From contig CANRAU010000013.1 in assembly GCA_947628665.1 (NCBI GenBank), forward strand, positions 1 to 56,794: a stretch of DNA of 56,794 nucleotides, read 5' to 3'. This document shows, piece by piece, positions 1-56,794 of this stretch (its first letter is position 1; every line of letters begins with the position of its first letter). The notes under the pieces were generated by a model, which ran no database searches, was not told where the DNA came from, and was given only the letters and a program-made list of their open reading frames with translations. A program made the translations under genes and the position numbers. Source of the stretch: an uncultured Clostridia bacterium. Lineage in GTDB: Bacteria; Bacillota; Clostridia; Oscillospirales; Acutalibacteraceae.

Positions 1-103
1 CCAGTGGACTGTTTTTCGGTGGGGAACCCTCGCCGGGGGTTCCCCATAGTCTTACGCCTTTTGTGCATATTGCCAAGTGACACATACTTTTTCTACACGC
101 TGA
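1..103 (-). repeat. Dispersed multi-hairpin repeat, copy 1 (cut by window edge)
   Basis: This is one end of a repeat that recurs at 5923-6244, 12001-12236 and 19824-20145. It ends in CTACACGCTGA and is followed at once by the hairpin at 104-133. Copy 1 is of the short form: an uninterrupted hairpin (GGGGAACC...GGTTCCCC, 23-45) replaces the longer insert of copies 2 and 4. The SD-like AAAAGGAG of the other copies is changed here to AAAAGGCG. The copy continues beyond the left edge of the window. Confidence 0.85.
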
Positions 104-133
104 AATGCCCCTCCCATCAAATATGGGAGGGGC
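104..133 (-). terminator. Stem-loop downstream of the yhcH-like gene
   Basis: GCCCCTCCCAT and ATGGGAGGGGC form a perfect 11-bp stem with a very short loop. The position fits a terminator for the minus-strand operon ending at 164, although no long T-run follows on that strand. It directly abuts the end of repeat copy 1. Confidence 0.55.
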
Positions 134-163
134 GTTTGCCTGCGTTTTTGGCTGACCCTTCAA

Positions 164-625
164 TTATTCAATCAGCATTTTAATGGTAAGTTTGGTGACG
201 GGCTGTGTTTCATCCCCGCGTTCACAGCAGCCGGATTTGTATGCGTCCTGCGGATAAAACACCAGAAAATCCCCTGCCTGCACATGCAGCGTACTGGCGT
301 TTTCGCCGCCGCCGTAGCGGGTTTCGCCCTGCTGTTCGTCCGAGGATTTTTTGGGCAGCCTTTCGGGGGACGACCACAATACGGCCTCCCGTCCTTTGAC
401 GACATACTGCATCGTGGTATAACACGTATGCGAAAGGAAATCCTTGTTTTCGGCATGCGTGGGCGTATATTCCTCGACGATCGCATAGCAGCGATGCGCA
501 TCGAGGGTATACCGCCCGCAGGGCAGCGGATTTTTCTGATAATTCATAATAAAATCATAGGCCAACAGGGATTTTTCGCTTCGCCTGGCATACCGCAAGA
601 AGTTTTCAATCGTATCCAGGATCAT
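164..625 (-). CDS. YhcH/YjgK/YiaL family protein (DUF386)
   Basis: A 153-residue cytoplasmic protein with the layout of the YhcH/YjgK/YiaL (EbgC-like) cupin family. These proteins are often linked to sialic acid or other sugar catabolism and may act as anomerases or sugar isomerases. An N-terminal region (MILDTIENFLRYA) is followed by beta-strand-rich sequence with HVQAGDFLVFYPQDAYKSG near residues 113-131, the usual family signature with candidate metal ligands. The start overlaps the stop of mscS by 4 bases (ATGA), so the two are translationally coupled. No sugar genes lie next to it, so the substrate cannot be told. The family call is confident; the activity is inference. Confidence 0.85.
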   Translation of the reverse strand: MILDTIENFLRYARRSEKSLLAYDFIMNYQKNPLPCGRYTLDAHRCYAIVEEYTPTHAENKDFLSHTCYTTMQYVVKGREAVLWSSPERLPKKSSDEQQGETRYGGGENASTLHVQAGDFLVFYPQDAYKSGCCERGDETQPVTKLTIKMLIE

Positions 626-1455
626 TTGCTTTCGCCTTCCTTTGTATCCGCAATCATATGTACGTTCAAATGGTTATAGGTCATTTCGATCCCGTTTTTG
701 TCAAAATCGGCTTTGATTTGCTCCAAAAGTCCAAAGTGCGCCGTCCAATAATCGGCCGTATTGACCCAAGCGCGCACCACGTAGCAAATGCTGCTCTCAT
801 CATAAGACTGTACCGCTGCAAACGGCGCGTCGGGCGTATCCGAGAACAGCCCCACGGCTTCGATCGACTCCAAAATCGATTGACGCACCTTGGCGATCGG
901 CGCGTCGTAAGAAACGCTGATATTGAGATCGACACGGCGTTTTTCCTGCTCCGTGTAATTGGTGATCTCGCCGGAAATGATTTTGCTGTTCGGCACATAG
1001 ATCACCTTGTTGTCCACGGTGGTGATGTGCGTGTGGATCAGCCCCAGCTGCGTCACCGTGCCGTCCACGCCGTCCGCCTCGACATAATCCCCGATCTTGA
1101 ACGGCTTGGTCACCAAGAGCATGATGCCGCTTGCCAAATTGGAAAGCGAATCCTGCACGGCGAGCGATGCGGCAAGACCGACGACCGAGAACGCCGCCAG
1201 CAGAGACGTCACCGATACGCCGAGGGTGTCGATCACGATCATGGCCGCGACAAAATACAAAATGATTTTAACGGCAAATTTTAAAATCTTTATGAGCGTT
1301 GCATCCATGTGCGTGCGCGCAAGGATCCGATCCAGGATGCGCATCACCAGACGGATCAGCACATAGCAAACAACAAATACAACGACTGCCGCCAGTATTT
1401 TGCCCACAGTAAAATTCCCTACGGAATAATCTAAAATTTCATGTAACCTTTCCAT
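622..1455 (-). CDS. Small-conductance mechanosensitive channel, MscS family
   Basis: A 277-residue inner-membrane protein expected to open under membrane tension and release osmolytes. Three hydrophobic segments fall in the first ~110 residues. The pore-lining helix is Gly/Ala-rich (GLAASLAVQDSLSNLASG, about 93-110), and the beta domain that follows contains KPFKIGDYVEADGVDGTV, the classical MscS signature. Length is normal for the short MscS class. The start is preceded by GGGAGG. It lies 24 bp after the yhhN-like gene and overlaps the yhcH-like gene by 4 bp, so the three form one operon. Confidence 0.95.
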   Translation of the reverse strand: MERLHEILDYSVGNFTVGKILAAVVVFVVCYVLIRLVMRILDRILARTHMDATLIKILKFAVKIILYFVAAMIVIDTLGVSVTSLLAAFSVVGLAASLAVQDSLSNLASGIMLLVTKPFKIGDYVEADGVDGTVTQLGLIHTHITTVDNKVIYVPNSKIISGEITNYTEQEKRRVDLNISVSYDAPIAKVRQSILESIEAVGLFSDTPDAPFAAVQSYDESSICYVVRAWVNTADYWTAHFGLLEQIKADFDKNGIEMTYNHLNVHMIADTKEGESK

Positions 1456-1479
1456 GGGTTTTTCGCCTCCCGCAAAATG

Positions 1480-2172
1480 TTATTCGGCAAACAAAACTGT
1501 CGCCGCCATAATGAACTGCGCCGCATAATACAGCGAATGGTTCAGTATGATATTGCCCTTGGTGTTTTTGCCCTCGCCGAAATACATGCCCGACAGCACA
1601 AGGTCGGACAGCAGGAACAAAAGCCCGCCGACGGACATGACCACCCACATGGGAGCAAAGCCTGTCAGCACGGCGCTGACGATCGCGCCCGTCATGGTCA
1701 GGGAGAGCATAAAGGAATATAAGAAAACGATCCATTTGAATTTGCCATAATGCATTTTCAAAGGCTTTTCCAAAAGCAACGCCACGACCGCGATCACCAA
1801 TGCCGCCGCGACCGCCAAAATAATGGCAAGCGGTGTGTAAGGGCTTGCATTGCAAATTGCGACCACAAAGCAAATGTGACCGAGCAGGAAGAAAATGAAT
1901 CCCGAATACAAATACGAATCCTTATCCTGCAAATAGATCCATTTTAAATCGAGCCACACATCGCCCAAAAGCCCGCAGATCAAACCGAACGTCATCCACG
2001 AGCCAAAGTCGAGGAATCTGCGGTTCGCATACGTCGCCGCAATCGCCGTGGCTATGAAGCAAAGGCTTGCAACCGCTTTGGCATACAACGCCGCGATCCC
2101 GCCTTTTCGCACGCGCAGGCACAAAAATACAGCCGTCGCTAAAATTCCTATGATCAACAGCGCCCAATACAA
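1480..2172 (-). CDS. YhhN family membrane protein (lysoplasmalogenase-like)
   Basis: A 230-residue integral membrane protein with about eight hydrophobic helices, of the YhhN/TMEM86 family, some members of which hydrolyse the vinyl-ether bond of lysoplasmalogens. The conserved segment GLICGLLGDVWLDLKW (about 64-79) carries the family's Asp, and the C-terminal SVGGLLFLLSDLVLSG (about 182-197) carries a second. The start is TTG with GGGGGTGAT upstream; no in-frame ATG fits the ribosome site. Plasmalogens are common in anaerobic clostridia, so this role is plausible, but the family is functionally broad. Confidence 0.8.
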   Translation of the reverse strand: MYWALLIIGILATAVFLCLRVRKGGIAALYAKAVASLCFIATAIAATYANRRFLDFGSWMTFGLICGLLGDVWLDLKWIYLQDKDSYLYSGFIFFLLGHICFVVAICNASPYTPLAIILAVAAALVIAVVALLLEKPLKMHYGKFKWIVFLYSFMLSLTMTGAIVSAVLTGFAPMWVVMSVGGLLFLLSDLVLSGMYFGEGKNTKGNIILNHSLYYAAQFIMAATVLFAE

Positions 2173-2238
2173 GCCATCACCCCCGCACTTTTACGCAAAC
2201 TTCTTCCTGCAGGATATTTCTTCCTGCTTCTGTACCAT

Positions 2239-2266
2239 ATTATACAATAATTTCCAAAAAATGCAA
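2239..2266 (-). promoter_or_regulatory. Promoter of the yhhN-mscS-yhcH operon
   Basis: Read on the minus strand: TTGCAT (-35, 2266-2261), a 16-bp spacer, then TATAAT (-10, 2244-2239), about 65 bp upstream of the TTG start. Confidence 0.7.
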
Positions 2267-2295
2267 TAGATTTTGGAACATACTGCATCTATTTC

Positions 2296-2601
2296 TCAAT
2301 TTTTCGGGGTCAAATAGTCTGCAACCAAACGATTTTTGACATACGGCGCGGCCATTTCCTTATGCCGCATATGCAGCGGATGCACCTGAAAATCGTGCAG
2401 GGCGTCCAGCGAGGTAAATTCCGCGAAAAAGACGAAGTCACAGTCCGCGCCCGCGACGTTTTCGCCGATCTCGCACGACAAAAGCCCGGGGATCTTCCCC
2501 TCCATGCCTTTTACGGACGCGCGAAGCCGTTCGAGTACCTCGGCGCGGTTGTCCTCCCGCACCGCGTCGGAAAACTGCCAAAATAAAATGTGTCTGACCA
2601 T
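2296..2601 (-). CDS. Dabb family protein (stress-responsive alpha/beta barrel)
   Basis: A 101-residue protein beginning MVRHILFWQF, typical of the ferredoxin-like dimeric Dabb family. The family features are the N-terminal VRHILFW strand, MEGKIPGLLSCEIGENV near residues 33-49 and the C-terminal HPLHMRHKEMAAPY helix. Members range from stress proteins to small cyclases and oxygenases, so no reaction can be assigned. The ATG at 2601 was preferred to longer starts because GGAGAT lies just upstream and the family begins at this Met. It appears monocistronic and diverges from the T-box transporter operon. Confidence 0.88.
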   Translation of the reverse strand: MVRHILFWQFSDAVREDNRAEVLERLRASVKGMEGKIPGLLSCEIGENVAGADCDFVFFAEFTSLDALHDFQVHPLHMRHKEMAAPYVKNRLVADYLTPKN

Positions 2602-2727
2602 ATTGCTCATCTCCGTATGGATTTGCCGTGTATTGCGATTCGTCATCAAGTACAAAAAGCAACGGCACGGTATGACCTGATGTTGTCTTTGCTTCTATTG
2701 TATCACAGGATTTCAAAAAGGAAAGTG

Positions 2728-2756
2728 TTGACAAAAATTTTGTTTTGTGCTTAAAT
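2728..2756 (+). promoter_or_regulatory. Promoter of the T-box transporter operon
   Basis: TTGACA (2728-2733), 17-bp spacer, TTAAAT (2751-2756). Transcription would start just before the T-box stem I. Confidence 0.75.
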
Positions 2757-2759
2757 GGA

Positions 2760-3012
2760 TAAAACCGATGAAACGGAAGTAAAACTGCAGGGCGTGCCTT
2801 CAGAGAGCGGGCGGCGGTGAAAATCCCGCGGCAAATGCGGCAGACAAATGGTCCGTGGAGGGCGCATTGAAAAGATGCGACGGCGCTTTCCCGTTACAGA
2901 AAGAGAAATATGACTGTATTTCGCAAAGGTGGGCGGAGAATTCCGTCAATCAAGGTGGTACCGCAGGTAATTTTGCCTGTCCTTGTTTTGAAGCAAGGGC
3001 AGGTTTTTGTTT
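2760..3012 (+). ncRNA. T-box leader (tRNA-sensing riboswitch), probably Trp
   Basis: Stem I carries the AGTA S-turn motif (about 2777-2780), the apical AGAGAGC and GGTGAAA motifs, and GGAG at 2857-2860. The T-box bulge sequence GGTGGTACCGC lies at 2954-2964. A terminator follows: CCTGTCCTTG pairs with CAAGGGCAGG, then TTTTTGTTT (about 2977-3012). The likely specifier is TGG (Trp, 2849-2851). It sits exactly 5 nt before GGAG, the same spacing as the TTC specifier in the pheS T-box of this window. An overlapping ATG (2848-2850) is an alternative. The downstream transporter family favours Trp. Confidence 0.92.
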
Positions 3013-3095
3013 GCGCACCGCCCCTCGAACGTCTCTAAAACGGCGCGGTACGCCGCCCGTTTCGGTTTGATACTGTATTTTAGGAGGAAAAGAAA

Positions 3096-4085
3096 ATGAA
3101 AAAGACCATTTCCCTTTTGCTCGCGCTTCTGCTGCTGGTCGGCGTATGCACCGCCTGCGGCAAAGCCGACGAAGAGCCGCTTTCGTCCCCGCGCGACACC
3201 GATCAGGTGTACAAGGCGGCGATCGTGCAGCTGGCCGACAACGGCGCGTTCACCGAAATGCGCGAGGCATTCATTGCGAGAATGCGCGCGCTCGGCTATG
3301 ACGAAGTAAAAATGACCTTCGACGTCAAAAACGCGCAGGGCGATGCTTCCACGCTGCAAACCATTTGCGAAGGGCTGAAATCCGCCGATTACGATTTGGT
3401 CGTCCCCATTGTGACGCCCGCGACCGTTGCGGTCGTCAATCAGGAGCTTTCCTGCCCCGTGGTATTTATTTCCGTGACCAACCCTGTCGCTTCGGGCATT
3501 CTGACCACCATGGAAGCCCCCGACAAAAACGCCACCGGCACGTCGAACATCGTACCCGTCGATCAGATCTTTACGCTTGCGAAGCAGTTGACGCCCGCCA
3601 TAAAGAACATCGGCATTCTGTACTGCACAGGCGAGCAAAACGCCGTGCAGACCGCCGAAAAGGCAAAGGCTTATCTTTCCGAAAACGGCTATACCTATCA
3701 GGAAGTTACGGTGACGAACTCCTCCGAAGTCGCACAGGCGGCGCAGAAGCTTGCGGCGGATTCGGACGCCATTTACGTGCCGATCGATTCCACCGTGCAG
3801 ACCGCTATGTCGGAGGTCGTCGCGGCCGCAACGGCAAAGAAGATCCCCGTTTACGGCAGCGATCCCGTTATGGTACAGTCCGGCGCACTCGCGTGCGTGA
3901 GCGTCAGCAATACGCAGTTGGGTGAAAAATCCGCAGAAATGGCGGATGAGATCCTGCGCGGCAAAAAGGTATCCGAAGTTCCCGCCGTCGCCATGGAGGA
4001 ATTCCAATATGTCGTCAGCGGCAAAACCGCCAATGCGCTCGGCATCACCATTCCCGAGGGCGGCAATTTCACGGTTATGAACTGA
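3096..4085 (+). CDS. trpX: ABC transporter substrate-binding lipoprotein, TrpX type
   Basis: A 329-residue extracellular binding protein of the DUF534/TrpX family (periplasmic-binding fold). The N-terminus is a lipoprotein signal with a lipobox ending CTAC and the lipid-modified Cys at residue 21. The body has the two-lobed pattern, with DLVVPIVTPATVAVVNQ (about 100-116) and PVVFISVTNP in the first lobe and DAIYVPIDSTVQTAMSEV (about 225-242) in the second. It is first in a three-gene operon with permease and ATPase, after a T-box leader, and AGGAGG precedes the start. T-box control by a Trp codon would make it a tryptophan importer component; the same family also serves other substrates, so specificity is inferred. 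Confidence 0.85.
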   Translation: MKKTISLLLALLLLVGVCTACGKADEEPLSSPRDTDQVYKAAIVQLADNGAFTEMREAFIARMRALGYDEVKMTFDVKNAQGDASTLQTICEGLKSADYDLVVPIVTPATVAVVNQELSCPVVFISVTNPVASGILTTMEAPDKNATGTSNIVPVDQIFTLAKQLTPAIKNIGILYCTGEQNAVQTAEKAKAYLSENGYTYQEVTVTNSSEVAQAAQKLAADSDAIYVPIDSTVQTAMSEVVAAATAKKIPVYGSDPVMVQSGALACVSVSNTQLGEKSAEMADEILRGKKVSEVPAVAMEEFQYVVSGKTANALGITIPEGGNFTVMN

Positions 4086-4173
4086 ATACCGAACGGAAAA
4101 GATACAACGTCGGGCGGTCGGATTCGGCTGCCCGATTCCCCTTTTCATGCGGAAACGATTTGGAGATGATGGT

Positions 4174-5079
4174 ATGGCGATGCTGACGAGCGCGCTTCTT
4201 TTGGGGCTGCAATACGCGCTGCTGGCGCTCGGGGTGTATATCACCTTTCGGGTGCTCAATATTCCCGACCTGACCGTTGACGGCAGCTTTGTATTCGGCG
4301 CGGCGGCGTCGGCGGCACTGTGCGTCGCGGGGCATCCGTTTTTCGGGCTGCTCGCGGCAATCGGCAGCGGCGCGGCGGCGGGTCTTGTGACGGGCCTTTT
4401 GCAGACGAAAGCGCGCATTCACCCGATCCTTGCGGGCATTCTGACGATGAACGGGCTATATACGGTCAATCTCGCCGTCATGGACGGCAAGCCGAACCTC
4501 TCTTTGATCGGCAAGCCGCGTTTTTATGAATTTCTGTATACGCTTTTCCCCGACGCAAACAAAGACGCGCTGAAAACCGCCGCCGTCGCCGTGATCTGTG
4601 CGGTCGTTGTGGCGCTGCTCATTCTGTTTTTCCGCACGGTGTTCGGGCTTTGCATTCGCGCCACGGGCGACAACGAGGATATGGTACGCGCTTCATCGAT
4701 CAACACGAATGCCGCCAAAATCACGGCTCTTGCCCTTGCGAACGCCCTGGTCGCTCTTTCGGGCGGCCTGATCGCGCAGACGGGCGGTTTTGCCGACGTA
4801 AATGCGGGCGGCGGTATGATCGTGGTCGGGCTTGCATCAGTCATCATCGGCGAAGTGGTCTGCGGCAAGCGTCGGCTCGCCGGGGCGCTTGTTTCCGCCG
4901 TGGTGGGGTCTGTGATCTACCGTCTGATCATCGCGCTGGCTCTCGAAAGCGCCGTTTTCTCCGCCAACGCGCTGAAGCTTATTTCGGCGGTCATTGTCGG
5001 TATTACGCTTTCCGTCCCCGCCATTCGTACCGCGCTTGCACAGAACCGTCAAAAGAGGGAGGCGCTGCGGGATGCTTGA
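4174..5079 (+). CDS. trpY: ABC transporter permease, TrpY type
   Basis: A 301-residue membrane protein of the BPD_transp_2 type, with about eight to nine hydrophobic helices and the family's conserved FRVLNIPDLTVDGSF near the N-terminus (about 20-34). IRATGDNEDMVRASSIN (about 160-176) is the cytoplasmic loop that docks the ATPase. The ATG at 4174 was chosen because GGAG sits 8 nt upstream; an earlier ATG at 4147 lacks a good site. Its 3' end overlaps the ATPase start by 8 bp. It forms the channel for the substrate delivered by the preceding lipoprotein. Confidence 0.87.
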   Translation: MAMLTSALLLGLQYALLALGVYITFRVLNIPDLTVDGSFVFGAAASAALCVAGHPFFGLLAAIGSGAAAGLVTGLLQTKARIHPILAGILTMNGLYTVNLAVMDGKPNLSLIGKPRFYEFLYTLFPDANKDALKTAAVAVICAVVVALLILFFRTVFGLCIRATGDNEDMVRASSINTNAAKITALALANALVALSGGLIAQTGGFADVNAGGGMIVVGLASVIIGEVVCGKRRLAGALVSAVVGSVIYRLIIALALESAVFSANALKLISAVIVGITLSVPAIRTALAQNRQKREALRDA

Positions 5080-5896
5080 CGTGCAAAACATCACCAAAAT
5101 CTTTTTAAAAGGTACGCCCAATGCGCACACGGCGCTCGACGACCTTTCCCTGCATTTGGACGACGGCGATTTTGTGACGGTGATCGGGTCGAACGGCGCG
5201 GGCAAATCCACGCTGTTCAACGCCATAGCGGGCACATTCTTTTGTGACAGCGGCAGGATCGTGCTGGACGGCGAAAACATCACCTATCAAAAGGAGCATC
5301 TGCGGGCAAAATCAGTCGGGCGTATTTTTCAAGACCCGATGAAGGGTACTGCGCCGGAGCTCACGGTGGCGGAAAATCTGTCGCTCGCCTATGCGAAGGC
5401 GACGCGAAACCTGTTTTCGTTCGCACTGCGCAAAAAGGATACGGAATTCTTCCGAACGCGCCTTGCCGCCTTAGACATGGGGCTGGAAGACCGTATGCAC
5501 ACCAAAATGGGGCAGCTTTCGGGCGGTCAGCGGCAGGCCGTTACACTGCTGATGAGCACGATGGTCACGCCGAAGCTCCTGCTTTTGGACGAGCATACCG
5601 CCGCGCTCGACCCCGTGACCGCGCAAAAGGTTTTGGACATCACGAAAACCGTTGTCTCCGAAAATCGGATCACCACGATGATGATCACGCACAACATTTC
5701 CCAGGCGCTGCACACAGGCAATCGCACGATCATGCTCTCCGGCGGCAAAATCGTCCTGGACTTGCAGGGGGAAGCGCGTGAAAAGCTCACGATCCACGCG
5801 CTTATGGAGCTGTATCGGGAAAAATCGGGCAAGCTGCTCGACAATGACCGTATGCTGCTGTCGGATATGGAAAGTCCGCCCACAAGCGAAATTTAA
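5072..5896 (+). CDS. trpZ: ABC transporter ATPase, TrpZ type
   Basis: A 274-residue ATPase with Walker A GSNGAGKST (about 39-47), signature LSGGQRQAV (about 149-157), Walker B LLLLDEHTAALDP (about 169-181) and a switch His in MMITHN. It would power import through the adjacent permease. The ATG at 5072 overlaps the permease stop, which indicates translational coupling; a longer in-frame start would lie well inside the permease gene. No separate promoter is visible. Confidence 0.92.
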   Translation: MLDVQNITKIFLKGTPNAHTALDDLSLHLDDGDFVTVIGSNGAGKSTLFNAIAGTFFCDSGRIVLDGENITYQKEHLRAKSVGRIFQDPMKGTAPELTVAENLSLAYAKATRNLFSFALRKKDTEFFRTRLAALDMGLEDRMHTKMGQLSGGQRQAVTLLMSTMVTPKLLLLDEHTAALDPVTAQKVLDITKTVVSENRITTMMITHNISQALHTGNRTIMLSGGKIVLDLQGEAREKLTIHALMELYREKSGKLLDNDRMLLSDMESPPTSEI

Positions 5897-5922
5897 CGGT
5901 CAAAATACATCCAACAACCACA

Positions 5923-6244
5923 CAGCCTGTCGATAAACTGTTTTGCGATCACAAAATGCCCAAAAGTTTTCGGCCGCCTTTTTCAAAAGGCGGCGGGGTT
6001 GAGGGGCGGCGCCCCCATCGCAGCCCGCAGGCTGCGAAATCTTTGCCCATAAAGAGCGCAGGAGGGGCGAAAAACAGTCCAGTGGACTGTTTTTCGGTGG
6101 GGATTCTCGCCTGTCGGCTCGGTCGGTGCTTCTGCCTTCGGCAGAGGTGTCCACCGGACACCCGCACCCCTCGCCGGGGGTTCCCCATAATCTTACTCCT
6201 TTTGTGCATATTGCCAAGTGACACATACTTTTTCTACACGCTGA
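5923..6244 (-). repeat. Dispersed multi-hairpin repeat, copy 2 (long form)
   Basis: A 322-bp repeat, nearly identical to copy 4. It is packed with palindromes: GCCGCCTTTT/AAAAGGCGGC, GCAGCCCGCAGGCTGC, AAAAACAGTCCA/TGGACTGTTTTT, TCTGCCTTCGGCAGA and GGTGTCCACCGGACACC. Read on the minus strand it starts TCAGCGTGTAG and carries AAAAGGAG, 7 nt, then ATG (6188). That opens a frame of about 79 codons not preserved in copy 3. It lies between the transporter operon stop and the operon's apparent terminator. Confidence 0.9.
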
Positions 6245-6292
6245 CACAGTCTGCGACAAAGGATTTTGTCGCAGGCTGTGCTTAATTTTTTA
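6243..6292 (+). terminator. Terminator downstream of the transporter operon
   Basis: ACAGTCTGCGACAAA and TTTGTCGCAGGCTGT pair around a short loop, followed by GCTTAATTTTTT. It starts at the very end of repeat copy 2, so the transporter mRNA would include that repeat in antisense orientation. Confidence 0.75.
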
Positions 6293-6410
6293 GACAGTCG
6301 ATACCGACCGAATACAATACGTTTTGCAGGCACGGGACGCGCATAAAAGCATCCGCATCTGCGGATTGAAAGCGATTCAAAAACTTTACACGGAATCTTT
6401 GCGGATGCGG

Positions 6411-6439
6411 TTTACCTTTTCGGGAAAAAATGCTACAAT
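6411..6439 (+). promoter_or_regulatory. Promoter of the yhaM-like operon
   Basis: TTTACC (6411-6416), 17 bp, TACAAT (6434-6439), about 30 bp before the start codon. Just upstream GCATCCGCA (about 6340) and TGCGGATGC (about 6400) form a 9-bp inverted repeat with a ~45-nt loop. Confidence 0.65.
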
Positions 6440-6469
6440 AAAAGCAAATCCGAACAGGTGTGAGGCATT

Positions 6470-7441
6470 ATGAATTTTACCGAAATTTATCCGCACGGCC
6501 CGGTGGAGGGCTTTGCGCTCATTACACAGTCCGAAAAAAAGATCACCGCCAAGGGTAAGGACTATCTCGATTTGGTGCTTTCCGACAGCAGCGGCGAGAT
6601 CTCCGCGAAATATTGGGACTATAACGAAAGCACGCAGGGGCAATTCCCCGCCGAAACGCTCGTCAAGGTGCGCGGCACGATCTCGCAGTATAATGGCGCG
6701 GATCAGTTCCGCGTGGAACGCATTCGCAGAGCGACGGAAAACGACGGCGTCGATATGGCGGATTTCGTGCGTTCGGCCGCATACAAGGGCGAAGATATGT
6801 ACAACCAATTGATGGCATGCGTCAACGCTTTCGACGACGCAGACCTTAAAAAACTGGTTCTGCATTTGCTGGAGGCCAATCGCGAAAAGCTGTTGATCTG
6901 GCCCGCTGCATTCAAGCTGCACCACGCGGTGCGCAGCGGGCTTTTGATGCATACGCTGTCCATTGTGCGCCTGTGCGAGAGCGTTTGCCGCATTTATCCG
7001 TTTGTGGACGCCGATCTGCTCCTTGCGGGCGCGGTGCTGCACGACATCGCAAAGCTCTCGGAATTCGTTGTGGGCAACGCGGGCATCGCTTCGGGCTATA
7101 CGGCCGAGGGCAACCTGATCGGGCATTTGGTCAAGGGCGCGATGCTCATCGACGCGGCGGCAAAGGAACTCGAGATCCCCGAGGAAAAATCCATGCTTTT
7201 GCAGCACATGGTGCTGTCGCATCACGGCGAACCCGAATTCGGCGCGGCGGTGCGTCCCGCGTTTTTGGAAGCGGAGCTTTTGTCGGAGCTGGATCTAATG
7301 GACGCGCGCGTCTATCAAATCGCCGAAGCGACCGCGCCTTTGCAAAAGGGTGCATTTACCAACCGTTTGTGGGCGCTGGAAAACCGAAAAATGTATAACC
7401 ATGCCCGCGGCGACAAAAACAAAACGGTGTGTTTGGACTGA
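6470..7441 (+). CDS. yhaM: YhaM-like 3'-5' exoribonuclease (OB fold + HD domain)
   Basis: A 323-residue protein with an N-terminal OB-fold (about 10-90, ITAKGKDYLDLVLSDSSG) and a C-terminal HD domain (about 140-300). Metal-site residues are visible as H161 in LLMHTLS, the HD pair in LHDIAKLSE (191-192) and HH in LSHHGEPE. This matches YhaM of Bacillus, a manganese-dependent 3'-5' exonuclease of RNA and single-stranded DNA. Length is normal (YhaM is about 314). First gene of an apparent operon with the DUF2804 gene and prmA. Confidence 0.9.
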   Translation: MNFTEIYPHGPVEGFALITQSEKKITAKGKDYLDLVLSDSSGEISAKYWDYNESTQGQFPAETLVKVRGTISQYNGADQFRVERIRRATENDGVDMADFVRSAAYKGEDMYNQLMACVNAFDDADLKKLVLHLLEANREKLLIWPAAFKLHHAVRSGLLMHTLSIVRLCESVCRIYPFVDADLLLAGAVLHDIAKLSEFVVGNAGIASGYTAEGNLIGHLVKGAMLIDAAAKELEIPEEKSMLLQHMVLSHHGEPEFGAAVRPAFLEAELLSELDLMDARVYQIAEATAPLQKGAFTNRLWALENRKMYNHARGDKNKTVCLD

Positions 7442-7489
7442 CGGGGTTTCGGTTCAGAACCCGGTAAAAAATAAACGGGAGGTCATTTT

Positions 7490-8515
7490 ATGAGAAATCA
7501 CGAAGTCACCAAGGTGCAAAAGCTGCTGCGTATCGACGGGTCTTTAAAAGAGCCGGGCTGGTCGCGTCAGCTGTACCAAATCTATGACCGCGCGGACATC
7601 AAAGTGCCGAAATTCCGCATCAAGGAATGGGATTATTATTTGGTGCTTTGCAAGGATTACGCGGTGGCCTTTACCGTTTCGGATGACGGCTACATCGGTC
7701 TGCAATCCGTTTCACTTTTGGATTTCCGCGATACGCCGTGGGAACATACCGAAACGATCCTACAGCCCTTCCCCATGGGCAAGCTGCATATGCCGTCCAC
7801 GAGCGAATCGGGCGATGCGGTATACCGTGACAAGCGGCTGAACCTGCAATTCTGCAAAACCGACGGCGCGCGCCGCATCATTTGCCAGTTCAAAAACTTC
7901 ATGGACGGCAAGACCTTCTCCTGCGATATTACGCTGGAACAGCCGCCGATGGATACCATGGTCATCGCCACGCCCTGGAAAGAGAATAAAAAAGCCTTTT
8001 ACTACAATCAGAAAATCAACTGTATGCGCGCCAGCGGCACGGTGCATTTCGGCGGCGAGACCTACACCTTTGACCCCGAAACCGATTTCGGTACGCTCGA
8101 CTGGGGCAGAGGCGTCTGGACGTATGACAACACCTGGAACTGGGGTTCGGGCAACGCGGTCGTGAACGGCAAGCCCTTCGGCTTCAACATTGGCTACGGC
8201 TTCGGCGACACCTCGGCGGCGAGCGAAAACATCCTGTTTTATGACGGCGTGGGGCATAAGCTCGACGACGTCACCTTCCACATTCCCGAAAGCTCCTATA
8301 CCGACCCGTGGAAAATCTCGTCGAGCGACGGGCGCTTTGAAATGGATTTTGTGCCGATCATCGACAGAGCCGCCAAAATCGACGTCAAGGCCATTGTGAC
8401 CGATCAGCATCAGGTATTCGGAAAAATGAGCGGCACGGCGATTTTGGACGACGGAACAAAGCTCGAAATTCAGGATCTTACATGCTTCTGCGAGCGCGTA
8501 CACAACAAATATTGA
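7490..8515 (+). CDS. DUF2804 domain-containing protein
   Basis: A 341-residue soluble protein of the DUF2804 family, predicted to be mostly beta-sheet and rich in Trp and Tyr. Typical segments are FRIKEWDYYLVL (about 42-53), TDFGTLDWGRGVWTYDNTWNWGSG (in two parts, about 201-224) and FGFNIGYGFGD. No signal peptide is visible. Function is unknown; the fold has been likened to lipocalin- or hydroxyneurosporene synthase-type barrels, which is inference. AGGAG-type SD (GGGAGG) before the start. It sits between yhaM and prmA with short gaps, so it is probably co-transcribed. Confidence 0.85.
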   Translation: MRNHEVTKVQKLLRIDGSLKEPGWSRQLYQIYDRADIKVPKFRIKEWDYYLVLCKDYAVAFTVSDDGYIGLQSVSLLDFRDTPWEHTETILQPFPMGKLHMPSTSESGDAVYRDKRLNLQFCKTDGARRIICQFKNFMDGKTFSCDITLEQPPMDTMVIATPWKENKKAFYYNQKINCMRASGTVHFGGETYTFDPETDFGTLDWGRGVWTYDNTWNWGSGNAVVNGKPFGFNIGYGFGDTSAASENILFYDGVGHKLDDVTFHIPESSYTDPWKISSSDGRFEMDFVPIIDRAAKIDVKAIVTDQHQVFGKMSGTAILDDGTKLEIQDLTCFCERVHNKY

Positions 8516-8524
8516 GGAACGTGT

Positions 8525-9454
8525 ATGGATTGGACTGAGGTTTGCATCGAGATCGACGCCGAAAACATCGACCGCGCGGCGGACATTGCCAATATGGCAG
8601 TCCCCTACGGCATTTATATCGAGGATTATCGCCATTTGGAGGAGGAGACGCGCGAGATCGCCAACATCGATTTGATTGACGAAGCGCTTTTGCAAAAAGA
8701 CCGAACCAAGGGCTTGGTGCATTTGTATATCTCTCCCGAGGATAATCCCAAGGAAGCGGTCGCCTTTTTGTCCGAGCGGTTCGCGGCGGCGGGCATTGCC
8801 CACGAGATTCGCCTGCGCGCGTGCAAAAATGAGGATTGGGAAAACAACTGGAAAGCCTACTTTAAACCGATGGAGATCGGCAAACGCCTGCTCATTCAGC
8901 CGTTGTGGATCGACGAGGTCCGCAACCCCGACGGGCGGCAGGTGCTTTGGATCGAACCGGGGCTTGCGTTCGGCACGGGCGGGCATCACACGACGCGCCT
9001 GTGCCTGGAAACGCTCGAAGCCTATATCACCCCCGGCTGTTCGGTGCTGGATACGGGCTGCGGCAGCGGGATCTTGTCGATCGCCGCGCTGCTTTTGGGC
9101 GCAGACGCCGCCGTTGGCGTCGATATCGACGCGCTCGCCGTTAAAACCGCCGTGGAAAACGGGGAACGCAACGGGTTTCGAGCGCCGCGCTACCGTATTT
9201 TGCAGGGGAATCTTGCCGACAAGGTCGAGGGGCAGTTCGACGTTGTGGTCGCCAACATTGTGGCGGATATTATCCTGCTGTTCGCGCCCGACGTCGGCAA
9301 ATTTATGAAAAAGGACGCGGTATTTATCGCTTCGGGCATTATCGACGAGCGCGGGGAAGAGGTCGTATCGGCGCTTCTTAAAAGCGGGCTTTTGGTGGTC
9401 GAACGCCGCGAGCAAAGCGGCTGGCTCTGCCTTGTGTGCAAAAAGACAGCTTAA
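8525..9454 (+). CDS. prmA: Ribosomal protein L11 methyltransferase
   Basis: A 309-residue SAM-dependent enzyme that trimethylates ribosomal protein L11. An N-terminal substrate-recognition domain (about 1-110) is followed by the Rossmann domain, with the family hallmark EPGLAFGTGGHHTT (about 148-161), SAM motif I VLDTGCGSGILS (about 175-186), an acidic VGVDIDALAV loop and VVANIVADII. Length is usual. The start follows GAGGAAC, 9 bp after the DUF2804 stop. In many clostridia prmA sits by dnaK or a 16S rRNA methyltransferase gene; here it does not. Confidence 0.97.
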   Translation: MDWTEVCIEIDAENIDRAADIANMAVPYGIYIEDYRHLEEETREIANIDLIDEALLQKDRTKGLVHLYISPEDNPKEAVAFLSERFAAAGIAHEIRLRACKNEDWENNWKAYFKPMEIGKRLLIQPLWIDEVRNPDGRQVLWIEPGLAFGTGGHHTTRLCLETLEAYITPGCSVLDTGCGSGILSIAALLLGADAAVGVDIDALAVKTAVENGERNGFRAPRYRILQGNLADKVEGQFDVVVANIVADIILLFAPDVGKFMKKDAVFIASGIIDERGEEVVSALLKSGLLVVERREQSGWLCLVCKKTA

Positions 9455-9476
9455 GAATTTATTTGCATTTTGTTCA

Positions 9477-9505
9477 TTGACTTTTTAGTCCCCTGTGGGT
9501 ATAAT
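9477..9505 (+). promoter_or_regulatory. Strong sigma-A promoter of the small membrane peptide gene
   Basis: TTGACT (9477-9482), 17 bp, TATAAT (9500-9505), 33 bp upstream of the small gene at 9538. Confidence 0.85.
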
Positions 9506-9537
9506 ATCCATAGAATCTATATTGGGAGGATGTTCTT

Positions 9538-9717
9538 ATGAAAAAAGCTTTGAAAATCATTGCGATCCTTGCCGCCGTCGCGGGCGTTGCGTTCGGCGTT
9601 TATATGCTGGTACGAAAATATGTGGAGAGCAAAAAGGTCGTGATCGGCAACGATGCGGAAAATTATGTTTCCTGCTCCTGCTGCGACGATACTTTCGTTT
9701 CCGAAACGGTTGCGTAA
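9538..9717 (+). CDS. Small membrane peptide with a C-S-C-C motif
   Basis: A 59-codon gene with a clear GGGAGGA ribosome site and its own near-consensus promoter and terminator, so it is very likely real. Residues 6-25 form one membrane helix (IIAILAAVAGVAFGVYMLVR). A basic stretch and a short tail with SCSCCDD (45-51) follow. The signal-anchor layout and Cys cluster suggest a membrane-tethered peptide that could bind metal or form disulfides. I do not recognise the family. No partner gene is evident: prmA is upstream and an ECF sigma gene downstream, each with separate signals. Confidence 0.8.
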   Translation: MKKALKIIAILAAVAGVAFGVYMLVRKYVESKKVVIGNDAENYVSCSCCDDTFVSETVA

Positions 9718-9739
9718 CACACACGATAGAAAATCTTCC

Positions 9740-9770
9740 GCACAGCGCTTTTGGGCGCTGTGCTTTTTTT
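9740..9770 (+). terminator. Intrinsic terminator of the small membrane peptide gene
   Basis: GCACAGCGC, a TTTTG loop and GCGCTGTGC, followed by seven T. Confidence 0.92.
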
Positions 9771-9894
9771 GCGTCGCATCCGACGTTTTTTCGCTTCGGC
9801 GGTCGGACGCGGAATTTTTCGGGCGAAAAGCGTGGGATTTTCTGTCGAGCCGTGTATAATGATATAGAAAGCGCTTTGGAGAGGAGGCGATCCT

Positions 9895-10437
9895 ATGCGT
9901 GAGCAGGAGATCATCGATCTGCTGCTGCGGCATAACGAACATGGTATGGAAGCTCTGCTTCAATACTACGGCCCGCTGCTGCGCTATATGATCGCGTCCA
10001 TTCTCCCCGACCCGCAGGATCAGGAGGACTGTCTTTCCGAAGTGCTGATGCGCGTATGGGATAAAATCGAGCAATTCGACCGTTCGCGCGGGAGCTGGAA
10101 CGCATGGCTGACGGCGCTTGCGCGGAACGCGGCGTTGAACCGCGCGAGAAAAGCGCAAGCGGCAAGCTGTACGCAAACGCTCCCGGAAAACAGCGCGTCC
10201 GCAGAGCCGACGCCCGAGGAGATCGTGATCCGGCGGGAACGCGAGGAACGTCTCCGCCACGCTTTTATGCTGTTATCGTCCAAAGAGCGGATGCTGATTT
10301 ACAGGAAATATTATTACTTGCAGTCCACGGCACAGATCGCCCGCGAGCTCGGGACGACCGAACGGGCTGTGGAAGGGAAATTGTACCGCATCAAAAAGCG
10401 GCTGCGTAAAATGTTGGGAGGTGACGGGCATGTTTGA
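9895..10437 (+). CDS. ECF-type RNA polymerase sigma factor
   Basis: A 180-residue sigma-70 family regulator. Region 2 lies in about 20-85 (DPQDQEDCLSEVLMRVWDKI, with the acidic DCLSEV helix). Region 4 lies in about 125-175 (LSSKERMLIYRKYY, then the HTH STAQIARELGTTERAVEGKL). The length and two-domain form are those of ECF sigmas. It has a strong GAGGAGG ribosome site. Its stop overlaps the start of the next gene, a large membrane protein that is the natural candidate for its anti-sigma factor or sensor. The target promoter cannot be deduced. Confidence 0.92.
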   Translation: MREQEIIDLLLRHNEHGMEALLQYYGPLLRYMIASILPDPQDQEDCLSEVLMRVWDKIEQFDRSRGSWNAWLTALARNAALNRARKAQAASCTQTLPENSASAEPTPEEIVIRREREERLRHAFMLLSSKERMLIYRKYYYLQSTAQIARELGTTERAVEGKLYRIKKRLRKMLGGDGHV

Positions 10438-11971
10438 TTCCGAACGGCATTTTATGCAGGAAACGGATCTTGACGAGCGCTTAAAGCGCGACATACCCGA
10501 TCCCCCTCCCGAAGAGATCATCCACCAGGTGACCCCGTGGAGAAAAGCGATGCGGCAAGTGCTGTTCGGTTCGGCGTTTGCCTCTATAACGCTGCACGCG
10601 TACTGCCTGGACTATATTCTCCCAGCCGTCGGCATGATTTTGTCGATATTGGGCTTTCGCACGCTGCGAAAAGAGAACAAGTGGTTTCGCACCTGCTTCC
10701 TGCTCACCGCCGTACAGGCTGTGTACTTGTTTGTGCATTTGATTTTAAACACTACGATCCTGCAAGAAGCGGGCAATACGTCCCTCGAATGGTGGGTACT
10801 GGTCGTAGGAAAAGCCGCGCTGGCGTTCAGCACCCTCTATGGCCTTTGGAGAGGGCTTCGAGCCGTGCAAAAAAAAGCCGGTCTGCCGCCGCGCGCGGGC
10901 AGCGCGCTTGCGCTTCTCGCGTGGAATGTTGTGCTTTACGTGATTGGCGTGCTGTGCCCCGACGTTATGATTCTTGCGGGCGTGATGATCGTTGCCTATA
11001 TTTTGATCATCCGAAGTCTTTATAAACTGTCGAAAGAGCTTGACCACGCAGGCTATACCATTGAGACAGCGCCTGTCAAAGTGACCGACCGCGCGGCAGC
11101 CATCGGGCTCACTGCCGTTTTGCTGATCGGATGCGTCTGCGGCTATGCGTTCGGCGGCAGTTACCGCATGGATTGGACGCCGTTACCGGAAGCCGAGCAT
11201 CAGGGAGCGACGGACATCGAAACGCATCTTTTGGATTTAGGTTTTCCGAAAGATGTCCTCGACGATCTGCAAAGCGAAGAAGTACTCGCGTGTAAGGACG
11301 CTTTGCAGGTCATCTCCCAAACCTATGACGCCAAAGCCGGGTACGGAATCATAGACACGCTGTCGAAAGATTCATCCGATCCGAACGCGAGTTCCACCGC
11401 GGCTTCGCTTCGCATCACCACGGTCGCCGTGCAGCTGCCGGGCGAGCGCGCAGAGTGGCGGATGATCCATCATTTTCAGTGGTTGGATAAGCCCCGGTTT
11501 TACGGCACGGAAGCCATACGAATCCGAACGTCCTATAACATGGAGAACTGGGACTATATAGGTCCTGCGAGCGGCCGACTGTTGTATACGAAAAACGGCA
11601 CATCCTACACCGCTTTGTACCATTTCCTCGGCGATCAGGCCTATACTTCGTCCGATATGGTTTTGGGGGAGACAACCTCCACGGATCTTTTTGCCGCTTT
11701 CTCCTTGCCAAACGACGGGGAAAATCAGAGGGGCTATATTGCTTATACGGTTCGTTCCAAACCGATCGCTTCGATCCTGAATACATTGATCGATTACAAT
11801 CATCAGAAATCTCTGCTTCAGTATCCCGCTGTGACCGCTATGGAAAATTGTCAGACCGATGTTTGGAGTCGCGCTTATGCGTTTAAGTTGATCAACGATC
11901 AATTTCTGCTCCACCCGGATGATGCATACCCGCCGATTGTGGATAAGGCGGACAGCAAAGAGACGGCGTGA
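10430..11971 (+). CDS. Membrane protein coupled to the ECF sigma factor (possible anti-sigma/sensor)
   Basis: A 513-residue protein whose ATG overlaps the sigma gene stop by 8 bp, with GGGAGG 8 nt upstream. A cytoplasmic leader of about 45 residues contains DERLKRDIPDPPPEEI and VTPWRKAM, which resembles the sigma-binding tail found next to clostridial ECF sigmas. About six membrane helices (residues ~45-235) follow, then an extracytoplasmic domain of about 260 residues rich in beta-type sequence. No catalytic motif was recognised. The overlap and architecture suggest it senses an envelope signal and restrains the sigma factor; this is inference. The last codons lie inside the terminator stem. 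Confidence 0.75.
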   Translation: MFDSERHFMQETDLDERLKRDIPDPPPEEIIHQVTPWRKAMRQVLFGSAFASITLHAYCLDYILPAVGMILSILGFRTLRKENKWFRTCFLLTAVQAVYLFVHLILNTTILQEAGNTSLEWWVLVVGKAALAFSTLYGLWRGLRAVQKKAGLPPRAGSALALLAWNVVLYVIGVLCPDVMILAGVMIVAYILIIRSLYKLSKELDHAGYTIETAPVKVTDRAAAIGLTAVLLIGCVCGYAFGGSYRMDWTPLPEAEHQGATDIETHLLDLGFPKDVLDDLQSEEVLACKDALQVISQTYDAKAGYGIIDTLSKDSSDPNASSTAASLRITTVAVQLPGERAEWRMIHHFQWLDKPRFYGTEAIRIRTSYNMENWDYIGPASGRLLYTKNGTSYTALYHFLGDQAYTSSDMVLGETTSTDLFAAFSLPNDGENQRGYIAYTVRSKPIASILNTLIDYNHQKSLLQYPAVTAMENCQTDVWSRAYAFKLINDQFLLHPDDAYPPIVDKADSKETA

Positions 11972-12000
11972 CGAAAGTCCGCCGTCTCTTTGCTGTTTGC
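11952..12000 (+). terminator. Intrinsic terminator overlapping the end of the membrane protein gene
   Basis: A perfect 17-bp stem (ACAGCAAAGAGACGGCG with its complement at 11980-11996) encloses the TGA stop in its loop, followed by TTTGC. It directly abuts repeat copy 3. Confidence 0.85.
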
Positions 12001-12236
12001 TCAGCGTGTAGAAAAAGTATGTGTCGCTTGGCAATATACACAAAAGGAGTAAGATTATGGGGAACCCCCGGCGAGGGTTCCCCACCGAAAAACAGTCCAC
12101 TGGACTGTTTTTCGCCCCTCCTGCGCTCTTTTGGACAAAAATTTCGCAGCCTGCGGGCTGCGATGAGGGCGCCGCCCCTCAACCCCGCCGCCTTTTGAAA
12201 AAGGCGGGCGAAAACTTTTCGTTATTTTGCTGTCTG
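12001..12236 (+). repeat. Dispersed multi-hairpin repeat, copy 3 (short form, opposite orientation)
   Basis: It begins TCAGCGTGTAG and carries AAAAGGAG then ATG at 12057. It lacks the ~57-base insert of copies 2 and 4 and has the uninterrupted GGGGAACC/GGTTCCCC hairpin. It diverges from them after GAAAACTTTT (about 12210) and loses similarity around 12236. Its frame after the ATG shifts relative to copies 2 and 4, which argues against a conserved protein. Confidence 0.88.
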
Positions 12237-12268
12237 TTTTTGTGTTTCGCATGGGCTGTCTATACCGA

Positions 12269-12622
12269 TCACTTGCTTTTTGGCTTTGCAAGGAACGACA
12301 CCGCAAGACCCGACAGCACCGCCGCCATGATACCCGCGCTGCCCGCTGTCAACGGGCCTGTCAGCACGCCCAGCAAGCCCTTTTCGGCAATGGCCTCTTT
12401 CGTGCCCTGCACAAGCACATTGCCAAAGCCCGTTAAAGGAACGCTCGCGCCCGCACCCGCCCATTCTACCAGGGGCTGGTAAACGCCGATCGCGCCCAAA
12501 AAGACGCCCAACACCACAAACAAAACCAGAATACGCGCAGGCGTGAGCTTGGTATAATCGATCAACAGCTGACCGACCACACAAATCAGCCCGCCGACTA
12601 CAAATGCTTTTAAAAATATCAC
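12269..12622 (-). CDS. spoVAE: Stage V sporulation protein AE
   Basis: A 117-residue membrane protein, the usual SpoVAE length, with about four helices. Typical segments are GQLLIDYTKLTPARIL (about 20-35), GVYQPLVEWAGAGASVPLTG (about 51-70) and AEKGLLGVLTGPLTAGSAGI (about 83-102). In Bacillus and Clostridium it helps form the inner-membrane channel for dipicolinic acid of spores. The start is GTG with GGAGG 8 nt upstream. spoVAC and spoVAD, the usual neighbours, are absent here. The upstream region is filled by an inverted-repeat element, so the promoter was not located. Confidence 0.93.
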   Translation of the reverse strand: MIFLKAFVVGGLICVVGQLLIDYTKLTPARILVLFVVLGVFLGAIGVYQPLVEWAGAGASVPLTGFGNVLVQGTKEAIAEKGLLGVLTGPLTAGSAGIMAAVLSGLAVSFLAKPKSK

Positions 12623-12642
12623 AATGCATCCCTCCGACGAAA

Positions 12643-12838
12643 GTCGAGGGAAGTCGAATCCCGCACGGTTTCTCACGGCGTATTTCGGCGGCTGCCGCGT
12701 TGAAAGTCCTCGGCATACGGCAGTATTCCTGTGGCTTTCGCCTTGCATCCGCACAAAATCCGCTTGTGAGAAACAGCCTGTCCCCGCAAGGGCATCCAAT
12801 CGGTCGTTTTCGGCGTGCGGCATTCGGCTTCCCTCGAC
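12643..12838. repeat. Inverted-repeat element (MITE-like), ~196 bp
   Basis: The 25-bp ends 12643-12667 and 12814-12838 are inverted repeats matching at 23 of 25 positions (outer sequence GTCGAGGGAAG). A second nested pair, GTTTCTCAC (12668-12676) and GTGAGAAAC (12766-12774), lies inside. No coding potential or clear target duplication is seen. It fills the gap between spoVAE and the aldo/keto reductase promoter. Confidence 0.7.
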
Positions 12839-12858
12839 TATACAATTTACAGAAAAAA

Positions 12859-12887
12859 TTGTTTTATGCAAAAACTTGTGATAGAAT
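12859..12887 (+). promoter_or_regulatory. Promoter of the aldo/keto reductase gene
   Basis: TTGTTT (12859-12864), 17 bp, TAGAAT (12882-12887), 29 bp upstream of the start. Confidence 0.65.
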
Positions 12888-12916
12888 ATAGATAAATTCC
12901 GCTTTGAGGTGATTTT

Positions 12917-13783
12917 TTGAACAGTCTTTCTGACGGCTACACGCTGTACAACGGTGTACAAGTCCCCTGCGTGGGCTTCGGCACTTGGAAAATGCCCGTG
13001 GATGTCGCGGCGGCCTCTGTGCAAACCGCCATAGAGCAGGGCTATCGGCATATAGATACCGCAGGCGCGTATTTTAACGAGGAGGGCGTGGGCGAAGGCG
13101 TTCGCCGCAGCGGCGTGGCGCGGGAACGGCTGTTTTTGGTCAGCAAGCTGCCGAATGCCGACCACGGCTATCAAAAGGCCATCGAATCGTGCGAAGCGTC
13201 GCTTAAGAAGTTGGGGACGGACTATTTGGACGCTTATCTCATCCATTGGCCTGTATTGGTGGAAAATCAGGATCATTTGGAGGAGGATCTTTGCGATACC
13301 TGGCGCGCGCTCGAACGGCTGTATCATGACGGCAAAGTGCGCGCGATCGGCACGAGCAATTTTTTGGAAGAACATATCGAGCTTTTAAAGGCGAATTTCA
13401 AGGATTACCCGATGCTCAACCAAGTGCAGATGCACCCGCAAAACCCGCAGGAGGACATGATCGCCTATTGCAGGGAAAACCGGATTCTGCCCGAAGCATG
13501 GAGTCCGCTCATCCAGGGGCAGGCGTTCAAGCGTGAGCTGCTCATCGAAACCGCCGCCAAGTACGGCGTAACGGTGGCGCAGCTTTGCGTGCGCTGGATC
13601 TTCCAAAAGGGCGCAGTCCCCGTACCGAAATCGACACATCCCGACCGTATACGCAACAACGCGGATATTTTCGGCTTCGTGATTTCCGACGAGGATATGG
13701 AAAAAATCGCCACCTTACGCGAGTACGGCATGATCGGCAACCCGCCGTCCGTGCCGCGCACGCATCAGGTCGTTGGATTTTAA
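12917..13783 (+). CDS. Aldo/keto reductase
   Basis: A 288-residue (alpha/beta)8-barrel NAD(P)H oxidoreductase. The catalytic tetrad is readable: D47 in HIDTA, Y52, K77 in LVSKLPN and H110 in LIHWP. The C-terminal VPVPKST and RIRNNADIF segments bind the cofactor phosphate. It resembles the 2,5-diketo-gluconate/glyoxal reductase group. The start is TTG after GAGGTG. The substrate is unknown; the gene stands alone between its own promoter and terminator. Confidence 0.93.
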   Translation: MNSLSDGYTLYNGVQVPCVGFGTWKMPVDVAAASVQTAIEQGYRHIDTAGAYFNEEGVGEGVRRSGVARERLFLVSKLPNADHGYQKAIESCEASLKKLGTDYLDAYLIHWPVLVENQDHLEEDLCDTWRALERLYHDGKVRAIGTSNFLEEHIELLKANFKDYPMLNQVQMHPQNPQEDMIAYCRENRILPEAWSPLIQGQAFKRELLIETAAKYGVTVAQLCVRWIFQKGAVPVPKSTHPDRIRNNADIFGFVISDEDMEKIATLREYGMIGNPPSVPRTHQVVGF

Positions 13784-13789
13784 AAACGA

Positions 13790-13825
13790 AACGGCAGAGA
13801 CGAATTCGCCTCTGCCGTCTTTTTC
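13790..13825 (+). terminator. Terminator between the aldo/keto reductase and nrdR
   Basis: ACGGCAGAG and CTCTGCCGT pair around CGAATTCG, followed by CTTTTT. It probably acts for the plus-strand gene and partly for nrdR converging on it. Confidence 0.85.
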
Positions 13826-13866
13826 CCTGCATTTCCTTTTTCGGAGTAGATCGGACGCCGATGCCG

Positions 13867-14322
13867 TCAGCGGTTTTTCAGCAACGCCGACAGTTCATCC
13901 ATAAATGCGTTGATGTCGCGGAAATGCCGATACACCGACGCAAACCGCACGTAAGCGACTTCGTCAATATCCTTGAGCTTATCCATGGCAAGCTCGCCGA
14001 TATGTAAGGACGTCACTTCGCGGTCGAGCGAGTTTTGCAGGCTGATCTCGATGTCGTCCACGGCTCGCTCCAGCGTCTCCATGGCAACGGGACGTTTTTC
14101 GCATGCGCGCAAAAGGCCGTTGAGCAGCTTGTTGCGGTCAAACGCCTCACGGGATCTATCCTTTTTGACGACCAGAATCGGCACGCTTTCAATGATTTCG
14201 TAAGTGGTGAAGCGCTTGGAGCATTTCAAACATTCGCGGCGGCGGCGGATGCGCTCGCCCTCGTCGGTCGGACGCGAATCAATCACTTTGCTTTCCTCGT
14301 AGCCGCAAAACGGACATTTCAT
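13867..14322 (-). CDS. nrdR: Transcriptional repressor NrdR
   Basis: A 151-residue repressor of ribonucleotide reductase genes that senses ATP/dATP. An N-terminal zinc ribbon (CPFC at 3-6 and CLKC at 31-34) with the invariant [16 protein letters not shown] is followed by the ATP-cone domain (about 49-139, [16 protein letters not shown]). The Met at 14322 was chosen among three nearby starts because GGAAG is correctly spaced and the family begins MKCPFC. Confidence 0.97.
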
Positions 14323-14366
14323 AACCATCACTTCCGATTTTTAAACAATATATGGGGTTTTATGTT

Positions 14367-14395
14367 ATTATAGCAAAATTCCGACACAATGTAAA
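14367..14395 (-). promoter_or_regulatory. Promoter of nrdR
   Basis: Minus strand: TTTACA (14395-14390), 17 bp, TATAAT (14372-14367). Confidence 0.8.
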
Positions 14396-14398
14396 GTA

Positions 14399-15181
14399 TT
14401 ACAGCCATTTTTCCAACGTATCGCGCGCTGCGGCGATCTGCGCGGGGTCTGTGTAGCTGTTTTCGTACAGCTCAATCATGTAATCGCCCGTATACCCTTT
14501 TTCGCGCATCACGGCAAAAAAGCGTTTGAAATCGAACTGCGCGTTTTCACAAAGCGGCACGACGCAATCCTTCGTCGGAGTATAGTCGCTGATATGCACG
14601 TGCACAATGGAATCCGCGAATTGATCGACAAACACATACGGATCAAGCCCCGTGCGCCGCGCCTGTTTAATGTCCAAAACCAATTTGAAATCCTGCCCGA
14701 GCGCCTTTTGCATACGCGCCAAATATTCGGGACTTTCGGAGCGGTAATGCACCACGTTTTCCTGACAAAGCGTGACGCCCGCCTCTTTGCCGAGCGTATA
14801 AAGCGTATGGAAACGAGAAAACACATCCTCATCGGGGATACTGCCGGGGATCTTCGCACCGTGCATGATCAAAAGCTCCGCGCCCAGGGTCTGCATCCCG
14901 TAAAAATAACGTTTGAAATCCTCCAGGCTCTCTGTGTATCGGCGTTCGTAGGAACTGAAAAAATAATACGACTCCGTAAACGAAGCGTAGGTATGGAAGC
15001 TCTTGACGCGCATCCCGTAGGTTTTCTGAATATCGCGCAGCCGCCCGATGAAATCCCGATCCAGCTCCCGCGCCGAATTGAAAAAAATCTCCACACAAGG
15101 CGCGCCGAGCCTGCCCGTTTCGATCAGGGACGCTTCGGTCGTCTGCGGATAAAAACACGAAGTGGAAATGCCGATTGCCAT
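14399..15181 (-). CDS. Sugar phosphate isomerase/epimerase family protein (AP_endonuc_2 TIM barrel)
   Basis: A 260-residue TIM-barrel protein. Metal-ligand positions are seen in ELLIMHGAK, CQENVVHY (Glu), LVLDIKQARRTG (Asp), IVHVHISDY (His) and YMIELYENSY (Glu). The family includes sugar and inositol isomerases or epimerases and endonuclease IV; the pattern here favours isomerase or epimerase. The start at 15181 has AGGAG 7 nt upstream; longer starts have no site. It diverges from the small membrane gene at 15263 and no sugar pathway genes are adjacent, so the substrate is unknown. Confidence 0.85.
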   Translation of the reverse strand: MAIGISTSCFYPQTTEASLIETGRLGAPCVEIFFNSARELDRDFIGRLRDIQKTYGMRVKSFHTYASFTESYYFFSSYERRYTESLEDFKRYFYGMQTLGAELLIMHGAKIPGSIPDEDVFSRFHTLYTLGKEAGVTLCQENVVHYRSESPEYLARMQKALGQDFKLVLDIKQARRTGLDPYVFVDQFADSIVHVHISDYTPTKDCVVPLCENAQFDFKRFFAVMREKGYTGDYMIELYENSYTDPAQIAAARDTLEKWL

Positions 15182-15262
15182 AGATGTTCTCCTGCCAAAA
15201 TTTGTGTGTTGCGGCAAAATGCGCTGCCTGTTACTATTATTGTAATAGGGAGGTACATAAAA

Positions 15263-15559
15263 ATGCAAGTGTTAATTGCACAGCTTCGGGAATTTTTCGG
15301 GTGCTTTCAGCCCATTGTACGCAAAATCCTCCGGCATGGCCTGCCGCTTGTGTGCGCACTGTATGCGGGCGGCTTCTTTTGCCGCTTCGCCGCAGGACAT
15401 ATCGGAAACGCGGATCGGGTGCTGCGCCTATGCGAAGAGCTGCTCGTCTGCGGCAAGGAAATGCTGGGCGCCGTGGTGATCCCCGCGTTGCTTTTGCAGA
15501 TGTTTTACATCGCGTATGCCTATGACCGCGGGGAATCGCTCAGCGATCCTCCGAAATGA
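15263..15559 (+). CDS. Small hypothetical membrane protein
   Basis: A 98-residue protein with GGAGG 9 nt before its ATG. Two hydrophobic segments are seen (about 27-46, and about 68-86 with VVIPALLLQMFYIAYAYD). I do not recognise the family. Its start is separated from the divergent isomerase gene by about 80 bp, so the two probably share a regulatory region. Confidence 0.65.
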   Translation: MQVLIAQLREFFGCFQPIVRKILRHGLPLVCALYAGGFFCRFAAGHIGNADRVLRLCEELLVCGKEMLGAVVIPALLLQMFYIAYAYDRGESLSDPPK

Positions 15560-15562
15560 AAA

Positions 15563-15588
15563 CCGCCTGTGCATAACACACAGGCGGC
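15563..15588. terminator. Hairpin after the small membrane protein gene
   Basis: CCGCCTGTG and CACAGGCGG form a 9-bp stem. No T-run follows on the plus strand, so the assignment as terminator is weak. Confidence 0.45.
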
Positions 15589-15600
15589 ACAAAAGCCGAA

Positions 15601-15677
15601 TCGCAAACGCATCATATTCACAACGACTTTTGCGAAACTATGATTTGCAAAAGTCGCAAAAAAATACACGTTTGCGA
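15601..15677. promoter_or_regulatory. Nested inverted repeats upstream of secG
   Basis: TCGCAAACG (15601-15609) pairs with CGTTTGCGA (15669-15677). Inside it CGACTTTTGC (15624-15633) pairs with GCAAAAGTCG (15647-15656). The pair of nested perfect stems ends about 30 bp before the secG -35 box. Confidence 0.55.
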
Positions 15678-15705
15678 AAAAAACAAGAAAAAACCAAAAA
15701 AAGGC

Positions 15706-15734
15706 TTGCTTTTTTCACGGCGCTATGATAAAAT
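15706..15734 (+). promoter_or_regulatory. Promoter of secG
   Basis: TTGCTT (15706-15711), 17 bp, TAAAAT (15729-15734). Confidence 0.75.
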
Positions 15735-15779
15735 ACCAAGGCATTGAAGAAACTATTCTTGTCGATTGGAGGTCAAAAA

Positions 15780-16028
15780 ATGGGCGCTCTTGAAATCATT
15801 CTCGGCATTTTAATGATCATCACTTCCCTTGTGATCATCGCAATCGTTTTGATGCAGAAAAGCCGTGAGGGCGGTCTTTCCGGCGCAATCGCGGGCGGTT
15901 CCGACACCTTCTTCGGGAAGAATAAAGGCAGAACGATCGAAGCGCGTTTAGCAAAAATCACGCGCTATGTTGCCATTGTGTTCTTCGTCCTCGCGATCGC
16001 CTCTACGCTTCTGCTGCTCTTTTTCTAA
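15780..16028 (+). CDS. secG: Preprotein translocase subunit SecG
   Basis: An 82-residue membrane protein of the SecYEG translocon. Two helices are seen (about 4-24 and 55-80). Between them lies the conserved loop LMQKSREGGLSGAIAGGSD (23-41) and then FFGKNKGRT, the diagnostic SecG motif. The ATG at 15780 follows GGAGG by 7 nt; an upstream TTG lacks a site. It is followed by a terminator and tRNA-Lys. In many Firmicutes rnr and smpB follow secG; they are not here. Confidence 0.96.
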   Translation: MGALEIILGILMIITSLVIIAIVLMQKSREGGLSGAIAGGSDTFFGKNKGRTIEARLAKITRYVAIVFFVLAIASTLLLLFF

Positions 16029-16060
16029 AAAGCAGTCGGAAAACAGCAAAGAAAATCACG

Positions 16061-16087
16061 AAAGCGGTTTTTCAAAACCGCTTTTCC
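16061..16087 (+). terminator. Terminator of secG
   Basis: AAAGCGGTTTT and AAAACCGCTTTT pair around TC. It ends a few bases before tRNA-Lys. Confidence 0.85.
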
Positions 16088-16090
16088 TAT

Positions 16091-16166
16091 GAGCCATTAG
16101 CTCAGTCGGTAGAGCACTTGACTTTTAATCAAGGTGTCCGGAGTTCGAATCTCCGATGGCTCACCA
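16091..16166 (+). tRNA. tRNA-Lys (anticodon UUU)
   Basis: A 76-nt cloverleaf: acceptor GAGCCAT/ATGGCTC, D-loop AGCTCAGTCGGTAGAGC, anticodon stem CTTGA/TCAAG with loop CTTTTAA (anticodon TTT), T-arm CCGGAGTTCGAATCTCCG, and an encoded CCA end. Confidence 0.99.
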
Positions 16167-16167
16167 G

Positions 16168-16212
16168 GGAACGGTCATTTTCAGAAGAAAATGACCGTTC
16201 CTTTTTTATTTT
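16168..16212 (+). terminator. Terminator of tRNA-Lys
   Basis: GGAACGGTCATTTTC and its complement form a perfect 15-bp stem with an AGAA loop, followed by TTTTTTATTTTT. Confidence 0.95.
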
Positions 16213-16313
16213 TCTCTCTTTGCCGTCTCTGATACGAACGCCGCAAAAACACGGCAGAAAAAAGTGAAAAAGTCGAGACAGGTCAGGCATATTGCATATG
16301 CCGCATAAAATTT

Positions 16314-16376
16314 TACGTAAAAATACGTATTTATAGTTGTGAAAGCCTTGACATACGTAAAAATACGTATTAAAAT
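16314..16376 (+). promoter_or_regulatory. hicAB promoter with two identical operators
   Basis: TTGACA (16348-16353) and TAAAAT (16371-16376) are separated by exactly 17 bp, and that spacer is TACGTAAAAATACGTAT. The same 17-mer recurs at 16314-16330, with centres 40 bp apart. Each contains two TACGTA palindromes separated by AAAA. This fits autorepression by HicB or the HicAB complex. Confidence 0.85.
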
Positions 16377-16417
16377 AATATTGTAATTGACATAAATCAC
16401 CGAAAGGAGGCATACAT

Positions 16418-16603
16418 ATGAAGTACAGTGAACTCGAAAAACTATTAAAGCAAAACGGCTGCATAGTTCTTCGAGAAGGCGCGAATCATTGCATATGGTA
16501 CAGTAAAATGACAAATACTAAATTCACTGTGCCGAGACACAAATCAAAAGAAGTTCCAAAAGGCACATTCGATGTCATTATGAAATCAGCGGGGCTGAAA
16601 TAG
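16418..16603 (+). CDS. hicA: HicA family toxin (mRNA interferase)
   Basis: A 61-residue protein with the compact dsRBD-like HicA fold: KYSELEKLLKQNGCIVLREG, then the catalytic His in GANHCIWYS (H24), then FTVPRHKSKEVPKGT. HicA toxins cleave mRNA independently of ribosomes and are neutralised by HicB. AAAGGAGG precedes the ATG. The region is AT-richer than its neighbours and lies between a tRNA terminator and a metabolic gene, which suggests acquisition. Type II toxin-antitoxin pair with the gene at 16737. Confidence 0.93.
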   Translation: MKYSELEKLLKQNGCIVLREGANHCIWYSKMTNTKFTVPRHKSKEVPKGTFDVIMKSAGLK

Positions 16604-16736
16604 GCCCCGCAGAAAAGGCATTTACATATAAAGATCAAAATCCTGTCAGACAAGAAAGACGAAATAAAGAAGGAGCGCGGAAATCAAAAAGGACAAGCCA
16701 AAAGGAGCAAAAAGGAAGAACCAAAGGAGCAACAAA
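16604..16736 (+). other. Purine-rich gap between hicA and hicB
   Basis: A 133-nt spacer with no start codon in use. It holds three SD-like repeats (GAAGGAGCG at 16671, AAAAGGAGCA near 16699, AAAGGAGCAA near 16723); only the last is spaced for hicB. hicA and hicB usually lie closer. Confidence 0.6.
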
Positions 16737-17135
16737 ATGAAAAAATATTTCTATCCGGCCATCGTTACACAAGAAAAAGAAAATGTATATTCTGTTATTT
16801 TCCCGGATATTGAAGGATGCGTCACATCCGGTGAATCTTTAGAAGAGGTTTACGATATGGCGCAAGACGCATTATGTTTAATGCTCTACGATATGGAAGA
16901 ATCCAACGAGGAAATTCCGACCGCAAGCGATCTTGCAAAAATCAAATTAGATCCAAATCAATTTGTCGTCATTATTTCGTGTGATACGCAGGAATACAGA
17001 AGATATTTTGACAATAAGGCTGTGAAAAAAACCCTGTCTATTCCATCTTGGCTCAATACGGAAGCGGAGCGAAAGGGCGTAAACTTTTCGGCTGTATTGC
17101 AAGAAGCATTGAAAGAAAAATTGAATATCCGGTAA
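16737..17135 (+). CDS. hicB: HicB family antitoxin
   Basis: A 132-residue antitoxin. An N-terminal partial RNase H-like domain (YSVIFPDIEGCVTSGESLEE, about 18-37, the HicB signature) would block HicA. A C-terminal ribbon-helix-helix-type segment (IPSWLNTEAERKGVNFSA, about 102-119) would bind DNA. AAAGGAG lies 7 nt upstream. The likely targets are the paired TACGTA operators in its own promoter. An intrinsic terminator follows. Confidence 0.94.
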   Translation: MKKYFYPAIVTQEKENVYSVIFPDIEGCVTSGESLEEVYDMAQDALCLMLYDMEESNEEIPTASDLAKIKLDPNQFVVIISCDTQEYRRYFDNKAVKKTLSIPSWLNTEAERKGVNFSAVLQEALKEKLNIR

Positions 17136-17146
17136 ATACGTGTAAC

Positions 17147-17192
17147 AAAATCGGCAAGCCCTCCTAAGGGTCTGCCGATTTTATTTTTATAT
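17147..17192 (+). terminator. Terminator of hicAB
   Basis: AAAATCGGCA and TGCCGATTTT pair, with an inner CCC/GGG, followed by ATTTTTAT. Confidence 0.9.
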
Positions 17193-17250
17193 TGCGCTTT
17201 AGACGTTTGCTTGATGAGCAAATATTTTTGCGGTTCTTACGCCAAGGTGA

Positions 17251-18207
17251 TCATGCCTGCCGGGGAAAGAACATCTGCGCTCCCGTTTGGCGCACCCATG
17301 TATGGATCACCTTGGGGTTTTCAAAAATGGCGTCCAGCGTTTGCAAAAACGGGACGATATCCCCGAAATCGAGTGCGCGATGATCGAACGCAATGCAGAT
17401 CGGCAGCACCTGCCGCGCTTCGACCTGCTTTCTGCCGAAGGCGTCGGTGATGACCACGGGCTTATCCTGCACCGCGCCCACGCCGAAAGCGCAGACCTGC
17501 GGCGGGACGATTTCCAAAAGGCTCAGCGCGCCCTTTTGCCCTCTGTAATTCGAGCCCACATTGGAAACCGTGACCGTGCCGGGTTCTAAATCGGCTTTGG
17601 TCAGACGTTCTGTCGCGGGGATGCGCGCAAATTCGCGTTTGGCTTTTCCGTGCAGCGTTTTTACTTTATACCGCCCCGTTTTCGAGCCAATCACCCGAAA
17701 GATCGTTTGCGCGATCTTCCCTGCACGCAACGCTGTTAAGGTATTGTCGAGCGACACCTCATACATGGCCTGCTGCAAATCGCTTTGCGCGGCACGGCGG
17801 GAAAGGTCGCGCACATATTCCGATATTTCGTCCAAATTTTTGCTCTCGCAATGCGGCAGCTTCACCGTCATCATTTCTCCGTTGGGCATCAGCATCGGCA
17901 TGGAAATATCGATTTCGGAAAACGTCTCGAGTGTCCCTCGCACGAGCTTGCGACGGAAATGCAAATGCGCGTTCATATTCGGCGCGGCCTGCAGTCCCAT
18001 GCAAATCGTTTTGAGCAGCAGTGTATTTACGGTGATTCTATCCGCCGCGCGGCGGTTGAGATTGAGTTTTTTATATTCACGCATAAAGTCTGTGACGTCG
18101 GGTTCATACATATACGTGACATGCGGGATCGTCTCCCAGCTTTCCGAGGTCATATTGGCCACGATTTTTCTTTGTATCCCGAAATGGGTGGTGCGTTCTG
18201 GCTGCAT
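17251..18207 (-). CDS. E2-like 2-oxo acid dehydrogenase acyltransferase domain, stand-alone
   Basis: A 318-residue protein made only of the catalytic acyltransferase domain of dihydrolipoamide acyltransferases. ADRITVNTLLLKTIC (about 62-76), VSNVGSNYRGQKGALSLLEI (about 210-229) and CIAFDHRALDFGD (about 270-282) match its core; the His of DHR is the catalytic base. The usual HxxxDG reads HRALDFGD, and no lipoyl or E3-binding domain precedes it. No E1 or E3 genes are nearby. A role as an acyltransferase with a free-standing carrier, or as an oligomeric scaffold, is speculative. The ATG at 18207 follows AAAAGGAG. Confidence 0.85.
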   Translation of the reverse strand: MQPERTTHFGIQRKIVANMTSESWETIPHVTYMYEPDVTDFMREYKKLNLNRRAADRITVNTLLLKTICMGLQAAPNMNAHLHFRRKLVRGTLETFSEIDISMPMLMPNGEMMTVKLPHCESKNLDEISEYVRDLSRRAAQSDLQQAMYEVSLDNTLTALRAGKIAQTIFRVIGSKTGRYKVKTLHGKAKREFARIPATERLTKADLEPGTVTVSNVGSNYRGQKGALSLLEIVPPQVCAFGVGAVQDKPVVITDAFGRKQVEARQVLPICIAFDHRALDFGDIVPFLQTLDAIFENPKVIHTWVRQTGAQMFFPRQA

Positions 18208-18406
18208 AGGTATTGCTCCTTTTGAGATTCCATTTATTTGTATTCCGTAACCGCCTGTTGTATTTCTGCGGTACAACCTTATCCTATGCTTTTTCCCACA
18301 ACTTTGCCATACACTTCGGTTTCCAAAATCGATTTCGGGCGCAAATACAGGTTGCGCAACGTCCGCAACCGCGCTGTTTCGCCATTTTTTTCGTACAAAG
18401 GAAAAC

Positions 18407-18440
18407 GAGGGTTTGCCAAAACGACGAACCCTCGTACATT
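18407..18440 (-). terminator. Terminator downstream of the M28 peptidase gene
   Basis: CGAGGGTT and AACCCTCG form the stem. T-runs occur on both sides, so it may also act in the plus direction. Confidence 0.7.
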
Positions 18441-18457
18441 TTTTTGCTGTCCGAATT

Positions 18458-19699
18458 TTACTGCTTTGCGCCGTTGTCAAACATTTCCAGCGCTTTGACG
18501 CTGATTGCGAAGCAGCCCGCAAGCCCTTCCAAATTCATGTTGTCGTATGTATCGCGGCGCGTGTGGTAATAGTTCTCCAACTTGTGGTTCAACCCCGTAA
18601 TGCCCGTTGTGCGGAAGCCCGCCTGCGCAAACGCAGCGGCGTCTGTCGCACCGCCAAGCGGCGGAACCCAGCCCTTTGTGCAGGGGATGTTGATCGCCTC
18701 GGCCGCTTCCATAAACAGGTCGGAAACGTCCTTATCCGTTTTGACCGTACCGTTGAGGTCGCGGTAGTTGGTCATCAAATATTTCGGATCGTGAATGGTA
18801 TCGTAGGAAATGATAAAGGTTGGCACGTCGTCGAATTCGCCCTTGTGCCTTTCGCTCCATGCCTTAGAGCCGCGAAGCCCCGCTTCCTCAGAGCCGGTCA
18901 AAATCACGCCGAGTTCGGTATTCTCAAACGCGATGCCCTCGTCTTGCAGAGCTTTCAGAACGGCAATGCCCATGTAGCAGCCCGAAAGGTTGTCGTTCGC
19001 GCCGTCTACGATGTGGCGTTCATTCCACATAAAGTAAAGGCCAATCAAAAACGGCAGAAATACCAGACCGCATAACGCCAATTTAAACAAAGTGGAATGG
19101 GTATCGGGAAGCCCAAAGGAAACGCCGTTTTGCGCCATGAAAAGAATGGAAAGCACAAGATAATAGATCGCGCCGACGCCGCAGATGATTGCATGCGCCT
19201 CAAAAGCTACACCGCCGAACATATAGTTGACCGGCCATTCCCAAACCGCGTCGGGGTGTCCGTTAAAAAGGATGCGGCGTTTGACCTCGCCCGTACAGCT
19301 CTTGATCGCGGTCACGTTATGCCCCGTTTTTTGCGGGAAGAAGCGATCGACCACTTTCTTATACATACCGAACTGCACAAACGCAAGTCCCAACCCCAAA
19401 ACGATCAGAACGGCGGACGCGAGCGGGAATACAAACAGCAGTGCGATTGCCAGCAGCACAAAAGTAATGGTGAAATAGATCCAGCCGAAAAACGCGTTGG
19501 GGTTTTCCTCAAAGGATTCCAGCTCTACGTGTTCGCAGCCGCACTGATTTTTCAGCACGTCCGCCATGTATTCGCAGGCCTGCTTCTCCCCTTTTGAACC
19601 GGGGTCACGCTTTTCAAAGGTCTTGCAGATATGGGTGATCTCATCCACCATATACTGCGCAGCGGCATCTTTTTTGTCGATGATGTTTTGCAGATTCAC
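18458..19699 (-). CDS. M28 family metallopeptidase with membrane segments
   Basis: A 413-residue zinc aminopeptidase-type protein. Candidate zinc and catalytic residues: H and D in FNGHPDAVWEW, D in GANDNLSG, the EE pair in TGSEEAGLRGS, D in IISYDTIHD and the last His in LNHKLENYYH. Four hydrophobic segments interrupt the fold (about 75-120 and 175-235), so it is probably membrane-anchored. The start is GTG after TTAGGAGG. The substrate is unknown. The gene is separated from mtnA by repeat copy 4. Confidence 0.87.
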   Translation of the reverse strand: MNLQNIIDKKDAAAQYMVDEITHICKTFEKRDPGSKGEKQACEYMADVLKNQCGCEHVELESFEENPNAFFGWIYFTITFVLLAIALLFVFPLASAVLIVLGLGLAFVQFGMYKKVVDRFFPQKTGHNVTAIKSCTGEVKRRILFNGHPDAVWEWPVNYMFGGVAFEAHAIICGVGAIYYLVLSILFMAQNGVSFGLPDTHSTLFKLALCGLVFLPFLIGLYFMWNERHIVDGANDNLSGCYMGIAVLKALQDEGIAFENTELGVILTGSEEAGLRGSKAWSERHKGEFDDVPTFIISYDTIHDPKYLMTNYRDLNGTVKTDKDVSDLFMEAAEAINIPCTKGWVPPLGGATDAAAFAQAGFRTTGITGLNHKLENYYHTRRDTYDNMNLEGLAGCFAISVKALEMFDNGAKQ

Positions 19700-19806
19700 G
19701 GGATGACCTCCTAACATAATGTACCATTTTAGTTTATCACAGCCTGCCTGCCAAATTATGAACAAATTATGAACAATAGGAAAGAAAAGACAAAAACCAC
19801 CCGATC

Positions 19807-19823
19807 TCAAAAATCGGACGGCT
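19807..19823. repeat. Left 17-bp direct repeat flanking repeat copy 4
   Basis: TCAAAAATCGGACGGCT is identical to 20157-20173, the last codons and stop of mtnA. With CCGATC before it, it forms a second copy of a terminator hairpin that is followed on the minus strand by TTTTTGTCTTTT. Confidence 0.8.
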
Positions 19824-20145
19824 CAGTCTGTCGATAAACTGTTTTGCGATAGCAAAATGCCCAAAAGTTTTCGGCCGCCTTTTTCAAAAGGCGGCGGGGT
19901 TGAGGGGCGGCGCCCCCATCGCAGCCCGCAGGCTGCGAAATCTTTGCCCATAAAGAGCGCAGGAGGGGCGAAAAACAGTCCAGTGGACTGTTTTTCGGTG
20001 GGGATTCTCGCCTGTCGGCTCGGTCGGTGCTTCTGCCTTCGGCAGAGGTGTCCACCGGACACCCGCACCCCTCGCCGGGGGTTCCCCATAATCTTACTCC
20101 TTTTGTGTGTATTGCCAAGTGACACATACTTTTTCTACACGCTGA
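19824..20145 (-). repeat. Dispersed multi-hairpin repeat, copy 4 (long form)
   Basis: 322 bp, the same length as copy 2 and almost identical in sequence, from CAGTCTGTCGATAAACTG to CTACACGCTGA. AAAAGGAG with ATG at 20089 reads on the minus strand. It lies between mtnA and the M28 peptidase gene. Together with its flanking terminators it fills the 457-bp gap, and no gene is supported there. Confidence 0.92.
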
Positions 20146-20173
20146 GCCGCCCGACATCAAAAATCGGACGGCT
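20146..20173 (-). terminator. Stem-loop at the end of mtnA (right flank of copy 4)
   Basis: AGCCG(C)CCGA pairs with TCGG(A)CGGCT around CATCAAAAA. It spans the mtnA stop codon and includes the right 17-bp direct repeat (20157-20173). Confidence 0.75.
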
Positions 20174-21188
20174 GTAAAATGCCCTTTTCGGTAATAAACG
20201 CGGTGATGAGGCTGTGGTCAGTTATATCAAACGCGGGATTGAGCGTTTTGGCGTGCGCGGGAAGCATGGGTTCTCGATACCACATTTCCCCGATCTCGCT
20301 GCCGTCGCGCAGTTCAATGGGGATGTCCGCGCCGCTTTTTGCCGTTTTGTCGATGGTGGAAAACGGGGCGCAGACATAAAAAGGCACGCCATAGTGTTTC
20401 GCAAGGATCGCCACGCCGGAAGTCCCGATCTTATTGGCCGTATCGCCGTTCGCCGCCACGCGGTCACAACCGACCAGCACCGTGTCGATCAAGCCCTTTT
20501 GCATCACGAAAGAAACCATGTTGTCGCAAATCACGGTGACGTCTATGCCCGCTTCACACAGCTCATACGCCGTAAGCCGCGCGCCTTGCAGGAGCGGTCT
20601 TGTCTCGTCGGCGAACACCGACAGGGCGTGTCCCTGCGCCTTGGCGGCATAAACGGGCGCAAGCGCCGTACCGTATTTTACGGCGGCGAGCCGCCCAGCG
20701 TTGCAGTGGGTCAGTACGGTTTTGCAGGATTCCAAAAGTGTTGCGCCGTGCGCGCCGATTTTTTGGCAAACGGCGACGTCCTCGGCGTGCAAAGCCAGTG
20801 CGCGCGCCGTTAGGGACTGCCGGATCGTGTCGATTGATTCATGGGCATTCGCCTGAAGCGTTTCCAGCATAGCGTCCAGGGCATGAAACAAATTGACCGC
20901 CGTAGGGCGCGCCGAAGCAAGATAAGCGGCATTGGCGCAGCATTCCGCCAAGAAAGCTGCCTTGTCGGTCTCTGCGCTCTCGTTGGCCAGCACCGCAAGC
21001 CCAATCGCCGCCGCAACCCCGATGGCGGGCGCGCCGCGCACCTGCAATTGCGCGATCGCCTGAAACATCTCTTCCTTTTTGGAAAGCGACAGAATCACCG
21101 TCTCCTGCGGCAGGCGGGTCTGATCCAAAAGCATCAAACGGTTGCGCCGCGTATCAAAATGTACCGTTTCGCCGTGCATCGCATACAT
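20157..21188 (-). CDS. mtnA: S-methyl-5-thioribose-1-phosphate isomerase
   Basis: A 343-residue enzyme converting methylthioribose-1-phosphate to methylthioribulose-1-phosphate. Diagnostic segments are QVRGAPAIGVAAAIG (about 49-63), the catalytic Cys in LTHCNAGRLA (about 160), VGCDRVAANGDTANKIGT with the catalytic Asp (about 240) and FYVCAPFSTID. Length is normal. It follows pnp and mtaD in one minus-strand operon, which supports the methionine/methylthioadenosine salvage role over the related eIF2B-like enzymes. Its last five codons and stop are duplicated beyond repeat copy 4. Confidence 0.95.
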   Translation of the reverse strand: MYAMHGETVHFDTRRNRLMLLDQTRLPQETVILSLSKKEEMFQAIAQLQVRGAPAIGVAAAIGLAVLANESAETDKAAFLAECCANAAYLASARPTAVNLFHALDAMLETLQANAHESIDTIRQSLTARALALHAEDVAVCQKIGAHGATLLESCKTVLTHCNAGRLAAVKYGTALAPVYAAKAQGHALSVFADETRPLLQGARLTAYELCEAGIDVTVICDNMVSFVMQKGLIDTVLVGCDRVAANGDTANKIGTSGVAILAKHYGVPFYVCAPFSTIDKTAKSGADIPIELRDGSEIGEMWYREPMLPAHAKTLNPAFDITDHSLITAFITEKGILQPSDF

Positions 21189-21208
21189 GGCGTTTCTTCC
21201 TTCCCGCT

Positions 21209-22018
21209 TTACAGCTTTTCGAGGATGCGGCAGATAAGCTTCTGCATCTCCGCGCCCTTCCTGCGTCCCGTCTCCAAAACTTCTTCTTCGGTGAGCCTTT
21301 GGTCGGTGACCCCCGCCGCCATATTGGAGATCAGGGAGAATGCCAGCACCCGCATCCCGCAGTGATTGGCGGCAATCACCTCCGGCACGGTGGACATGCC
21401 GACCGCATCCGCGCCGAGGGCTCTGAAAGCGCGAATTTCAGCGGGTGTTTCATAGCTCGGCCCCGTACACGCGAGGTAAACGCCTTTTTGGATGGAGATG
21501 CCCGTTTCGTCGGCACAAATCTCGGCAAGCCGCCGAAGCTCGGGCGCGTAAGCAAAGCTCATATCGGGGAAGCGACAGCCGAACGTATCGTCGTTCGGGC
21601 CGATAAGCGGGTTTCTGCCCATAAAATTGATATGATCCTCAATCAGCATAATGTCGCCGACGGAAAACGCGCGGTTGACGCCGCCCGCGGCATTGGTCAA
21701 AATCAGCGTTTCCACACCCAAAAGCCGCATCACGCGAATGGGCAGTGAAAGCGCCTCCATGCTGTGTCCCTCATAGGCGTGCAAACGCCCCTGCATGCAA
21801 AGGACGGGTTTCCCCGAAAGCGTACCTGCCAAGAACCGTCCCTTATGCCCTGGCGCGGTCGAAACGGGAAACTCGGGCAGATCGGCATAATCCACCGCTA
21901 TGGGGGATTCGATTTTTTCGCCGAGGCCGCCAAGCCCCGAGCCGAGCACAATGCCGATTTGCGGGCGAATGCCGATTCGGTCATAAAGCATTTTTGCGTA
22001 TTTCTCGGCCTTATACAT
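21209..22018 (-). CDS. Purine nucleoside phosphorylase family (probable methylthioinosine phosphorylase)
   Basis: A 269-residue trimeric-type PNP/MTAP family enzyme. Seen are the phosphate-binding GSGLGGLGEKI (about 26-36), GRLHAYEGHS, LTNAAGGVN, GPSYETPAEIR (Glu that contacts the base) and FSLISNMAAG. The Asn in the last motif corresponds to human PNP Asn243, which favours 6-oxopurines; MTA phosphorylases have Asp there. With the adjacent deaminase, methylthioinosine is the best-supported substrate, though inosine/guanosine is possible. The ATG at 22018 overlaps the mtaD stop by 8 bp and has GGAGG upstream. Confidence 0.9.
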   Translation of the reverse strand: MYKAEKYAKMLYDRIGIRPQIGIVLGSGLGGLGEKIESPIAVDYADLPEFPVSTAPGHKGRFLAGTLSGKPVLCMQGRLHAYEGHSMEALSLPIRVMRLLGVETLILTNAAGGVNRAFSVGDIMLIEDHINFMGRNPLIGPNDDTFGCRFPDMSFAYAPELRRLAEICADETGISIQKGVYLACTGPSYETPAEIRAFRALGADAVGMSTVPEVIAANHCGMRVLAFSLISNMAAGVTDQRLTEEEVLETGRRKGAEMQKLICRILEKL

Positions 22019-23312
22019 GGCGTTCGACCTCCTTTTGAATGCGACGGGTACGCGATTCGACCGCATATTTGACCTTTTCGATGTCGATCGTTTTGTATTC
22101 GCCGTTTTCGTACAGCACCTTGCCGTCCGCCATGGTCAGCACAACGTCCGCACCGCTCGCGGCATAGATCAAATGATTGACCGTGTCGTTGTGCGGGCAC
22201 ATTTGCACCGTATCGGTGTCAAGCACCAGAAGATCCGCCTTGCCGTTCACCTCTACCCTGCCGCTGTCGGTTCGCCCCTGCGCTGAAAAGCCGTTGACCG
22301 TCGCCATTTGCAGTACGTCGCGTTCGGAAAGCACATCCGCCCTTTGCAATAAGCCCTTGGGCAACAGCGCACACAAATACATGGCGCGGAACATATCCAA
22401 ATTGTTGTTGGAGGCGACGGAGTCCGTACCGAGCGCCACGCGCACACCGTTCTGCAAAAGCTTATACGTGTCACAAATGCCGCTGCCGAGCTTCAAATTG
22501 CTGGCGGGATTGGTCGCAACGGTCACGCCCTTTTCCCGAAAGATCGCAATATCCTCGTCGGTGACCCAAACGCAGTGCGCCGCAAGCGTCGGCACGTCGA
22601 ATACGCCGCAAGCGTTAAACAACTGTGCGGGCGTAAGGCCGCCGTGCCGCTGTTTGCATGCCTCGTGTTCGGCCTGCGTCTCCGACAAATGCACGTGCGC
22701 GCGCAAACGGTGCGCCTGCACCTGCTCGGCAAACTGCTCGATGACCTTTCGGCGGTTGGTATACTCGGCGTGTAAGCTCATATCGATGCGAATGCGCCCG
22801 TTGCAGGCGTTGTGCCAGCGTTCGATGATCTCCTCGCTTTCTTGAAAGCTCGCAAGCGTTTGAATATCGTCATCCGTAAAGCTGGTGATCGCGCGGCTGA
22901 AATTGCATTTGATCCCGCTGTCGGCGACCGCCTGCAATACGGCGTCGGAGAAAAAGTACATATCCGAAAAAGAGACCGTACCCGTGCGCAGCATCTCCGC
23001 GATGGCAAGCAGGGTGCTGAAATAGGCGTCCTCATTTTGGATTTTGTCCTCGAACGGGAAAACGCGCTCGTTGAGCCACCGTGCAAGCGGCAAGTTCTCG
23101 GCATAGCCGCGCAAAAGCGTCATGGCGGCGTGGGAATGCGCATTGACAAGCCCGCTCATGAGCAGTTTGCCGCGTCCGTCAAAGACTTCGCCGAAATCCT
23201 CCTGCGGTTTTTCATGACCGATATAGGCAATTTTGTCGCCGCGCACGCCCACATAGCAATGCTCTTCACATTGAAAATCCGTATTTAAAACGGTAATGTC
23301 GGAAAAAAGCAT
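22011..23312 (-). CDS. mtaD: 5-methylthioadenosine/S-adenosylhomocysteine deaminase
   Basis: A 433-residue amidohydrolase. Metal-binding HSH lies in GLVNAHSHAAMTLLRG (about 54-69). HVHLSETQAEHE (about 208-219) includes the MtaD-type His and Glu. Also seen are AAHCVWVTDED and the catalytic Asp in ALGTDSVASNNNLDM (about 293-307). It deaminates MTA or SAH to the inosine forms. It lies between a cyclophilin gene (20-bp gap) and pnp (8-bp overlap), with AAAGGAG before the ATG, so it starts a three-step salvage cassette. Confidence 0.93.
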   Translation of the reverse strand: MLFSDITVLNTDFQCEEHCYVGVRGDKIAYIGHEKPQEDFGEVFDGRGKLLMSGLVNAHSHAAMTLLRGYAENLPLARWLNERVFPFEDKIQNEDAYFSTLLAIAEMLRTGTVSFSDMYFFSDAVLQAVADSGIKCNFSRAITSFTDDDIQTLASFQESEEIIERWHNACNGRIRIDMSLHAEYTNRRKVIEQFAEQVQAHRLRAHVHLSETQAEHEACKQRHGGLTPAQLFNACGVFDVPTLAAHCVWVTDEDIAIFREKGVTVATNPASNLKLGSGICDTYKLLQNGVRVALGTDSVASNNNLDMFRAMYLCALLPKGLLQRADVLSERDVLQMATVNGFSAQGRTDSGRVEVNGKADLLVLDTDTVQMCPHNDTVNHLIYAASGADVVLTMADGKVLYENGEYKTIDIEKVKYAVESRTRRIQKEVERHV

Positions 23313-23331
23313 GGTTTCTCCTTTTTCAATC

Positions 23332-23931
23332 TCAGGCGACCGTTTCTACGGTTACGCGCTCCAAAACCACGTCCTGCAAGGGCTTGTTCGCAAAGAAATC
23401 CACCTTGACCGCCGCGATGGCGTCTACGGTTTCCATGCCTTCGACGACCTGCCCGAACACGGTGTGCTTATAATCGAGCCACGGCGTGCCGCCGAGCGTC
23501 TCATATGCGCGCACACATTCGGTCGGGAACAGTTGCTCGGATGCGGATTCCAGCTGATCGAGCATATCGTCGGACACGGTTTTCGCCTGCACGATAAAGA
23601 ACTGGCTGCCGTTGGTGCCTGGGCCTGCGTTCGCCATGGAAAGCGCGCCGCGCAGATTGTGCAGCTGCGGGTCAAATTCATCCGCAAAGCTCTCGCCCCA
23701 AATGCTCTCGCCGCCCATCCCCGACGCGGTCGGGTCGCCGCCCTGGATCATGAAATCTTCGATGACCCTGTGGAATACCGTGCCGTTGTAATAGCCGTTT
23801 TTCGCGTGGGTGACAAAATTTTCGACCGCCTTGGGCGCGTACTGCGGAAACAGACGGATGCGTATATCGCCCATGGAGGTTTTCATGGTAGCTACAAGGT
23901 CGCCGCTTTTCGGCGCTTCGGTTTGAAACAT
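23332..23931 (-). CDS. Peptidyl-prolyl cis-trans isomerase (cyclophilin)
   Basis: A 199-residue cyclophilin with no signal peptide, so probably cytoplasmic. The core motifs are [20 protein letters not shown] (about 50-69; the R of FHR is the catalytic Arg), [18 protein letters not shown] (about 99-116) and [14 protein letters not shown]. The start follows AAAGGAG. It is first in the operon with mtaD, pnp and mtnA, with no obvious functional link. Confidence 0.95.
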
Positions 23932-23961
23932 AAAATATTCTCCTTTGTTTGGCTTGCTGTC

Positions 23962-23990
23962 ATTTTACCATATTTATACACGGTTTGCAA
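23962..23990 (-). promoter_or_regulatory. Promoter of the cyclophilin-mtaD-pnp-mtnA operon
   Basis: Minus strand: TTGCAA (23990-23985), 17 bp, TAAAAT (23967-23962). Confidence 0.78.
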
Positions 23991-24005
23991 ACACGCTGCG
24001 TGGTT

Positions 24006-24710
24006 CTACGCCTGCAATTCCCGTTCCAGTTCACGGATCTGCTCGGCGGTCGCCTGCGGGTATTTGCCGAACGGAAATTCGATACCCATTGCCGTATATT
24101 TTTCGGCGCACAGCTTCAAAAACGGCAAAAGCTCCACCTTTTCTACGCACGGGTACTGCCGAACCAGATCCCGCAGCGCCCGTATATCGTCTTTTGTGTC
24201 GTTCACGCCGGGCGTAATGACCTGCCGCACGATCACACGCTTATTTAAGTCGTTTGCATACGCCAAAAAGCGCAGTACCGTGTGAAGCGATACGCCGATA
24301 TACCTTTGATATTGTGCGTCGGCGGCATATTTAATATCCAAAAGCACGATGTCGGTCACCGAAAGCAGCCGCCGCACGGAATCGTCGAGCCGTATGCCCG
24401 ACGTGTCGAGCGCGGTGGAAATGCCGTGCGCTTTGCAGAGCGAAAACAATTCATAAACAAAATCCGCCTGCAAAAGCGGCTCGCCGCCCGACACCGTCAC
24501 GCCGCCCGTTTCGCCGTAATAGGCGGTATACTTTTGAATCTTCGCAAGCAATTCCTGCGCGCTGACCGAAACGCCGCCGCCTGCGTCCCATGTGTCGGGA
24601 TTGTGGCAATAGGGACAGCGCAGCGAACAGCCCTGCAAAAACACCACGCTGCGCACCCCCGGGCCGTCTACCGTTCCGAGGCTCTGAAAAGAATGCATTC
24701 TGCCGGTCAT
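24006..24710 (-). CDS. pflA: Pyruvate formate-lyase activating enzyme (radical SAM)
   Basis: A 234-residue radical-SAM enzyme that installs the glycyl radical on a partner enzyme. The cluster motif is GCSLRCPYC (Cys 28, 32, 35), with the PflA-type continuation HNPDTW, then SAM-binding GGVTVSGGEPLLQ (about 63-75). It begins MHSFQSLGTVDGPGVR after a few residues. Length is usual. The start is chosen from the family N-terminus; the ribosome site (GGGCGGTG) is weak. No pflB is in the window, so the partner is elsewhere. Confidence 0.93.
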   Translation of the reverse strand: MTGRMHSFQSLGTVDGPGVRSVVFLQGCSLRCPYCHNPDTWDAGGGVSVSAQELLAKIQKYTAYYGETGGVTVSGGEPLLQADFVYELFSLCKAHGISTALDTSGIRLDDSVRRLLSVTDIVLLDIKYAADAQYQRYIGVSLHTVLRFLAYANDLNKRVIVRQVITPGVNDTKDDIRALRDLVRQYPCVEKVELLPFLKLCAEKYTAMGIEFPFGKYPQATAEQIRELERELQA

Positions 24711-24840
24711 AGCGCACCGCCCTTTCTCCGTTTTGTACCAGTATAGCGAATTTGGGGGCGGCGCGCAAGTCCCGCGTCTAAGATGACGGAAACGGATGCG
24801 GCACGGCACAGCCGTTTTCGGGTTTTTGCAGGGGCTTTGA

Positions 24841-24873
24841 TAAAAAGGCGCGTCGGCATTTCTGCCGACGCGC
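24841..24873 (-). terminator. Terminator of the Cys-rich protein gene
   Basis: GCGCGTCGGCA and TGCCGACGCGC form an 11-bp stem, followed on the minus strand by CTTTTTA. Confidence 0.88.
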
Positions 24874-24896
24874 AGGATGTATAAGGGGCAACGGAT

Positions 24897-25760
24897 TTAC
24901 GATTGCCCGCAGCCGCAGGAAGGGGTTGCCGCATGATTGCAGCAGCCGCCGTTTGTATCTTGCGGCGGGAAGAACGAATCCACGGGGAACTGGATTTTGC
25001 GGAACGCCTCGCAGGGATCGTCCGTATCGCAGCTGCATTCTTTGGTCGGGATGCAGAAATCGTATGCGGGAATGAGCATCTGCACATCGCGTTCCAACTG
25101 GATGATGGTGAAAATGCCGATGGTGACTGCCACGACCTTTTCCTCGTTGTTGTTCGCAGAACCGAGATTCGCAGGAAATTCCTCGGAAAACGCACGGCAA
25201 ACGCAGCGCGGAATGGGCATACAACTGTCGCTCAGGCTGTTGCAGCAGTCGCAGGGGCGGCAGAGTCTGGCGTCCAGACAAATGGGGTCTGCGACCTGAA
25301 TTTTGGCGCGCGGATTGGTGTTGGTGGGAATGAGCTGGTTGTCGTCGCTGTCGGCGCGGTATTCGGACGAGAACACATGGACATTGCCCTCGCTGCCGTA
25401 CAAAATGCATTTTTTGGAATAGGTCGAAAAACCGCTGATGGTCACGGGCGGCGCGGATGCGACGGAGAATGCCTCGACCGTTACCTTGAAAAAGAAAGTG
25501 ATGTCTACCGAATAGCAGCCACGGTTGAACGGCACTTTTTCCACGTCCATAAATACGTTAAGGATCTCCGTGCCGCGGCAGCGCACATTGGTCGCGCGTT
25601 CGACGATCTCCTGGCATCTCGGCGGAAAATACACGCGTAAATCGGCAAGACAATCCTTATCGGCGCAGGAATCATAAACGCGGTTGGTATCAATACAGAC
25701 GGCCTCGCGAATCTTCGGAAGGCTCTTGTCGTTTTGACAACCGGATTTGTTCTCTGACAT
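24897..25760 (-). CDS. Conserved clostridial Cys-rich protein (possible spore-associated protein)
   Basis: A 287-residue protein without signal peptide or membrane helix and with about 28 cysteines. The N-terminal KIREAVCIDTNRVYDSCADK (16-35) introduces a first half, including VNVRC-like Cys pairs, that looks beta-rich. A central CRPCDCCNSLSDSC and a C-terminal tail with CSCDTDDPC and GGCCNHAATPSCGCGQS follow. The layout is recalled from unnamed conserved proteins of sporulating clostridia; a spore coat or metal-binding role is possible but not shown. AGGAGG precedes the ATG. A palindrome AAAGTTTCAAACTTT (25786-25800) and a sigma-E-like CATACTAT (25812-25805) lie upstream. Confidence 0.75.
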   Translation of the reverse strand: MSENKSGCQNDKSLPKIREAVCIDTNRVYDSCADKDCLADLRVYFPPRCQEIVERATNVRCRGTEILNVFMDVEKVPFNRGCYSVDITFFFKVTVEAFSVASAPPVTISGFSTYSKKCILYGSEGNVHVFSSEYRADSDDNQLIPTNTNPRAKIQVADPICLDARLCRPCDCCNSLSDSCMPIPRCVCRAFSEEFPANLGSANNNEEKVVAVTIGIFTIIQLERDVQMLIPAYDFCIPTKECSCDTDDPCEAFRKIQFPVDSFFPPQDTNGGCCNHAATPSCGCGQS

Positions 25761-25907
25761 ACAAATTCCTCCTGAATGTAAAATAAAGTTTCAAACTTTA
25801 CTACATAGTATGAGGACAATCGCAATGTGTTCCGCAAGACAAGTCTTTTTGGGGGAATTTTTCAAGCGGTGTCTAAAGATTCGGGAGGGAGAGACGGCAG
25901 GTGATAC

Positions 25908-25957
25908 AAAAAGCCGCCCTTGATTCGCGCGCTTCGCGCTTTCAAAGGCGGTTTTTC
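25908..25957. terminator. Terminator of the V-ATPase operon, with the Cys-rich gene's upstream region
   Basis: AAAAAGCCGCC(C)TTGA pairs with TCAA(A)GGCGGTTTTT around a GCGC-rich loop. A/T tracts at both ends allow action in either direction. Confidence 0.85.
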
Positions 25958-25980
25958 GCAAATTTTCTGCCGAGCGGCGA

Positions 25981-26592
25981 TCAGCTGTCTTCCTTGGTCG
26001 CCTTAACGACCTTTAAGCGGGTGAAGTCCTCGCGCTCGTTTTCGTCCAGCGAATCGGTGATGAATTTCACCGTGGCGGTAAGCTGCGGGATCATAATGTT
26101 GTTTAAGGCATTGGCGCGTTTCTGCGTTTTCTTGACCGCGTCCGCCAAGCGAAAAACGGACGCCTGCGTTTCGGCCAGCTGCACCGTTAAACGCTTTGCC
26201 TCATTGAAATACATATAGGCTTCGTCCAAATAGGAATTGGTGCTGCGCAGACCGTAATACGGGTGCAACTGCGTTTCGGGCAGGCGAAGAATGGGAATTT
26301 CCACGCCCATGACGCTTTTGGAATCCGTCTCCAAGCCCGTTTCCACGGGTACGGCGCGGGCAAATCTGCCGCAGACGCCCAAGGTGATGTTCGCAAGGCG
26401 CAGCGCGGCATACGCCTTTTGATAGGCTGCGCCGATCTGCTCCTGCGCGGACTTTGCGGTATCGACCAGCTGCATCATTTCGCGCACCAAAATATTGCGC
26501 TTGCGATCCATCAGCTCATAGCCGAGCTTCGCGAGATCCAGCGATTTCTGCGTCGCCATTAAGTTGGCCTTGGTCGGAAAAACCTGCGCCAT
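25981..26592 (-). CDS. atpD: V-type ATP synthase subunit D
   Basis: 203 residues. Subunit D is the long coiled-coil central shaft linking the catalytic head to the rotor. The N-terminal PTKANLMATQKSLDLAKLGY (6-25) and VREMMQLVD are diagnostic, and the C-terminal helix (about 130-190) completes the coil. It is the last gene of the operon, after a terminator-free 52-bp gap from subunit B. GGGAGG precedes the ATG. Confidence 0.97.
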   Translation of the reverse strand: MAQVFPTKANLMATQKSLDLAKLGYELMDRKRNILVREMMQLVDTAKSAQEQIGAAYQKAYAALRLANITLGVCGRFARAVPVETGLETDSKSVMGVEIPILRLPETQLHPYYGLRSTNSYLDEAYMYFNEAKRLTVQLAETQASVFRLADAVKKTQKRANALNNIMIPQLTATVKFITDSLDENEREDFTRLKVVKATKEDS

Positions 26593-26644
26593 CCGTCACA
26601 CCTCCCGATTCAAAATGCAATTCTGCGTTCTTTGCAGAGAGCTT

Positions 26645-28018
26645 TCAGCCTTTGCCCTTATAATGCGCGTCCAGCACCGCGTCGTCCACACGGTCGAGCA
26701 TACGGCGCGGCAGCATGGACAAAAGCTCCCAACCGAGATCGAGCGTTTCTTCGATCGAGCGGTTTTCTGTAAAGCCCTGATTGAGGAATTTCGCTTCAAA
26801 TGCGCGGCCGAACTCCATGAGCAGTTTATCCTCGTCGGAAAGCTCATCCTCGCCGATAACGGACGCCAGCGCCTTTGCGTCCTGCACCTTGGCGCAGGCG
26901 GCGAGCAGCTGGTTGGCAAGCGGCGAATGGTCGTCGCGCGTAAAGCCCTCGCCGATGCCGTCCTTCATCAGACGCGACAGAGACGGCAAAACGCTCACGG
27001 GCGGATACACGCCCTTATAGTCCAAATCGCGATCCAGCACGATCTGCCCCTCGGTGATGTAACCCGTAAGGTCGGGAATGGGGTGGGTAATGTCGTCGTT
27101 GGGCATGGTGAGGATCGGAATTTGCGTCACCGAACCCTCCACGCCCTCGATCATGCCGGCGCGCTCATACAGCGACGCCAAATCGGAATACAGATAGCCG
27201 GGGAAGCCCTTTCTGCCGGGAATTTCGCCCTTGGAACTGGAAAATTCGCGCAGCGCCTCGGCGTAAGAGGTCATATCGGTCAGAATGACCAAAATGTGCT
27301 TATGCAGCGTAAACGCCAAATACTCCGCAATCGTCAGCGCGCAGCGGGGTGTCATAATACGCTCAATGATCGGGTCGTTGGCAAGATTTAAGAGCATGAC
27401 GACGTGATCCATGACGTTGGCTTCCTCAAACGAGGTACGGAAGTAATGTGCGACATCGTTTTTGACGCCCATGGCCGCGAAAACAACGGCAAAATCGTCG
27501 CCGTCGGCAATGGTGGACTGCCGCACGATCTGCACGGCAAGCTCATTGTGCTTCATGCCCGAGCCGGAGAAGATCGGCAGCTTCTGCCCGCGAATGAGCG
27601 TTGCGAGTGCGTCGATCGAGGAAATGCCCGTTTGAATAAAGTTGCGCGGATATTCGCGCGCGACGGGATTGATCGGCGCGCCGCCCACATCGCGAAGCTC
27701 CGTGGGGTATACCTCGCCGAGGCCGTCGATGGGTCTTGCAAGACCGTCAAACACTCTGCCCAGAATTTCGGGGGAAAGCGGGATCTGCATCGGCTCGCCC
27801 GTGAACACGGTAGAGGTATTGGCCATCGACATGCCGCGCGTGCCTTCAAAAACCTGCACGGTGACGCGGTCGCCGTCGATGCGCACCACTCTGCCCGTGC
27901 GCTTGGTGCCGTCGGCCATGTGCATTTCCACGATCTCCTCCGCCGCCGCGTTTTTCACGCCGGTAAGCGTTGCCAGCGAACCGTTGACGCCGTCGAGTTT
28001 CAAATGCTTAATGATCAT
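26645..28018 (-). CDS. atpB: V-type ATP synthase subunit B
   Basis: 457 residues, the non-catalytic nucleotide-site subunit of the A3B3 head. Seen are the beta-barrel start (about 1-75), the family segment [19 protein letters not shown] (about 144-162, in place of a Walker A) and [19 protein letters not shown] near the C-terminal part. Length is normal. GGAGG before the ATG. It follows subunit A closely. Confidence 0.98.
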
Positions 28019-28031
28019 ACGGTTCGCCTCC

Positions 28032-29786
28032 TTACCGCAAAATACCGTCTATGGCGGCGTCGATGTCGCGCAGATACGTGTCGAAAAGCTCCAAATGGTT
28101 GTTCGGGATATCGTACTTCATTTTGGTGAGCCGATCCAACAGCCCCGTCGCCAAAATTTTGGAGATCGGGATCTGCCGCGCCACGACTTCTTTGGAACGG
28201 TGATACAAATGCAGAATGACCTGCATCATTTTATATTGCTTTTCCGGCGGCACAAAGGTATCGTCCGCATGGAACGCGTTTTGCTGTAAAAAGCCCACGC
28301 GAATGACGCGCGCGATTTCAATAATCAGCTTCTGATCGTCGGGCAGAACGTCCGCACCAATGAGCCGCACGATCTCCATGAGCGAATTCTCTTCCGAAAG
28401 CAGGGTGCAAAGCTCCTCGCGGCACTGCATAAAGTCGGGCGCGACATGGTCGCGATACCAGTTTGCAAGGTCGCCGATGTATTCGCTGTAGGATTGATTC
28501 CAGTTGATGGCGGGGTAATGCCGCGCGTAGGCAAGGGATTTGTCGAGCGCCCAAAAGCAGCGGGTAAACCGCTTGGTATTCTGGGTCACCGGTTCGGAGA
28601 AATCCGAGCCCTGCGGAGAGACCGCGCCGATGAGCGTTACAGAGCCTTCCGTGCCGTTAAGGTTGCGCACATAGCCCGAACGCTCGTAAAATTCGGACAG
28701 TCTGGAGGGCAGGTACGCGGGGAAGCCCTCGTCTGCGGGCATTTCCTCCAAGCGCCCCGAAATTTCACGCAGCGCTTCCGCCCAACGGGAGGTGGAGTCC
28801 GCCATCAAGGCGGTATGATACCCCATATCACGGTAGTATTCCGCCAAAGTGATGCCCGTATAAATGGAAGCCTCGCGCGCCGCTACAGGCATATTGGAGG
28901 TGTTGGCAATCAGCACCGTGCGCTCCAACAGCGGTCTTTGGGTGCGCGGGTCTTGAAGCGCCGAGAATTCCGAAAGCACCTGCGTCATTTCGTTGCCGCG
29001 TTCGCCGCAGCCGACGTAGATAATGATGTCCGCATCACACCATTTCGCGAGCTGATGCTGGGTCATGGTTTTGCCCGTGCCGAAGCCCCCGGGAATAGCG
29101 GCCGCGCCGCCCTTTGCGATCGGAAACACGGTGTCGATCACACGCTGCCCCGTGATGAGGGGCTTATCGGAGGGCAGACGCTCGGCAGTCGGGCGCGGTA
29201 CGCGGATCGGCCAATACTGCACAAGGGTCAGATCGATCACCTCGCCCGCGTCGGTTTTGAGCTTCGCGACGGTATCCTTTACGGTATATTCGCCGTCGGG
29301 CAAAGCCTCGACGATCTCGCCGCTCATCTGCGGCGGGATCATGATTTTATGCACGACAACAGGCGTTTCGGGGCAGGTCGCGTATACGTCGCCGCCCGAC
29401 ACACGGTCGCCGACATGCACGGTGACGGTCACCTTGTATTTTTTCTGTGCATGCAGCGCGTCAAACTGCGCGCCGCGTCCGATAAACGCGCCGAAAGCAT
29501 CCCGAATCGCAGGCAGCGGGCGCTGTATGCCGTCAAAAATATTGCCGAGAAGCCCCGGCCCTAAAGCCACGCGCATCGGAGAGCCTGTGGGATATACCGG
29601 CTCGCCGACGGTCAAGCCTGCGGTCTCCTCATACACCTGAATGGTGGTCATATCCTTTTTCAGACCGATGACTTCGCCGATCAGGCGTTCGTTCCCGACA
29701 AAAACGGTCTCCATCATGCCGAGCGACGTCTCGCCCTTTATCGTGACGACAGGCCCGTTTATGCCGTATATCTGATGGACTGCCAT
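28032..29786 (-). CDS. atpA: V-type ATP synthase catalytic subunit A
   Basis: 584 residues, the ATP-hydrolysing subunit. Walker [14 protein letters not shown] lies near residue 232; the catalytic Glu is in [31 protein letters not shown] follows. An insertion domain characteristic of A subunits lies in about 110-190. The ATG at 29786 follows GAGAGGTGA. It lies between subunits E and B with gaps of 4 and 13 bp. Confidence 0.98.
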
Positions 29787-29790
29787 CCGC

Positions 29791-30390
29791 TCACCTCTCC
29801 ATAGAAAGTCCCGATTCTTCAAGGAATCGCTGCTTTTGCTGCTCTAAGCGCGCGTCCAGCGTATCGTCCGCCAGCTTGCCGGCGTGTACGCCGCGCGCCC
29901 GAAGTCCGCCCAACTCGATATCCGACTTGAATACGACCTTGGGCTTTGTCGAAAATACGGCGCACAGCGCGTCGGCATACACCCCGTCCGCCTCGCGCAG
30001 ATACAGGTGGACACGGTCGCTTTGAAACATCTCGGCAATGGATTTGGCGGACGCGAGCAGAAAATCGCGATAAGCATCGGTCTCGGTAAACTGCCGCACA
30101 CGCTCTGCGGCCTCTTGGAACACGCTTTCAAAAATCTCCTCGCGCTGCGCCGCCAAACGCTGCTTGGCATCCGCTTCGAGCGCGGCGACCTCGTGGTTCA
30201 ACTGTGCCTGCACACGCGAAACTTCGTATGCCGTGAAAGCCGCATAATGCGACTCCGACTCGCTTTGCAGCGTCTCCAAACGCTGCGCGCGCAGACTCTC
30301 GGTCTCCCGATCTATTTCTTTGCATTTTTCCGCCGCCAAGGCTTTGATGGCGGCAAGAAACGCATCCGTATTTTTTGCGGTTGCTTCCAA
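29791..30390 (-). CDS. atpE: V-type ATP synthase subunit E
   Basis: About 199 residues, a peripheral-stalk subunit. The N-terminal two-thirds is a charged helix with Ala/Glu/Arg heptads (about 5-115), and the C-terminal head domain ends LEQQKQRFLEESGLS. The start is taken as TTG at 30390 because GAGGTGA lies 6 nt upstream; a TTG at 30414 is the alternative. It pairs with subunit G/H at the start of the operon to form the stator. Confidence 0.9.
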   Translation of the reverse strand: MEATAKNTDAFLAAIKALAAEKCKEIDRETESLRAQRLETLQSESESHYAAFTAYEVSRVQAQLNHEVAALEADAKQRLAAQREEIFESVFQEAAERVRQFTETDAYRDFLLASAKSIAEMFQSDRVHLYLREADGVYADALCAVFSTKPKVVFKSDIELGGLRARGVHAGKLADDTLDARLEQQKQRFLEESGLSMER

Positions 30391-30432
30391 AGGAGTCACC
30401 TCACAGATTTGCAAACAGAGACATTCGCATTC

Positions 30433-30735
30433 TTACATTTGAATGCCGATGGCCTCGCGGATATAATCGGTCACGCTGTCTCCCGCCGCGTTGCCGTCCG
30501 AGTCGGGGACGGTCACCACAAGCGGGCGGATACCGCGTTTCAGTTCGCACACGCGCGCGGGGCAAAGCGCCTCCACACCCGGCGTGATGAGCAATACGCC
30601 GATCTCCCGATCGGCAAGCGCCTTCTCGAACGCACGCTCGGCAGCCTCCGAATCGGTCGCCCGAACGCCCTCTATACCCGCCAGCCGCATACCGATGATC
30701 GCGTCGGTATTGTCGCTGATGATAAACAGCTTCAT
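30433..30735 (-). CDS. atpF: V-type ATP synthase subunit F
   Basis: 100 residues. MKLFIISDNTDAIIGMRLAG at the N-terminus is the diagnostic Rossmann-like start, and IGVLLITPGV follows (about 45-54). Subunit F binds the D shaft and regulates coupling. The start lies 4 bp after subunit K. Confidence 0.95.
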   Translation of the reverse strand: MKLFIISDNTDAIIGMRLAGIEGVRATDSEAAERAFEKALADREIGVLLITPGVEALCPARVCELKRGIRPLVVTVPDSDGNAAGDSVTDYIREAIGIQM

Positions 30736-30739
30736 AACG

Positions 30740-31207
30740 TCAAACCTTATTGAGAATCAAAATGGAAATAACCACGCCGTACAGGGCGATGGATTCGCCC
30801 AAGGCAACGAAGATGATGGATTTACCAAAGGATTTCGGATTCTCCGCCGTGGCCGCAATGGCAGCGGGTGCGCCCGCCGCAACGGCGATACCGCCGCCGA
30901 TGCCCGCAAGACCCGTGACCAAGCCTGCGGCAAGCAGGCCGAAGCCCTTGGAATTGTCCGTCTTTTCCGCAGCCGCCGTTTCGGTCTGCGCCGTTTCGGC
31001 AGCAGGCGCGGCGTCGGCGTCATCTGCGGCGAACACGTTGATGCAAAGCACGCTCAGCAACACCGTAAGTACCGCGAAAACCGCCAAATTCATGCCGGCG
31101 GTGCGTTTGAGGGAACGCCCCTGCCTGCTTTTGCGCAGCATCGCAAACGCCGTCACAAAAATCGCCACAGGCGCCAAAATCAGGAGCATGTAAAAAAGCG
31201 TTGTCAT
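30740..31207 (-). CDS. atpK: V-type ATP synthase subunit K (proteolipid)
   Basis: 155 residues, the membrane rotor subunit. The C-terminal hairpin (about 88-155) is the c-type unit with GLAGIGGGIAVAAG and the ion-carrying Glu138 in ALGESIALYG. Ahead of it are a non-c-like pair of helices (4-23 and 39-57) and an Ala/Glu-rich linker (60-86). The outer-helix Gln of sodium-type c-rings (GIGQG) reads Gly105, while Ser139 and Tyr143 of the sodium signature are kept, so the coupling ion is uncertain. GGAGG before the ATG. Confidence 0.93.
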   Translation of the reverse strand: MTTLFYMLLILAPVAIFVTAFAMLRKSRQGRSLKRTAGMNLAVFAVLTVLLSVLCINVFAADDADAAPAAETAQTETAAAEKTDNSKGFGLLAAGLVTGLAGIGGGIAVAAGAPAAIAATAENPKSFGKSIIFVALGESIALYGVVISILILNKV

Positions 31208-31222
31208 AAGATTACCTCCAAA

Positions 31223-33166
31223 TTAAGCATCTTTTTCTTTTTGTAAGCGAATGGGTTTGTAGGCCGTGCCGCCGCCCTCGTAGAAGCGGCTGAACATTTC
31301 GTAATATTCCAGACGAAGCGCCTGAATGCCCGTCAAAAGGCCTTCCAGCGCAATGACCAAAACATTGCCGAGGATCACGACGAAAATATTTTCACTCTCG
31401 CCCGCGAGAGAAAACACCACCATCATCATGCCCGCGTGTACGAGCACGAACGCACCCACGCGCAAAAAGGAAACGGTGTTGGAAAGATAGGAAAGCACGT
31501 ATTCGAGCAGTTCAAACACGTTTTGCAGCACAAAGTCCGTAATGCTGCTCGGTTTCCAGTCGGGGCGCTTGTCGATGATGCCGATGGGGATCTCCTTAAA
31601 CATCAACAGCGCCGCCGTCACGGCCAAAATGATGCCGCAAGTCCCGTTGGAAAGCGGTGCGGGGCCGCCCATGAAGCCCGAGGCGAAATTCACGCCCGCG
31701 AGATACATCAAAAGCCCGACCACGCCGTTTTGACTGAAGATCGCTTCGCCGAATTGCCGCCGCTTGATGCAGGCATAGATGTTCAAAAGCATGGCAAGTA
31801 TCATCAGCCCCACGCCGATGGCGATGGCGACGAGCAGCACGGTGTTGATGCTGTCCATAACGGAGATTGGCTTGCCGTTCATGCCTAAAGCCCTATACAC
31901 GGGGTCGAGCATTTCCTCATACCCGAACACGCTGCCGAACACAAAGCCGAACACCATGGACGCCGCGCCGCAGGGGATGAGAATTTTGCCAAGCTCCATT
32001 TTTTTGAGCTTCCACATCAGCGCGCCCGCGAGCATCAGCACAAAGCCCTGCCCCAAGTCGCCGAACATCATGCCGAACAAAACCGTATAGGTCACGGCGA
32101 CGAAAGCCGTAATATCGATGTCGTTGTACGCGGGCGTGCCGTACATATCGACGTAATAGCGGTACGGCTCGATGAACGCGCCAAACACCTTGGGCATTTT
32201 TTTGAGCTTGACGGGGACTGCGGTCTTGCCGTCCTTCGGCGCGTCGCTGACCTCGAGGGATACGCCCTCAATTTTCTGCATCTGTTCCTGCAATTCGGAC
32301 GCCTGCGAAGCCGGCACAAAGCCGACAAACACAAAATATTTATCGTTGTGCAGCGCGAAAGAGCGAAGCGCATACAGGGAATTTTGATAAATCAAATTGG
32401 AATAGAGCCGATTGCAATGCTCCTGCTCCGCCTCCCACAGCGCGCGGATGTCGCCGTCGAGCGCCGCAAGCTGCGTGTCGATGATCGAGATGCTGCGTTC
32501 AAACTCCGCAATGATCTCATCCACAGTACCCGCCGCGCCGGGGACGTCGAACGGTTCAAACAGCAAAAACGCAAAAATGCCGTCGATCTCGTTGAGCCTG
32601 TCTACAGGTGCGAAGTACGCGCCCCAATAATCGGTATCATCCTTGGAGCAGGGTACGAACCAGACATACGGGTTATCCTGAAATACGGTATGGAGCTTTT
32701 CCATGCCCTCCTTGGGCATATGGCCGAAGCGAACCTTGACAAATTCGCACTGCGAAATAAGACCCAAGTCCAAATCCAAGCCCTTAAAATGCGAATATTT
32801 CTCGATGCCCGATTGGCAGGTGCTTTTTTGCTCCAAGAGGGAACTGCGCTGCGTAAGCAGGTGAAGCACCTTTTGCGCGACCTCGTCGAGATACGCCGCA
32901 TCCTCGTCGCCTACAGCCGCGTCCTCTTTGGAATCGTTTAAAAATTCCAGTTGGAAACCCGCCGACTGCGCCGTTTCCTGCAATCGGGCGAGCCTGGTTT
33001 CATACGGGTTTTCCTCCACAAACGGCACAAAGCCCATAGAGGAAGAAATGTATTTTCCGGCGGCGTCCGCATGGAAGCATTCGCTTTCGCAAAGCTTTGC
33101 GCTGACACGGGAAAGGTCTGCCAAATCGCCGCTGATTTTCATCAGCTTCATTTTTTCAACAGCCAT
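31223..33166 (-). CDS. atpI: V-type ATP synthase subunit I
   Basis: 647 residues, the a-type stator subunit that forms the ion half-channels. The N-terminal half is soluble with coiled coils (about 90-300); the C-terminal half has about eight membrane helices. GMMFGDLGQGFVL (about 362-374) and SFLRVGAFVLVHAGMMM (about 561-577, with the essential Arg) are the family's conserved membrane motifs. Length is normal. Confidence 0.97.
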   Translation of the reverse strand: MAVEKMKLMKISGDLADLSRVSAKLCESECFHADAAGKYISSSMGFVPFVEENPYETRLARLQETAQSAGFQLEFLNDSKEDAAVGDEDAAYLDEVAQKVLHLLTQRSSLLEQKSTCQSGIEKYSHFKGLDLDLGLISQCEFVKVRFGHMPKEGMEKLHTVFQDNPYVWFVPCSKDDTDYWGAYFAPVDRLNEIDGIFAFLLFEPFDVPGAAGTVDEIIAEFERSISIIDTQLAALDGDIRALWEAEQEHCNRLYSNLIYQNSLYALRSFALHNDKYFVFVGFVPASQASELQEQMQKIEGVSLEVSDAPKDGKTAVPVKLKKMPKVFGAFIEPYRYYVDMYGTPAYNDIDITAFVAVTYTVLFGMMFGDLGQGFVLMLAGALMWKLKKMELGKILIPCGAASMVFGFVFGSVFGYEEMLDPVYRALGMNGKPISVMDSINTVLLVAIAIGVGLMILAMLLNIYACIKRRQFGEAIFSQNGVVGLLMYLAGVNFASGFMGGPAPLSNGTCGIILAVTAALLMFKEIPIGIIDKRPDWKPSSITDFVLQNVFELLEYVLSYLSNTVSFLRVGAFVLVHAGMMMVVFSLAGESENIFVVILGNVLVIALEGLLTGIQALRLEYYEMFSRFYEGGGTAYKPIRLQKEKDA

Positions 33167-33211
33167 TGAATATCCCGCCCCTTTCCGATGGTATAGTTTG
33201 AAGCGGCGCGC

Positions 33212-34270
33212 TTAGTGCGCGTCCCCGGGTAAAATCAGATATTGCAGCATTTCCTCGGGCGGCAGCTTATACCGAATGCCCTCGATGATATGCGTAATGT
33301 TGTACATTTCGTTTTCAAGAATGCCCACGAAGCTCAAAAGCACGACCTGCGGGCAGGTGGAAAACCGCAGATTCCTTTCGTTGATGCGAAGCTCCATGGT
33401 TCGCATTTTCCACTCGATCACGCCGTCCTGCGGCAAATACTTGCCGTACCGCGTTTTGCGCGCGATTTGGAGTACGTCCTCTGCCGTATCGCTCTGCAGC
33501 ATTTCCAAAATCTCCCGCTGTGAAAAAGAGGAAAGCTGCGCGCGGAAAAACTGTTCCGGACGCAACGCGTCATGGTGCGGGTAGTAGGATTTGAGCCTGC
33601 AAATGCTTTCGAGCATTTTGACGTCGGCACGCATTCGGAAGATATTCAAAAGGTCTTCTCTTTGCGCGCCCTTGAAGTTTGCTCTGACCGTCTTTTCGGC
33701 CTGCGCGTACAAATAGCCGTACAGGCTGTTTTCCAACGCCTGCACGCTGAAGGGTGTTTGCCCGTTCGTAAAGGGTTCGACAAGCGGCCAATAGCGCGTA
33801 TGCCGCAGCGCCTCGCACAGCTCGCCGGCCGAGAGCGCGCGTTCCAGCGCGGGGGCGTCGATCTCGGAATTTTGGCGAAAGAACGTCGGCGTGATGAGCA
33901 TATATTCGCCGATGCTGTCGGTATCCAGATAATCCGCGCACAACAAAATATAATCGACGTCGCTGCGCATGGCAAAAATGCCGTTCAGCTCCTGCCCGAG
34001 CGCCTTTTCAAAGGCAAACAGGTCGGCCATTTTGCCGAGCATATATTGCCGGAGCGCGGCCTCCAGACGCGCGCGGTGCAGCTTTGCCGCACTCAGCTCC
34101 GTAAGCGCTTCGCCGTAAGCGGTATGCGCTTTTAAATACGAGGCCGCTTCGCTGACGGTATGGCAGGCGGAAAGCTCCGTGTAATTTTCACGCGTCAGCA
34201 CGTCGGCATACATCGCCCGCGCCTTGGCGAGCAGCGCGTTGCTTGAAAGAGATGCGATCCTGCTGTTCAT
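33212..34270 (-). CDS. atpC: V-type ATP synthase subunit C
   Basis: 352 residues, mainly helical. It is the V0D-type funnel that couples the central shaft to the membrane rotor. It starts MNSRIASLSSNALLAKARAM, usual for this subunit, and has repeated helical units with DYILLCADYLDTDSI. GGAGAGG precedes the ATG. It lies between subunit G/H and subunit I. Confidence 0.92.
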   Translation of the reverse strand: MNSRIASLSSNALLAKARAMYADVLTRENYTELSACHTVSEAASYLKAHTAYGEALTELSAAKLHRARLEAALRQYMLGKMADLFAFEKALGQELNGIFAMRSDVDYILLCADYLDTDSIGEYMLITPTFFRQNSEIDAPALERALSAGELCEALRHTRYWPLVEPFTNGQTPFSVQALENSLYGYLYAQAEKTVRANFKGAQREDLLNIFRMRADVKMLESICRLKSYYPHHDALRPEQFFRAQLSSFSQREILEMLQSDTAEDVLQIARKTRYGKYLPQDGVIEWKMRTMELRINERNLRFSTCPQVVLLSFVGILENEMYNITHIIEGIRYKLPPEEMLQYLILPGDAH

Positions 34271-34309
34271 GCGGCCTCTCCTTTCTTTGTATTGCGGACA
34301 GCCGTTTTT

Positions 34310-34621
34310 TTACGGCGCGGTCGCTTCGGAGACGATCTCCTGCACCCACGCCTCGCGCTTTTCCTTGTACAACGCCCAAAGCCCGTCGATTTTGGCTTTG
34401 GTGGATTGCTCGATCTCGTCCGCAGTTCGTTTGACCTGCTCGGCGGCGTCGACACGGGCTTTTTCGATTGCCTGCTCGGCGGCTTTGCGATGGGTCTCGT
34501 CGATCTCCCGGCGAAGCTCGGCCAGTTCCTCGGTCAAATGCTCCCGCCGCGCTTCGGCCTGTTCGACCTCACGCCTTGCGGCACAGTCGGCTTCTACGAT
34601 CACACGCAATGTGTTTTTCAA
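34310..34621 (-). CDS. V-type ATP synthase subunit G/H (peripheral stalk)
   Basis: 103 residues of almost continuous charged helix (AARREVEQAEARREHLTEEL, 14-33), consistent with the coiled-coil partner of subunit E in the stator. The start is TTG, 7 nt after GGGGG. It is first in the nine-gene operon, directly behind the promoter at 34658-34685. Identity rests on position and coiled-coil character, not on a catalytic motif. Confidence 0.85.
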   Translation of the reverse strand: MKNTLRVIVEADCAARREVEQAEARREHLTEELAELRREIDETHRKAAEQAIEKARVDAAEQVKRTADEIEQSTKAKIDGLWALYKEKREAWVQEIVSEATAP

Positions 34622-34657
34622 AGAAAAGCCCCCTTTGTACTTGGAATCTAACCCTGT

Positions 34658-34685
34658 ATTATAGCACTTTTTCCAAAAAATACAA
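34658..34685 (-). promoter_or_regulatory. Promoter of the V-ATPase operon
   Basis: Minus strand: TTGTAT (34685-34680), 16 bp, TATAAT (34663-34658). Confidence 0.8.
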
Positions 34686-34734
34686 TGACAAAATGCACAA
34701 AAACAAGGTGTCTTTCCGCAGTCGATTTTAGCAA

Positions 34735-34766
34735 GGGGCAGAGGAAAGGATTTCCCTCTGCCCCAA
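34735..34766 (-). terminator. Hairpin downstream of the GH31 gene
   Basis: GGGGCAGAGG and CCTCTGCCCC form the stem. The T-run on the minus strand is weak. Confidence 0.6.
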
Positions 34767-34775
34767 AGGCTTCGT

Positions 34776-37001
34776 CTATTCCCAAATTTCCGTTCGGATG
34801 ATCTCGCCGTACCCGTTCATAAGCGATTGCCCAACCTTGCAGAAGGAAAGCTGTGTACCCGCTTTCACATAAATCGGCATCGTTTTTAAATCCACTTTCT
34901 TTTCGATCCACATACCGCCGGATTGGATTTTTTCTTTGGTAAAGAAATCAAACCAGACGCCCTTCGGCAAATAGACATTTCGGATGCGGGTTTTGGCGAG
35001 CGGCGTTAAAACGGGGGCGATCAGCAGACCGTCTCCAAACATGTATTCGTCGTCGATGGGGTAAACGTTTCTGTCGTTCGGATATTCCAAATACAAAGCC
35101 CGCATCATCGGCAGTCCCGTTTCAGTACACTTCGCCGCTTCCGCGTAAATGTACGGCATCAGCGAATAGCGTAGTTTGCAGTAATCGCGGAAGATCTCGC
35201 AGGCTTCCTCGGAAAAACACCAGGGTTCTCTGTGCGTGGTATCGCCCGCCCCGTGGCATCTTGCGTGTGAAGAAAACATCCCCAGCTGCGCCCAACGCAC
35301 ATACAATTCGTCATCCGGCAGACCCAAAAAGCCGCCGATGTCATGCGAAAAGAACGGAATGCCGCTTACGCCGACGGATAATGCGCCCCGAAGCGTGCAG
35401 GCGAGCGCTTCAAAGCTGCACTGGCTGTCGCCGCCCCAGTGCAGAGGATACCGCTGGCTGCCCGCCGTACCGCTTCTTGCCCAGACGATATTTTCGCCGC
35501 TCGCTTTTTTCGCCGCTTCGAATACGGTTCGGTTGTAAACCAGCGCATAGAGATTGTGAAAATACTTTCCGTCGATATTTTGATAGATCGCCTGTTCGGG
35601 AATCCCCTCGCCGAAGTCGGTTTTGATCGCGCCCGCGCCCATTTGGATCAGGGTAGAAATTTTGTCGCCGTACCACTTTTCGGCCTGCGGATTGGAAAAA
35701 TCGATGATCACGTCCTTCGTCCAGCTGCCGCTGCATTCCTCGGGAAGCTGATACGGTTCTCCGTTTGCATTTTTGGCCAGATACCCGTTTGCGACCGCTT
35801 CCTGATAATGCGTGTTGCCCTCGTTTGGCGGGATAAAATTGTATTGCCACAGCGATACGTGAAATCCCCGCTTTTTGAGATCCGCCATGTGCCCGACGGG
35901 GTCGGGAAAACGCTCCTCGGAAAATTTCAGGTCGCAGTCCCAGTCCGTTTGAAACCATGCCGTGTCCAAATGCAACACATCGCAGGGAATATCGTGCTTG
36001 CGAATTTGATCGGCAATATCATCCACCACATCCCAGGACGTATAGCTGTTTCGGCTCATCCATAGTCCGAAGCTCCAAAGCGGAGGCAGAGGGGCGAACC
36101 CCGTCAGCATACAATAAGATTTCAAAATCTCCTTCGGGGTATGCCCGCCGATCACAAAGTATTCCATTTGCTCGTCGGAAACGGAAAATTGCAGGCTCGC
36201 CGCATCGTCCGTAGCAATATTCCAGGTCGTCTCTGCTCCGGAATTCAAAAACAGCCCGTATCCTTTGGTGGAAATGAAAAAGGGTATATTCAGATACGTT
36301 CTTCTGCTGGTCGTGCCGACGGCGTCTTTGTTGCGGAAATCCACTGCCCTGCCGTTTCGGACAAGGCTGTCAAATCGCTCGCCGAGGCCGTAGATCCATT
36401 CGTCGGGCAAAAGCTCCAACGCCTCACAGCTCGAAAAATCCCGCTCGGAAGTGCCGATGGAAAAATCGAGGACGTCGGCTGTTCGGAAATGATTCTTTCG
36501 CTGGGCAAAGTATTCTTTTCCGTCGCCGTCCAACGCGGAAATGCGAAGTTCTTCCTTGTCGATATGTATCTCGATTTTTGCGGTTTTGAGGACGAACTCC
36601 TGCGGTGTTTCAAAAGTCTCAAACGCGACCTTTTGGGGTTCTGCGATCAGCATTCTGGCGTCTTTCGGAAGACGGGCAAACGGGCTTTTCGGATGCTTTT
36701 CCCTGGAGAGCATGACCTTAAAAACGGTTTCGCTCCAAAGCTCAATGTGGATGTACAGTCTTTCCACGGTCGTGTCGCAGGGTTTTAATAAATACAACGC
36801 CGTTTCGTGCGTATAAGAAAGCTCCGGCCGCTTTGCGGCGGTCGCGGTCGTTAAGATAAGCCCCGAATCCGTCGTTTCCGTATGCAGAAGCTCGACGGGT
36901 CTGTTGTACACAGCCGTATACTTATCATTTGCATCGTTTTTTATGCTTCCGCCGTGCGCGGTGCGAAACTGCGGAAAGTCTTTTTCGCTCGGAATGTGCA
37001 T
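34776..37001 (-). CDS. Glycoside hydrolase family 31 (alpha-xylosidase YicI-like)
   Basis: A 741-residue cytoplasmic retaining alpha-glycosidase. The nucleophile Asp is in AIKTDFGEGIPEQ (about 460), the YicI-type version of the motif. The acid/base Asp is in YPLHWGGDSQCSF (about 523). LWSFGLWMSRNSYTSWD (about 308-324) is typical of the barrel start, after an N-terminal beta-sandwich. No signal peptide is present. GAGGTGATCGAC precedes the ATG at 37001. It diverges from a GH13 gene, which suggests joint use of imported alpha-linked oligosaccharides; alpha-xyloside versus alpha-glucoside preference is inferred from the motif. Confidence 0.93.
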   Translation of the reverse strand: MHIPSEKDFPQFRTAHGGSIKNDANDKYTAVYNRPVELLHTETTDSGLILTTATAAKRPELSYTHETALYLLKPCDTTVERLYIHIELWSETVFKVMLSREKHPKSPFARLPKDARMLIAEPQKVAFETFETPQEFVLKTAKIEIHIDKEELRISALDGDGKEYFAQRKNHFRTADVLDFSIGTSERDFSSCEALELLPDEWIYGLGERFDSLVRNGRAVDFRNKDAVGTTSRRTYLNIPFFISTKGYGLFLNSGAETTWNIATDDAASLQFSVSDEQMEYFVIGGHTPKEILKSYCMLTGFAPLPPLWSFGLWMSRNSYTSWDVVDDIADQIRKHDIPCDVLHLDTAWFQTDWDCDLKFSEERFPDPVGHMADLKKRGFHVSLWQYNFIPPNEGNTHYQEAVANGYLAKNANGEPYQLPEECSGSWTKDVIIDFSNPQAEKWYGDKISTLIQMGAGAIKTDFGEGIPEQAIYQNIDGKYFHNLYALVYNRTVFEAAKKASGENIVWARSGTAGSQRYPLHWGGDSQCSFEALACTLRGALSVGVSGIPFFSHDIGGFLGLPDDELYVRWAQLGMFSSHARCHGAGDTTHREPWCFSEEACEIFRDYCKLRYSLMPYIYAEAAKCTETGLPMMRALYLEYPNDRNVYPIDDEYMFGDGLLIAPVLTPLAKTRIRNVYLPKGVWFDFFTKEKIQSGGMWIEKKVDLKTMPIYVKAGTQLSFCKVGQSLMNGYGEIIRTEIWE

Positions 37002-37021
37002 GTCGATCACCTCATAGCAAT

Positions 37022-37049
37022 ATTTTATCCTTTTTGCCTGCAAATGCAA
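37022..37049 (-). promoter_or_regulatory. Promoter of the GH31 gene
   Basis: Minus strand: TTGCAT (37049-37044), 16 bp, TAAAAT (37027-37022). Confidence 0.7.
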
Positions 37050-37127
37050 GAAAAATCTGCAAAAGCATCGGCGGAACGGGACAGGGGCTTTCTGCGCGTG
37101 TTTTATGCCGTTTGCCAAAATCAGGCA

Positions 37128-37156
37128 TTGTATTTTGCAAATTCATATGGTATACT
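37128..37156 (+). promoter_or_regulatory. Promoter of the GH13 gene
   Basis: TTGTAT (37128-37133), 17 bp, TATACT (37151-37156). Confidence 0.78.
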
Positions 37157-37192
37157 TTTTATAAATTCAGAATCTGACAAGGGAGTGTTTTT

Positions 37193-38872
37193 ATGCAAAA
37201 TGATTGGTACAAGGAAGCCGTCATTTATCAAATCTGGCCGCGCTCGTTTAAGGACGGCAACGGTGACGGCATCGGCGACCTTTGGGGCGTCCTTGAAAAG
37301 CTGGATTACATCAAGAGCCTTGGCGCAGACGCCATTTGGTTTTCCCCGCTGTACCCCTCCCCCAACGCGGACTATGGTTATGACATTGCCGACTATAAAA
37401 ACATCTCGCCCGAATACGGCGATCTGGAGCTTTTCAAGCAGGTATTGGACGGCGCGCACGAACGCGGCATGAAGGTGCTGATGGACTTGGTCGTCAACCA
37501 CACCTCGGACGAACACGAGTGGTTCAAGGAAAGCCGCAAGGGTCCCGACAATCCGTATCACGACTACTACATTTGGCGCAAGGGCAAGGGCAAAAACGGC
37601 AAAAAGCCGCCGAACAACTGGCTGTCCACCTTTGAGGGCGGCGCGTGGGAATACGACGCGGATATTGACGAATACTATCTGCACGTATTCGCCAAAAAAC
37701 AGCCCGATCTCAACATGGACAATCCCAAGGTACGCGAGGAAGTCAAAAGCATTATGCGCTTTTGGCTCGACATGGGCGTAGACGGCTTCCGCGAGGACGT
37801 CATCACCTTTATTTCCAAAAAAGAGGGTCTGCCCAACGGCTTCCCCCTGCCCGTTGCCACAGGGATCGAGCACTACAACAAAGGGCCGCACTGTCACGAA
37901 TATCTGACGGAGTTTCGGCAGGACATTCTGAAGGATTACGACTGCTTTATGGTCGGAGAATCGCCGATGACCAATTCCAAGGACGCGTTGGCGTACACCG
38001 CGGGCGACGACAAGGTGCTCGATATGATGATCTCCTTTGACCATATGCAGGCGGACTGCTTTATGACCGACACTCTCTCCACGCCGTTCAGCCTGAAACG
38101 CATGAAAAAGGCGTTTACCCGCTGGCAGGAGGATCTGTACGGCAGAGCCTGGAACGCTTTATACATTGAAAACCACGATCATCCGCGCATCATCAGCCGT
38201 TACGGCAACGAAAAATTCCGCAGGGAAAGCGGAAAAATGCTCGCCACCATGTGCTATATGCAGTGCGGCACGCCCTTTGTCTATCAGGGGCAGGAGATCG
38301 GTATGCTCAACAACACGCTGGAGAGCGTCGATCAGTTCAAGGACGTCGTGACCTTCAACAACCAAAGGCTGTTTAAACAATTCGGCTTCTCCGATAAAAC
38401 CTATTTGAAGATCGCCAACCGCACCAGCCGCGAAAATGCGCGCACGCCCGTGCAGTGGAACAAAACCAAATATGCCGGCTTTTCCAAGGTCGAGCCGTGG
38501 TTCGGCGTGAATCCGAATTACAGGGAGATCAACGTCGCCGCCGAAGAAAAAGATAAGGATTCTATTTTAAATTATTACCGCAAGCTCTTTAAGGTTCGTA
38601 AGGAGAACAAGATCCTGATTTACGGCAGTTACAAAGAGCATATGCCCGAAAGCAACGATTTCTATTGCTATGAACGCGATTACGAAGGACAGCGCGCGCT
38701 TGTCATCTGCTCGTTTGCGGATCACACCACGACCTTCCGCGCGCCCGAGGGCTTCGACCTGACCGCCGGGAAGCTGTTGCTCTGCAATTACAAGGATGCG
38801 CCCGCGAAGCCTTCGATCTGCGCCATGCGTCCGTATGAAGCACGCGTTTATCTGTACGAAAAAGCGATTTGA
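37193..38872 (+). CDS. Glycoside hydrolase family 13 alpha-glucosidase (oligo-1,6-glucosidase type)
   Basis: A 559-residue cytoplasmic enzyme. The N-terminal WYKEAVIYQIWPRSFKDGNG (5-24) is the hallmark of the oligo-1,6-glucosidase/trehalose-6-phosphate hydrolase group. The nucleophile Asp is in DGFREDVITF (about 199), the acid Glu in FMVGESPM (about 255) and the stabilising Asp in IENHDHPR (about 327). The last lies where most members have NHDQPR. Length is normal. GGGAG precedes the ATG, and a strong terminator follows. Substrates are probably isomaltose-type or related short alpha-glucosides. Confidence 0.94.
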   Translation: MQNDWYKEAVIYQIWPRSFKDGNGDGIGDLWGVLEKLDYIKSLGADAIWFSPLYPSPNADYGYDIADYKNISPEYGDLELFKQVLDGAHERGMKVLMDLVVNHTSDEHEWFKESRKGPDNPYHDYYIWRKGKGKNGKKPPNNWLSTFEGGAWEYDADIDEYYLHVFAKKQPDLNMDNPKVREEVKSIMRFWLDMGVDGFREDVITFISKKEGLPNGFPLPVATGIEHYNKGPHCHEYLTEFRQDILKDYDCFMVGESPMTNSKDALAYTAGDDKVLDMMISFDHMQADCFMTDTLSTPFSLKRMKKAFTRWQEDLYGRAWNALYIENHDHPRIISRYGNEKFRRESGKMLATMCYMQCGTPFVYQGQEIGMLNNTLESVDQFKDVVTFNNQRLFKQFGFSDKTYLKIANRTSRENARTPVQWNKTKYAGFSKVEPWFGVNPNYREINVAAEEKDKDSILNYYRKLFKVRKENKILIYGSYKEHMPESNDFYCYERDYEGQRALVICSFADHTTTFRAPEGFDLTAGKLLLCNYKDAPAKPSICAMRPYEARVYLYEKAI

Positions 38873-38905
38873 AAAGCACGCGGCAAAAGGCATATCGGTA
38901 CATAA

Positions 38906-38948
38906 AAACAGGGCGTTGACCACGCACGGCCAACGCCCTGTTTATTTT
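38906..38948 (+). terminator. Terminator of the GH13 gene
   Basis: AAACAGGGCGTTG and CAACGCCCTGTTT form a 13-bp stem, followed by ATTTT. Confidence 0.92.
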
Positions 38949-38984
38949 GGTCAGCACCGAGCAAATGCGGCCTTTCATGCAATT

Positions 38985-39443
38985 TTATTTTTTCTCTGCC
39001 AGATTGATAATCGGCTTTCCTTGTCTTTGGGCGTATTTGACTGTAGCCAAAGCGCCGCCAAAGTCCCGACAGATGTAGGCGATCACGACGTCGGCACGAT
39101 CAACCATCCAGCGATTTCTGCGTCCGATAGCCGCCTTGTAATGCACGGCAGTCAGTTCCGCCGGCAGAATGATTTGGTCGTAGCAGGATTGATAGTATTC
39201 TTTGTCTGTGTTCAGTCGGTTGGAGAAATAGGGCAGCACCAATGCCAGCATGATACGCTTTTCCGGATAACGGCGCTTTGCCGCCCGAACTGCATCGGCT
39301 CCCATGCCGTCAAACTGACCCATACCGCCGGTCAAAAATAAAAACTCGCTATCCGTCTGTAACAGCTTTTCAATTTCCGCTGCTAACCGCGTCCCTACAT
39401 CGGGCTGATACACTTCACGATGACCACTGAATGTGACAGTCAT
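38985..39443 (-). CDS. SLOG family (DUF1273/YpsA-like) protein
   Basis: A 152-residue Rossmann-type protein. The N-terminal TVTFSGHREVY (2-12), the Gly-rich FLFLTGGMGQFDGMGADAV (about 35-53) and the C-terminal YAQRQGKPIINLAEKK are typical of the SLOG/YpsA group, which is thought to bind nucleotides or nucleotide-derived ligands. GGAGG precedes the ATG. It diverges from two small HTH genes across a perfect 24-bp palindrome. SLOG proteins recur in mobile and defence-related loci, so the pairing is notable, but no effector is visible. Confidence 0.85.
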   Translation of the reverse strand: MTVTFSGHREVYQPDVGTRLAAEIEKLLQTDSEFLFLTGGMGQFDGMGADAVRAAKRRYPEKRIMLALVLPYFSNRLNTDKEYYQSCYDQIILPAELTAVHYKAAIGRRNRWMVDRADVVIAYICRDFGGALATVKYAQRQGKPIINLAEKK

Positions 39444-39470
39444 ATTCGCACACCTCCGTTTCAGTATACT

Positions 39471-39494
39471 ATATTGTGATTATAATCACAATAT
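39471..39494. promoter_or_regulatory. Perfect 24-bp palindrome between SLOG and HTH genes
   Basis: Half-site ATATTGTGATTA is followed at once by its exact reverse complement. The centre supplies a TATAAT on both strands. It lies 28 bp from the SLOG start and 50 bp from the HTH start, so it is a strong operator candidate. Confidence 0.8.
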
Positions 39495-39543
39495 TTTATT
39501 TGCCGATTTCTTTTATAATTTTCTTATAAAATCGGTAAACGGG

Positions 39544-39747
39544 GTGGTTTCGATCATAGATTACAGCCCTTTATGGGAAACCATGCAAAAACATGGCATC
39601 TCACAATACAAATTACTGCAATGCGGCATTGATAATAAAACGCTGGATTCTTTGAAAAAGAACAAGAATATTACCATGCTGACGTTGGAGCGGCTTTGCG
39701 GAATTATCGGTTGCACGCCAAATGAGGTCGTGCGTTTCGTAAAATAG
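39544..39747 (+). CDS. Small HTH (XRE/Cro-like) regulator 1
   Basis: About 67 residues. A single helix-turn-helix domain (SPLWETMQKHGISQYKLL, then TLDSLKKNKNITMLTLERL) of the short Cro/CI-type class with no effector domain. The start is uncertain: GTG at 39544 gives the same N-terminal length as the paralogue at 39830, but its ribosome site is weak. It is probably the regulator acting at the 24-bp palindrome. Confidence 0.8.
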   Translation: MVSIIDYSPLWETMQKHGISQYKLLQCGIDNKTLDSLKKNKNITMLTLERLCGIIGCTPNEVVRFVK

Positions 39748-39829
39748 GTTGTCAGCGGGGAAGTACGCCGACAGCCTGTTTTTTTTATCAAGCATAATAA
39801 AAATATGCAAGATATTTTGGAGGTTCTGT

Positions 39830-40036
39830 ATGATTGTTTATGACCCTCTTTGGGACACACTAAAGAAAAAAGGCCTTTCCACCTATACTTTGAGAGTAAA
39901 ATTTCAAATCAGCGGAAGCACGGTACAGCGTTTGCGAAAAAATATGTCCGTTTCCACCAACACCTTGGATGATTTATGCAATTTACTGGATTGCTCTTTA
40001 TCAAAAGTTGCCAAGCATGTTTCAGATGAAGAATAA
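39830..40036 (+). CDS. Small HTH (XRE/Cro-like) regulator 2
   Basis: 68 residues, a tandem paralogue of the preceding gene: YDPLWDTLKKKGLSTYTL aligns with YSPLWETMQKHGISQYKL, and both end in a helix with LxxLCxxxxC. GGAGG lies 6 nt before the ATG. The gap between the two is about 80 bp with no terminator, so they are likely co-transcribed. The two could form a heterodimer or compete for one operator; this is inference. Confidence 0.85.
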   Translation: MIVYDPLWDTLKKKGLSTYTLRVKFQISGSTVQRLRKNMSVSTNTLDDLCNLLDCSLSKVAKHVSDEE

Positions 40037-40109
40037 AAACAGCGAAACTGCACGGGCAGTTTCCGAAAAAACCGACAGATCATCATTTTAGGGAACATGA
40101 TTCAAGCTA

Positions 40110-40152
40110 AAAGACATGGTGCAGCGCCGCATTTGCGCTGCACCATGTCTTT
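40110..40152. terminator. Bidirectional terminator between HTH 2 and the HAD gene
   Basis: A perfect 18-bp stem (AAAGACATGGTGCAGCGC with its complement at 40135-40152) and a 7-nt loop lie between converging genes. Confidence 0.85.
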
Positions 40153-40193
40153 ACATAAAATCTTTTTCATTCTCGTACTCGAATCGGTTTTGG

Positions 40194-40793
40194 TCAGGTG
40201 TCGCTCCCGTACTTTTCCGCATACACAAACGGCGTCCGGTCGCCGTTTGCCTCGATATGGAAGCACTGTTCGCCAAGCGAAAAAATCGGACGGTCATTTT
40301 TATAGCTGTCGGAATAGACGCATTTGACTGTCGCCGCTTCGGGGAACGCCTCGTAAAAGCGGCGCACCTTTTCTTCCCCACGGCAATTCTTGTAAAGCAG
40401 CGTACCGCTTTTCGGGCTGTGCCGCGTACACAGCAGTGTGTCGATCCTCAGCCGCTTTTGAATTTCATACAGGAGAAAATCGGGGCTTGCGCTGATGACG
40501 ACCGTATACCGCGCGCGATTTTCGGGCAAAAACCACGAAAACACCTCTTTTTCATGCACGTCCCAAAACCTTTTGACCGCTTTTTGCATCGGCACGAACC
40601 GCACGAACAGAAAAATATGTTTTTTAAAGCGGTCAAGGTCGATGATATGCAGGCCGAACAACAGCCCCGCGACCATATAATACGGCAGAAGCAAAAACAA
40701 ATACGGATAGTGCAAAAAGCAAAAAAGCAGAAATTTTGAGCCCGAATCGAACGGCACGACCGTTTTGTCAAAATCGTAAATATCCAGTTCCAT
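40194..40793 (-). CDS. HAD-superfamily hydrolase (HAD-IB type)
   Basis: A 199-residue phosphatase-fold protein. Motif I DFDKT (7-11) holds the nucleophile Asp. Motif II VVISASPDFLL (Ser) lies near residue 98, and CVYSDSYKNDRPIF (about 162-175) holds the metal-binding Asp residues. A hydrophobic cap segment (about 22-48, LLFCFLHYPYLFLLLPYYMV) suggests membrane association, as in the PSPase-like IB group. The substrate is unknown. The ATG at 40793 with AAAGGAA upstream was chosen because the family starts directly at DFDKT. Confidence 0.88.
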   Translation of the reverse strand: MELDIYDFDKTVVPFDSGSKFLLFCFLHYPYLFLLLPYYMVAGLLFGLHIIDLDRFKKHIFLFVRFVPMQKAVKRFWDVHEKEVFSWFLPENRARYTVVISASPDFLLYEIQKRLRIDTLLCTRHSPKSGTLLYKNCRGEEKVRRFYEAFPEAATVKCVYSDSYKNDRPIFSLGEQCFHIEANGDRTPFVYAEKYGSDT

Positions 40794-41106
40794 ACCTGTA
40801 TTTCCTTTGTCTTTTTGTTGCGTTTTGTACAGTATACGGCGCGCAACAAAAAATTGCAAGGGAATTGTGCCAATTTGTGCAGCTGCGCTATTGACGAAGC
40901 CTTTGCCGCCATGGTATGCTACAGACACAAGAGGATTTTATCACGCGTACAATGAGAACTTCCCACACGCAGCTCTGCGGCGAGATTTCGGATTGTCGGC
41001 GGCTGCGTACAAAGCGCGGCCGCTTTTGTTTTGCGCGAAAAAACTTCGTCGGGCGTTTGCGGGGCGGCGCAAAAGCCTGTATAATGTAAAAAGAGGGTGT
41101 TTCTCT
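40794..41106 (+). other. Intergenic region with two promoter-like elements
   Basis: No convincing gene. TTGACG (40891-40896) with TATGCT 18 bp on (40915-40920) could drive an unknown transcript. TTGCGG (41057-41062), 17 bp, TATAAT (41080-41085) is a good promoter for the membrane protein gene at 41107. Confidence 0.6.
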
Positions 41107-41559
41107 ATGAAAAAAGCGTTTCTGATCCCATCCATGATTTTTTCTATCCTTTACCCGCTGCCGCTTGTTTTGGACGCTTTTCTCCTGAAAGCAGGGCGAT
41201 ACGGCGGCACATTGGAAAGGATCGTTCTGCTCGGTATGGATGCGGAATCGTTCGGCGTGGTATATATTTTGCTGATCCCGCTTATACCGTTTGTATTCGC
41301 GCTTGCCGTGACGCTTTGTTCCAAACAAGCCGCAAAAGCGGATCGCCTCGTTTACGTCGTACCGCCGATACTCGCGGGCTTACCGACCGCATATGCGCTT
41401 TTCTGCGTCCTGACACAGTGGTTTCCGTTTGATCTAAGCGTAGAATGGGCTATCCATCCTGTTCGCCTGTACGTTTGCTTCGGCATATGGTTTTTCGCCT
41501 GTCTGTATCTGCTGTTGAAGCCCGTTGTCCTGCGCAAAAGGCAGAATGCCGCTCCGTGA
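41107..41559 (+). CDS. Hypothetical membrane protein (four helices)
   Basis: 150 residues with four hydrophobic helices (about 4-25, 50-72, 85-105, 120-142) and a basic C-terminus (LRKRQ). AGAGGGTG lies 7 nt before the ATG, and a sigma-A promoter sits 22 bp upstream of the start. I recognise no family. It is first of a run of small membrane protein genes (41575, 42050). Confidence 0.75.
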   Translation: MKKAFLIPSMIFSILYPLPLVLDAFLLKAGRYGGTLERIVLLGMDAESFGVVYILLIPLIPFVFALAVTLCSKQAAKADRLVYVVPPILAGLPTAYALFCVLTQWFPFDLSVEWAIHPVRLYVCFGIWFFACLYLLLKPVVLRKRQNAAP

Positions 41560-41574
41560 AAAAGGAGAATGCAT

Positions 41575-42009
41575 ATGAAATTCCGCAAACACGACTATGT
41601 CTTGTCCCTGCTTCTTTCGGTGGCCTATTATGCGGTACTTGGCTTATACGGTGTGCTTTCTTATATAGAATACAGCACCGCGTGGTCAAGCAAAATCACG
41701 TCGGGCATCCTGCAAATGCTTAGCCGTATATTTTCCGAAGAATACGCGCTGCTTACATATTTTATATGCCCGATCATTATAGCGCTCTTGGTCGTCCTAT
41801 ACTTTGCGATTCGCCGCGAGCTGTACCGTGTACTGACCCGTGCGGAATTTTTGCTGCCCGTGGTCGGCGGCGTCTGCGGCGCGTTGGGATTTCTGTCTCC
41901 CCTGTTCATATACGGGATATGGGGCAGCTATATCGCGTGGTTTGCCCTCAGCATTTGGGGGCTTGTGCGCAAAGAACCGCCGGAAGAAGACACCGCCGCG
42001 GAATCGTAA
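41575..42009 (+). CDS. Hypothetical membrane protein
   Basis: 144 residues with about four hydrophobic helices: YVLSLLLSVAYYAVLGLYGV (about 7-26), then helices near 58-78, 92-110 and 115-132. The C-terminus is acidic. The start at 41575 is 7 nt after GGAG; an ATG at 41569 is too close to it. The gene begins 15 bp after the preceding stop, so it is co-transcribed. No family recognised. Confidence 0.75.
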   Translation: MKFRKHDYVLSLLLSVAYYAVLGLYGVLSYIEYSTAWSSKITSGILQMLSRIFSEEYALLTYFICPIIIALLVVLYFAIRRELYRVLTRAEFLLPVVGGVCGALGFLSPLFIYGIWGSYIAWFALSIWGLVRKEPPEEDTAAES

Positions 42010-42049
42010 GTATCTTTTCGCGCCGTGCGTCGAATAGGAGGATATTTTT

Positions 42050-42478
42050 ATGCAAAACGAAGCCAAAACCCGTCTGTTTTCCTGGATAGACAAACCGCTC
42101 AATGTGAAAGTCCCCAAGAAAGAAACGAAAAATAAGCTGCTTTTTGGCTTTACGATTCCGATTTACCTGTGGCATATGGCGGCGGGGATCTTGCTCCACT
42201 GCACCAATTTGTACACGGAGCTAACGGGTAGCGCCTATCGGATCTTCGCGATTTTGACCGCCCTTGGGTTGGATTTGGAAACCTGGTCGGCTCTGCATGA
42301 CATTGCGTTTTTCCTTGGGAGCGCGATCTTCACCCTTTTGGTCGCACTGCTCAATAAGGATTTTTCCAAAAAGCAGCGTTTGGCCTTTATTCTCCTCCCC
42401 GTCGTGACGCTTATCGTGAACCTGATCGCGCTGACTATAGAACCGTCCGTACAAGTCCATTATGCCTTACTCGGCTGA
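42050..42478 (+). CDS. Hypothetical membrane protein (paralogue of the decayed copy at 44401)
   Basis: 142 residues. A short soluble N-terminus (MQNEAKTRLFSWIDKPLNVK) precedes about three helices (about 30-50, 85-103, 111-130). AGGAGG precedes the ATG. Its N-terminal ~20 codons and the sequence just after its stop recur in shortened form at 44401-44497. No family recognised. Confidence 0.75.
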   Translation: MQNEAKTRLFSWIDKPLNVKVPKKETKNKLLFGFTIPIYLWHMAAGILLHCTNLYTELTGSAYRIFAILTALGLDLETWSALHDIAFFLGSAIFTLLVALLNKDFSKKQRLAFILLPVVTLIVNLIALTIEPSVQVHYALLG

Positions 42479-42577
42479 CGGCCTTGCGGCGGGCAAGCCC
42501 GCAAGCGCGTTTTCACCTTTGCACGGGCAATGTGCGTGCAAATTTCAAAAAATGCGCTGAGAAATCACATTATCATA

Positions 42578-42607
42578 TTGACAAAATAAATCATACTTTG
42601 ATATAGT
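42578..42607 (+). promoter_or_regulatory. Consensus promoter of a short transcript
   Basis: TTGACA (42578-42583), 18 bp, TATAGT (42602-42607), followed only 65 bp later by an intrinsic terminator. Confidence 0.8.
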
Positions 42608-42612
42608 AAGGG

Positions 42613-42702
42613 TAGAACACATTCTGACTCCGCACAGCAATTCTGCTGCGACGAACCGGATTTTACAAGAGCAACGGCTGTGCATGCACAGCCGTTTTTT
42701 GC
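42613..42702 (+). ncRNA. Candidate short RNA (or attenuated leader) ahead of the phospholipase gene
   Basis: The ~90-nt interval from the predicted start to the terminator AACGGCTGTGCA/TGCACAGCCGTT plus TTTTTT (42673-42702) has a small internal hairpin (CAGCA...TGCTG) and no open frame with a ribosome site. It could be an independent small RNA or a 5' leader that terminates early. Confidence 0.5.
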
Positions 42703-42836
42703 TGTTGCGGGGGCGAATGCGGGGAGGGCGTGATTGCCATGTGGAAATCATTCTGCAAAAGTATGCGGATACTTTTGCGGCAGGACAGATCGTTGTAAAT
42801 TTAAAACAAAAAGAGAGTTACTAAGGAGGAGACTTT
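42703..42836 (+). other. Leader of the phospholipase gene with hairpin and micro-ORF
   Basis: GCAAAAGTAT (42755-42764) and ATACTTTTGC (42769-42778) form a perfect 10-bp hairpin. A 19-codon frame (42739-42798) with GGGAGGG upstream overlaps it and is rich in Arg/Leu/Ser. Whether it is translated is unknown. Confidence 0.4.
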
Positions 42837-43802
42837 ATGTTGAAAAGAGGTTTATCGGTATTTTTAGCGACGGCGTTGATGATGTTATGCTTTTTCTGCG
42901 TGCCTGCTTTTGCAGCAGAACCCGAATTTGATATTTCGGATTACACATGGGAAGACATTATGACAATGAGCAATGAGGACTTTAAGGTACTTCTTGCAAA
43001 TTTTGAACGGGTGTATGATCCGTTTGGAACATACAAAACAAATCCACTCGCCCAAGGGAATACTCAACAGCCCAATTTTGGGGTTCGGCCAATTTGGATT
43101 TCCGGAGATGGAGAAAGCACTGCGGGATCTCACGAATTGATTACAGCGCGCGCCTGTGGATTACTGCTTTCGGATAAAGGATTTTGGGGTACGGATCATA
43201 ACGGTTCTATTTTAGTAGGATTAACAATCTCCCTTGCTTCGATCAACCCCGATAAAGATTGGTTGTTGGGCCGCATAGACCTTTTTAGAGGCCACTTTTA
43301 CGATCCCTATTCTGGTGAAAACTGGGCAGGCGACACCGCAAACACCGCAAGAAGCAATACCGAAAAATTTTATTGGGCAGCGAAAGCAGAATATTCCAAA
43401 AACGGGGGTTCTACGGAATTTATTAAAAATGTCGGAAATATGCTCCATTATATACAGGATGCAAACGAACCGCATCACGCCGCAAATATTACTGCGTTAG
43501 AAAAGAAAAATGTACATTCAAAATTTGAAGAATATGCAGATCAACATTTGAACGAATGTATTGATTCGCTTACTTCTCTTAATAGTGCGCAATATACTGG
43601 AGCATTGAACAAAACACCGGGTGACTTGGTACACGACGGTGCTACAGCTGCAAAGGGTCTCGTGGGAAAAGTTTTAGACGTTGATCATCAAAATTTTTGG
43701 CTCGACACCGCGCGGATTTGTTCACGAAATGCCGTACAGGCTTCCGCAGTTCTGCTATACAAATTATCCGTAGATGCAGGCATACCCTTGACAAAACAAT
43801 GA
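42837..43802 (+). CDS. Secreted zinc-dependent phospholipase C
   Basis: 321 residues. A signal peptide (1-26, ending VPAFA) precedes the catalytic core. The zinc ligands align with clostridial alpha-toxin and Bacillus cereus PLC: W87, H99 (GSHELITARA), D139/D141, H153 (GHFYDP), H204/D208 (LHYIQD), H214 (HAANITA), H227 and E231 (HSKFE). In those enzymes the Trp is the processed N-terminus and itself binds zinc, so residues 27-86 look like a propeptide. No C-terminal C2/PLAT domain is present, so it resembles the short B. cereus type. The gene is AT-richer than its neighbours. AGGAGGAG precedes the ATG. Confidence 0.93.
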   Translation: MLKRGLSVFLATALMMLCFFCVPAFAAEPEFDISDYTWEDIMTMSNEDFKVLLANFERVYDPFGTYKTNPLAQGNTQQPNFGVRPIWISGDGESTAGSHELITARACGLLLSDKGFWGTDHNGSILVGLTISLASINPDKDWLLGRIDLFRGHFYDPYSGENWAGDTANTARSNTEKFYWAAKAEYSKNGGSTEFIKNVGNMLHYIQDANEPHHAANITALEKKNVHSKFEEYADQHLNECIDSLTSLNSAQYTGALNKTPGDLVHDGATAAKGLVGKVLDVDHQNFWLDTARICSRNAVQASAVLLYKLSVDAGIPLTKQ

Positions 43803-43811
43803 GGCAACATG

Positions 43812-44312
43812 ATGAAGCAAATAAAAAATAAAGTTATGTATATTCTGAGTATTGTCCTGTTTTCCGTATCGTTCGGATATTTCATGGCGTTCTGTCTTCT
43901 GGAGTTGTTCGTGGATATCGGCGGCATATTTCCGTTTGGATTCTTTAACGACGGTTTCGGTGCGGTTTTAGACGTTCTTTTTCGCCAGGAAATCTCCATT
44001 TTGCCAATGCTGATTTGCTTCGGGCTGTCCGTTGTGCTGTCCGTTGTGCTGACCGCAGGTTTTCGGGAACATCTTCGCAGTAGGCAAGATATCCTTTTTA
44101 CCGCGTGTGCGCCGCTGGTTCTGTTGGCGTATTACGCCGTCTTGATGGTGGTAGGTCGTCTTACGGAAGGACTGGGCGGCTGGCGGATACACAATATAAT
44201 TATGAGCAGCGTCTCGTTTGTTCTTTTGGCTGCCTATATGGTCGGATTTTATACGGTGATGCACCGCGAACAAAAACGGTTGTGGGCAGAGACAGACGCA
44301 GAAAGCCCGTGA
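43812..44312 (+). CDS. Hypothetical membrane protein downstream of phospholipase C
   Basis: 166 residues with four hydrophobic helices (about 9-32, 62-82, 96-114, 128-148) and a charged C-terminus. ATG at 43812 lies 7 nt after GAGG; an ATG 3 bp earlier is also possible. It starts 9 bp after the phospholipase gene, so it is probably in the same transcript. An immunity or accessory role for the enzyme is conceivable but not supported by any motif. GC is back to the local level. Confidence 0.72.
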   Translation: MKQIKNKVMYILSIVLFSVSFGYFMAFCLLELFVDIGGIFPFGFFNDGFGAVLDVLFRQEISILPMLICFGLSVVLSVVLTAGFREHLRSRQDILFTACAPLVLLAYYAVLMVVGRLTEGLGGWRIHNIIMSSVSFVLLAAYMVGFYTVMHREQKRLWAETDAESP

Positions 44313-44400
44313 TTTGCAATTCAAAATGTGGCCCGTCCCGAGTAAAAGTCGAAATGCCGCGCTTTGCAAAGAAGCAAGCATAAGAAAGAGAGGGTTTCTA

Positions 44401-44469
44401 TGCAAACCGAAACCAGAACCCGTCTGTTTTCTTTACCAGACACACCGCTCAACACGAAAGTTCATTAAG
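44401..44469 (+). pseudogene. Truncated duplicate of the membrane protein gene at 42050
   Basis: 22 codons reading MQTETRTRLFSLPDTPLNTK then VH and stop, against MQNEAKTRLFSWIDKPLNVK in the intact gene, with a ribosome site (AGAGAGGG). The sequence after the stop also matches: 44477-44497 is identical to 42489-42509 (21 nt, GCGGGCAAGCCC...). About 360 bp of the middle is missing, so this is a duplicated segment with an internal deletion. Confidence 0.8.
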
Positions 44470-44574
44470 CTCTGCAGCGGGCAAGCCCGCAAGCGCGGGT
44501 TTCGCCTTTACAAGAACAAACACACAATTTCCGAAAAAATGCCTTGCAAAAACCGCAAACTGTGATACAATAAA

Positions 44575-44872
44575 CCTACACGTTCCCGTATTTTGGGAAC
44601 GGCATATGATTTGTATTCGACAAACGCTGAGAAAAAGGCAGTAGGCAAAAACGGAAGTTTTCAAAAGAGAGTGTCCGTCATGGGCTGGAAGCGGGCATAA
44701 AACGGTTTTTCGCCGAAATTTCACTTTGGAGCGGCGCGGCTGAACGAGTTTTCCTGTAGGTTGCGACGGCAAGTCCCCCGTTAGCGGGCGCGGGCGTGTT
44801 TGCGCTTTGTGCATTGGGTGGTTATCAGGCGTTTGCGCCGTCCCTTTGGGGCGGCGCTTTCTTAGTCTTATG
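44575..44872 (+). ncRNA. T-box leader of pheST (Phe specifier)
   Basis: Stem I has AGTA (about 44640-44643) and AGAGAG. The specifier is TTC (44720-44722), followed by A, CTTT and GGAG (44728-44731). The T-box element reads GGGTGGTTATC (44816-44826), which keeps the TGGT bulge but departs from the common ACCGC. The terminator GCGCCGTCCC/GGGGCGGCGC plus TTTCTT follows (44835-44863). The Phe codon agrees with the downstream phenylalanyl-tRNA synthetase genes. Confidence 0.9.
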
Positions 44873-44906
44873 AAAATGAAAATACGAAACGAAAGGACGA
44901 ACGGAC

Positions 44907-45959
44907 TTGAAACAGAAACTCGAAGAGATCCGCGCGCGTGCAAACGCGGAATTGGAAGCCCTTTCCGAGCTTCCGCAGCTCGAAGATTTTCGGGTGCGCG
45001 TGCTGGGCAAAAAGGGAGAGCTTACCGGCATTTTGAAAAGCATGGGTTCTCTCTCTCCGGAGGAGCGGCCGAAAATGGGGCAGCTGGCCAACGAAGTGCG
45101 GCAGAGCATTGAAGCCTCCCTTGCAAGCAAAATGCAGGAATTAAAGGCGCGCGAAATGCAGCGGGAGATCGAATCCACACCGCTGTTCGACGTCTCCATG
45201 CCCGCCGATTTAACCCGCGGGTCGTATCACCCCATTACGCTGGTACAGCGGCAATGCGAAACGATTTTTAAATCCATGGGCTTTACCGTGGAGGACTACA
45301 GCGAGATCGTGACGGATTACGAGTGCTTTGAATCCCTGAACATCCCGAAGCATCACCCCGCGCGCGATATGCAGGATACCTACTACCTCGAAAACGGGCA
45401 GCTGCTGAAATCCCAGACCTCCGCCGCGCAGAACGCGATCTACAAAAAATATCGGGACGCGCTGGTGAACGACGGCGTGCCGATCAAGGCGATTTTCCCG
45501 GGTCGCTGCTTCCGCAATGAGGCGACGGATGCCTGCCATGAAAACACCTTCTTCCAAATGGAAGGCGTTATGGTGGACAAAAATATTTCCATTTCCAATT
45601 TGATCTACTTTATGAAAACCATGCTCTCCCAGGTTTTCCAGCGGGACATCCGCGTGCGTCTGCGCCCGGGCTTCTTCCCCTTCGTCGAACCGGGCTTTGA
45701 GCTGGACATCAACTGCCTGATCTGCGGCGGCGAGGGGTGCTCCTCCTGCAAGCACAGCGGCTGGCTGGAGCTTTGCCCCTGCGGCATGATCCACCCCGAA
45801 GTCCTCAAAGCGGGCGGCATCGACCCCGAGGCCTACACGGGCTTCGCGTTCGGGTTGGGGCTTACGCGCCTTGCCATGATGAAATACGGCATCAAGGATA
45901 TTCGTGATCTCAACAGCGGCAGCCTAAAAAGCCTTGCGCAATTCACGGACGACGAATAA
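44907..45959 (+). CDS. pheS: Phenylalanyl-tRNA synthetase alpha subunit
   Basis: 350 residues, class II synthetase. An N-terminal coiled coil (about 1-85) binds tRNA. Motif 2 region GRCFRNEATDACHENTFFQ (about 197-215), FVEPGFELDINC, and motif 3 AFGLGLTRLAMMKYGI (about 314-329). A Cys-containing insert (CLICGGEGCSSCKHSGWLEL, about 271-290) resembles a zinc ribbon and is seen in other Firmicutes. The start is TTG at 44907; its ribosome site is modest. Expression is T-box controlled. Confidence 0.97.
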   Translation: MKQKLEEIRARANAELEALSELPQLEDFRVRVLGKKGELTGILKSMGSLSPEERPKMGQLANEVRQSIEASLASKMQELKAREMQREIESTPLFDVSMPADLTRGSYHPITLVQRQCETIFKSMGFTVEDYSEIVTDYECFESLNIPKHHPARDMQDTYYLENGQLLKSQTSAAQNAIYKKYRDALVNDGVPIKAIFPGRCFRNEATDACHENTFFQMEGVMVDKNISISNLIYFMKTMLSQVFQRDIRVRLRPGFFPFVEPGFELDINCLICGGEGCSSCKHSGWLELCPCGMIHPEVLKAGGIDPEAYTGFAFGLGLTRLAMMKYGIKDIRDLNSGSLKSLAQFTDDE

Positions 45960-45976
45960 AAAAGGAGGGCTTACAG

Positions 45977-48340
45977 ATGTTTTTATCCATGAACTGGATC
46001 TCGGATTTTGTGGATCTTTCGGGCTTAGACAGGCTCGATCTGATCCATCGCTTTTCGCTTTCCACGGCCGAAGTGGAAAATGAGATATTCTTTAAAGGCA
46101 AAGACCTGCACGGCGTCGTCGTGGCGGAGATCAAATCCGTCACGCCGCATCCCGAATCCAAAAAACTGCATCTTTTAAAGGTGGATGCGGGCGACGAGAC
46201 GGTAGACGTGGTCTGCGGCGCGCCCAATGTGCGCGTCGGCATGAAAACCGCCTTTGCCAAAGTCGGCGCGCAGCTCGGCGAGCTGACCATCACGCCCCGT
46301 CCGCTCGCAGGCTTCGTTTCCAACGGTATGTGCTGCTCGGAAAAGGAGATCGGCATCAGCGACGACCATTCGGGCATTATGGAGATCACGGACGACATTC
46401 CCAACGGCACGGACATCAAGGACGCCTATGCCATCGACGACATCGTGTTTGAGGTCGATAACAAATCGCTGACCAACCGTCCCGACCTTTGGGGGCATTA
46501 CGGCATCGCGCGCGAATTCGCGGCGCTGGCGGGCAGAGCGCTAAAGCCGCTCGACACGGTCGATCTGCACGCATACGACGCGCTGCCGAAGGTGGATATG
46601 AAAATCGAAGACCCGCTTTGCCAGCGGTATTCCTGCTTGCAGGTCGAAAACATCCACACAAATGTCAGTCCCGTCAATATGCGCATTCGCCTGTACTACT
46701 GCGGGATGCGCGCGATCAACTTCTTAGCGGATCTGACCAACTATCTGATGCTCGAAATGGGGCAGCCGATGCACGCCTTTGACTCGCGCAAGGTGGAAAA
46801 GCTGCGCATCAAGCGTTTTTCCGAGGGCTTCCCCTTCCAAACGCTGGACGGCGTTACGCGCGCCATTGACGAAAACACGCTCATGATCTGCAACGGCGAC
46901 ATTCCCGTGGCAATTGCGGGCATTATGGGCGGACTGGATTCCGAGATCGTCGAGGATACTACCACGCTCACGCTGGAATCCGCCACCTTTGACGCGGTCT
47001 CCGTCCGCAAATCCACCGTGCGGCTCGGACACAGAACGGACGCTTCCATGCGCTATGAAAAATGCCTCGACCCCGAAATGACCGTTCCCGCGATCGCGCG
47101 TTTTCTCAAGCTGCTGACCGATACCGACAAGGACGTGCGCGTTGTGTCGTCGCTTACGGACGAATACGCCTATCATTATGACACGGTCACGCTGGAATTC
47201 GATCAAGCCTATATTGACCGCTACACGGGCATTTCCATTGACGGCGACAGCATTGTAAGCACGCTGCGCGCTTTGGGCTTCACCGTCTCGGCGCAGGGCG
47301 ACCGCTTTACCGTCACCGTGCCGAGCTGGCGCGCCACAAAGGACGTGACCATCAAAGCGGATATTGTGGAGGAGATCACGCGCATTTACGGTTACGACAA
47401 TTTTGACGTACACACTGCCTGCGCCCCGCTGTATCCCGTTCGCATGACGGCGGAAAAGCGCGTGGAGGACAAAATCAAGGACATTTTGGTCAAGCGTTTC
47501 TCCCTGCACGAACTGCACTCGTATATTTGGGCGTATTACGACGAATACAAGGCGCTCGGCATCCCCGTGGAGGACAACATCCGTCTGATCAACGCCACCA
47601 ACCCCAATATTGAGACGATTCGCAAGTCCATCATCCCCACACAGCTTTGTCAGGTGCGCTCGAACGTATCGTATGCGCCCGAATTCGGCATATTTGAGAT
47701 CGGTCGAACGGTGGACGGCGTGAACGTGGACAATCTCTGCAACGAACACAAAAAGCTGGCCATCACGCTGTTTAGCCGGCAGAGATCCTGCGAGACGCTG
47801 TATTTCGCGCTTCGCGATATGCTGGCGGTTTTGGCGGACGACATCAAGCACAAGCCGCTTGCGTACAGGGCGTTGGACGCCGACAAGCCCTATCAGCACC
47901 CGCGCAACCGCAACGCGATGCTGTGCGACGGCATGCAGATCGGAGAGATCGGCGTGATCCACCCATCGGTCGCAAAGAAAATCGACAAAAAAGCCGCTAT
48001 CGTGTATGCGGAGATCGACGTTCCCGCCTTTGCCGACGTTCCCGCGGCGGACATTGTGTACCGTGAACCCTCCCGTTTCCCTGAGATCGAAGTCGATCTG
48101 TCGTTTGTCTCCGACGCCTTCGCGCCCATTGGTCGTGCAATCGCGGATGCGCATTGCAGTCTCATTCAAAGCGTAGAGGTCGTGGATACCTATCGCGACG
48201 CGGCGGGTAAATCCATCACCGTGCGGCTGACGTTCGCGCACCCCGAAAAGACGCTGACCCGCGAAGAGGTCACGGCTGTGGTCGATTCGATCATCGCCGC
48301 TCTGCAAGCGGACGGCGTTGCGCTCAAGCAGACTGTATAA
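45977..48340 (+). CDS. pheT: Phenylalanyl-tRNA synthetase beta subunit
   Basis: 787 residues. The domains in order are N-terminal tRNA-binding OB-like (about 38-150, LLKVDAGDETVDVVCGAPNV), B3/4 editing domain (about 205-370), B5 (about 400-470), catalytic-like core (about 480-680) and C-terminal ferredoxin-fold anticodon-binding domain (about 695-787, VYREPSRFPEIEVDLSFV). AAGGAGGG precedes the ATG, 17 bp after pheS. Length is normal. Confidence 0.98.
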   Translation: MFLSMNWISDFVDLSGLDRLDLIHRFSLSTAEVENEIFFKGKDLHGVVVAEIKSVTPHPESKKLHLLKVDAGDETVDVVCGAPNVRVGMKTAFAKVGAQLGELTITPRPLAGFVSNGMCCSEKEIGISDDHSGIMEITDDIPNGTDIKDAYAIDDIVFEVDNKSLTNRPDLWGHYGIAREFAALAGRALKPLDTVDLHAYDALPKVDMKIEDPLCQRYSCLQVENIHTNVSPVNMRIRLYYCGMRAINFLADLTNYLMLEMGQPMHAFDSRKVEKLRIKRFSEGFPFQTLDGVTRAIDENTLMICNGDIPVAIAGIMGGLDSEIVEDTTTLTLESATFDAVSVRKSTVRLGHRTDASMRYEKCLDPEMTVPAIARFLKLLTDTDKDVRVVSSLTDEYAYHYDTVTLEFDQAYIDRYTGISIDGDSIVSTLRALGFTVSAQGDRFTVTVPSWRATKDVTIKADIVEEITRIYGYDNFDVHTACAPLYPVRMTAEKRVEDKIKDILVKRFSLHELHSYIWAYYDEYKALGIPVEDNIRLINATNPNIETIRKSIIPTQLCQVRSNVSYAPEFGIFEIGRTVDGVNVDNLCNEHKKLAITLFSRQRSCETLYFALRDMLAVLADDIKHKPLAYRALDADKPYQHPRNRNAMLCDGMQIGEIGVIHPSVAKKIDKKAAIVYAEIDVPAFADVPAADIVYREPSRFPEIEVDLSFVSDAFAPIGRAIADAHCSLIQSVEVVDTYRDAAGKSITVRLTFAHPEKTLTREEVTAVVDSIIAALQADGVALKQTV

Positions 48341-48392
48341 GAAAATATGGGATAGATAAAAATTATCTACCCGAACATTGCAAAAAATAAAG

Positions 48393-48432
48393 AAAGCCTG
48401 CGGCAAGCCGGACGTTTGCCGCAGGCTTTTTC
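48393..48432. terminator. Terminator between pheT and the converging membrane protein gene
   Basis: AAAGCCTGCGGCAA and TTGCCGCAGGCTTT form a 14-bp stem with T/A tracts on both sides. Confidence 0.92.
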
Positions 48433-48440
48433 TATATCCG

Positions 48441-49280
48441 TCAAACGGGGGATTTCGCAAGGCGCAAAAAAACAATCGGCATTTGCGTATCGGGCGTTAG
48501 ATGTTTTTTGTCTAACACGCGTTTGGCGGCGCACCCGACGCTTTGGCAGTAGTAGGGCATAACATAGACAAGCGGTACGATCAGCACCGACAGCACCATC
48601 CAAAGCGCAAACCGCAGCTTCATGCGCGCAAGCGCAAAGCCGGTCGAGCGCGCGATCCGACGGCTTTTGGAAAGCGCCTCGATCACACCGCAGTTGGGGG
48701 TGTCGGCAAGCAGGCCGTCCACAAACGTGTATTTTTGGATGGAAACGAAGCCGAAAAAAGCGCCCAGCACGAGCAGCACGCCGAGAAAGCCGAGGGATAA
48801 AACCAGCAGCGGTACGGAGATCTCGCTGGTGCGAAGCAGGTAAAGCAGCGCCGCGCCGCCGAGCAGAAACGGCGCAAGATACCCCAAAAAGCTGCCGAGC
48901 GTCAACAGCTTCCGAAGCCAAAACAAATACACGCTTTTAAAAAAGGAACGGAACGTGTATTTTGCGAAGTACGCGCCCACGGTTTGCTGCGCACCGGCGT
49001 TTTTATAAAACCAGCGCCGTCGGGAAGCACCCGCCCACGCGTAAAACAGGACGGAAAAGACCAATCCGAGCGTAAACAGCGCGGCGAACAAAATATAGAG
49101 ATAGAGATTCCCCACATCCTGTCGGTAATCCGGCAGCGCGGTCAGTGAATAAACGCAGACGCAAAAGGCAACGATAAATACGCCTTTCAAAAGCAGACTC
49201 AAAACGCTTACGGCAACGGCACGCCTTCGTGTGCGCATCAAAACACGCTGGGCGTCGATTTTTGCGGCGGCAAAGGTCAT
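48441..49280 (-). CDS. Hypothetical polytopic membrane protein
   Basis: 279 residues with about five hydrophobic helices (about 20-45, 55-80, 125-145, 150-180, 225-245) and basic loops such as RRRWFYK. A cytoplasmic start (TFAAAKIDAQRVLMRTRRRA) recalls DUF975-like proteins, but the match is not firm. The ATG at 49280 follows GGGAGGGG. It converges on pheT and diverges from glmS. Confidence 0.72.
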   Translation of the reverse strand: MTFAAAKIDAQRVLMRTRRRAVAVSVLSLLLKGVFIVAFCVCVYSLTALPDYRQDVGNLYLYILFAALFTLGLVFSVLFYAWAGASRRRWFYKNAGAQQTVGAYFAKYTFRSFFKSVYLFWLRKLLTLGSFLGYLAPFLLGGAALLYLLRTSEISVPLLVLSLGFLGVLLVLGAFFGFVSIQKYTFVDGLLADTPNCGVIEALSKSRRIARSTGFALARMKLRFALWMVLSVLIVPLVYVMPYYCQSVGCAAKRVLDKKHLTPDTQMPIVFLRLAKSPV

Positions 49281-49353
49281 GGACTTTCCCCTCCCGAAAA
49301 TAGATTTACAAGGAAAGTATTCCCACATTCTCCCAAAATATCCACTGATGCAG

Positions 49354-49382
49354 TTGACAGCGGCGTCGAATTTGCATATAAT
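49354..49382 (+). promoter_or_regulatory. Promoter of glmS
   Basis: TTGACA (49354-49359), 17 bp, TATAAT (49377-49382), both perfect consensus. The 5' UTR would be about 280 nt and contains the ribozyme. Confidence 0.9.
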
Positions 49383-49469
49383 GCAAAAGGTGGGTTCTCA
49401 AAGTGCATGGGGATCTGCAAATCACAAAGAAAGGAAAAAGCCCTTTTCAAATTTTCGGGCGGACGGAGA

Positions 49470-49640
49470 AAATAGCGCCGGGCCTGCTTTTGCACTGTTG
49501 CCGCTTTGCGGTATCGTATGCAGGTGACGAGGAAGAAGTTATCGAAATTTTCGGCGGATGCTTCTTGCCCCATACGTGCGGGGGCAGAAATCCTTTGCCA
49601 AAAGCGGGCAGCGATGCGCGTATACAACGCAAAGGATCGC
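49470..49640 (+). ncRNA. glmS ribozyme (glucosamine-6-phosphate-activated)
   Basis: The conserved core is clear: AATAGCGCC at the cleavage site (predicted cut between A49474 and G49475), TGACGAGGAAGAAGTTATCG and then AATTTTCGGCGGATGC. These match the glmS ribozyme P2/P2.1 pseudoknot region, with P3 and P4 following. Self-cleavage with glucosamine-6-phosphate would destabilise the glmS mRNA. Confidence 0.96.
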
Positions 49641-49670
49641 GCACAATTTTTGAATAAAGGAATCAAGAAT

Positions 49671-51497
49671 ATGTGTGGAATTGTTGGTTATATTGGGGAG
49701 AACAGTGCGTCTCCGATATTGCTGGACGGTTTAAAAAAGCTGGAGTACAGAGGGTACGATTCGGCGGGCATTGCCGTATTTGACGGGGACAACGTCAAGG
49801 TTGTCAAATCCAAGGGCAGGATCGCCGATTTGGAAAACAAGCTCGCAGAAACGGGCGACCTTGCGGGCTTTGTGGGCATTGGCCACACCCGCTGGGCGAC
49901 CCACGGCGCGCCTACGGATGTGAACGCGCATCCGCACAAGGGCGGCAGCGGGCAGGTCACGCTCGTACACAACGGCATTATTGAAAACTATATCGAGTTA
50001 AAAGCCATGCTGGAAACGGCGGGCTATGTGTTCGTTTCCGAAACGGACACCGAGGTGCTCGCGCATCTGTTCGCCTATTATTACAAGGGCGACGCCGTTG
50101 GGGCGATGCGCAAGGTCATGCAGACGGTGCGCGGCTCTTATGCGACGGCGATATTGACTGCGGACGCGCCCGACCGCATTATCGCGGCCAAAAAAGACAG
50201 CCCGCTGATCGTGGGCAAAGGCAAGGGCGAAAACTTTTTAGCTTCCGACATTCCCGCCGTGCTCAAGCACACGCGCGAATGCTATCTTTTGGATGACGGC
50301 GAGATCGCGATACTGACCAAGTCGGACATTGCCTTTTATAATGCTTCGGGAGAACCCCTGCACAAGGACATTTACCATGTGACATGGGATGCGCAGGCGG
50401 CGGAAAAGGGCGGCTATGCGCATTTCATGAAAAAAGAGATCGCCGAGCAGCCTGCGGCGGTGCGCGATACGCTTTCACCCCGCATACATGACGGCCGGAT
50501 CGACATTCCGGAGCTGCACATGACGGACGGCGAAATTCGGGACATCGGCAAAATTCATATTGTCGCCTGCGGCAGTGCGTGGCATGTGGGCATGACCGCA
50601 AAATACATTTTCGAGACGGTCGCAGGCATCCCCTGCGAAACCGATCTTGCCAGCGAATTCCGATACAGAGACCCCATCATGCGCAAGGGCGATATTTGTA
50701 TCGTCATCAGCCAATCGGGCGAAACGGCGGATACGCTCGCCGCGCTGCGTGAGGCCAAACGCAAGGGCGCGCACACGATCTCCATCGTCAATGTCGTGGC
50801 CAGCACCATCGCGCGTGAAAGCGACGATGTGCTCTATACCATGGCAGGTCCTGAGATCGCCGTTGCGACGACCAAGGCGTTTTCGGCGCAGTTATGCGTT
50901 GTTTATTTGCTGGCGCTGCGGTTCGCAAGGGCTTTGGAGAGGCTCTCCGAGGAAGAGGAAGCCGCGCAGTGCGCGCAGCTTTTGAAGCTGCCCGAGGAGA
51001 TCCAAGCGCTTTTGGCACTGGATGGAGATATGGCGGCGCTCGCCAAGCAATTCTCCATGGCGAACAACGTATTTTTCATCGGGCGGGGCTTGGATTATGC
51101 GATTTCACTGGAGGGTTCTTTAAAGCTCAAGGAAATTTCCTATATTCATTCCGAAGCCTATGCGGCGGGCGAACTCAAGCACGGCACGATCTCGCTCATT
51201 GAAGAGGGTACGCCCGTGGTGGCCGTGGCGACGCAGGAAGCGCTGTTTGAAAAAACGCTCGGCAACATCAAAGAGGTTCGCGCGCGCGGGGCAAAGGTCA
51301 TTGCGCTTGTGTCAGGCGAACACAGAGAGGTCGCCGAATTTGCGGATCACGTCATCCATATCCCGAGGGCGTCTTCCATGCTGTTGCCGTCGCTTGCGGT
51401 GATCCCCTTGCAGATCTTCGCCTATTACATGGCGCTGGAACGCGGCTGCGATGTGGATAAGCCGCGCAATCTGGCAAAATCCGTAACGGTTGAATAA
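49671..51497 (+). CDS. glmS: Glutamine-fructose-6-phosphate aminotransferase
   Basis: 608 residues. The N-terminal glutaminase domain begins MCGIVGYIGE, where Cys2 is the nucleophile exposed after Met removal, and GHTRWATHGAP is present. Two SIS sugar-isomerase domains follow (about 280-420 and 455-590; ISQSGETADTLAALREAK). It makes glucosamine-6-phosphate for cell-wall precursors, the same metabolite that activates the upstream ribozyme. The start at 49671 is fixed by Cys2; longer in-frame starts run into the ribozyme. Confidence 0.98.
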   Translation: MCGIVGYIGENSASPILLDGLKKLEYRGYDSAGIAVFDGDNVKVVKSKGRIADLENKLAETGDLAGFVGIGHTRWATHGAPTDVNAHPHKGGSGQVTLVHNGIIENYIELKAMLETAGYVFVSETDTEVLAHLFAYYYKGDAVGAMRKVMQTVRGSYATAILTADAPDRIIAAKKDSPLIVGKGKGENFLASDIPAVLKHTRECYLLDDGEIAILTKSDIAFYNASGEPLHKDIYHVTWDAQAAEKGGYAHFMKKEIAEQPAAVRDTLSPRIHDGRIDIPELHMTDGEIRDIGKIHIVACGSAWHVGMTAKYIFETVAGIPCETDLASEFRYRDPIMRKGDICIVISQSGETADTLAALREAKRKGAHTISIVNVVASTIARESDDVLYTMAGPEIAVATTKAFSAQLCVVYLLALRFARALERLSEEEEAAQCAQLLKLPEEIQALLALDGDMAALAKQFSMANNVFFIGRGLDYAISLEGSLKLKEISYIHSEAYAAGELKHGTISLIEEGTPVVAVATQEALFEKTLGNIKEVRARGAKVIALVSGEHREVAEFADHVIHIPRASSMLLPSLAVIPLQIFAYYMALERGCDVDKPRNLAKSVTVE

Positions 51498-51513
51498 AAT
51501 TTCAAATCACAAA

Positions 51514-51555
51514 ACGACCCGCCGAAGAAAAAATCTTCGACGGGTCGATCTTTTG
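51514..51555 (+). terminator. Terminator of glmS
   Basis: CGACCCG(C)CGAAGA pairs with TCTTCG(A)CGGGTCG, followed by ATCTTTT. Confidence 0.85.
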
Positions 51556-51608
51556 GCGAAAAGCCGACAGGATTTTCGTATGCCTCTCGGAGAAAAAGCG
51601 AAAATCGA

Positions 51609-53498
51609 TCACTGCATCAGCGCGCAGATCGCATTGGAGAAGGCGACGGGGTCTTCGACGGAAAGCCCCTCGATCAGGCGCGCCTGGTTGTAAAGCAATT
51701 CGGTATACTGTTTGGTTTTTTCGGTGTCGCCCGCCGAGAAAGCCGCCGCCAACGCGTTGAATACCGGATGCGCGCCGTTCAGCTCCAGCACCTTTTCGGC
51801 TTTCGGCGCATTTTGGGCATTCGGCATGGCGTCCAGCACCTTTTCCATTTCAATGGACACCGCGCCCTTGCTCGTCAGGCAGACGGGGTGCGATTTCAAC
51901 TTCGCGGACAACACGACCTCGCTGACCTTGCCCGCAAGGCACTCCTGCATAAAGGCAAACAGTTCTTTGTTGGACGCGGTCTTTTCTTCCTTTTCTTTCT
52001 TTTCCTCGTCGGATTCCAGTCCTAAATCCCCGCCCGAGATCGAGCGGAATTCCTTTTCATCAAAGGCATGCAAAATCTGCATGAGGAATTCATCGACATC
52101 CTCGGTCAGGAACAGAATATCATAGCCCTTGTCGCGCACTGCCTCCGACTGGGGAAGCAGAGCGAGCTTTTGCGCGCTTTCACCCGCGGCATAGTAGATG
52201 TATTTCTGCGATTCGGGCATCGCGTCGCGGTATTCGCGCAGCGTGCAGAGCTTGGAATCGGATGCACGCGTGAACAGCAACAGGTTTTCGAGCATATCGC
52301 GTTCGCCGCCGAAAGAGCTGTACAGCGCATATTTCAACTGCAAGCCGAAGGACTTCCAAAACTTTTCATACGTTTCGCGCTCTTTTTCGAGCATATCCTC
52401 TAATTCTTTTTTGATCTTCTTTTCCAGTGCGCGGGCGATGATCTTCAACTGCCTGTCCTGCTGAAGCATTTCACGCGAAATATTCAAGGACAGATCCTCG
52501 GAATCGACAACGCCCTTGACAAAGCTGAAACAATCCGGAAGCAGGTCGGCGCACTTGTCCATGATTTTTACGCCGCTGGAATACAGCGCCAAGCCCTTTT
52601 CAAAGTTTTTGGAATAGTAATTGTAATCCGCCTTTTCGGGGATATACAGAAGCGCCTGATAGCTGGTCGTACCCTCCGCCTTTTGGTGGATGACGCGCAG
52701 GGGCTTGTCGTAGGCGAAGAATTTTTCGCTGTAGAATTTTTCGTATTCTTCGGGCGTGATCTCGTTTTTATTCCTTTTCCAAAGCGGCACCATGCTGTTG
52801 ATGGTCTCATGCTCGGTATACGTCTCGTATTCGCCCTCGCTGCCCTCCTTGGGACGCGAATGCTCCATATCCATTTGAATGGGGAAACGGATATAGTCGG
52901 AATACTTCTTGACAAGCGACGATATGCTGTAGCTTTCCAAATAGCGGTCAAAATCCGCTTCCTCGGTGCTTTCCTTGATATGCAGGGTGATCTCTGTGCC
53001 TACGCTTTCCTTTTCGGCCTCGCGGATGGTGTACCCGTCCGCTCCCGAGGACTGCCAGCAATACGCCTGTTCTGCACCGTAAGCGCGGCTGAGCACCTCC
53101 ACGTGGTCGGCGACCATAAACGCCGCGTAAAACCCGACGCCGAACTGCCCGATAATGTCTACATCATGCTCGTCCGTTTCATGCTCGGCAGAGAACTGCA
53201 AAGAACCGCTTTTGGCAATCGTGCCGAGGTTTTTATCCAACTCCTCTTCGGTCATGCCGATGCCGTTGTCGGAGATTTTCAACAATCTGTTGGGCTTATC
53301 AATGGAAATTTCGATTTTAAAATCCTCGCGGGAAAGCTGTACGCCGTCGTCGGTCAGCGATTTAAAATAGAGCTTATCAATTGCGTCGCTTGCGTTGGAG
53401 ATCAGCTCCCGCAGGAAAATTTCCTGATTGGTATAAATGGAATTGATCATCAGATCCAGCATACGCTTGGATTCGGTTTTAAACTGTTTTTTTGCCAT
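51609..53498 (-). CDS. htpG: Molecular chaperone HtpG (bacterial Hsp90)
   Basis: 629 residues. The GHKL ATPase domain contains ELISNASDAIDKL (about 30-42), DNGIGMT (about 78-84) and GQFGVGFYAAFMV (about 117-129). The middle domain includes the Arg of SLNISREMLQQDR, and the C-terminal dimerisation domain follows. An acidic segment (EEKKEKEEKT) lies before the C-terminal domain. The ATG at 53498 follows GGAGG. A perfect CIRCE operator lies in its promoter region, so HrcA control is predicted. Confidence 0.97.
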   Translation of the reverse strand: MAKKQFKTESKRMLDLMINSIYTNQEIFLRELISNASDAIDKLYFKSLTDDGVQLSREDFKIEISIDKPNRLLKISDNGIGMTEEELDKNLGTIAKSGSLQFSAEHETDEHDVDIIGQFGVGFYAAFMVADHVEVLSRAYGAEQAYCWQSSGADGYTIREAEKESVGTEITLHIKESTEEADFDRYLESYSISSLVKKYSDYIRFPIQMDMEHSRPKEGSEGEYETYTEHETINSMVPLWKRNKNEITPEEYEKFYSEKFFAYDKPLRVIHQKAEGTTSYQALLYIPEKADYNYYSKNFEKGLALYSSGVKIMDKCADLLPDCFSFVKGVVDSEDLSLNISREMLQQDRQLKIIARALEKKIKKELEDMLEKERETYEKFWKSFGLQLKYALYSSFGGERDMLENLLLFTRASDSKLCTLREYRDAMPESQKYIYYAAGESAQKLALLPQSEAVRDKGYDILFLTEDVDEFLMQILHAFDEKEFRSISGGDLGLESDEEKKEKEEKTASNKELFAFMQECLAGKVSEVVLSAKLKSHPVCLTSKGAVSIEMEKVLDAMPNAQNAPKAEKVLELNGAHPVFNALAAAFSAGDTEKTKQYTELLYNQARLIEGLSVEDPVAFSNAICALMQ

Positions 53499-53521
53499 TG
53501 CCGTTTGCCTCCGCGCAAAAT

Positions 53522-53548
53522 TTAGCACTCTATGCTTTTGAGTGCTAA
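53522..53548. promoter_or_regulatory. CIRCE operator (HrcA site) of htpG
   Basis: TTAGCACTC, nine bases, GAGTGCTAA: a perfect match to the HrcA-binding consensus. It lies immediately downstream of the -10 box, overlapping the start of transcription. Confidence 0.97.
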
Positions 53549-53552
53549 ACAC

Positions 53553-53581
53553 ACTATACACCTGTTTTTTCCAATTTGCAA
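53553..53581 (-). promoter_or_regulatory. Promoter of htpG
   Basis: Minus strand: TTGCAA (53581-53576), 17 bp, TATAGT (53558-53553). Confidence 0.85.
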
Positions 53582-53616
53582 GCGGACTTGTCTAAAAAAT
53601 TCTGAACATTTTGTAA

Positions 53617-53660
53617 ACAAAACCCGCCGACGCTCCTTTCGGCACATCGGCGGGTTCTCG
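53617..53660 (-). terminator. Terminator of the CD1247-type gene
   Basis: AACCCGCCGA and TCGGCGGGTT form the stem, followed on the minus strand by TTGTTTAC. Confidence 0.82.
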
Positions 53661-53682
53661 TTTCTTTCAATCAGGCTGTGTA

Positions 53683-54099
53683 TTATTCGGCGTCTTCGTC
53701 TTCGTCGTCGCCCTCGCAGCAGTCGCAGCCGTCCAGTTCGAATTCGAGCTTTTCGCCGCAGGCGGGGCAGGACGCAAAGCCGTTGTCGATGTCCTCGCCG
53801 TCAAAATACACGGTCTCGCCGCAGGCGGGGCAATCCACCTCGTACACGTCCTCGTCGTCACAGCAATCGTCGCACTCGTCCTCATAGACGAACTGTTCGA
53901 GATCGTCCAGATCCTCGTCTACCGCATCGACCTGCTCGGTCAGCAGCGCAAGCTCATCCTCCAAATCGGAGACGGACAGCGCAAGATCGTCGATGACGTC
54001 CATCATGGCTTTAAACAGCTTAGTTTCATCCTTTTTCTCATCCAGATCAAGCCCCTCGGCAAGACCTCTTAAATAGGCAGCTTTTTCGGTAACCGTCAT
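53683..54099 (-). CDS. CD1247 N-terminal domain-type zinc-ribbon protein
   Basis: 138 residues. The N-terminal helix pair MTVTEKAAYLRGLAEGLDLD (1-20) and the acidic coiled coil that follows are the CD1247-type domain of clostridia. The C-terminal half has two CPACGE knuckles (a likely zinc ribbon) within a very acidic tail with CDCC and CDDCCDD. Function unknown; its steady position beside efp in clostridia suggests a link to translation, which is inference. AGGAGGAG precedes the ATG at 54099. Confidence 0.88.
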   Translation of the reverse strand: MTVTEKAAYLRGLAEGLDLDEKKDETKLFKAMMDVIDDLALSVSDLEDELALLTEQVDAVDEDLDDLEQFVYEDECDDCCDDEDVYEVDCPACGETVYFDGEDIDNGFASCPACGEKLEFELDGCDCCEGDDEDEDAE

Positions 54100-54128
54100 G
54101 TTTATCTCCTCCTGATGCAAAAATCAAA

Positions 54129-54686
54129 TTATGCTCTGGACATGTATTCGCCGGTTCTGGTATCGACGTTGATCATTTCGCCCTCGTCAATGAACAGCGG
54201 CACTTTGATCTCCGCGCCCGTTTCCAGCGTGGCGGGCTTGGTGGCGTTGGTGGCCGTATCGCCCTTAAAGCCGGGGTCGGTCTTGGCGACCTGCAGCGTT
54301 ACGAAGGTCGGCGGTTCGACGCCAAACACCTTGCCCTTGTAGGACAGCACCTTGCAGGTCATGTTCTCTTTGACAAAGCGGAAATTGTCGGACAGATCGG
54401 CCGCGTTGATCGGCACAAGCTCATAGGATTCGGGATCCATGAAATAGTAGAGCTCGCCGTCGTTGTAGGAATACTCCATATCCTTTCTCTCAATAAACGC
54501 GGTCGGGAATTTCTCGGTGGGGTTGAACGTCTTTTCCACCACGCTGCCCGCGATCACGTTCTTGATTTTGGTACGGACAAACGCCGCGCCTTTGCCGGGC
54601 TTTACGTGCTGGAATTCAATGATTTGATACACGTTACCGTCCATTTCAAAGGTAACGCCGTTTCTGAAATCGCCTGCTGTAACCAT
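54129..54686 (-). CDS. efp: Translation elongation factor P
   Basis: 185 residues, three beta-barrel domains. Domain I has [17 protein letters not shown] (about 24-40), whose PGKG loop Lys is the residue modified in many bacteria. Domain III ends with the diagnostic [20 protein letters not shown]. It relieves ribosome stalling at polyprolines. The start follows GGAGG by 11 nt. It has its own promoter between it and the M24 peptidase gene. Confidence 0.98.
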
Positions 54687-54752
54687 AATTGCTGAATCCT
54701 CCGTTTGCATCCGCAAAGCGCCGCGCGCCGCGAACCAATTTCTGTTAGTCCT

Positions 54753-54781
54753 ATTTTATATGATTGCCGTGCTTTTTTCAA
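54753..54781 (-). promoter_or_regulatory. Promoter of efp
   Basis: Minus strand: TTGAAA (54781-54776), 17 bp, TAAAAT (54758-54753). Confidence 0.72.
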
Positions 54782-54788
54782 GCCCTTT

Positions 54789-55859
54789 TTACAGAATTAT
54801 GAGCGTTTTGGGGCATTGCGTCAGATTTTCGCAGCCGTGCGGGGTGATGCGCACCATGTCCTCGATGCGCACGCCGAACCGACCGGGCAAATAAATCCCC
54901 GGTTCGTCCGTTACGACGTTCCCCACGGCAAGCGCGCCGTTGGCACGCGGGGAAAGGTTGGGGAATTCGTGAATTTCCATGCCCACGCCGTGTCCGAGCC
55001 CATGCCCGAAATACGCACCGTAACCCGCGTCGGCGATGATGTCCCGTGCAATTTTGTCCGCCGCCGAGCAGGGAAGCCCCGGACGAAGCGCCTCCAGCAC
55101 GGCGTTTTGTGCGCGCAGAACCGTATCGTATACCGTTTTTTGCTCGCTATTTACCGATTCGACCGCGACCGTGCGTGTCATGTCGCTGTGGTAGCCGCCC
55201 ACCACTGCGCCGTAATCCATGGTCACGAAATCGCCGCGTTCGATCACCTTGTCATCGGGTACGCCGTGCGGCATCGAACCCTTTGCGCCGCTGACGACGA
55301 TGGTTTCAAACGAAAGCGCCTGCGCCCCGTGCGCGAGCATATAATACTCCAGCTCCAGCGCGACCTCCCGCTCAGTTTTCCCGGGCGCGATAAATCCGCA
55401 AATGTGGTCGAAGGCCTGTTCGGCGATCGTCTGGGCGGCGCGGATGCGCGCGATCTCATCGTCTGTTTTGACACTGCGCAGATCGGCAAGGATTTTATCG
55501 AACGACGCTTCGCCGAGGAGACGGATCGGATCAATCGCTTTGGCAAAATTCGCGTATTCCGAAAGGGTCATGCGCGAAGCCTCGACCGCCACGCTAGTCA
55601 CGCCCATTTCGGCAAAAAGCTCACGTACCTGCGTGCGATCCTGCGTCATCAGCACCGTTTCGCAGCCCTGCGCCTCGTTTTGCGCGGCTTCAATATAGCG
55701 GCTGTCGGCGATAAGCATCGCGCGTTCGGCGCTCACCAATAAATACCCGTCGCTTGCGGGAAAGCCCGTAAGATAGCGGCGGTTTTCGGGCGACACGATC
55801 AGCGCGCCGTCGAAATCCCTCTGTTCCGAAATGGCCTTTTGCAGATTTTTAAGCATCAT
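54789..55859 (-). CDS. M24 family Xaa-Pro aminopeptidase
   Basis: 356 residues. A creatinase-like N-terminal domain (about 1-125) precedes the pita-bread catalytic domain. Dimetal ligands are in VTMDYGAVVGGYHSDMTRT (two Asp), FGHGLGHGVGMEIHE (His), TDEPGIYLPG (Glu) and VRIEDMV (Glu). It removes N-terminal residues before proline. The start overlaps the yqeG stop (TATGATGCTTAA); a second ATG 3 bp later is equally possible. Its position before efp is common in Firmicutes. Confidence 0.94.
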   Translation of the reverse strand: MMLKNLQKAISEQRDFDGALIVSPENRRYLTGFPASDGYLLVSAERAMLIADSRYIEAAQNEAQGCETVLMTQDRTQVRELFAEMGVTSVAVEASRMTLSEYANFAKAIDPIRLLGEASFDKILADLRSVKTDDEIARIRAAQTIAEQAFDHICGFIAPGKTEREVALELEYYMLAHGAQALSFETIVVSGAKGSMPHGVPDDKVIERGDFVTMDYGAVVGGYHSDMTRTVAVESVNSEQKTVYDTVLRAQNAVLEALRPGLPCSAADKIARDIIADAGYGAYFGHGLGHGVGMEIHEFPNLSPRANGALAVGNVVTDEPGIYLPGRFGVRIEDMVRITPHGCENLTQCPKTLIIL

Positions 55860-56379
55860 AAACACCGTACCCATGTAATTTTTCAAACGCTTCCAAAATC
55901 GGCTGTTCGCGTTTTTCCTTCCACGCATAATAACGCGGATACCGACTTTTCACGGGAATGGGATCGATCCGCACTGCGATCGCCCCACAGCGATTGGCGG
56001 CTTTCACGTCGGAAAACAGCTGATCGCCGAGCATGGCAAGCTCCGAAATATCGACCCGCATCCGCTTTGCCGCCCGCCGAAGGCCATGTGCGAAGGGCTT
56101 CATGGAAAGCCCCACAAACGGCAAATGAAAGCGCGATGCGATCAAGCCCACGCGAAAATGCGTTCCGTTGGAAATGAGCATGATGGGAAAACCCGCCTTT
56201 TGAATTTCGTCGATCCATGCCTGCGCGCCGTCCAAAAATTGCAGCGTGCCGTCGGGCGCGAGCGTGTTGTCAATATCAAGTCCGACCGCCCGTGCGCCCA
56301 TTTTCCGCAGGTCCGCAGGGGTGATCTCCAAAACGCTTCTGAAGCGGTATTTCGGCATCAGTAAAGCCTGTTCAGTCAT
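55849..56379 (-). CDS. yqeG: YqeG family HAD phosphatase
   Basis: 176 residues, HAD IIIA type. Motif I GLDIDNTLAP (about 33-42) has the nucleophile Asp. Motif II LISNGT lies near residue 70, and motif III GDQLFSDVKAANR (about 116-128) holds the acidic pair. The ATG at 56379 is 6 nt after GGAG. It lies downstream of the rpsU terminator and overlaps the M24 gene, so it is cotranscribed with the latter. The substrate is unknown; YqeG is widely conserved in Firmicutes. Confidence 0.92.
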   Translation of the reverse strand: MTEQALLMPKYRFRSVLEITPADLRKMGARAVGLDIDNTLAPDGTLQFLDGAQAWIDEIQKAGFPIMLISNGTHFRVGLIASRFHLPFVGLSMKPFAHGLRRAAKRMRVDISELAMLGDQLFSDVKAANRCGAIAVRIDPIPVKSRYPRYYAWKEKREQPILEAFEKLHGYGVYDA

Positions 56380-56389
56380 AGATTTCTCC

Positions 56390-56418
56390 AAAAAAAGAGA
56401 GCGGGCGAGCCCGCTCCC
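56390..56418 (-). terminator. Terminator of rpsU
   Basis: GAGCGGGC and GCCCGCTC form the stem around a two-base loop, followed on the minus strand by TCTTTTTTT. It overlaps the yqeG ribosome site region. Confidence 0.88.
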
Positions 56419-56420
56419 TT

Positions 56421-56597
56421 TTACTTGTACTTTCTTTTACGAGCTGCTTCTGATTTTTTCTTGCGTTTCACAGAAGGCTTTTCGTAATGCTCTCTTTTAC
56501 GAACTTCTTGAATCACGCCGTCACGAGAGGTTTGTTTCTTAAAGCGGCGAAGCGCGCTTTCCAAGGATTCATTCTCCTTGACCTTTACCTGGCTCAT
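56421..56597 (-). CDS. rpsU: 30S ribosomal protein S21
   Basis: 58 residues, very basic. [20 protein letters not shown] (2-21) is the S21 hallmark, with a Lys/Arg-rich C-terminal helix ([14 protein letters not shown]). The small-subunit protein is needed for start-site selection. GGGAGG precedes the ATG, and a consensus promoter is 36 bp upstream of the start. In many Firmicutes yqeY follows rpsU; here yqeG does. Confidence 0.97.
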
Positions 56598-56632
56598 CTA
56601 ATCCCTCCCTTTATATCTTCGAATACTTCAAC

Positions 56633-56661
56633 ATTATACAGCAAGCCTTGTCTCCTGTCAA
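56633..56661 (-). promoter_or_regulatory. Promoter of rpsU
   Basis: Minus strand: TTGACA (56661-56656), 17 bp, TATAAT (56638-56633), both perfect consensus. Confidence 0.9.
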
Positions 56662-56770
56662 GCAAAAATACGGATTGCCGCGTTTTTTTCTGCCCAAGTC
56701 CGTCCGCTGCGGCGACGCGGTTGATTGTAAAATGAAATAGGACATATAGAAAAAGTCATAGCAGACGTGG

Positions 56771-56776
56771 TATAAT
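56771..56776 (+). promoter_or_regulatory. Extended -10 box of a gene beyond the right edge
   Basis: TGGTATAAT on the plus strand without a clear -35. The gene it would serve lies outside the window. Confidence 0.5.
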
Positions 56777-56794
56777 TGAAGTTACCACACAAAC

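What the first reader, a model, noticed from the sequence alone, without database searches (positions are those of the whole stretch)
5923..20145. Family of dispersed multi-hairpin repeats whose one end always abuts a terminator-like stem-loop
Four copies (1-103, 5923-6244, 12001-12236, 19824-20145) share a ~230-322-bp sequence made largely of palindromes, in two size classes. The end TCAGCGTGTAG lies within a few bases of a gene-terminal hairpin in all four. That regularity suggests either insertion targeted to terminators, as known for group IIC introns and some IS elements, or a functional 3' unit. An SD plus ATG is kept in three copies, but the frame is not, so an RNA role or a non-autonomous element seems more likely than a protein.
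Basis: partly seen in the sequence, partly recalled or inferred. Interest (0 to 1): 0.72.

Follow-up and report, generated by a model that had tools for sequence, protein, structure and literature searches.

The report
Mobile element that duplicates terminators
The repeats are small jumping DNA elements that land at the foot of the hairpin ending a gene and copy the entire hairpin, so that the same gene-end signal sits on both sides of most copies.

Summary
The repeat is a non-autonomous transposable element (MITE) of an IS1182-family transposon, with ends CAGCGTGTAGAAAAAGT... and ...TTTATCGACAGACTG and no transposase. This genome holds roughly 30-38 insertions. In 14 of 15 copies with both ends on one contig, the same complete terminator hairpin flanks both sides, far above 210 mis-paired controls. 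The hairpin is a target-site duplication (19-41 bp here), centred on the hairpin's dyad exactly in 35 of 43 scored pairs and within 1 nt in 39. Thirteen IS1182 copies with such ends do the same (one has a broken transposase), as does one on a Fusobacteriota plasmid. Beside window copy 4 the duplicated piece contains the coding end of mtnA. The two size classes differ by 63-nt internal modules. Mechanism (inferred): a DDE transposase joins the element to the 5' feet of a cruciform, so the stagger equals the hairpin. A 2017 model drew this as a hypothetical branch; published IS1272 data show hairpin loss. No partner transposase was found in this genome. Novelty: new variant of a known kind.

The parts
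19824..20144 (-). MITE copy 4, long class, complete; left (CAGCG) end at 20144, right end (CAGTC on the + strand) at 19824
20145..20173 (-). hairpin, left copy of the target duplication; contains the last codons and TGA stop of mtnA; no T-tail
19797..19823 (-). hairpin, right copy of the target duplication, followed by the T-tail (the only terminator-like call on this strand in 19600-20400)
5923..6243 (-). MITE copy 2, long class, complete
6245..6280 (-). terminator hairpin abutting the left end of copy 2; the right-hand copy is missing
6104..6166 (-). 63-nt GGCGAG-bounded module (one in long class, absent in short class, tandem elsewhere)
5957..6189 (-). multi-hairpin core; also dispersed in this genome without these ends
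12002..12236 (+). MITE copy 3, short class, right end degenerate
11952..11996 (+). terminator hairpin 5 nt before the left end of copy 3
1..102 (-). MITE copy 1, cut by the contig end
103..137 (-). terminator hairpin abutting copy 1; a matching hairpin lies beside the unpaired right end at C34:5456
20157..21188 (-). mtnA (S-methyl-5-thioribose-1-phosphate isomerase); its 3' coding end is part of the duplicated hairpin

Best explanation
The repeat is a MITE of an IS1182-family transposon. Shown: its ends match the inverted ends of transposase-bearing IS1182 elements; it sits at the feet of intrinsic-terminator hairpins in either orientation; and the complete hairpin is duplicated at both sides, with cut points symmetric about the hairpin's dyad in most scored pairs. 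Inferred: the terminator extrudes as a cruciform (or folds when single-stranded), a trans-acting IS1182 DDE transposase joins the two 3' ends of the element to the two 5' feet of the stem-loops, and repair then copies the whole hairpin. The two attack points are neighbours at the four-way junction whatever the stem length, so the linear stagger varies (15-41 bp over all scored pairs, medians 27-28) while the geometry is constant. Also inferred: because the far-side hairpin keeps its A- or T-run, transcription from either side still meets a full terminator, which makes insertion cheap. The internal hairpin core is cargo picked up between the ends. The original partner transposase has been lost from this genome.
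For: Own genome: 14 of 15 two-ended copies carry the same hairpin on both sides (alignment scores 33-77; 210 mis-paired flanks: median 11, maximum 19); in these 14 the alignment starts at offset 0 from the right end in 13 and 2 nt in one, and ends 0-3 nt from the left end. Over own copies, other species and IS elements, 55 of 61 flank pairs pass the cut-off (own 19 of 21, six of the 21 being contig-end pairs matched by hairpin; other species 23 of 27; IS 13 of 13). The duplicated segment is exactly centred on the dyad in 35 of 43 scored pairs, within 1 nt in 39. No orientation bias in own copies: T-run stronger 8, A-run stronger 8, equal 3. Three right ends that the first survey had missed were then checked against the unpaired left ends: two have a clear hairpin partner (scores 37 and 44; next best 15 and 19), one has none. 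Beside copy 4 the duplicated hairpin contains the mtnA 3' coding end; in the orthologous stretches printed for G013, G015 and G031 it is seen once. Of 40 IS1182-type loci examined, 13 have ends CAG(A/C/T)(C/T)TGTC(G/A)A or close to it and a duplicated hairpin; six of the 13 are copies of one IS, identical over 1526 bp, at six different terminators. Their transposases are NCBIfam NF033551, IS1182 (385-403 bits, cut-off 270; 5 of 5 tested). A truncated IS of this type abuts a hairpin in the same genus. Swap test: a seventh identical chromosomal copy (L211) has two different hairpins; the plasmid pTVN copy has one of them on its left, and the other, expected on its right, was found there. Cetobacterium somerae plasmid: 22-bp hairpin duplication. 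Short elements with one such end and unrelated interiors in two other families of the order: 4 of 5 loci have the duplicated hairpin.
Against: No transposase of this type was found in the window genome, so mobilisation in trans is not shown here. The subterminal sequence of the MITE matches no full-length IS that I found; the link rests on about 15 terminal bases and on the target habit. Six of 61 flank pairs miss the cut-off (three of them look like the same hairpin diverged), and a few duplications are AT-rich with no strong stem, e.g. L084 and L169. Eight of 43 scored duplications are not exactly dyad-centred, two of them off by 10 or more. Window copy 2 lacks the right-hand hairpin. No same-species empty site was available; one look for an empty allele on Enterococcus faecalis plasmids was not clean. 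Two Enterococcus plasmid IS1182 copies showed no clear whole-hairpin duplication. IS1182-type elements with other ends show none, and a published IS1182-family element (ISCaa15) is listed with 4-bp direct repeats (PMC3196728 passages), so the habit is not family-wide. The cruciform step is inference.
Confidence: 0.87

Rival explanations
1. Stem-loop replacement as reported for IS1272: the element inserts at hairpins and removes all or part of the stem-loop, with no duplication.
For: IS1272 belongs to the same family and targets terminators (PMC4923244 passages; PMC5678879 abstract, passages and Discussion part 1).
Against: Here the hairpin is gained, not lost: 55 of 61 flank pairs keep two copies.
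Confidence: 0.03
2. Element derived from a terminator-targeting group IIC intron or other retroelement.
For: Group IIC introns insert beside terminator stems (recalled).
Against: No intron among the three Rfam hits in the window; inverted ends shared with a DDE transposon and long direct duplications.
Confidence: 0.02
3. A functional 3' RNA unit kept beside terminators by selection, not by insertion.
For: Internal stems covary (15 of 63 pairs).
Against: It does not explain identical hairpins on both sides of each copy with a different hairpin at each locus, nor the same pattern around unrelated interiors and around full IS elements. It may still apply to the cargo.
Confidence: 0.05
4. The duplication arises from a process other than cruciform strand transfer, e.g. 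insertion into a hairpin folded on single-stranded lagging-strand DNA followed by copying.
For: Equally compatible with a dyad-centred whole-hairpin duplication and with the lack of orientation bias.
Against: None decisive from sequence alone.
Confidence: 0.25

Closest known systems
IS1272 / TnSha1 (IS1182 family)
   Same: Same transposase family; intrinsic-terminator hairpins as targets without sequence consensus (PMC4923244 passages; PMC5678879 abstract, passages, Discussion part 1)
   Different: IS1272 is reported to delete or replace the stem-loop and to leave no duplication; here the whole stem-loop is duplicated
Pathway b in the model of Wan et al. 2017 (PMC5678879, Fig 13)
   Same: [quoted passage not shown] this is what is seen here
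   Different: There it is a hypothetical branch drawn beside the IS1272 pathway; the part I read gives no example
IS1182-like element ISEfa7 of Enterococcus
   Same: Named IS1182-like in the records; about 50% amino-acid identity to the L212 transposase; end CAGACTGTAGACAAAG is similar
   Different: Its target habit could not be read from the one record examined, where it sits next to an IS256 transposase gene
Terminator-targeting group IIC introns
   Same: Insertion beside intrinsic terminators (recalled)
   Different: No intron structure found here; inverted ends and long direct duplications

Membership tests
MITE of an IS1182-family element | Terminal inverted repeats matching those of autonomous family members | tested here: met
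   CAGCGTGTAGAAAAAGT and CAGTCTGTCGATAAAC against CAGYCTGTCGAAAAAGTCC and CAGCCTGTAGAAAAAC of transposase-bearing elements
MITE of an IS1182-family element | Same target and target duplication as the autonomous element | tested here: met
   whole-hairpin duplication in 42 of 48 MITE flank pairs and 13 of 13 IS flank pairs scored
MITE of an IS1182-family element | No transposase gene inside | tested here: met
   longest ORF touching copy 2 is 119 aa and runs past both ends; no PF13751 match in the genome
MITE of an IS1182-family element | Subterminal sequence shared with a specific full-length parent | tested here: inconclusive
   no full-length parent with the same 55-nt left end seen in the searches made (listings capped); the SD-ATG position is similar
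MITE of an IS1182-family element | Mobilised in trans by the family transposase | not testable with these tools
   needs a transposition assay
IS1272-type stem-loop replacement | Stem-loop removed, no duplication | tested here: not met
   two hairpin copies in 55 of 61 flank pairs
Group IIC intron | Group II intron RNA domains | tested here: not met
   Rfam scan of the window at gathering thresholds: three hits, none an intron
REP/BIME repeats with RAYT transposase | RAYT (Y1 HUH) transposase partner | not tested
   not searched

The most novel reading that the evidence does not exclude
A clade of IS1182 transposases and their MITEs, in Clostridia and at least one fusobacterium, sets its target stagger by DNA structure instead of by length: it reads the four-way junction at the foot of a terminator cruciform and so duplicates the entire terminator. 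Each insertion copies the terminator with it, which keeps termination on both sides and lets such elements build up in gene-dense genomes without harm.
Probability: 0.55. Interest if true: 0.8.

Novelty: new variant of a known kind. Interest (0 to 1): 0.62.

Why it matters
DDE transposons normally make a duplication of fixed short length (recalled). Here the length follows the hairpin and is centred on its dyad, which is natural evidence that a transposase reads a folded DNA target. It supplies many sequence cases for a route drawn only as hypothetical in the part of the 2017 IS1272 paper that I read, beside the reported deletion route in the same family. It suggests why such elements are tolerated at gene ends, and the duplicated hairpin can be used to propose joins between contigs broken at these repeats.

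Tried and rejected
Group IIC intron and IS1272-type replacement were considered and set aside (see rivals). Orthologous empty sites: the genus is too diverged (66-73% nucleotide identity over the mtnA matches listed) for the terminator letters to be conserved, so only the coding part of the hairpin is informative. An empty allele was sought on plasmids: for Cetobacterium the flank matched only its own record; for Enterococcus faecalis the records found either carry the same insertion or a diverged site with another hairpin. PF13751 in the genus gave one hit in which I saw no exact match to the ends. A first script for right ends timed out and was replaced by a BLAST-based one. Pattern hits in G141, G181 and G154 showed no hairpin or element features in the stretch printed and were set aside without further test. 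Literature: the ten searches listed no paper that I could identify as describing whole-terminator duplication; beyond the papers named in the report I also saw passages of PMC4438569 and PMC9782665, which do not bear on it, and only listings of the rest. Two reviews I wanted are not held. I recall, from no call, that ISfinder lists IS1182 duplications as variable, up to about 60 bp, so curators may know long duplications.
Full report
Observation. The four copies exist. The window is a whole contig (C13) of a 2.0-Mb genome in 35 contigs, and copy 1 is cut by the contig end. With exact ends drawn, the element runs from CAGCGTGTAGAAAAAGTATG to TTTATCGACAGACTG. At 22 of 27 left ends a stem foot lies within 3 nt, and the same holds at 19 of 23 right ends, against 110 of 2407 random positions.

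The main result. In the own genome 27 left and 23 right ends were located (two very degenerate left ends listed were not kept), and 15 copies have both on one contig. In 14 of the 15, the left and right flanks hold the same hairpin (local alignment scores 33-77; 210 mis-paired flanks: median 11, maximum 19). The exception is window copy 2. Several contigs end inside copies. Six unpaired left ends have a matching hairpin beside an unpaired right end on another contig, for example window position 102 with C34:5456 (five of the six pass the score cut-off). While checking this report I found that three right ends listed (C14:75, C34:75, C35:3765) were missing. Each has a hairpin beside it, and two match left ends that had no partner (C33:102, score 37; C31:10052, score 44); the third has no partner. 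The number of insertions is therefore about 30 to 38, depending on how many broken ends belong together.

Across own copies, MITEs of other species and IS elements, 55 of 61 flank pairs pass (the two pairs are not in this count). Of the 55, 12 were left out of the dyad test because the left alignment did not reach the element exactly. In the other 43 the duplicated segment is centred on the hairpin's dyad exactly in 35 and within 1 nt in 39; four lie 3 to 13 away. In own copies the T-run after the right hairpin and the A-run before the left one are equally strong (8:8, 3 equal), so orientation is free.

Host DNA is what is duplicated. Beside copy 4 the hairpin overlaps the end of mtnA: the left hairpin contains the last codons and the stop, and nearly the same letters recur beyond the element, where they cannot encode mtnA. 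In the orthologous stretches printed for related species this end is seen once. The far-side hairpin is the only terminator-like call on that strand in 19600-20400; the near copy has no T-tail. In G032 an element of this family sits in the opposite orientation at the end of the same gene.

The family. A search of 295 genomes of the order with the right-end sequence found hits in 7. Those in G135 and G146, from two other families of the order, are short elements with unrelated interiors; 4 of these 5 loci carry the same hairpin on both sides. PF13751 (IS1182-type transposase) was sought in 295 genomes of the order and matched in 40. I refetched 40 of the 61 places listed there with wider flanks. 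Thirteen have ends CAG(A/C/T)(C/T)TGTC(G/A)A or nearly so at both sides and a whole-hairpin duplication of 20-35 bp. One of the thirteen (L244) has a broken transposase, and in one (L230) the loops are inverted relative to each other. Six of the thirteen are copies of one IS in G237, identical over 1526 bp, at six different terminators; a seventh identical copy (L211) has different hairpins on its two sides. Of the remaining loci, L226 has different hairpins on its sides, L232 and L233 showed a left hairpin only, and the rest have other ends (GGGGCTGT..., GG(A/C)GCTGTTGACAAA...) without hairpin duplication or could not be resolved. Five of five tested transposases are NF033551, IS1182, with PF13751, PF05598 and PF01609 domains.

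A swap test. The L212 transposase is 100% identical to one on plasmid pTVN of Thermocaproicibacter melissae, so G237 is probably that species (inferred). The pTVN copy has on its left the hairpin found on the right of chromosomal copy L211. If the two copies had recombined, its right side should carry the left hairpin of L211. It does, across the record start, followed by a T-run.

Reach. A Cetobacterium somerae plasmid (Fusobacteriota) carries an IS of this kind with a 22-bp hairpin duplication. Of the other four plasmid records read, the Subdoligranulum one shows a hairpin at the left end only (its right end is outside the piece), pTVN is the swapped copy, and the two Enterococcus ones show no clear duplication. 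A published IS1182-family element, ISCaa15, is listed with 4-bp direct repeats (PMC3196728 passages). The habit is therefore not shared by the whole family.

Partner. No transposase of this type was found in the window genome. In 39 genomes of the genus PF13751 matched 1, and a protein search matched 2, of which one (G031) is a truncated relic whose left end abuts a hairpin. The MITE seems to have outlived its partner (inference).

Anatomy. The left 55 nt end in a ribosome-binding site and ATG placed roughly as the transposase start is in full IS elements. The interior is a multi-hairpin core that also occurs without these ends (own genome; partial core matches in other genomes). In an alignment of 18 core sequences 15 of 63 pairs have two-sided changes, 1111 of 1134 cells pair, and the consensus fold is -83 against a mean of -30 for 30 column shuffles. 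Size classes come from the number of 63-nt modules between GGCGAG repeats: none in the short copies looked at, one in the long, two in C9:69900, and at least five in tandem at the end of C33.

Mechanism. Shown: target, whole-hairpin duplication, symmetry, matching ends, family of the transposase. Inferred: folded target, strand transfer at the 5' feet, repair copying the hairpin. Wan et al. 2017 (PMC5678879; abstract, passages and Discussion part 1 of 2 read) drew this as pathway b beside the replacement route that they assign to IS1272, and Furi et al. 2016 (PMC4923244; passages) report loss of part of the hairpin. Three loci with other ends (L235, L236, L239) have inverted arms on their sides, as if inserted in a loop, which would be their pathway c; I did not test this further.

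Host. Named public contigs with the left end are uncultured Clostridia assemblies labelled 'Lapin' (16 stretches from two assemblies); the window genome itself is unnamed.

Limits. No same-species empty site; terminal sequence link of about 15 bases; no experiment; literature limited to the ten searches listed.

Noticed in passing
window 2759-2987 and 49463-49646: Rfam T-box leader and glmS ribozyme at gathering score.
   Followed up: no
L023, L026, L027, L028, L041 (own genome): The multi-hairpin core occurs without the MITE ends, with other boundaries and covarying stems; what spreads it is unknown.
   Followed up: partly
L044 502-865 (contig C33 end): Tandem array of the 63-nt module, 5.8 copies at 99% match, running to the contig end.
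   Followed up: partly
L230: IS1182 copy whose two flanking hairpins have loops inverted relative to each other; perhaps a loop flip after insertion.
   Followed up: no
L235, L236, L239: IS1182-type elements with other ends seem to sit in the loop of a palindrome, with inverted arms on both sides.
   Followed up: no
L202 / L052 (G032): Element of this family at the end of mtnA in the opposite orientation; seemingly an independent hit on the same gene end as window copy 4.
   Followed up: partly
L080 (G001:C2:36800-41200): Two MITEs 2.8 kb apart with facing left ends; one has two different hairpins, one of them shared with the other copy, suggesting a rearrangement.
   Followed up: no
L169: Two left ends about 190 bases apart beside one AT-rich direct repeat, perhaps two MITEs in tandem.
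   Followed up: no
L256 (plasmid pTVN): The terminator-duplicating IS1182 copy lies beside cas10 of a type III-A CRISPR locus on a 19-kb plasmid.
   Followed up: no
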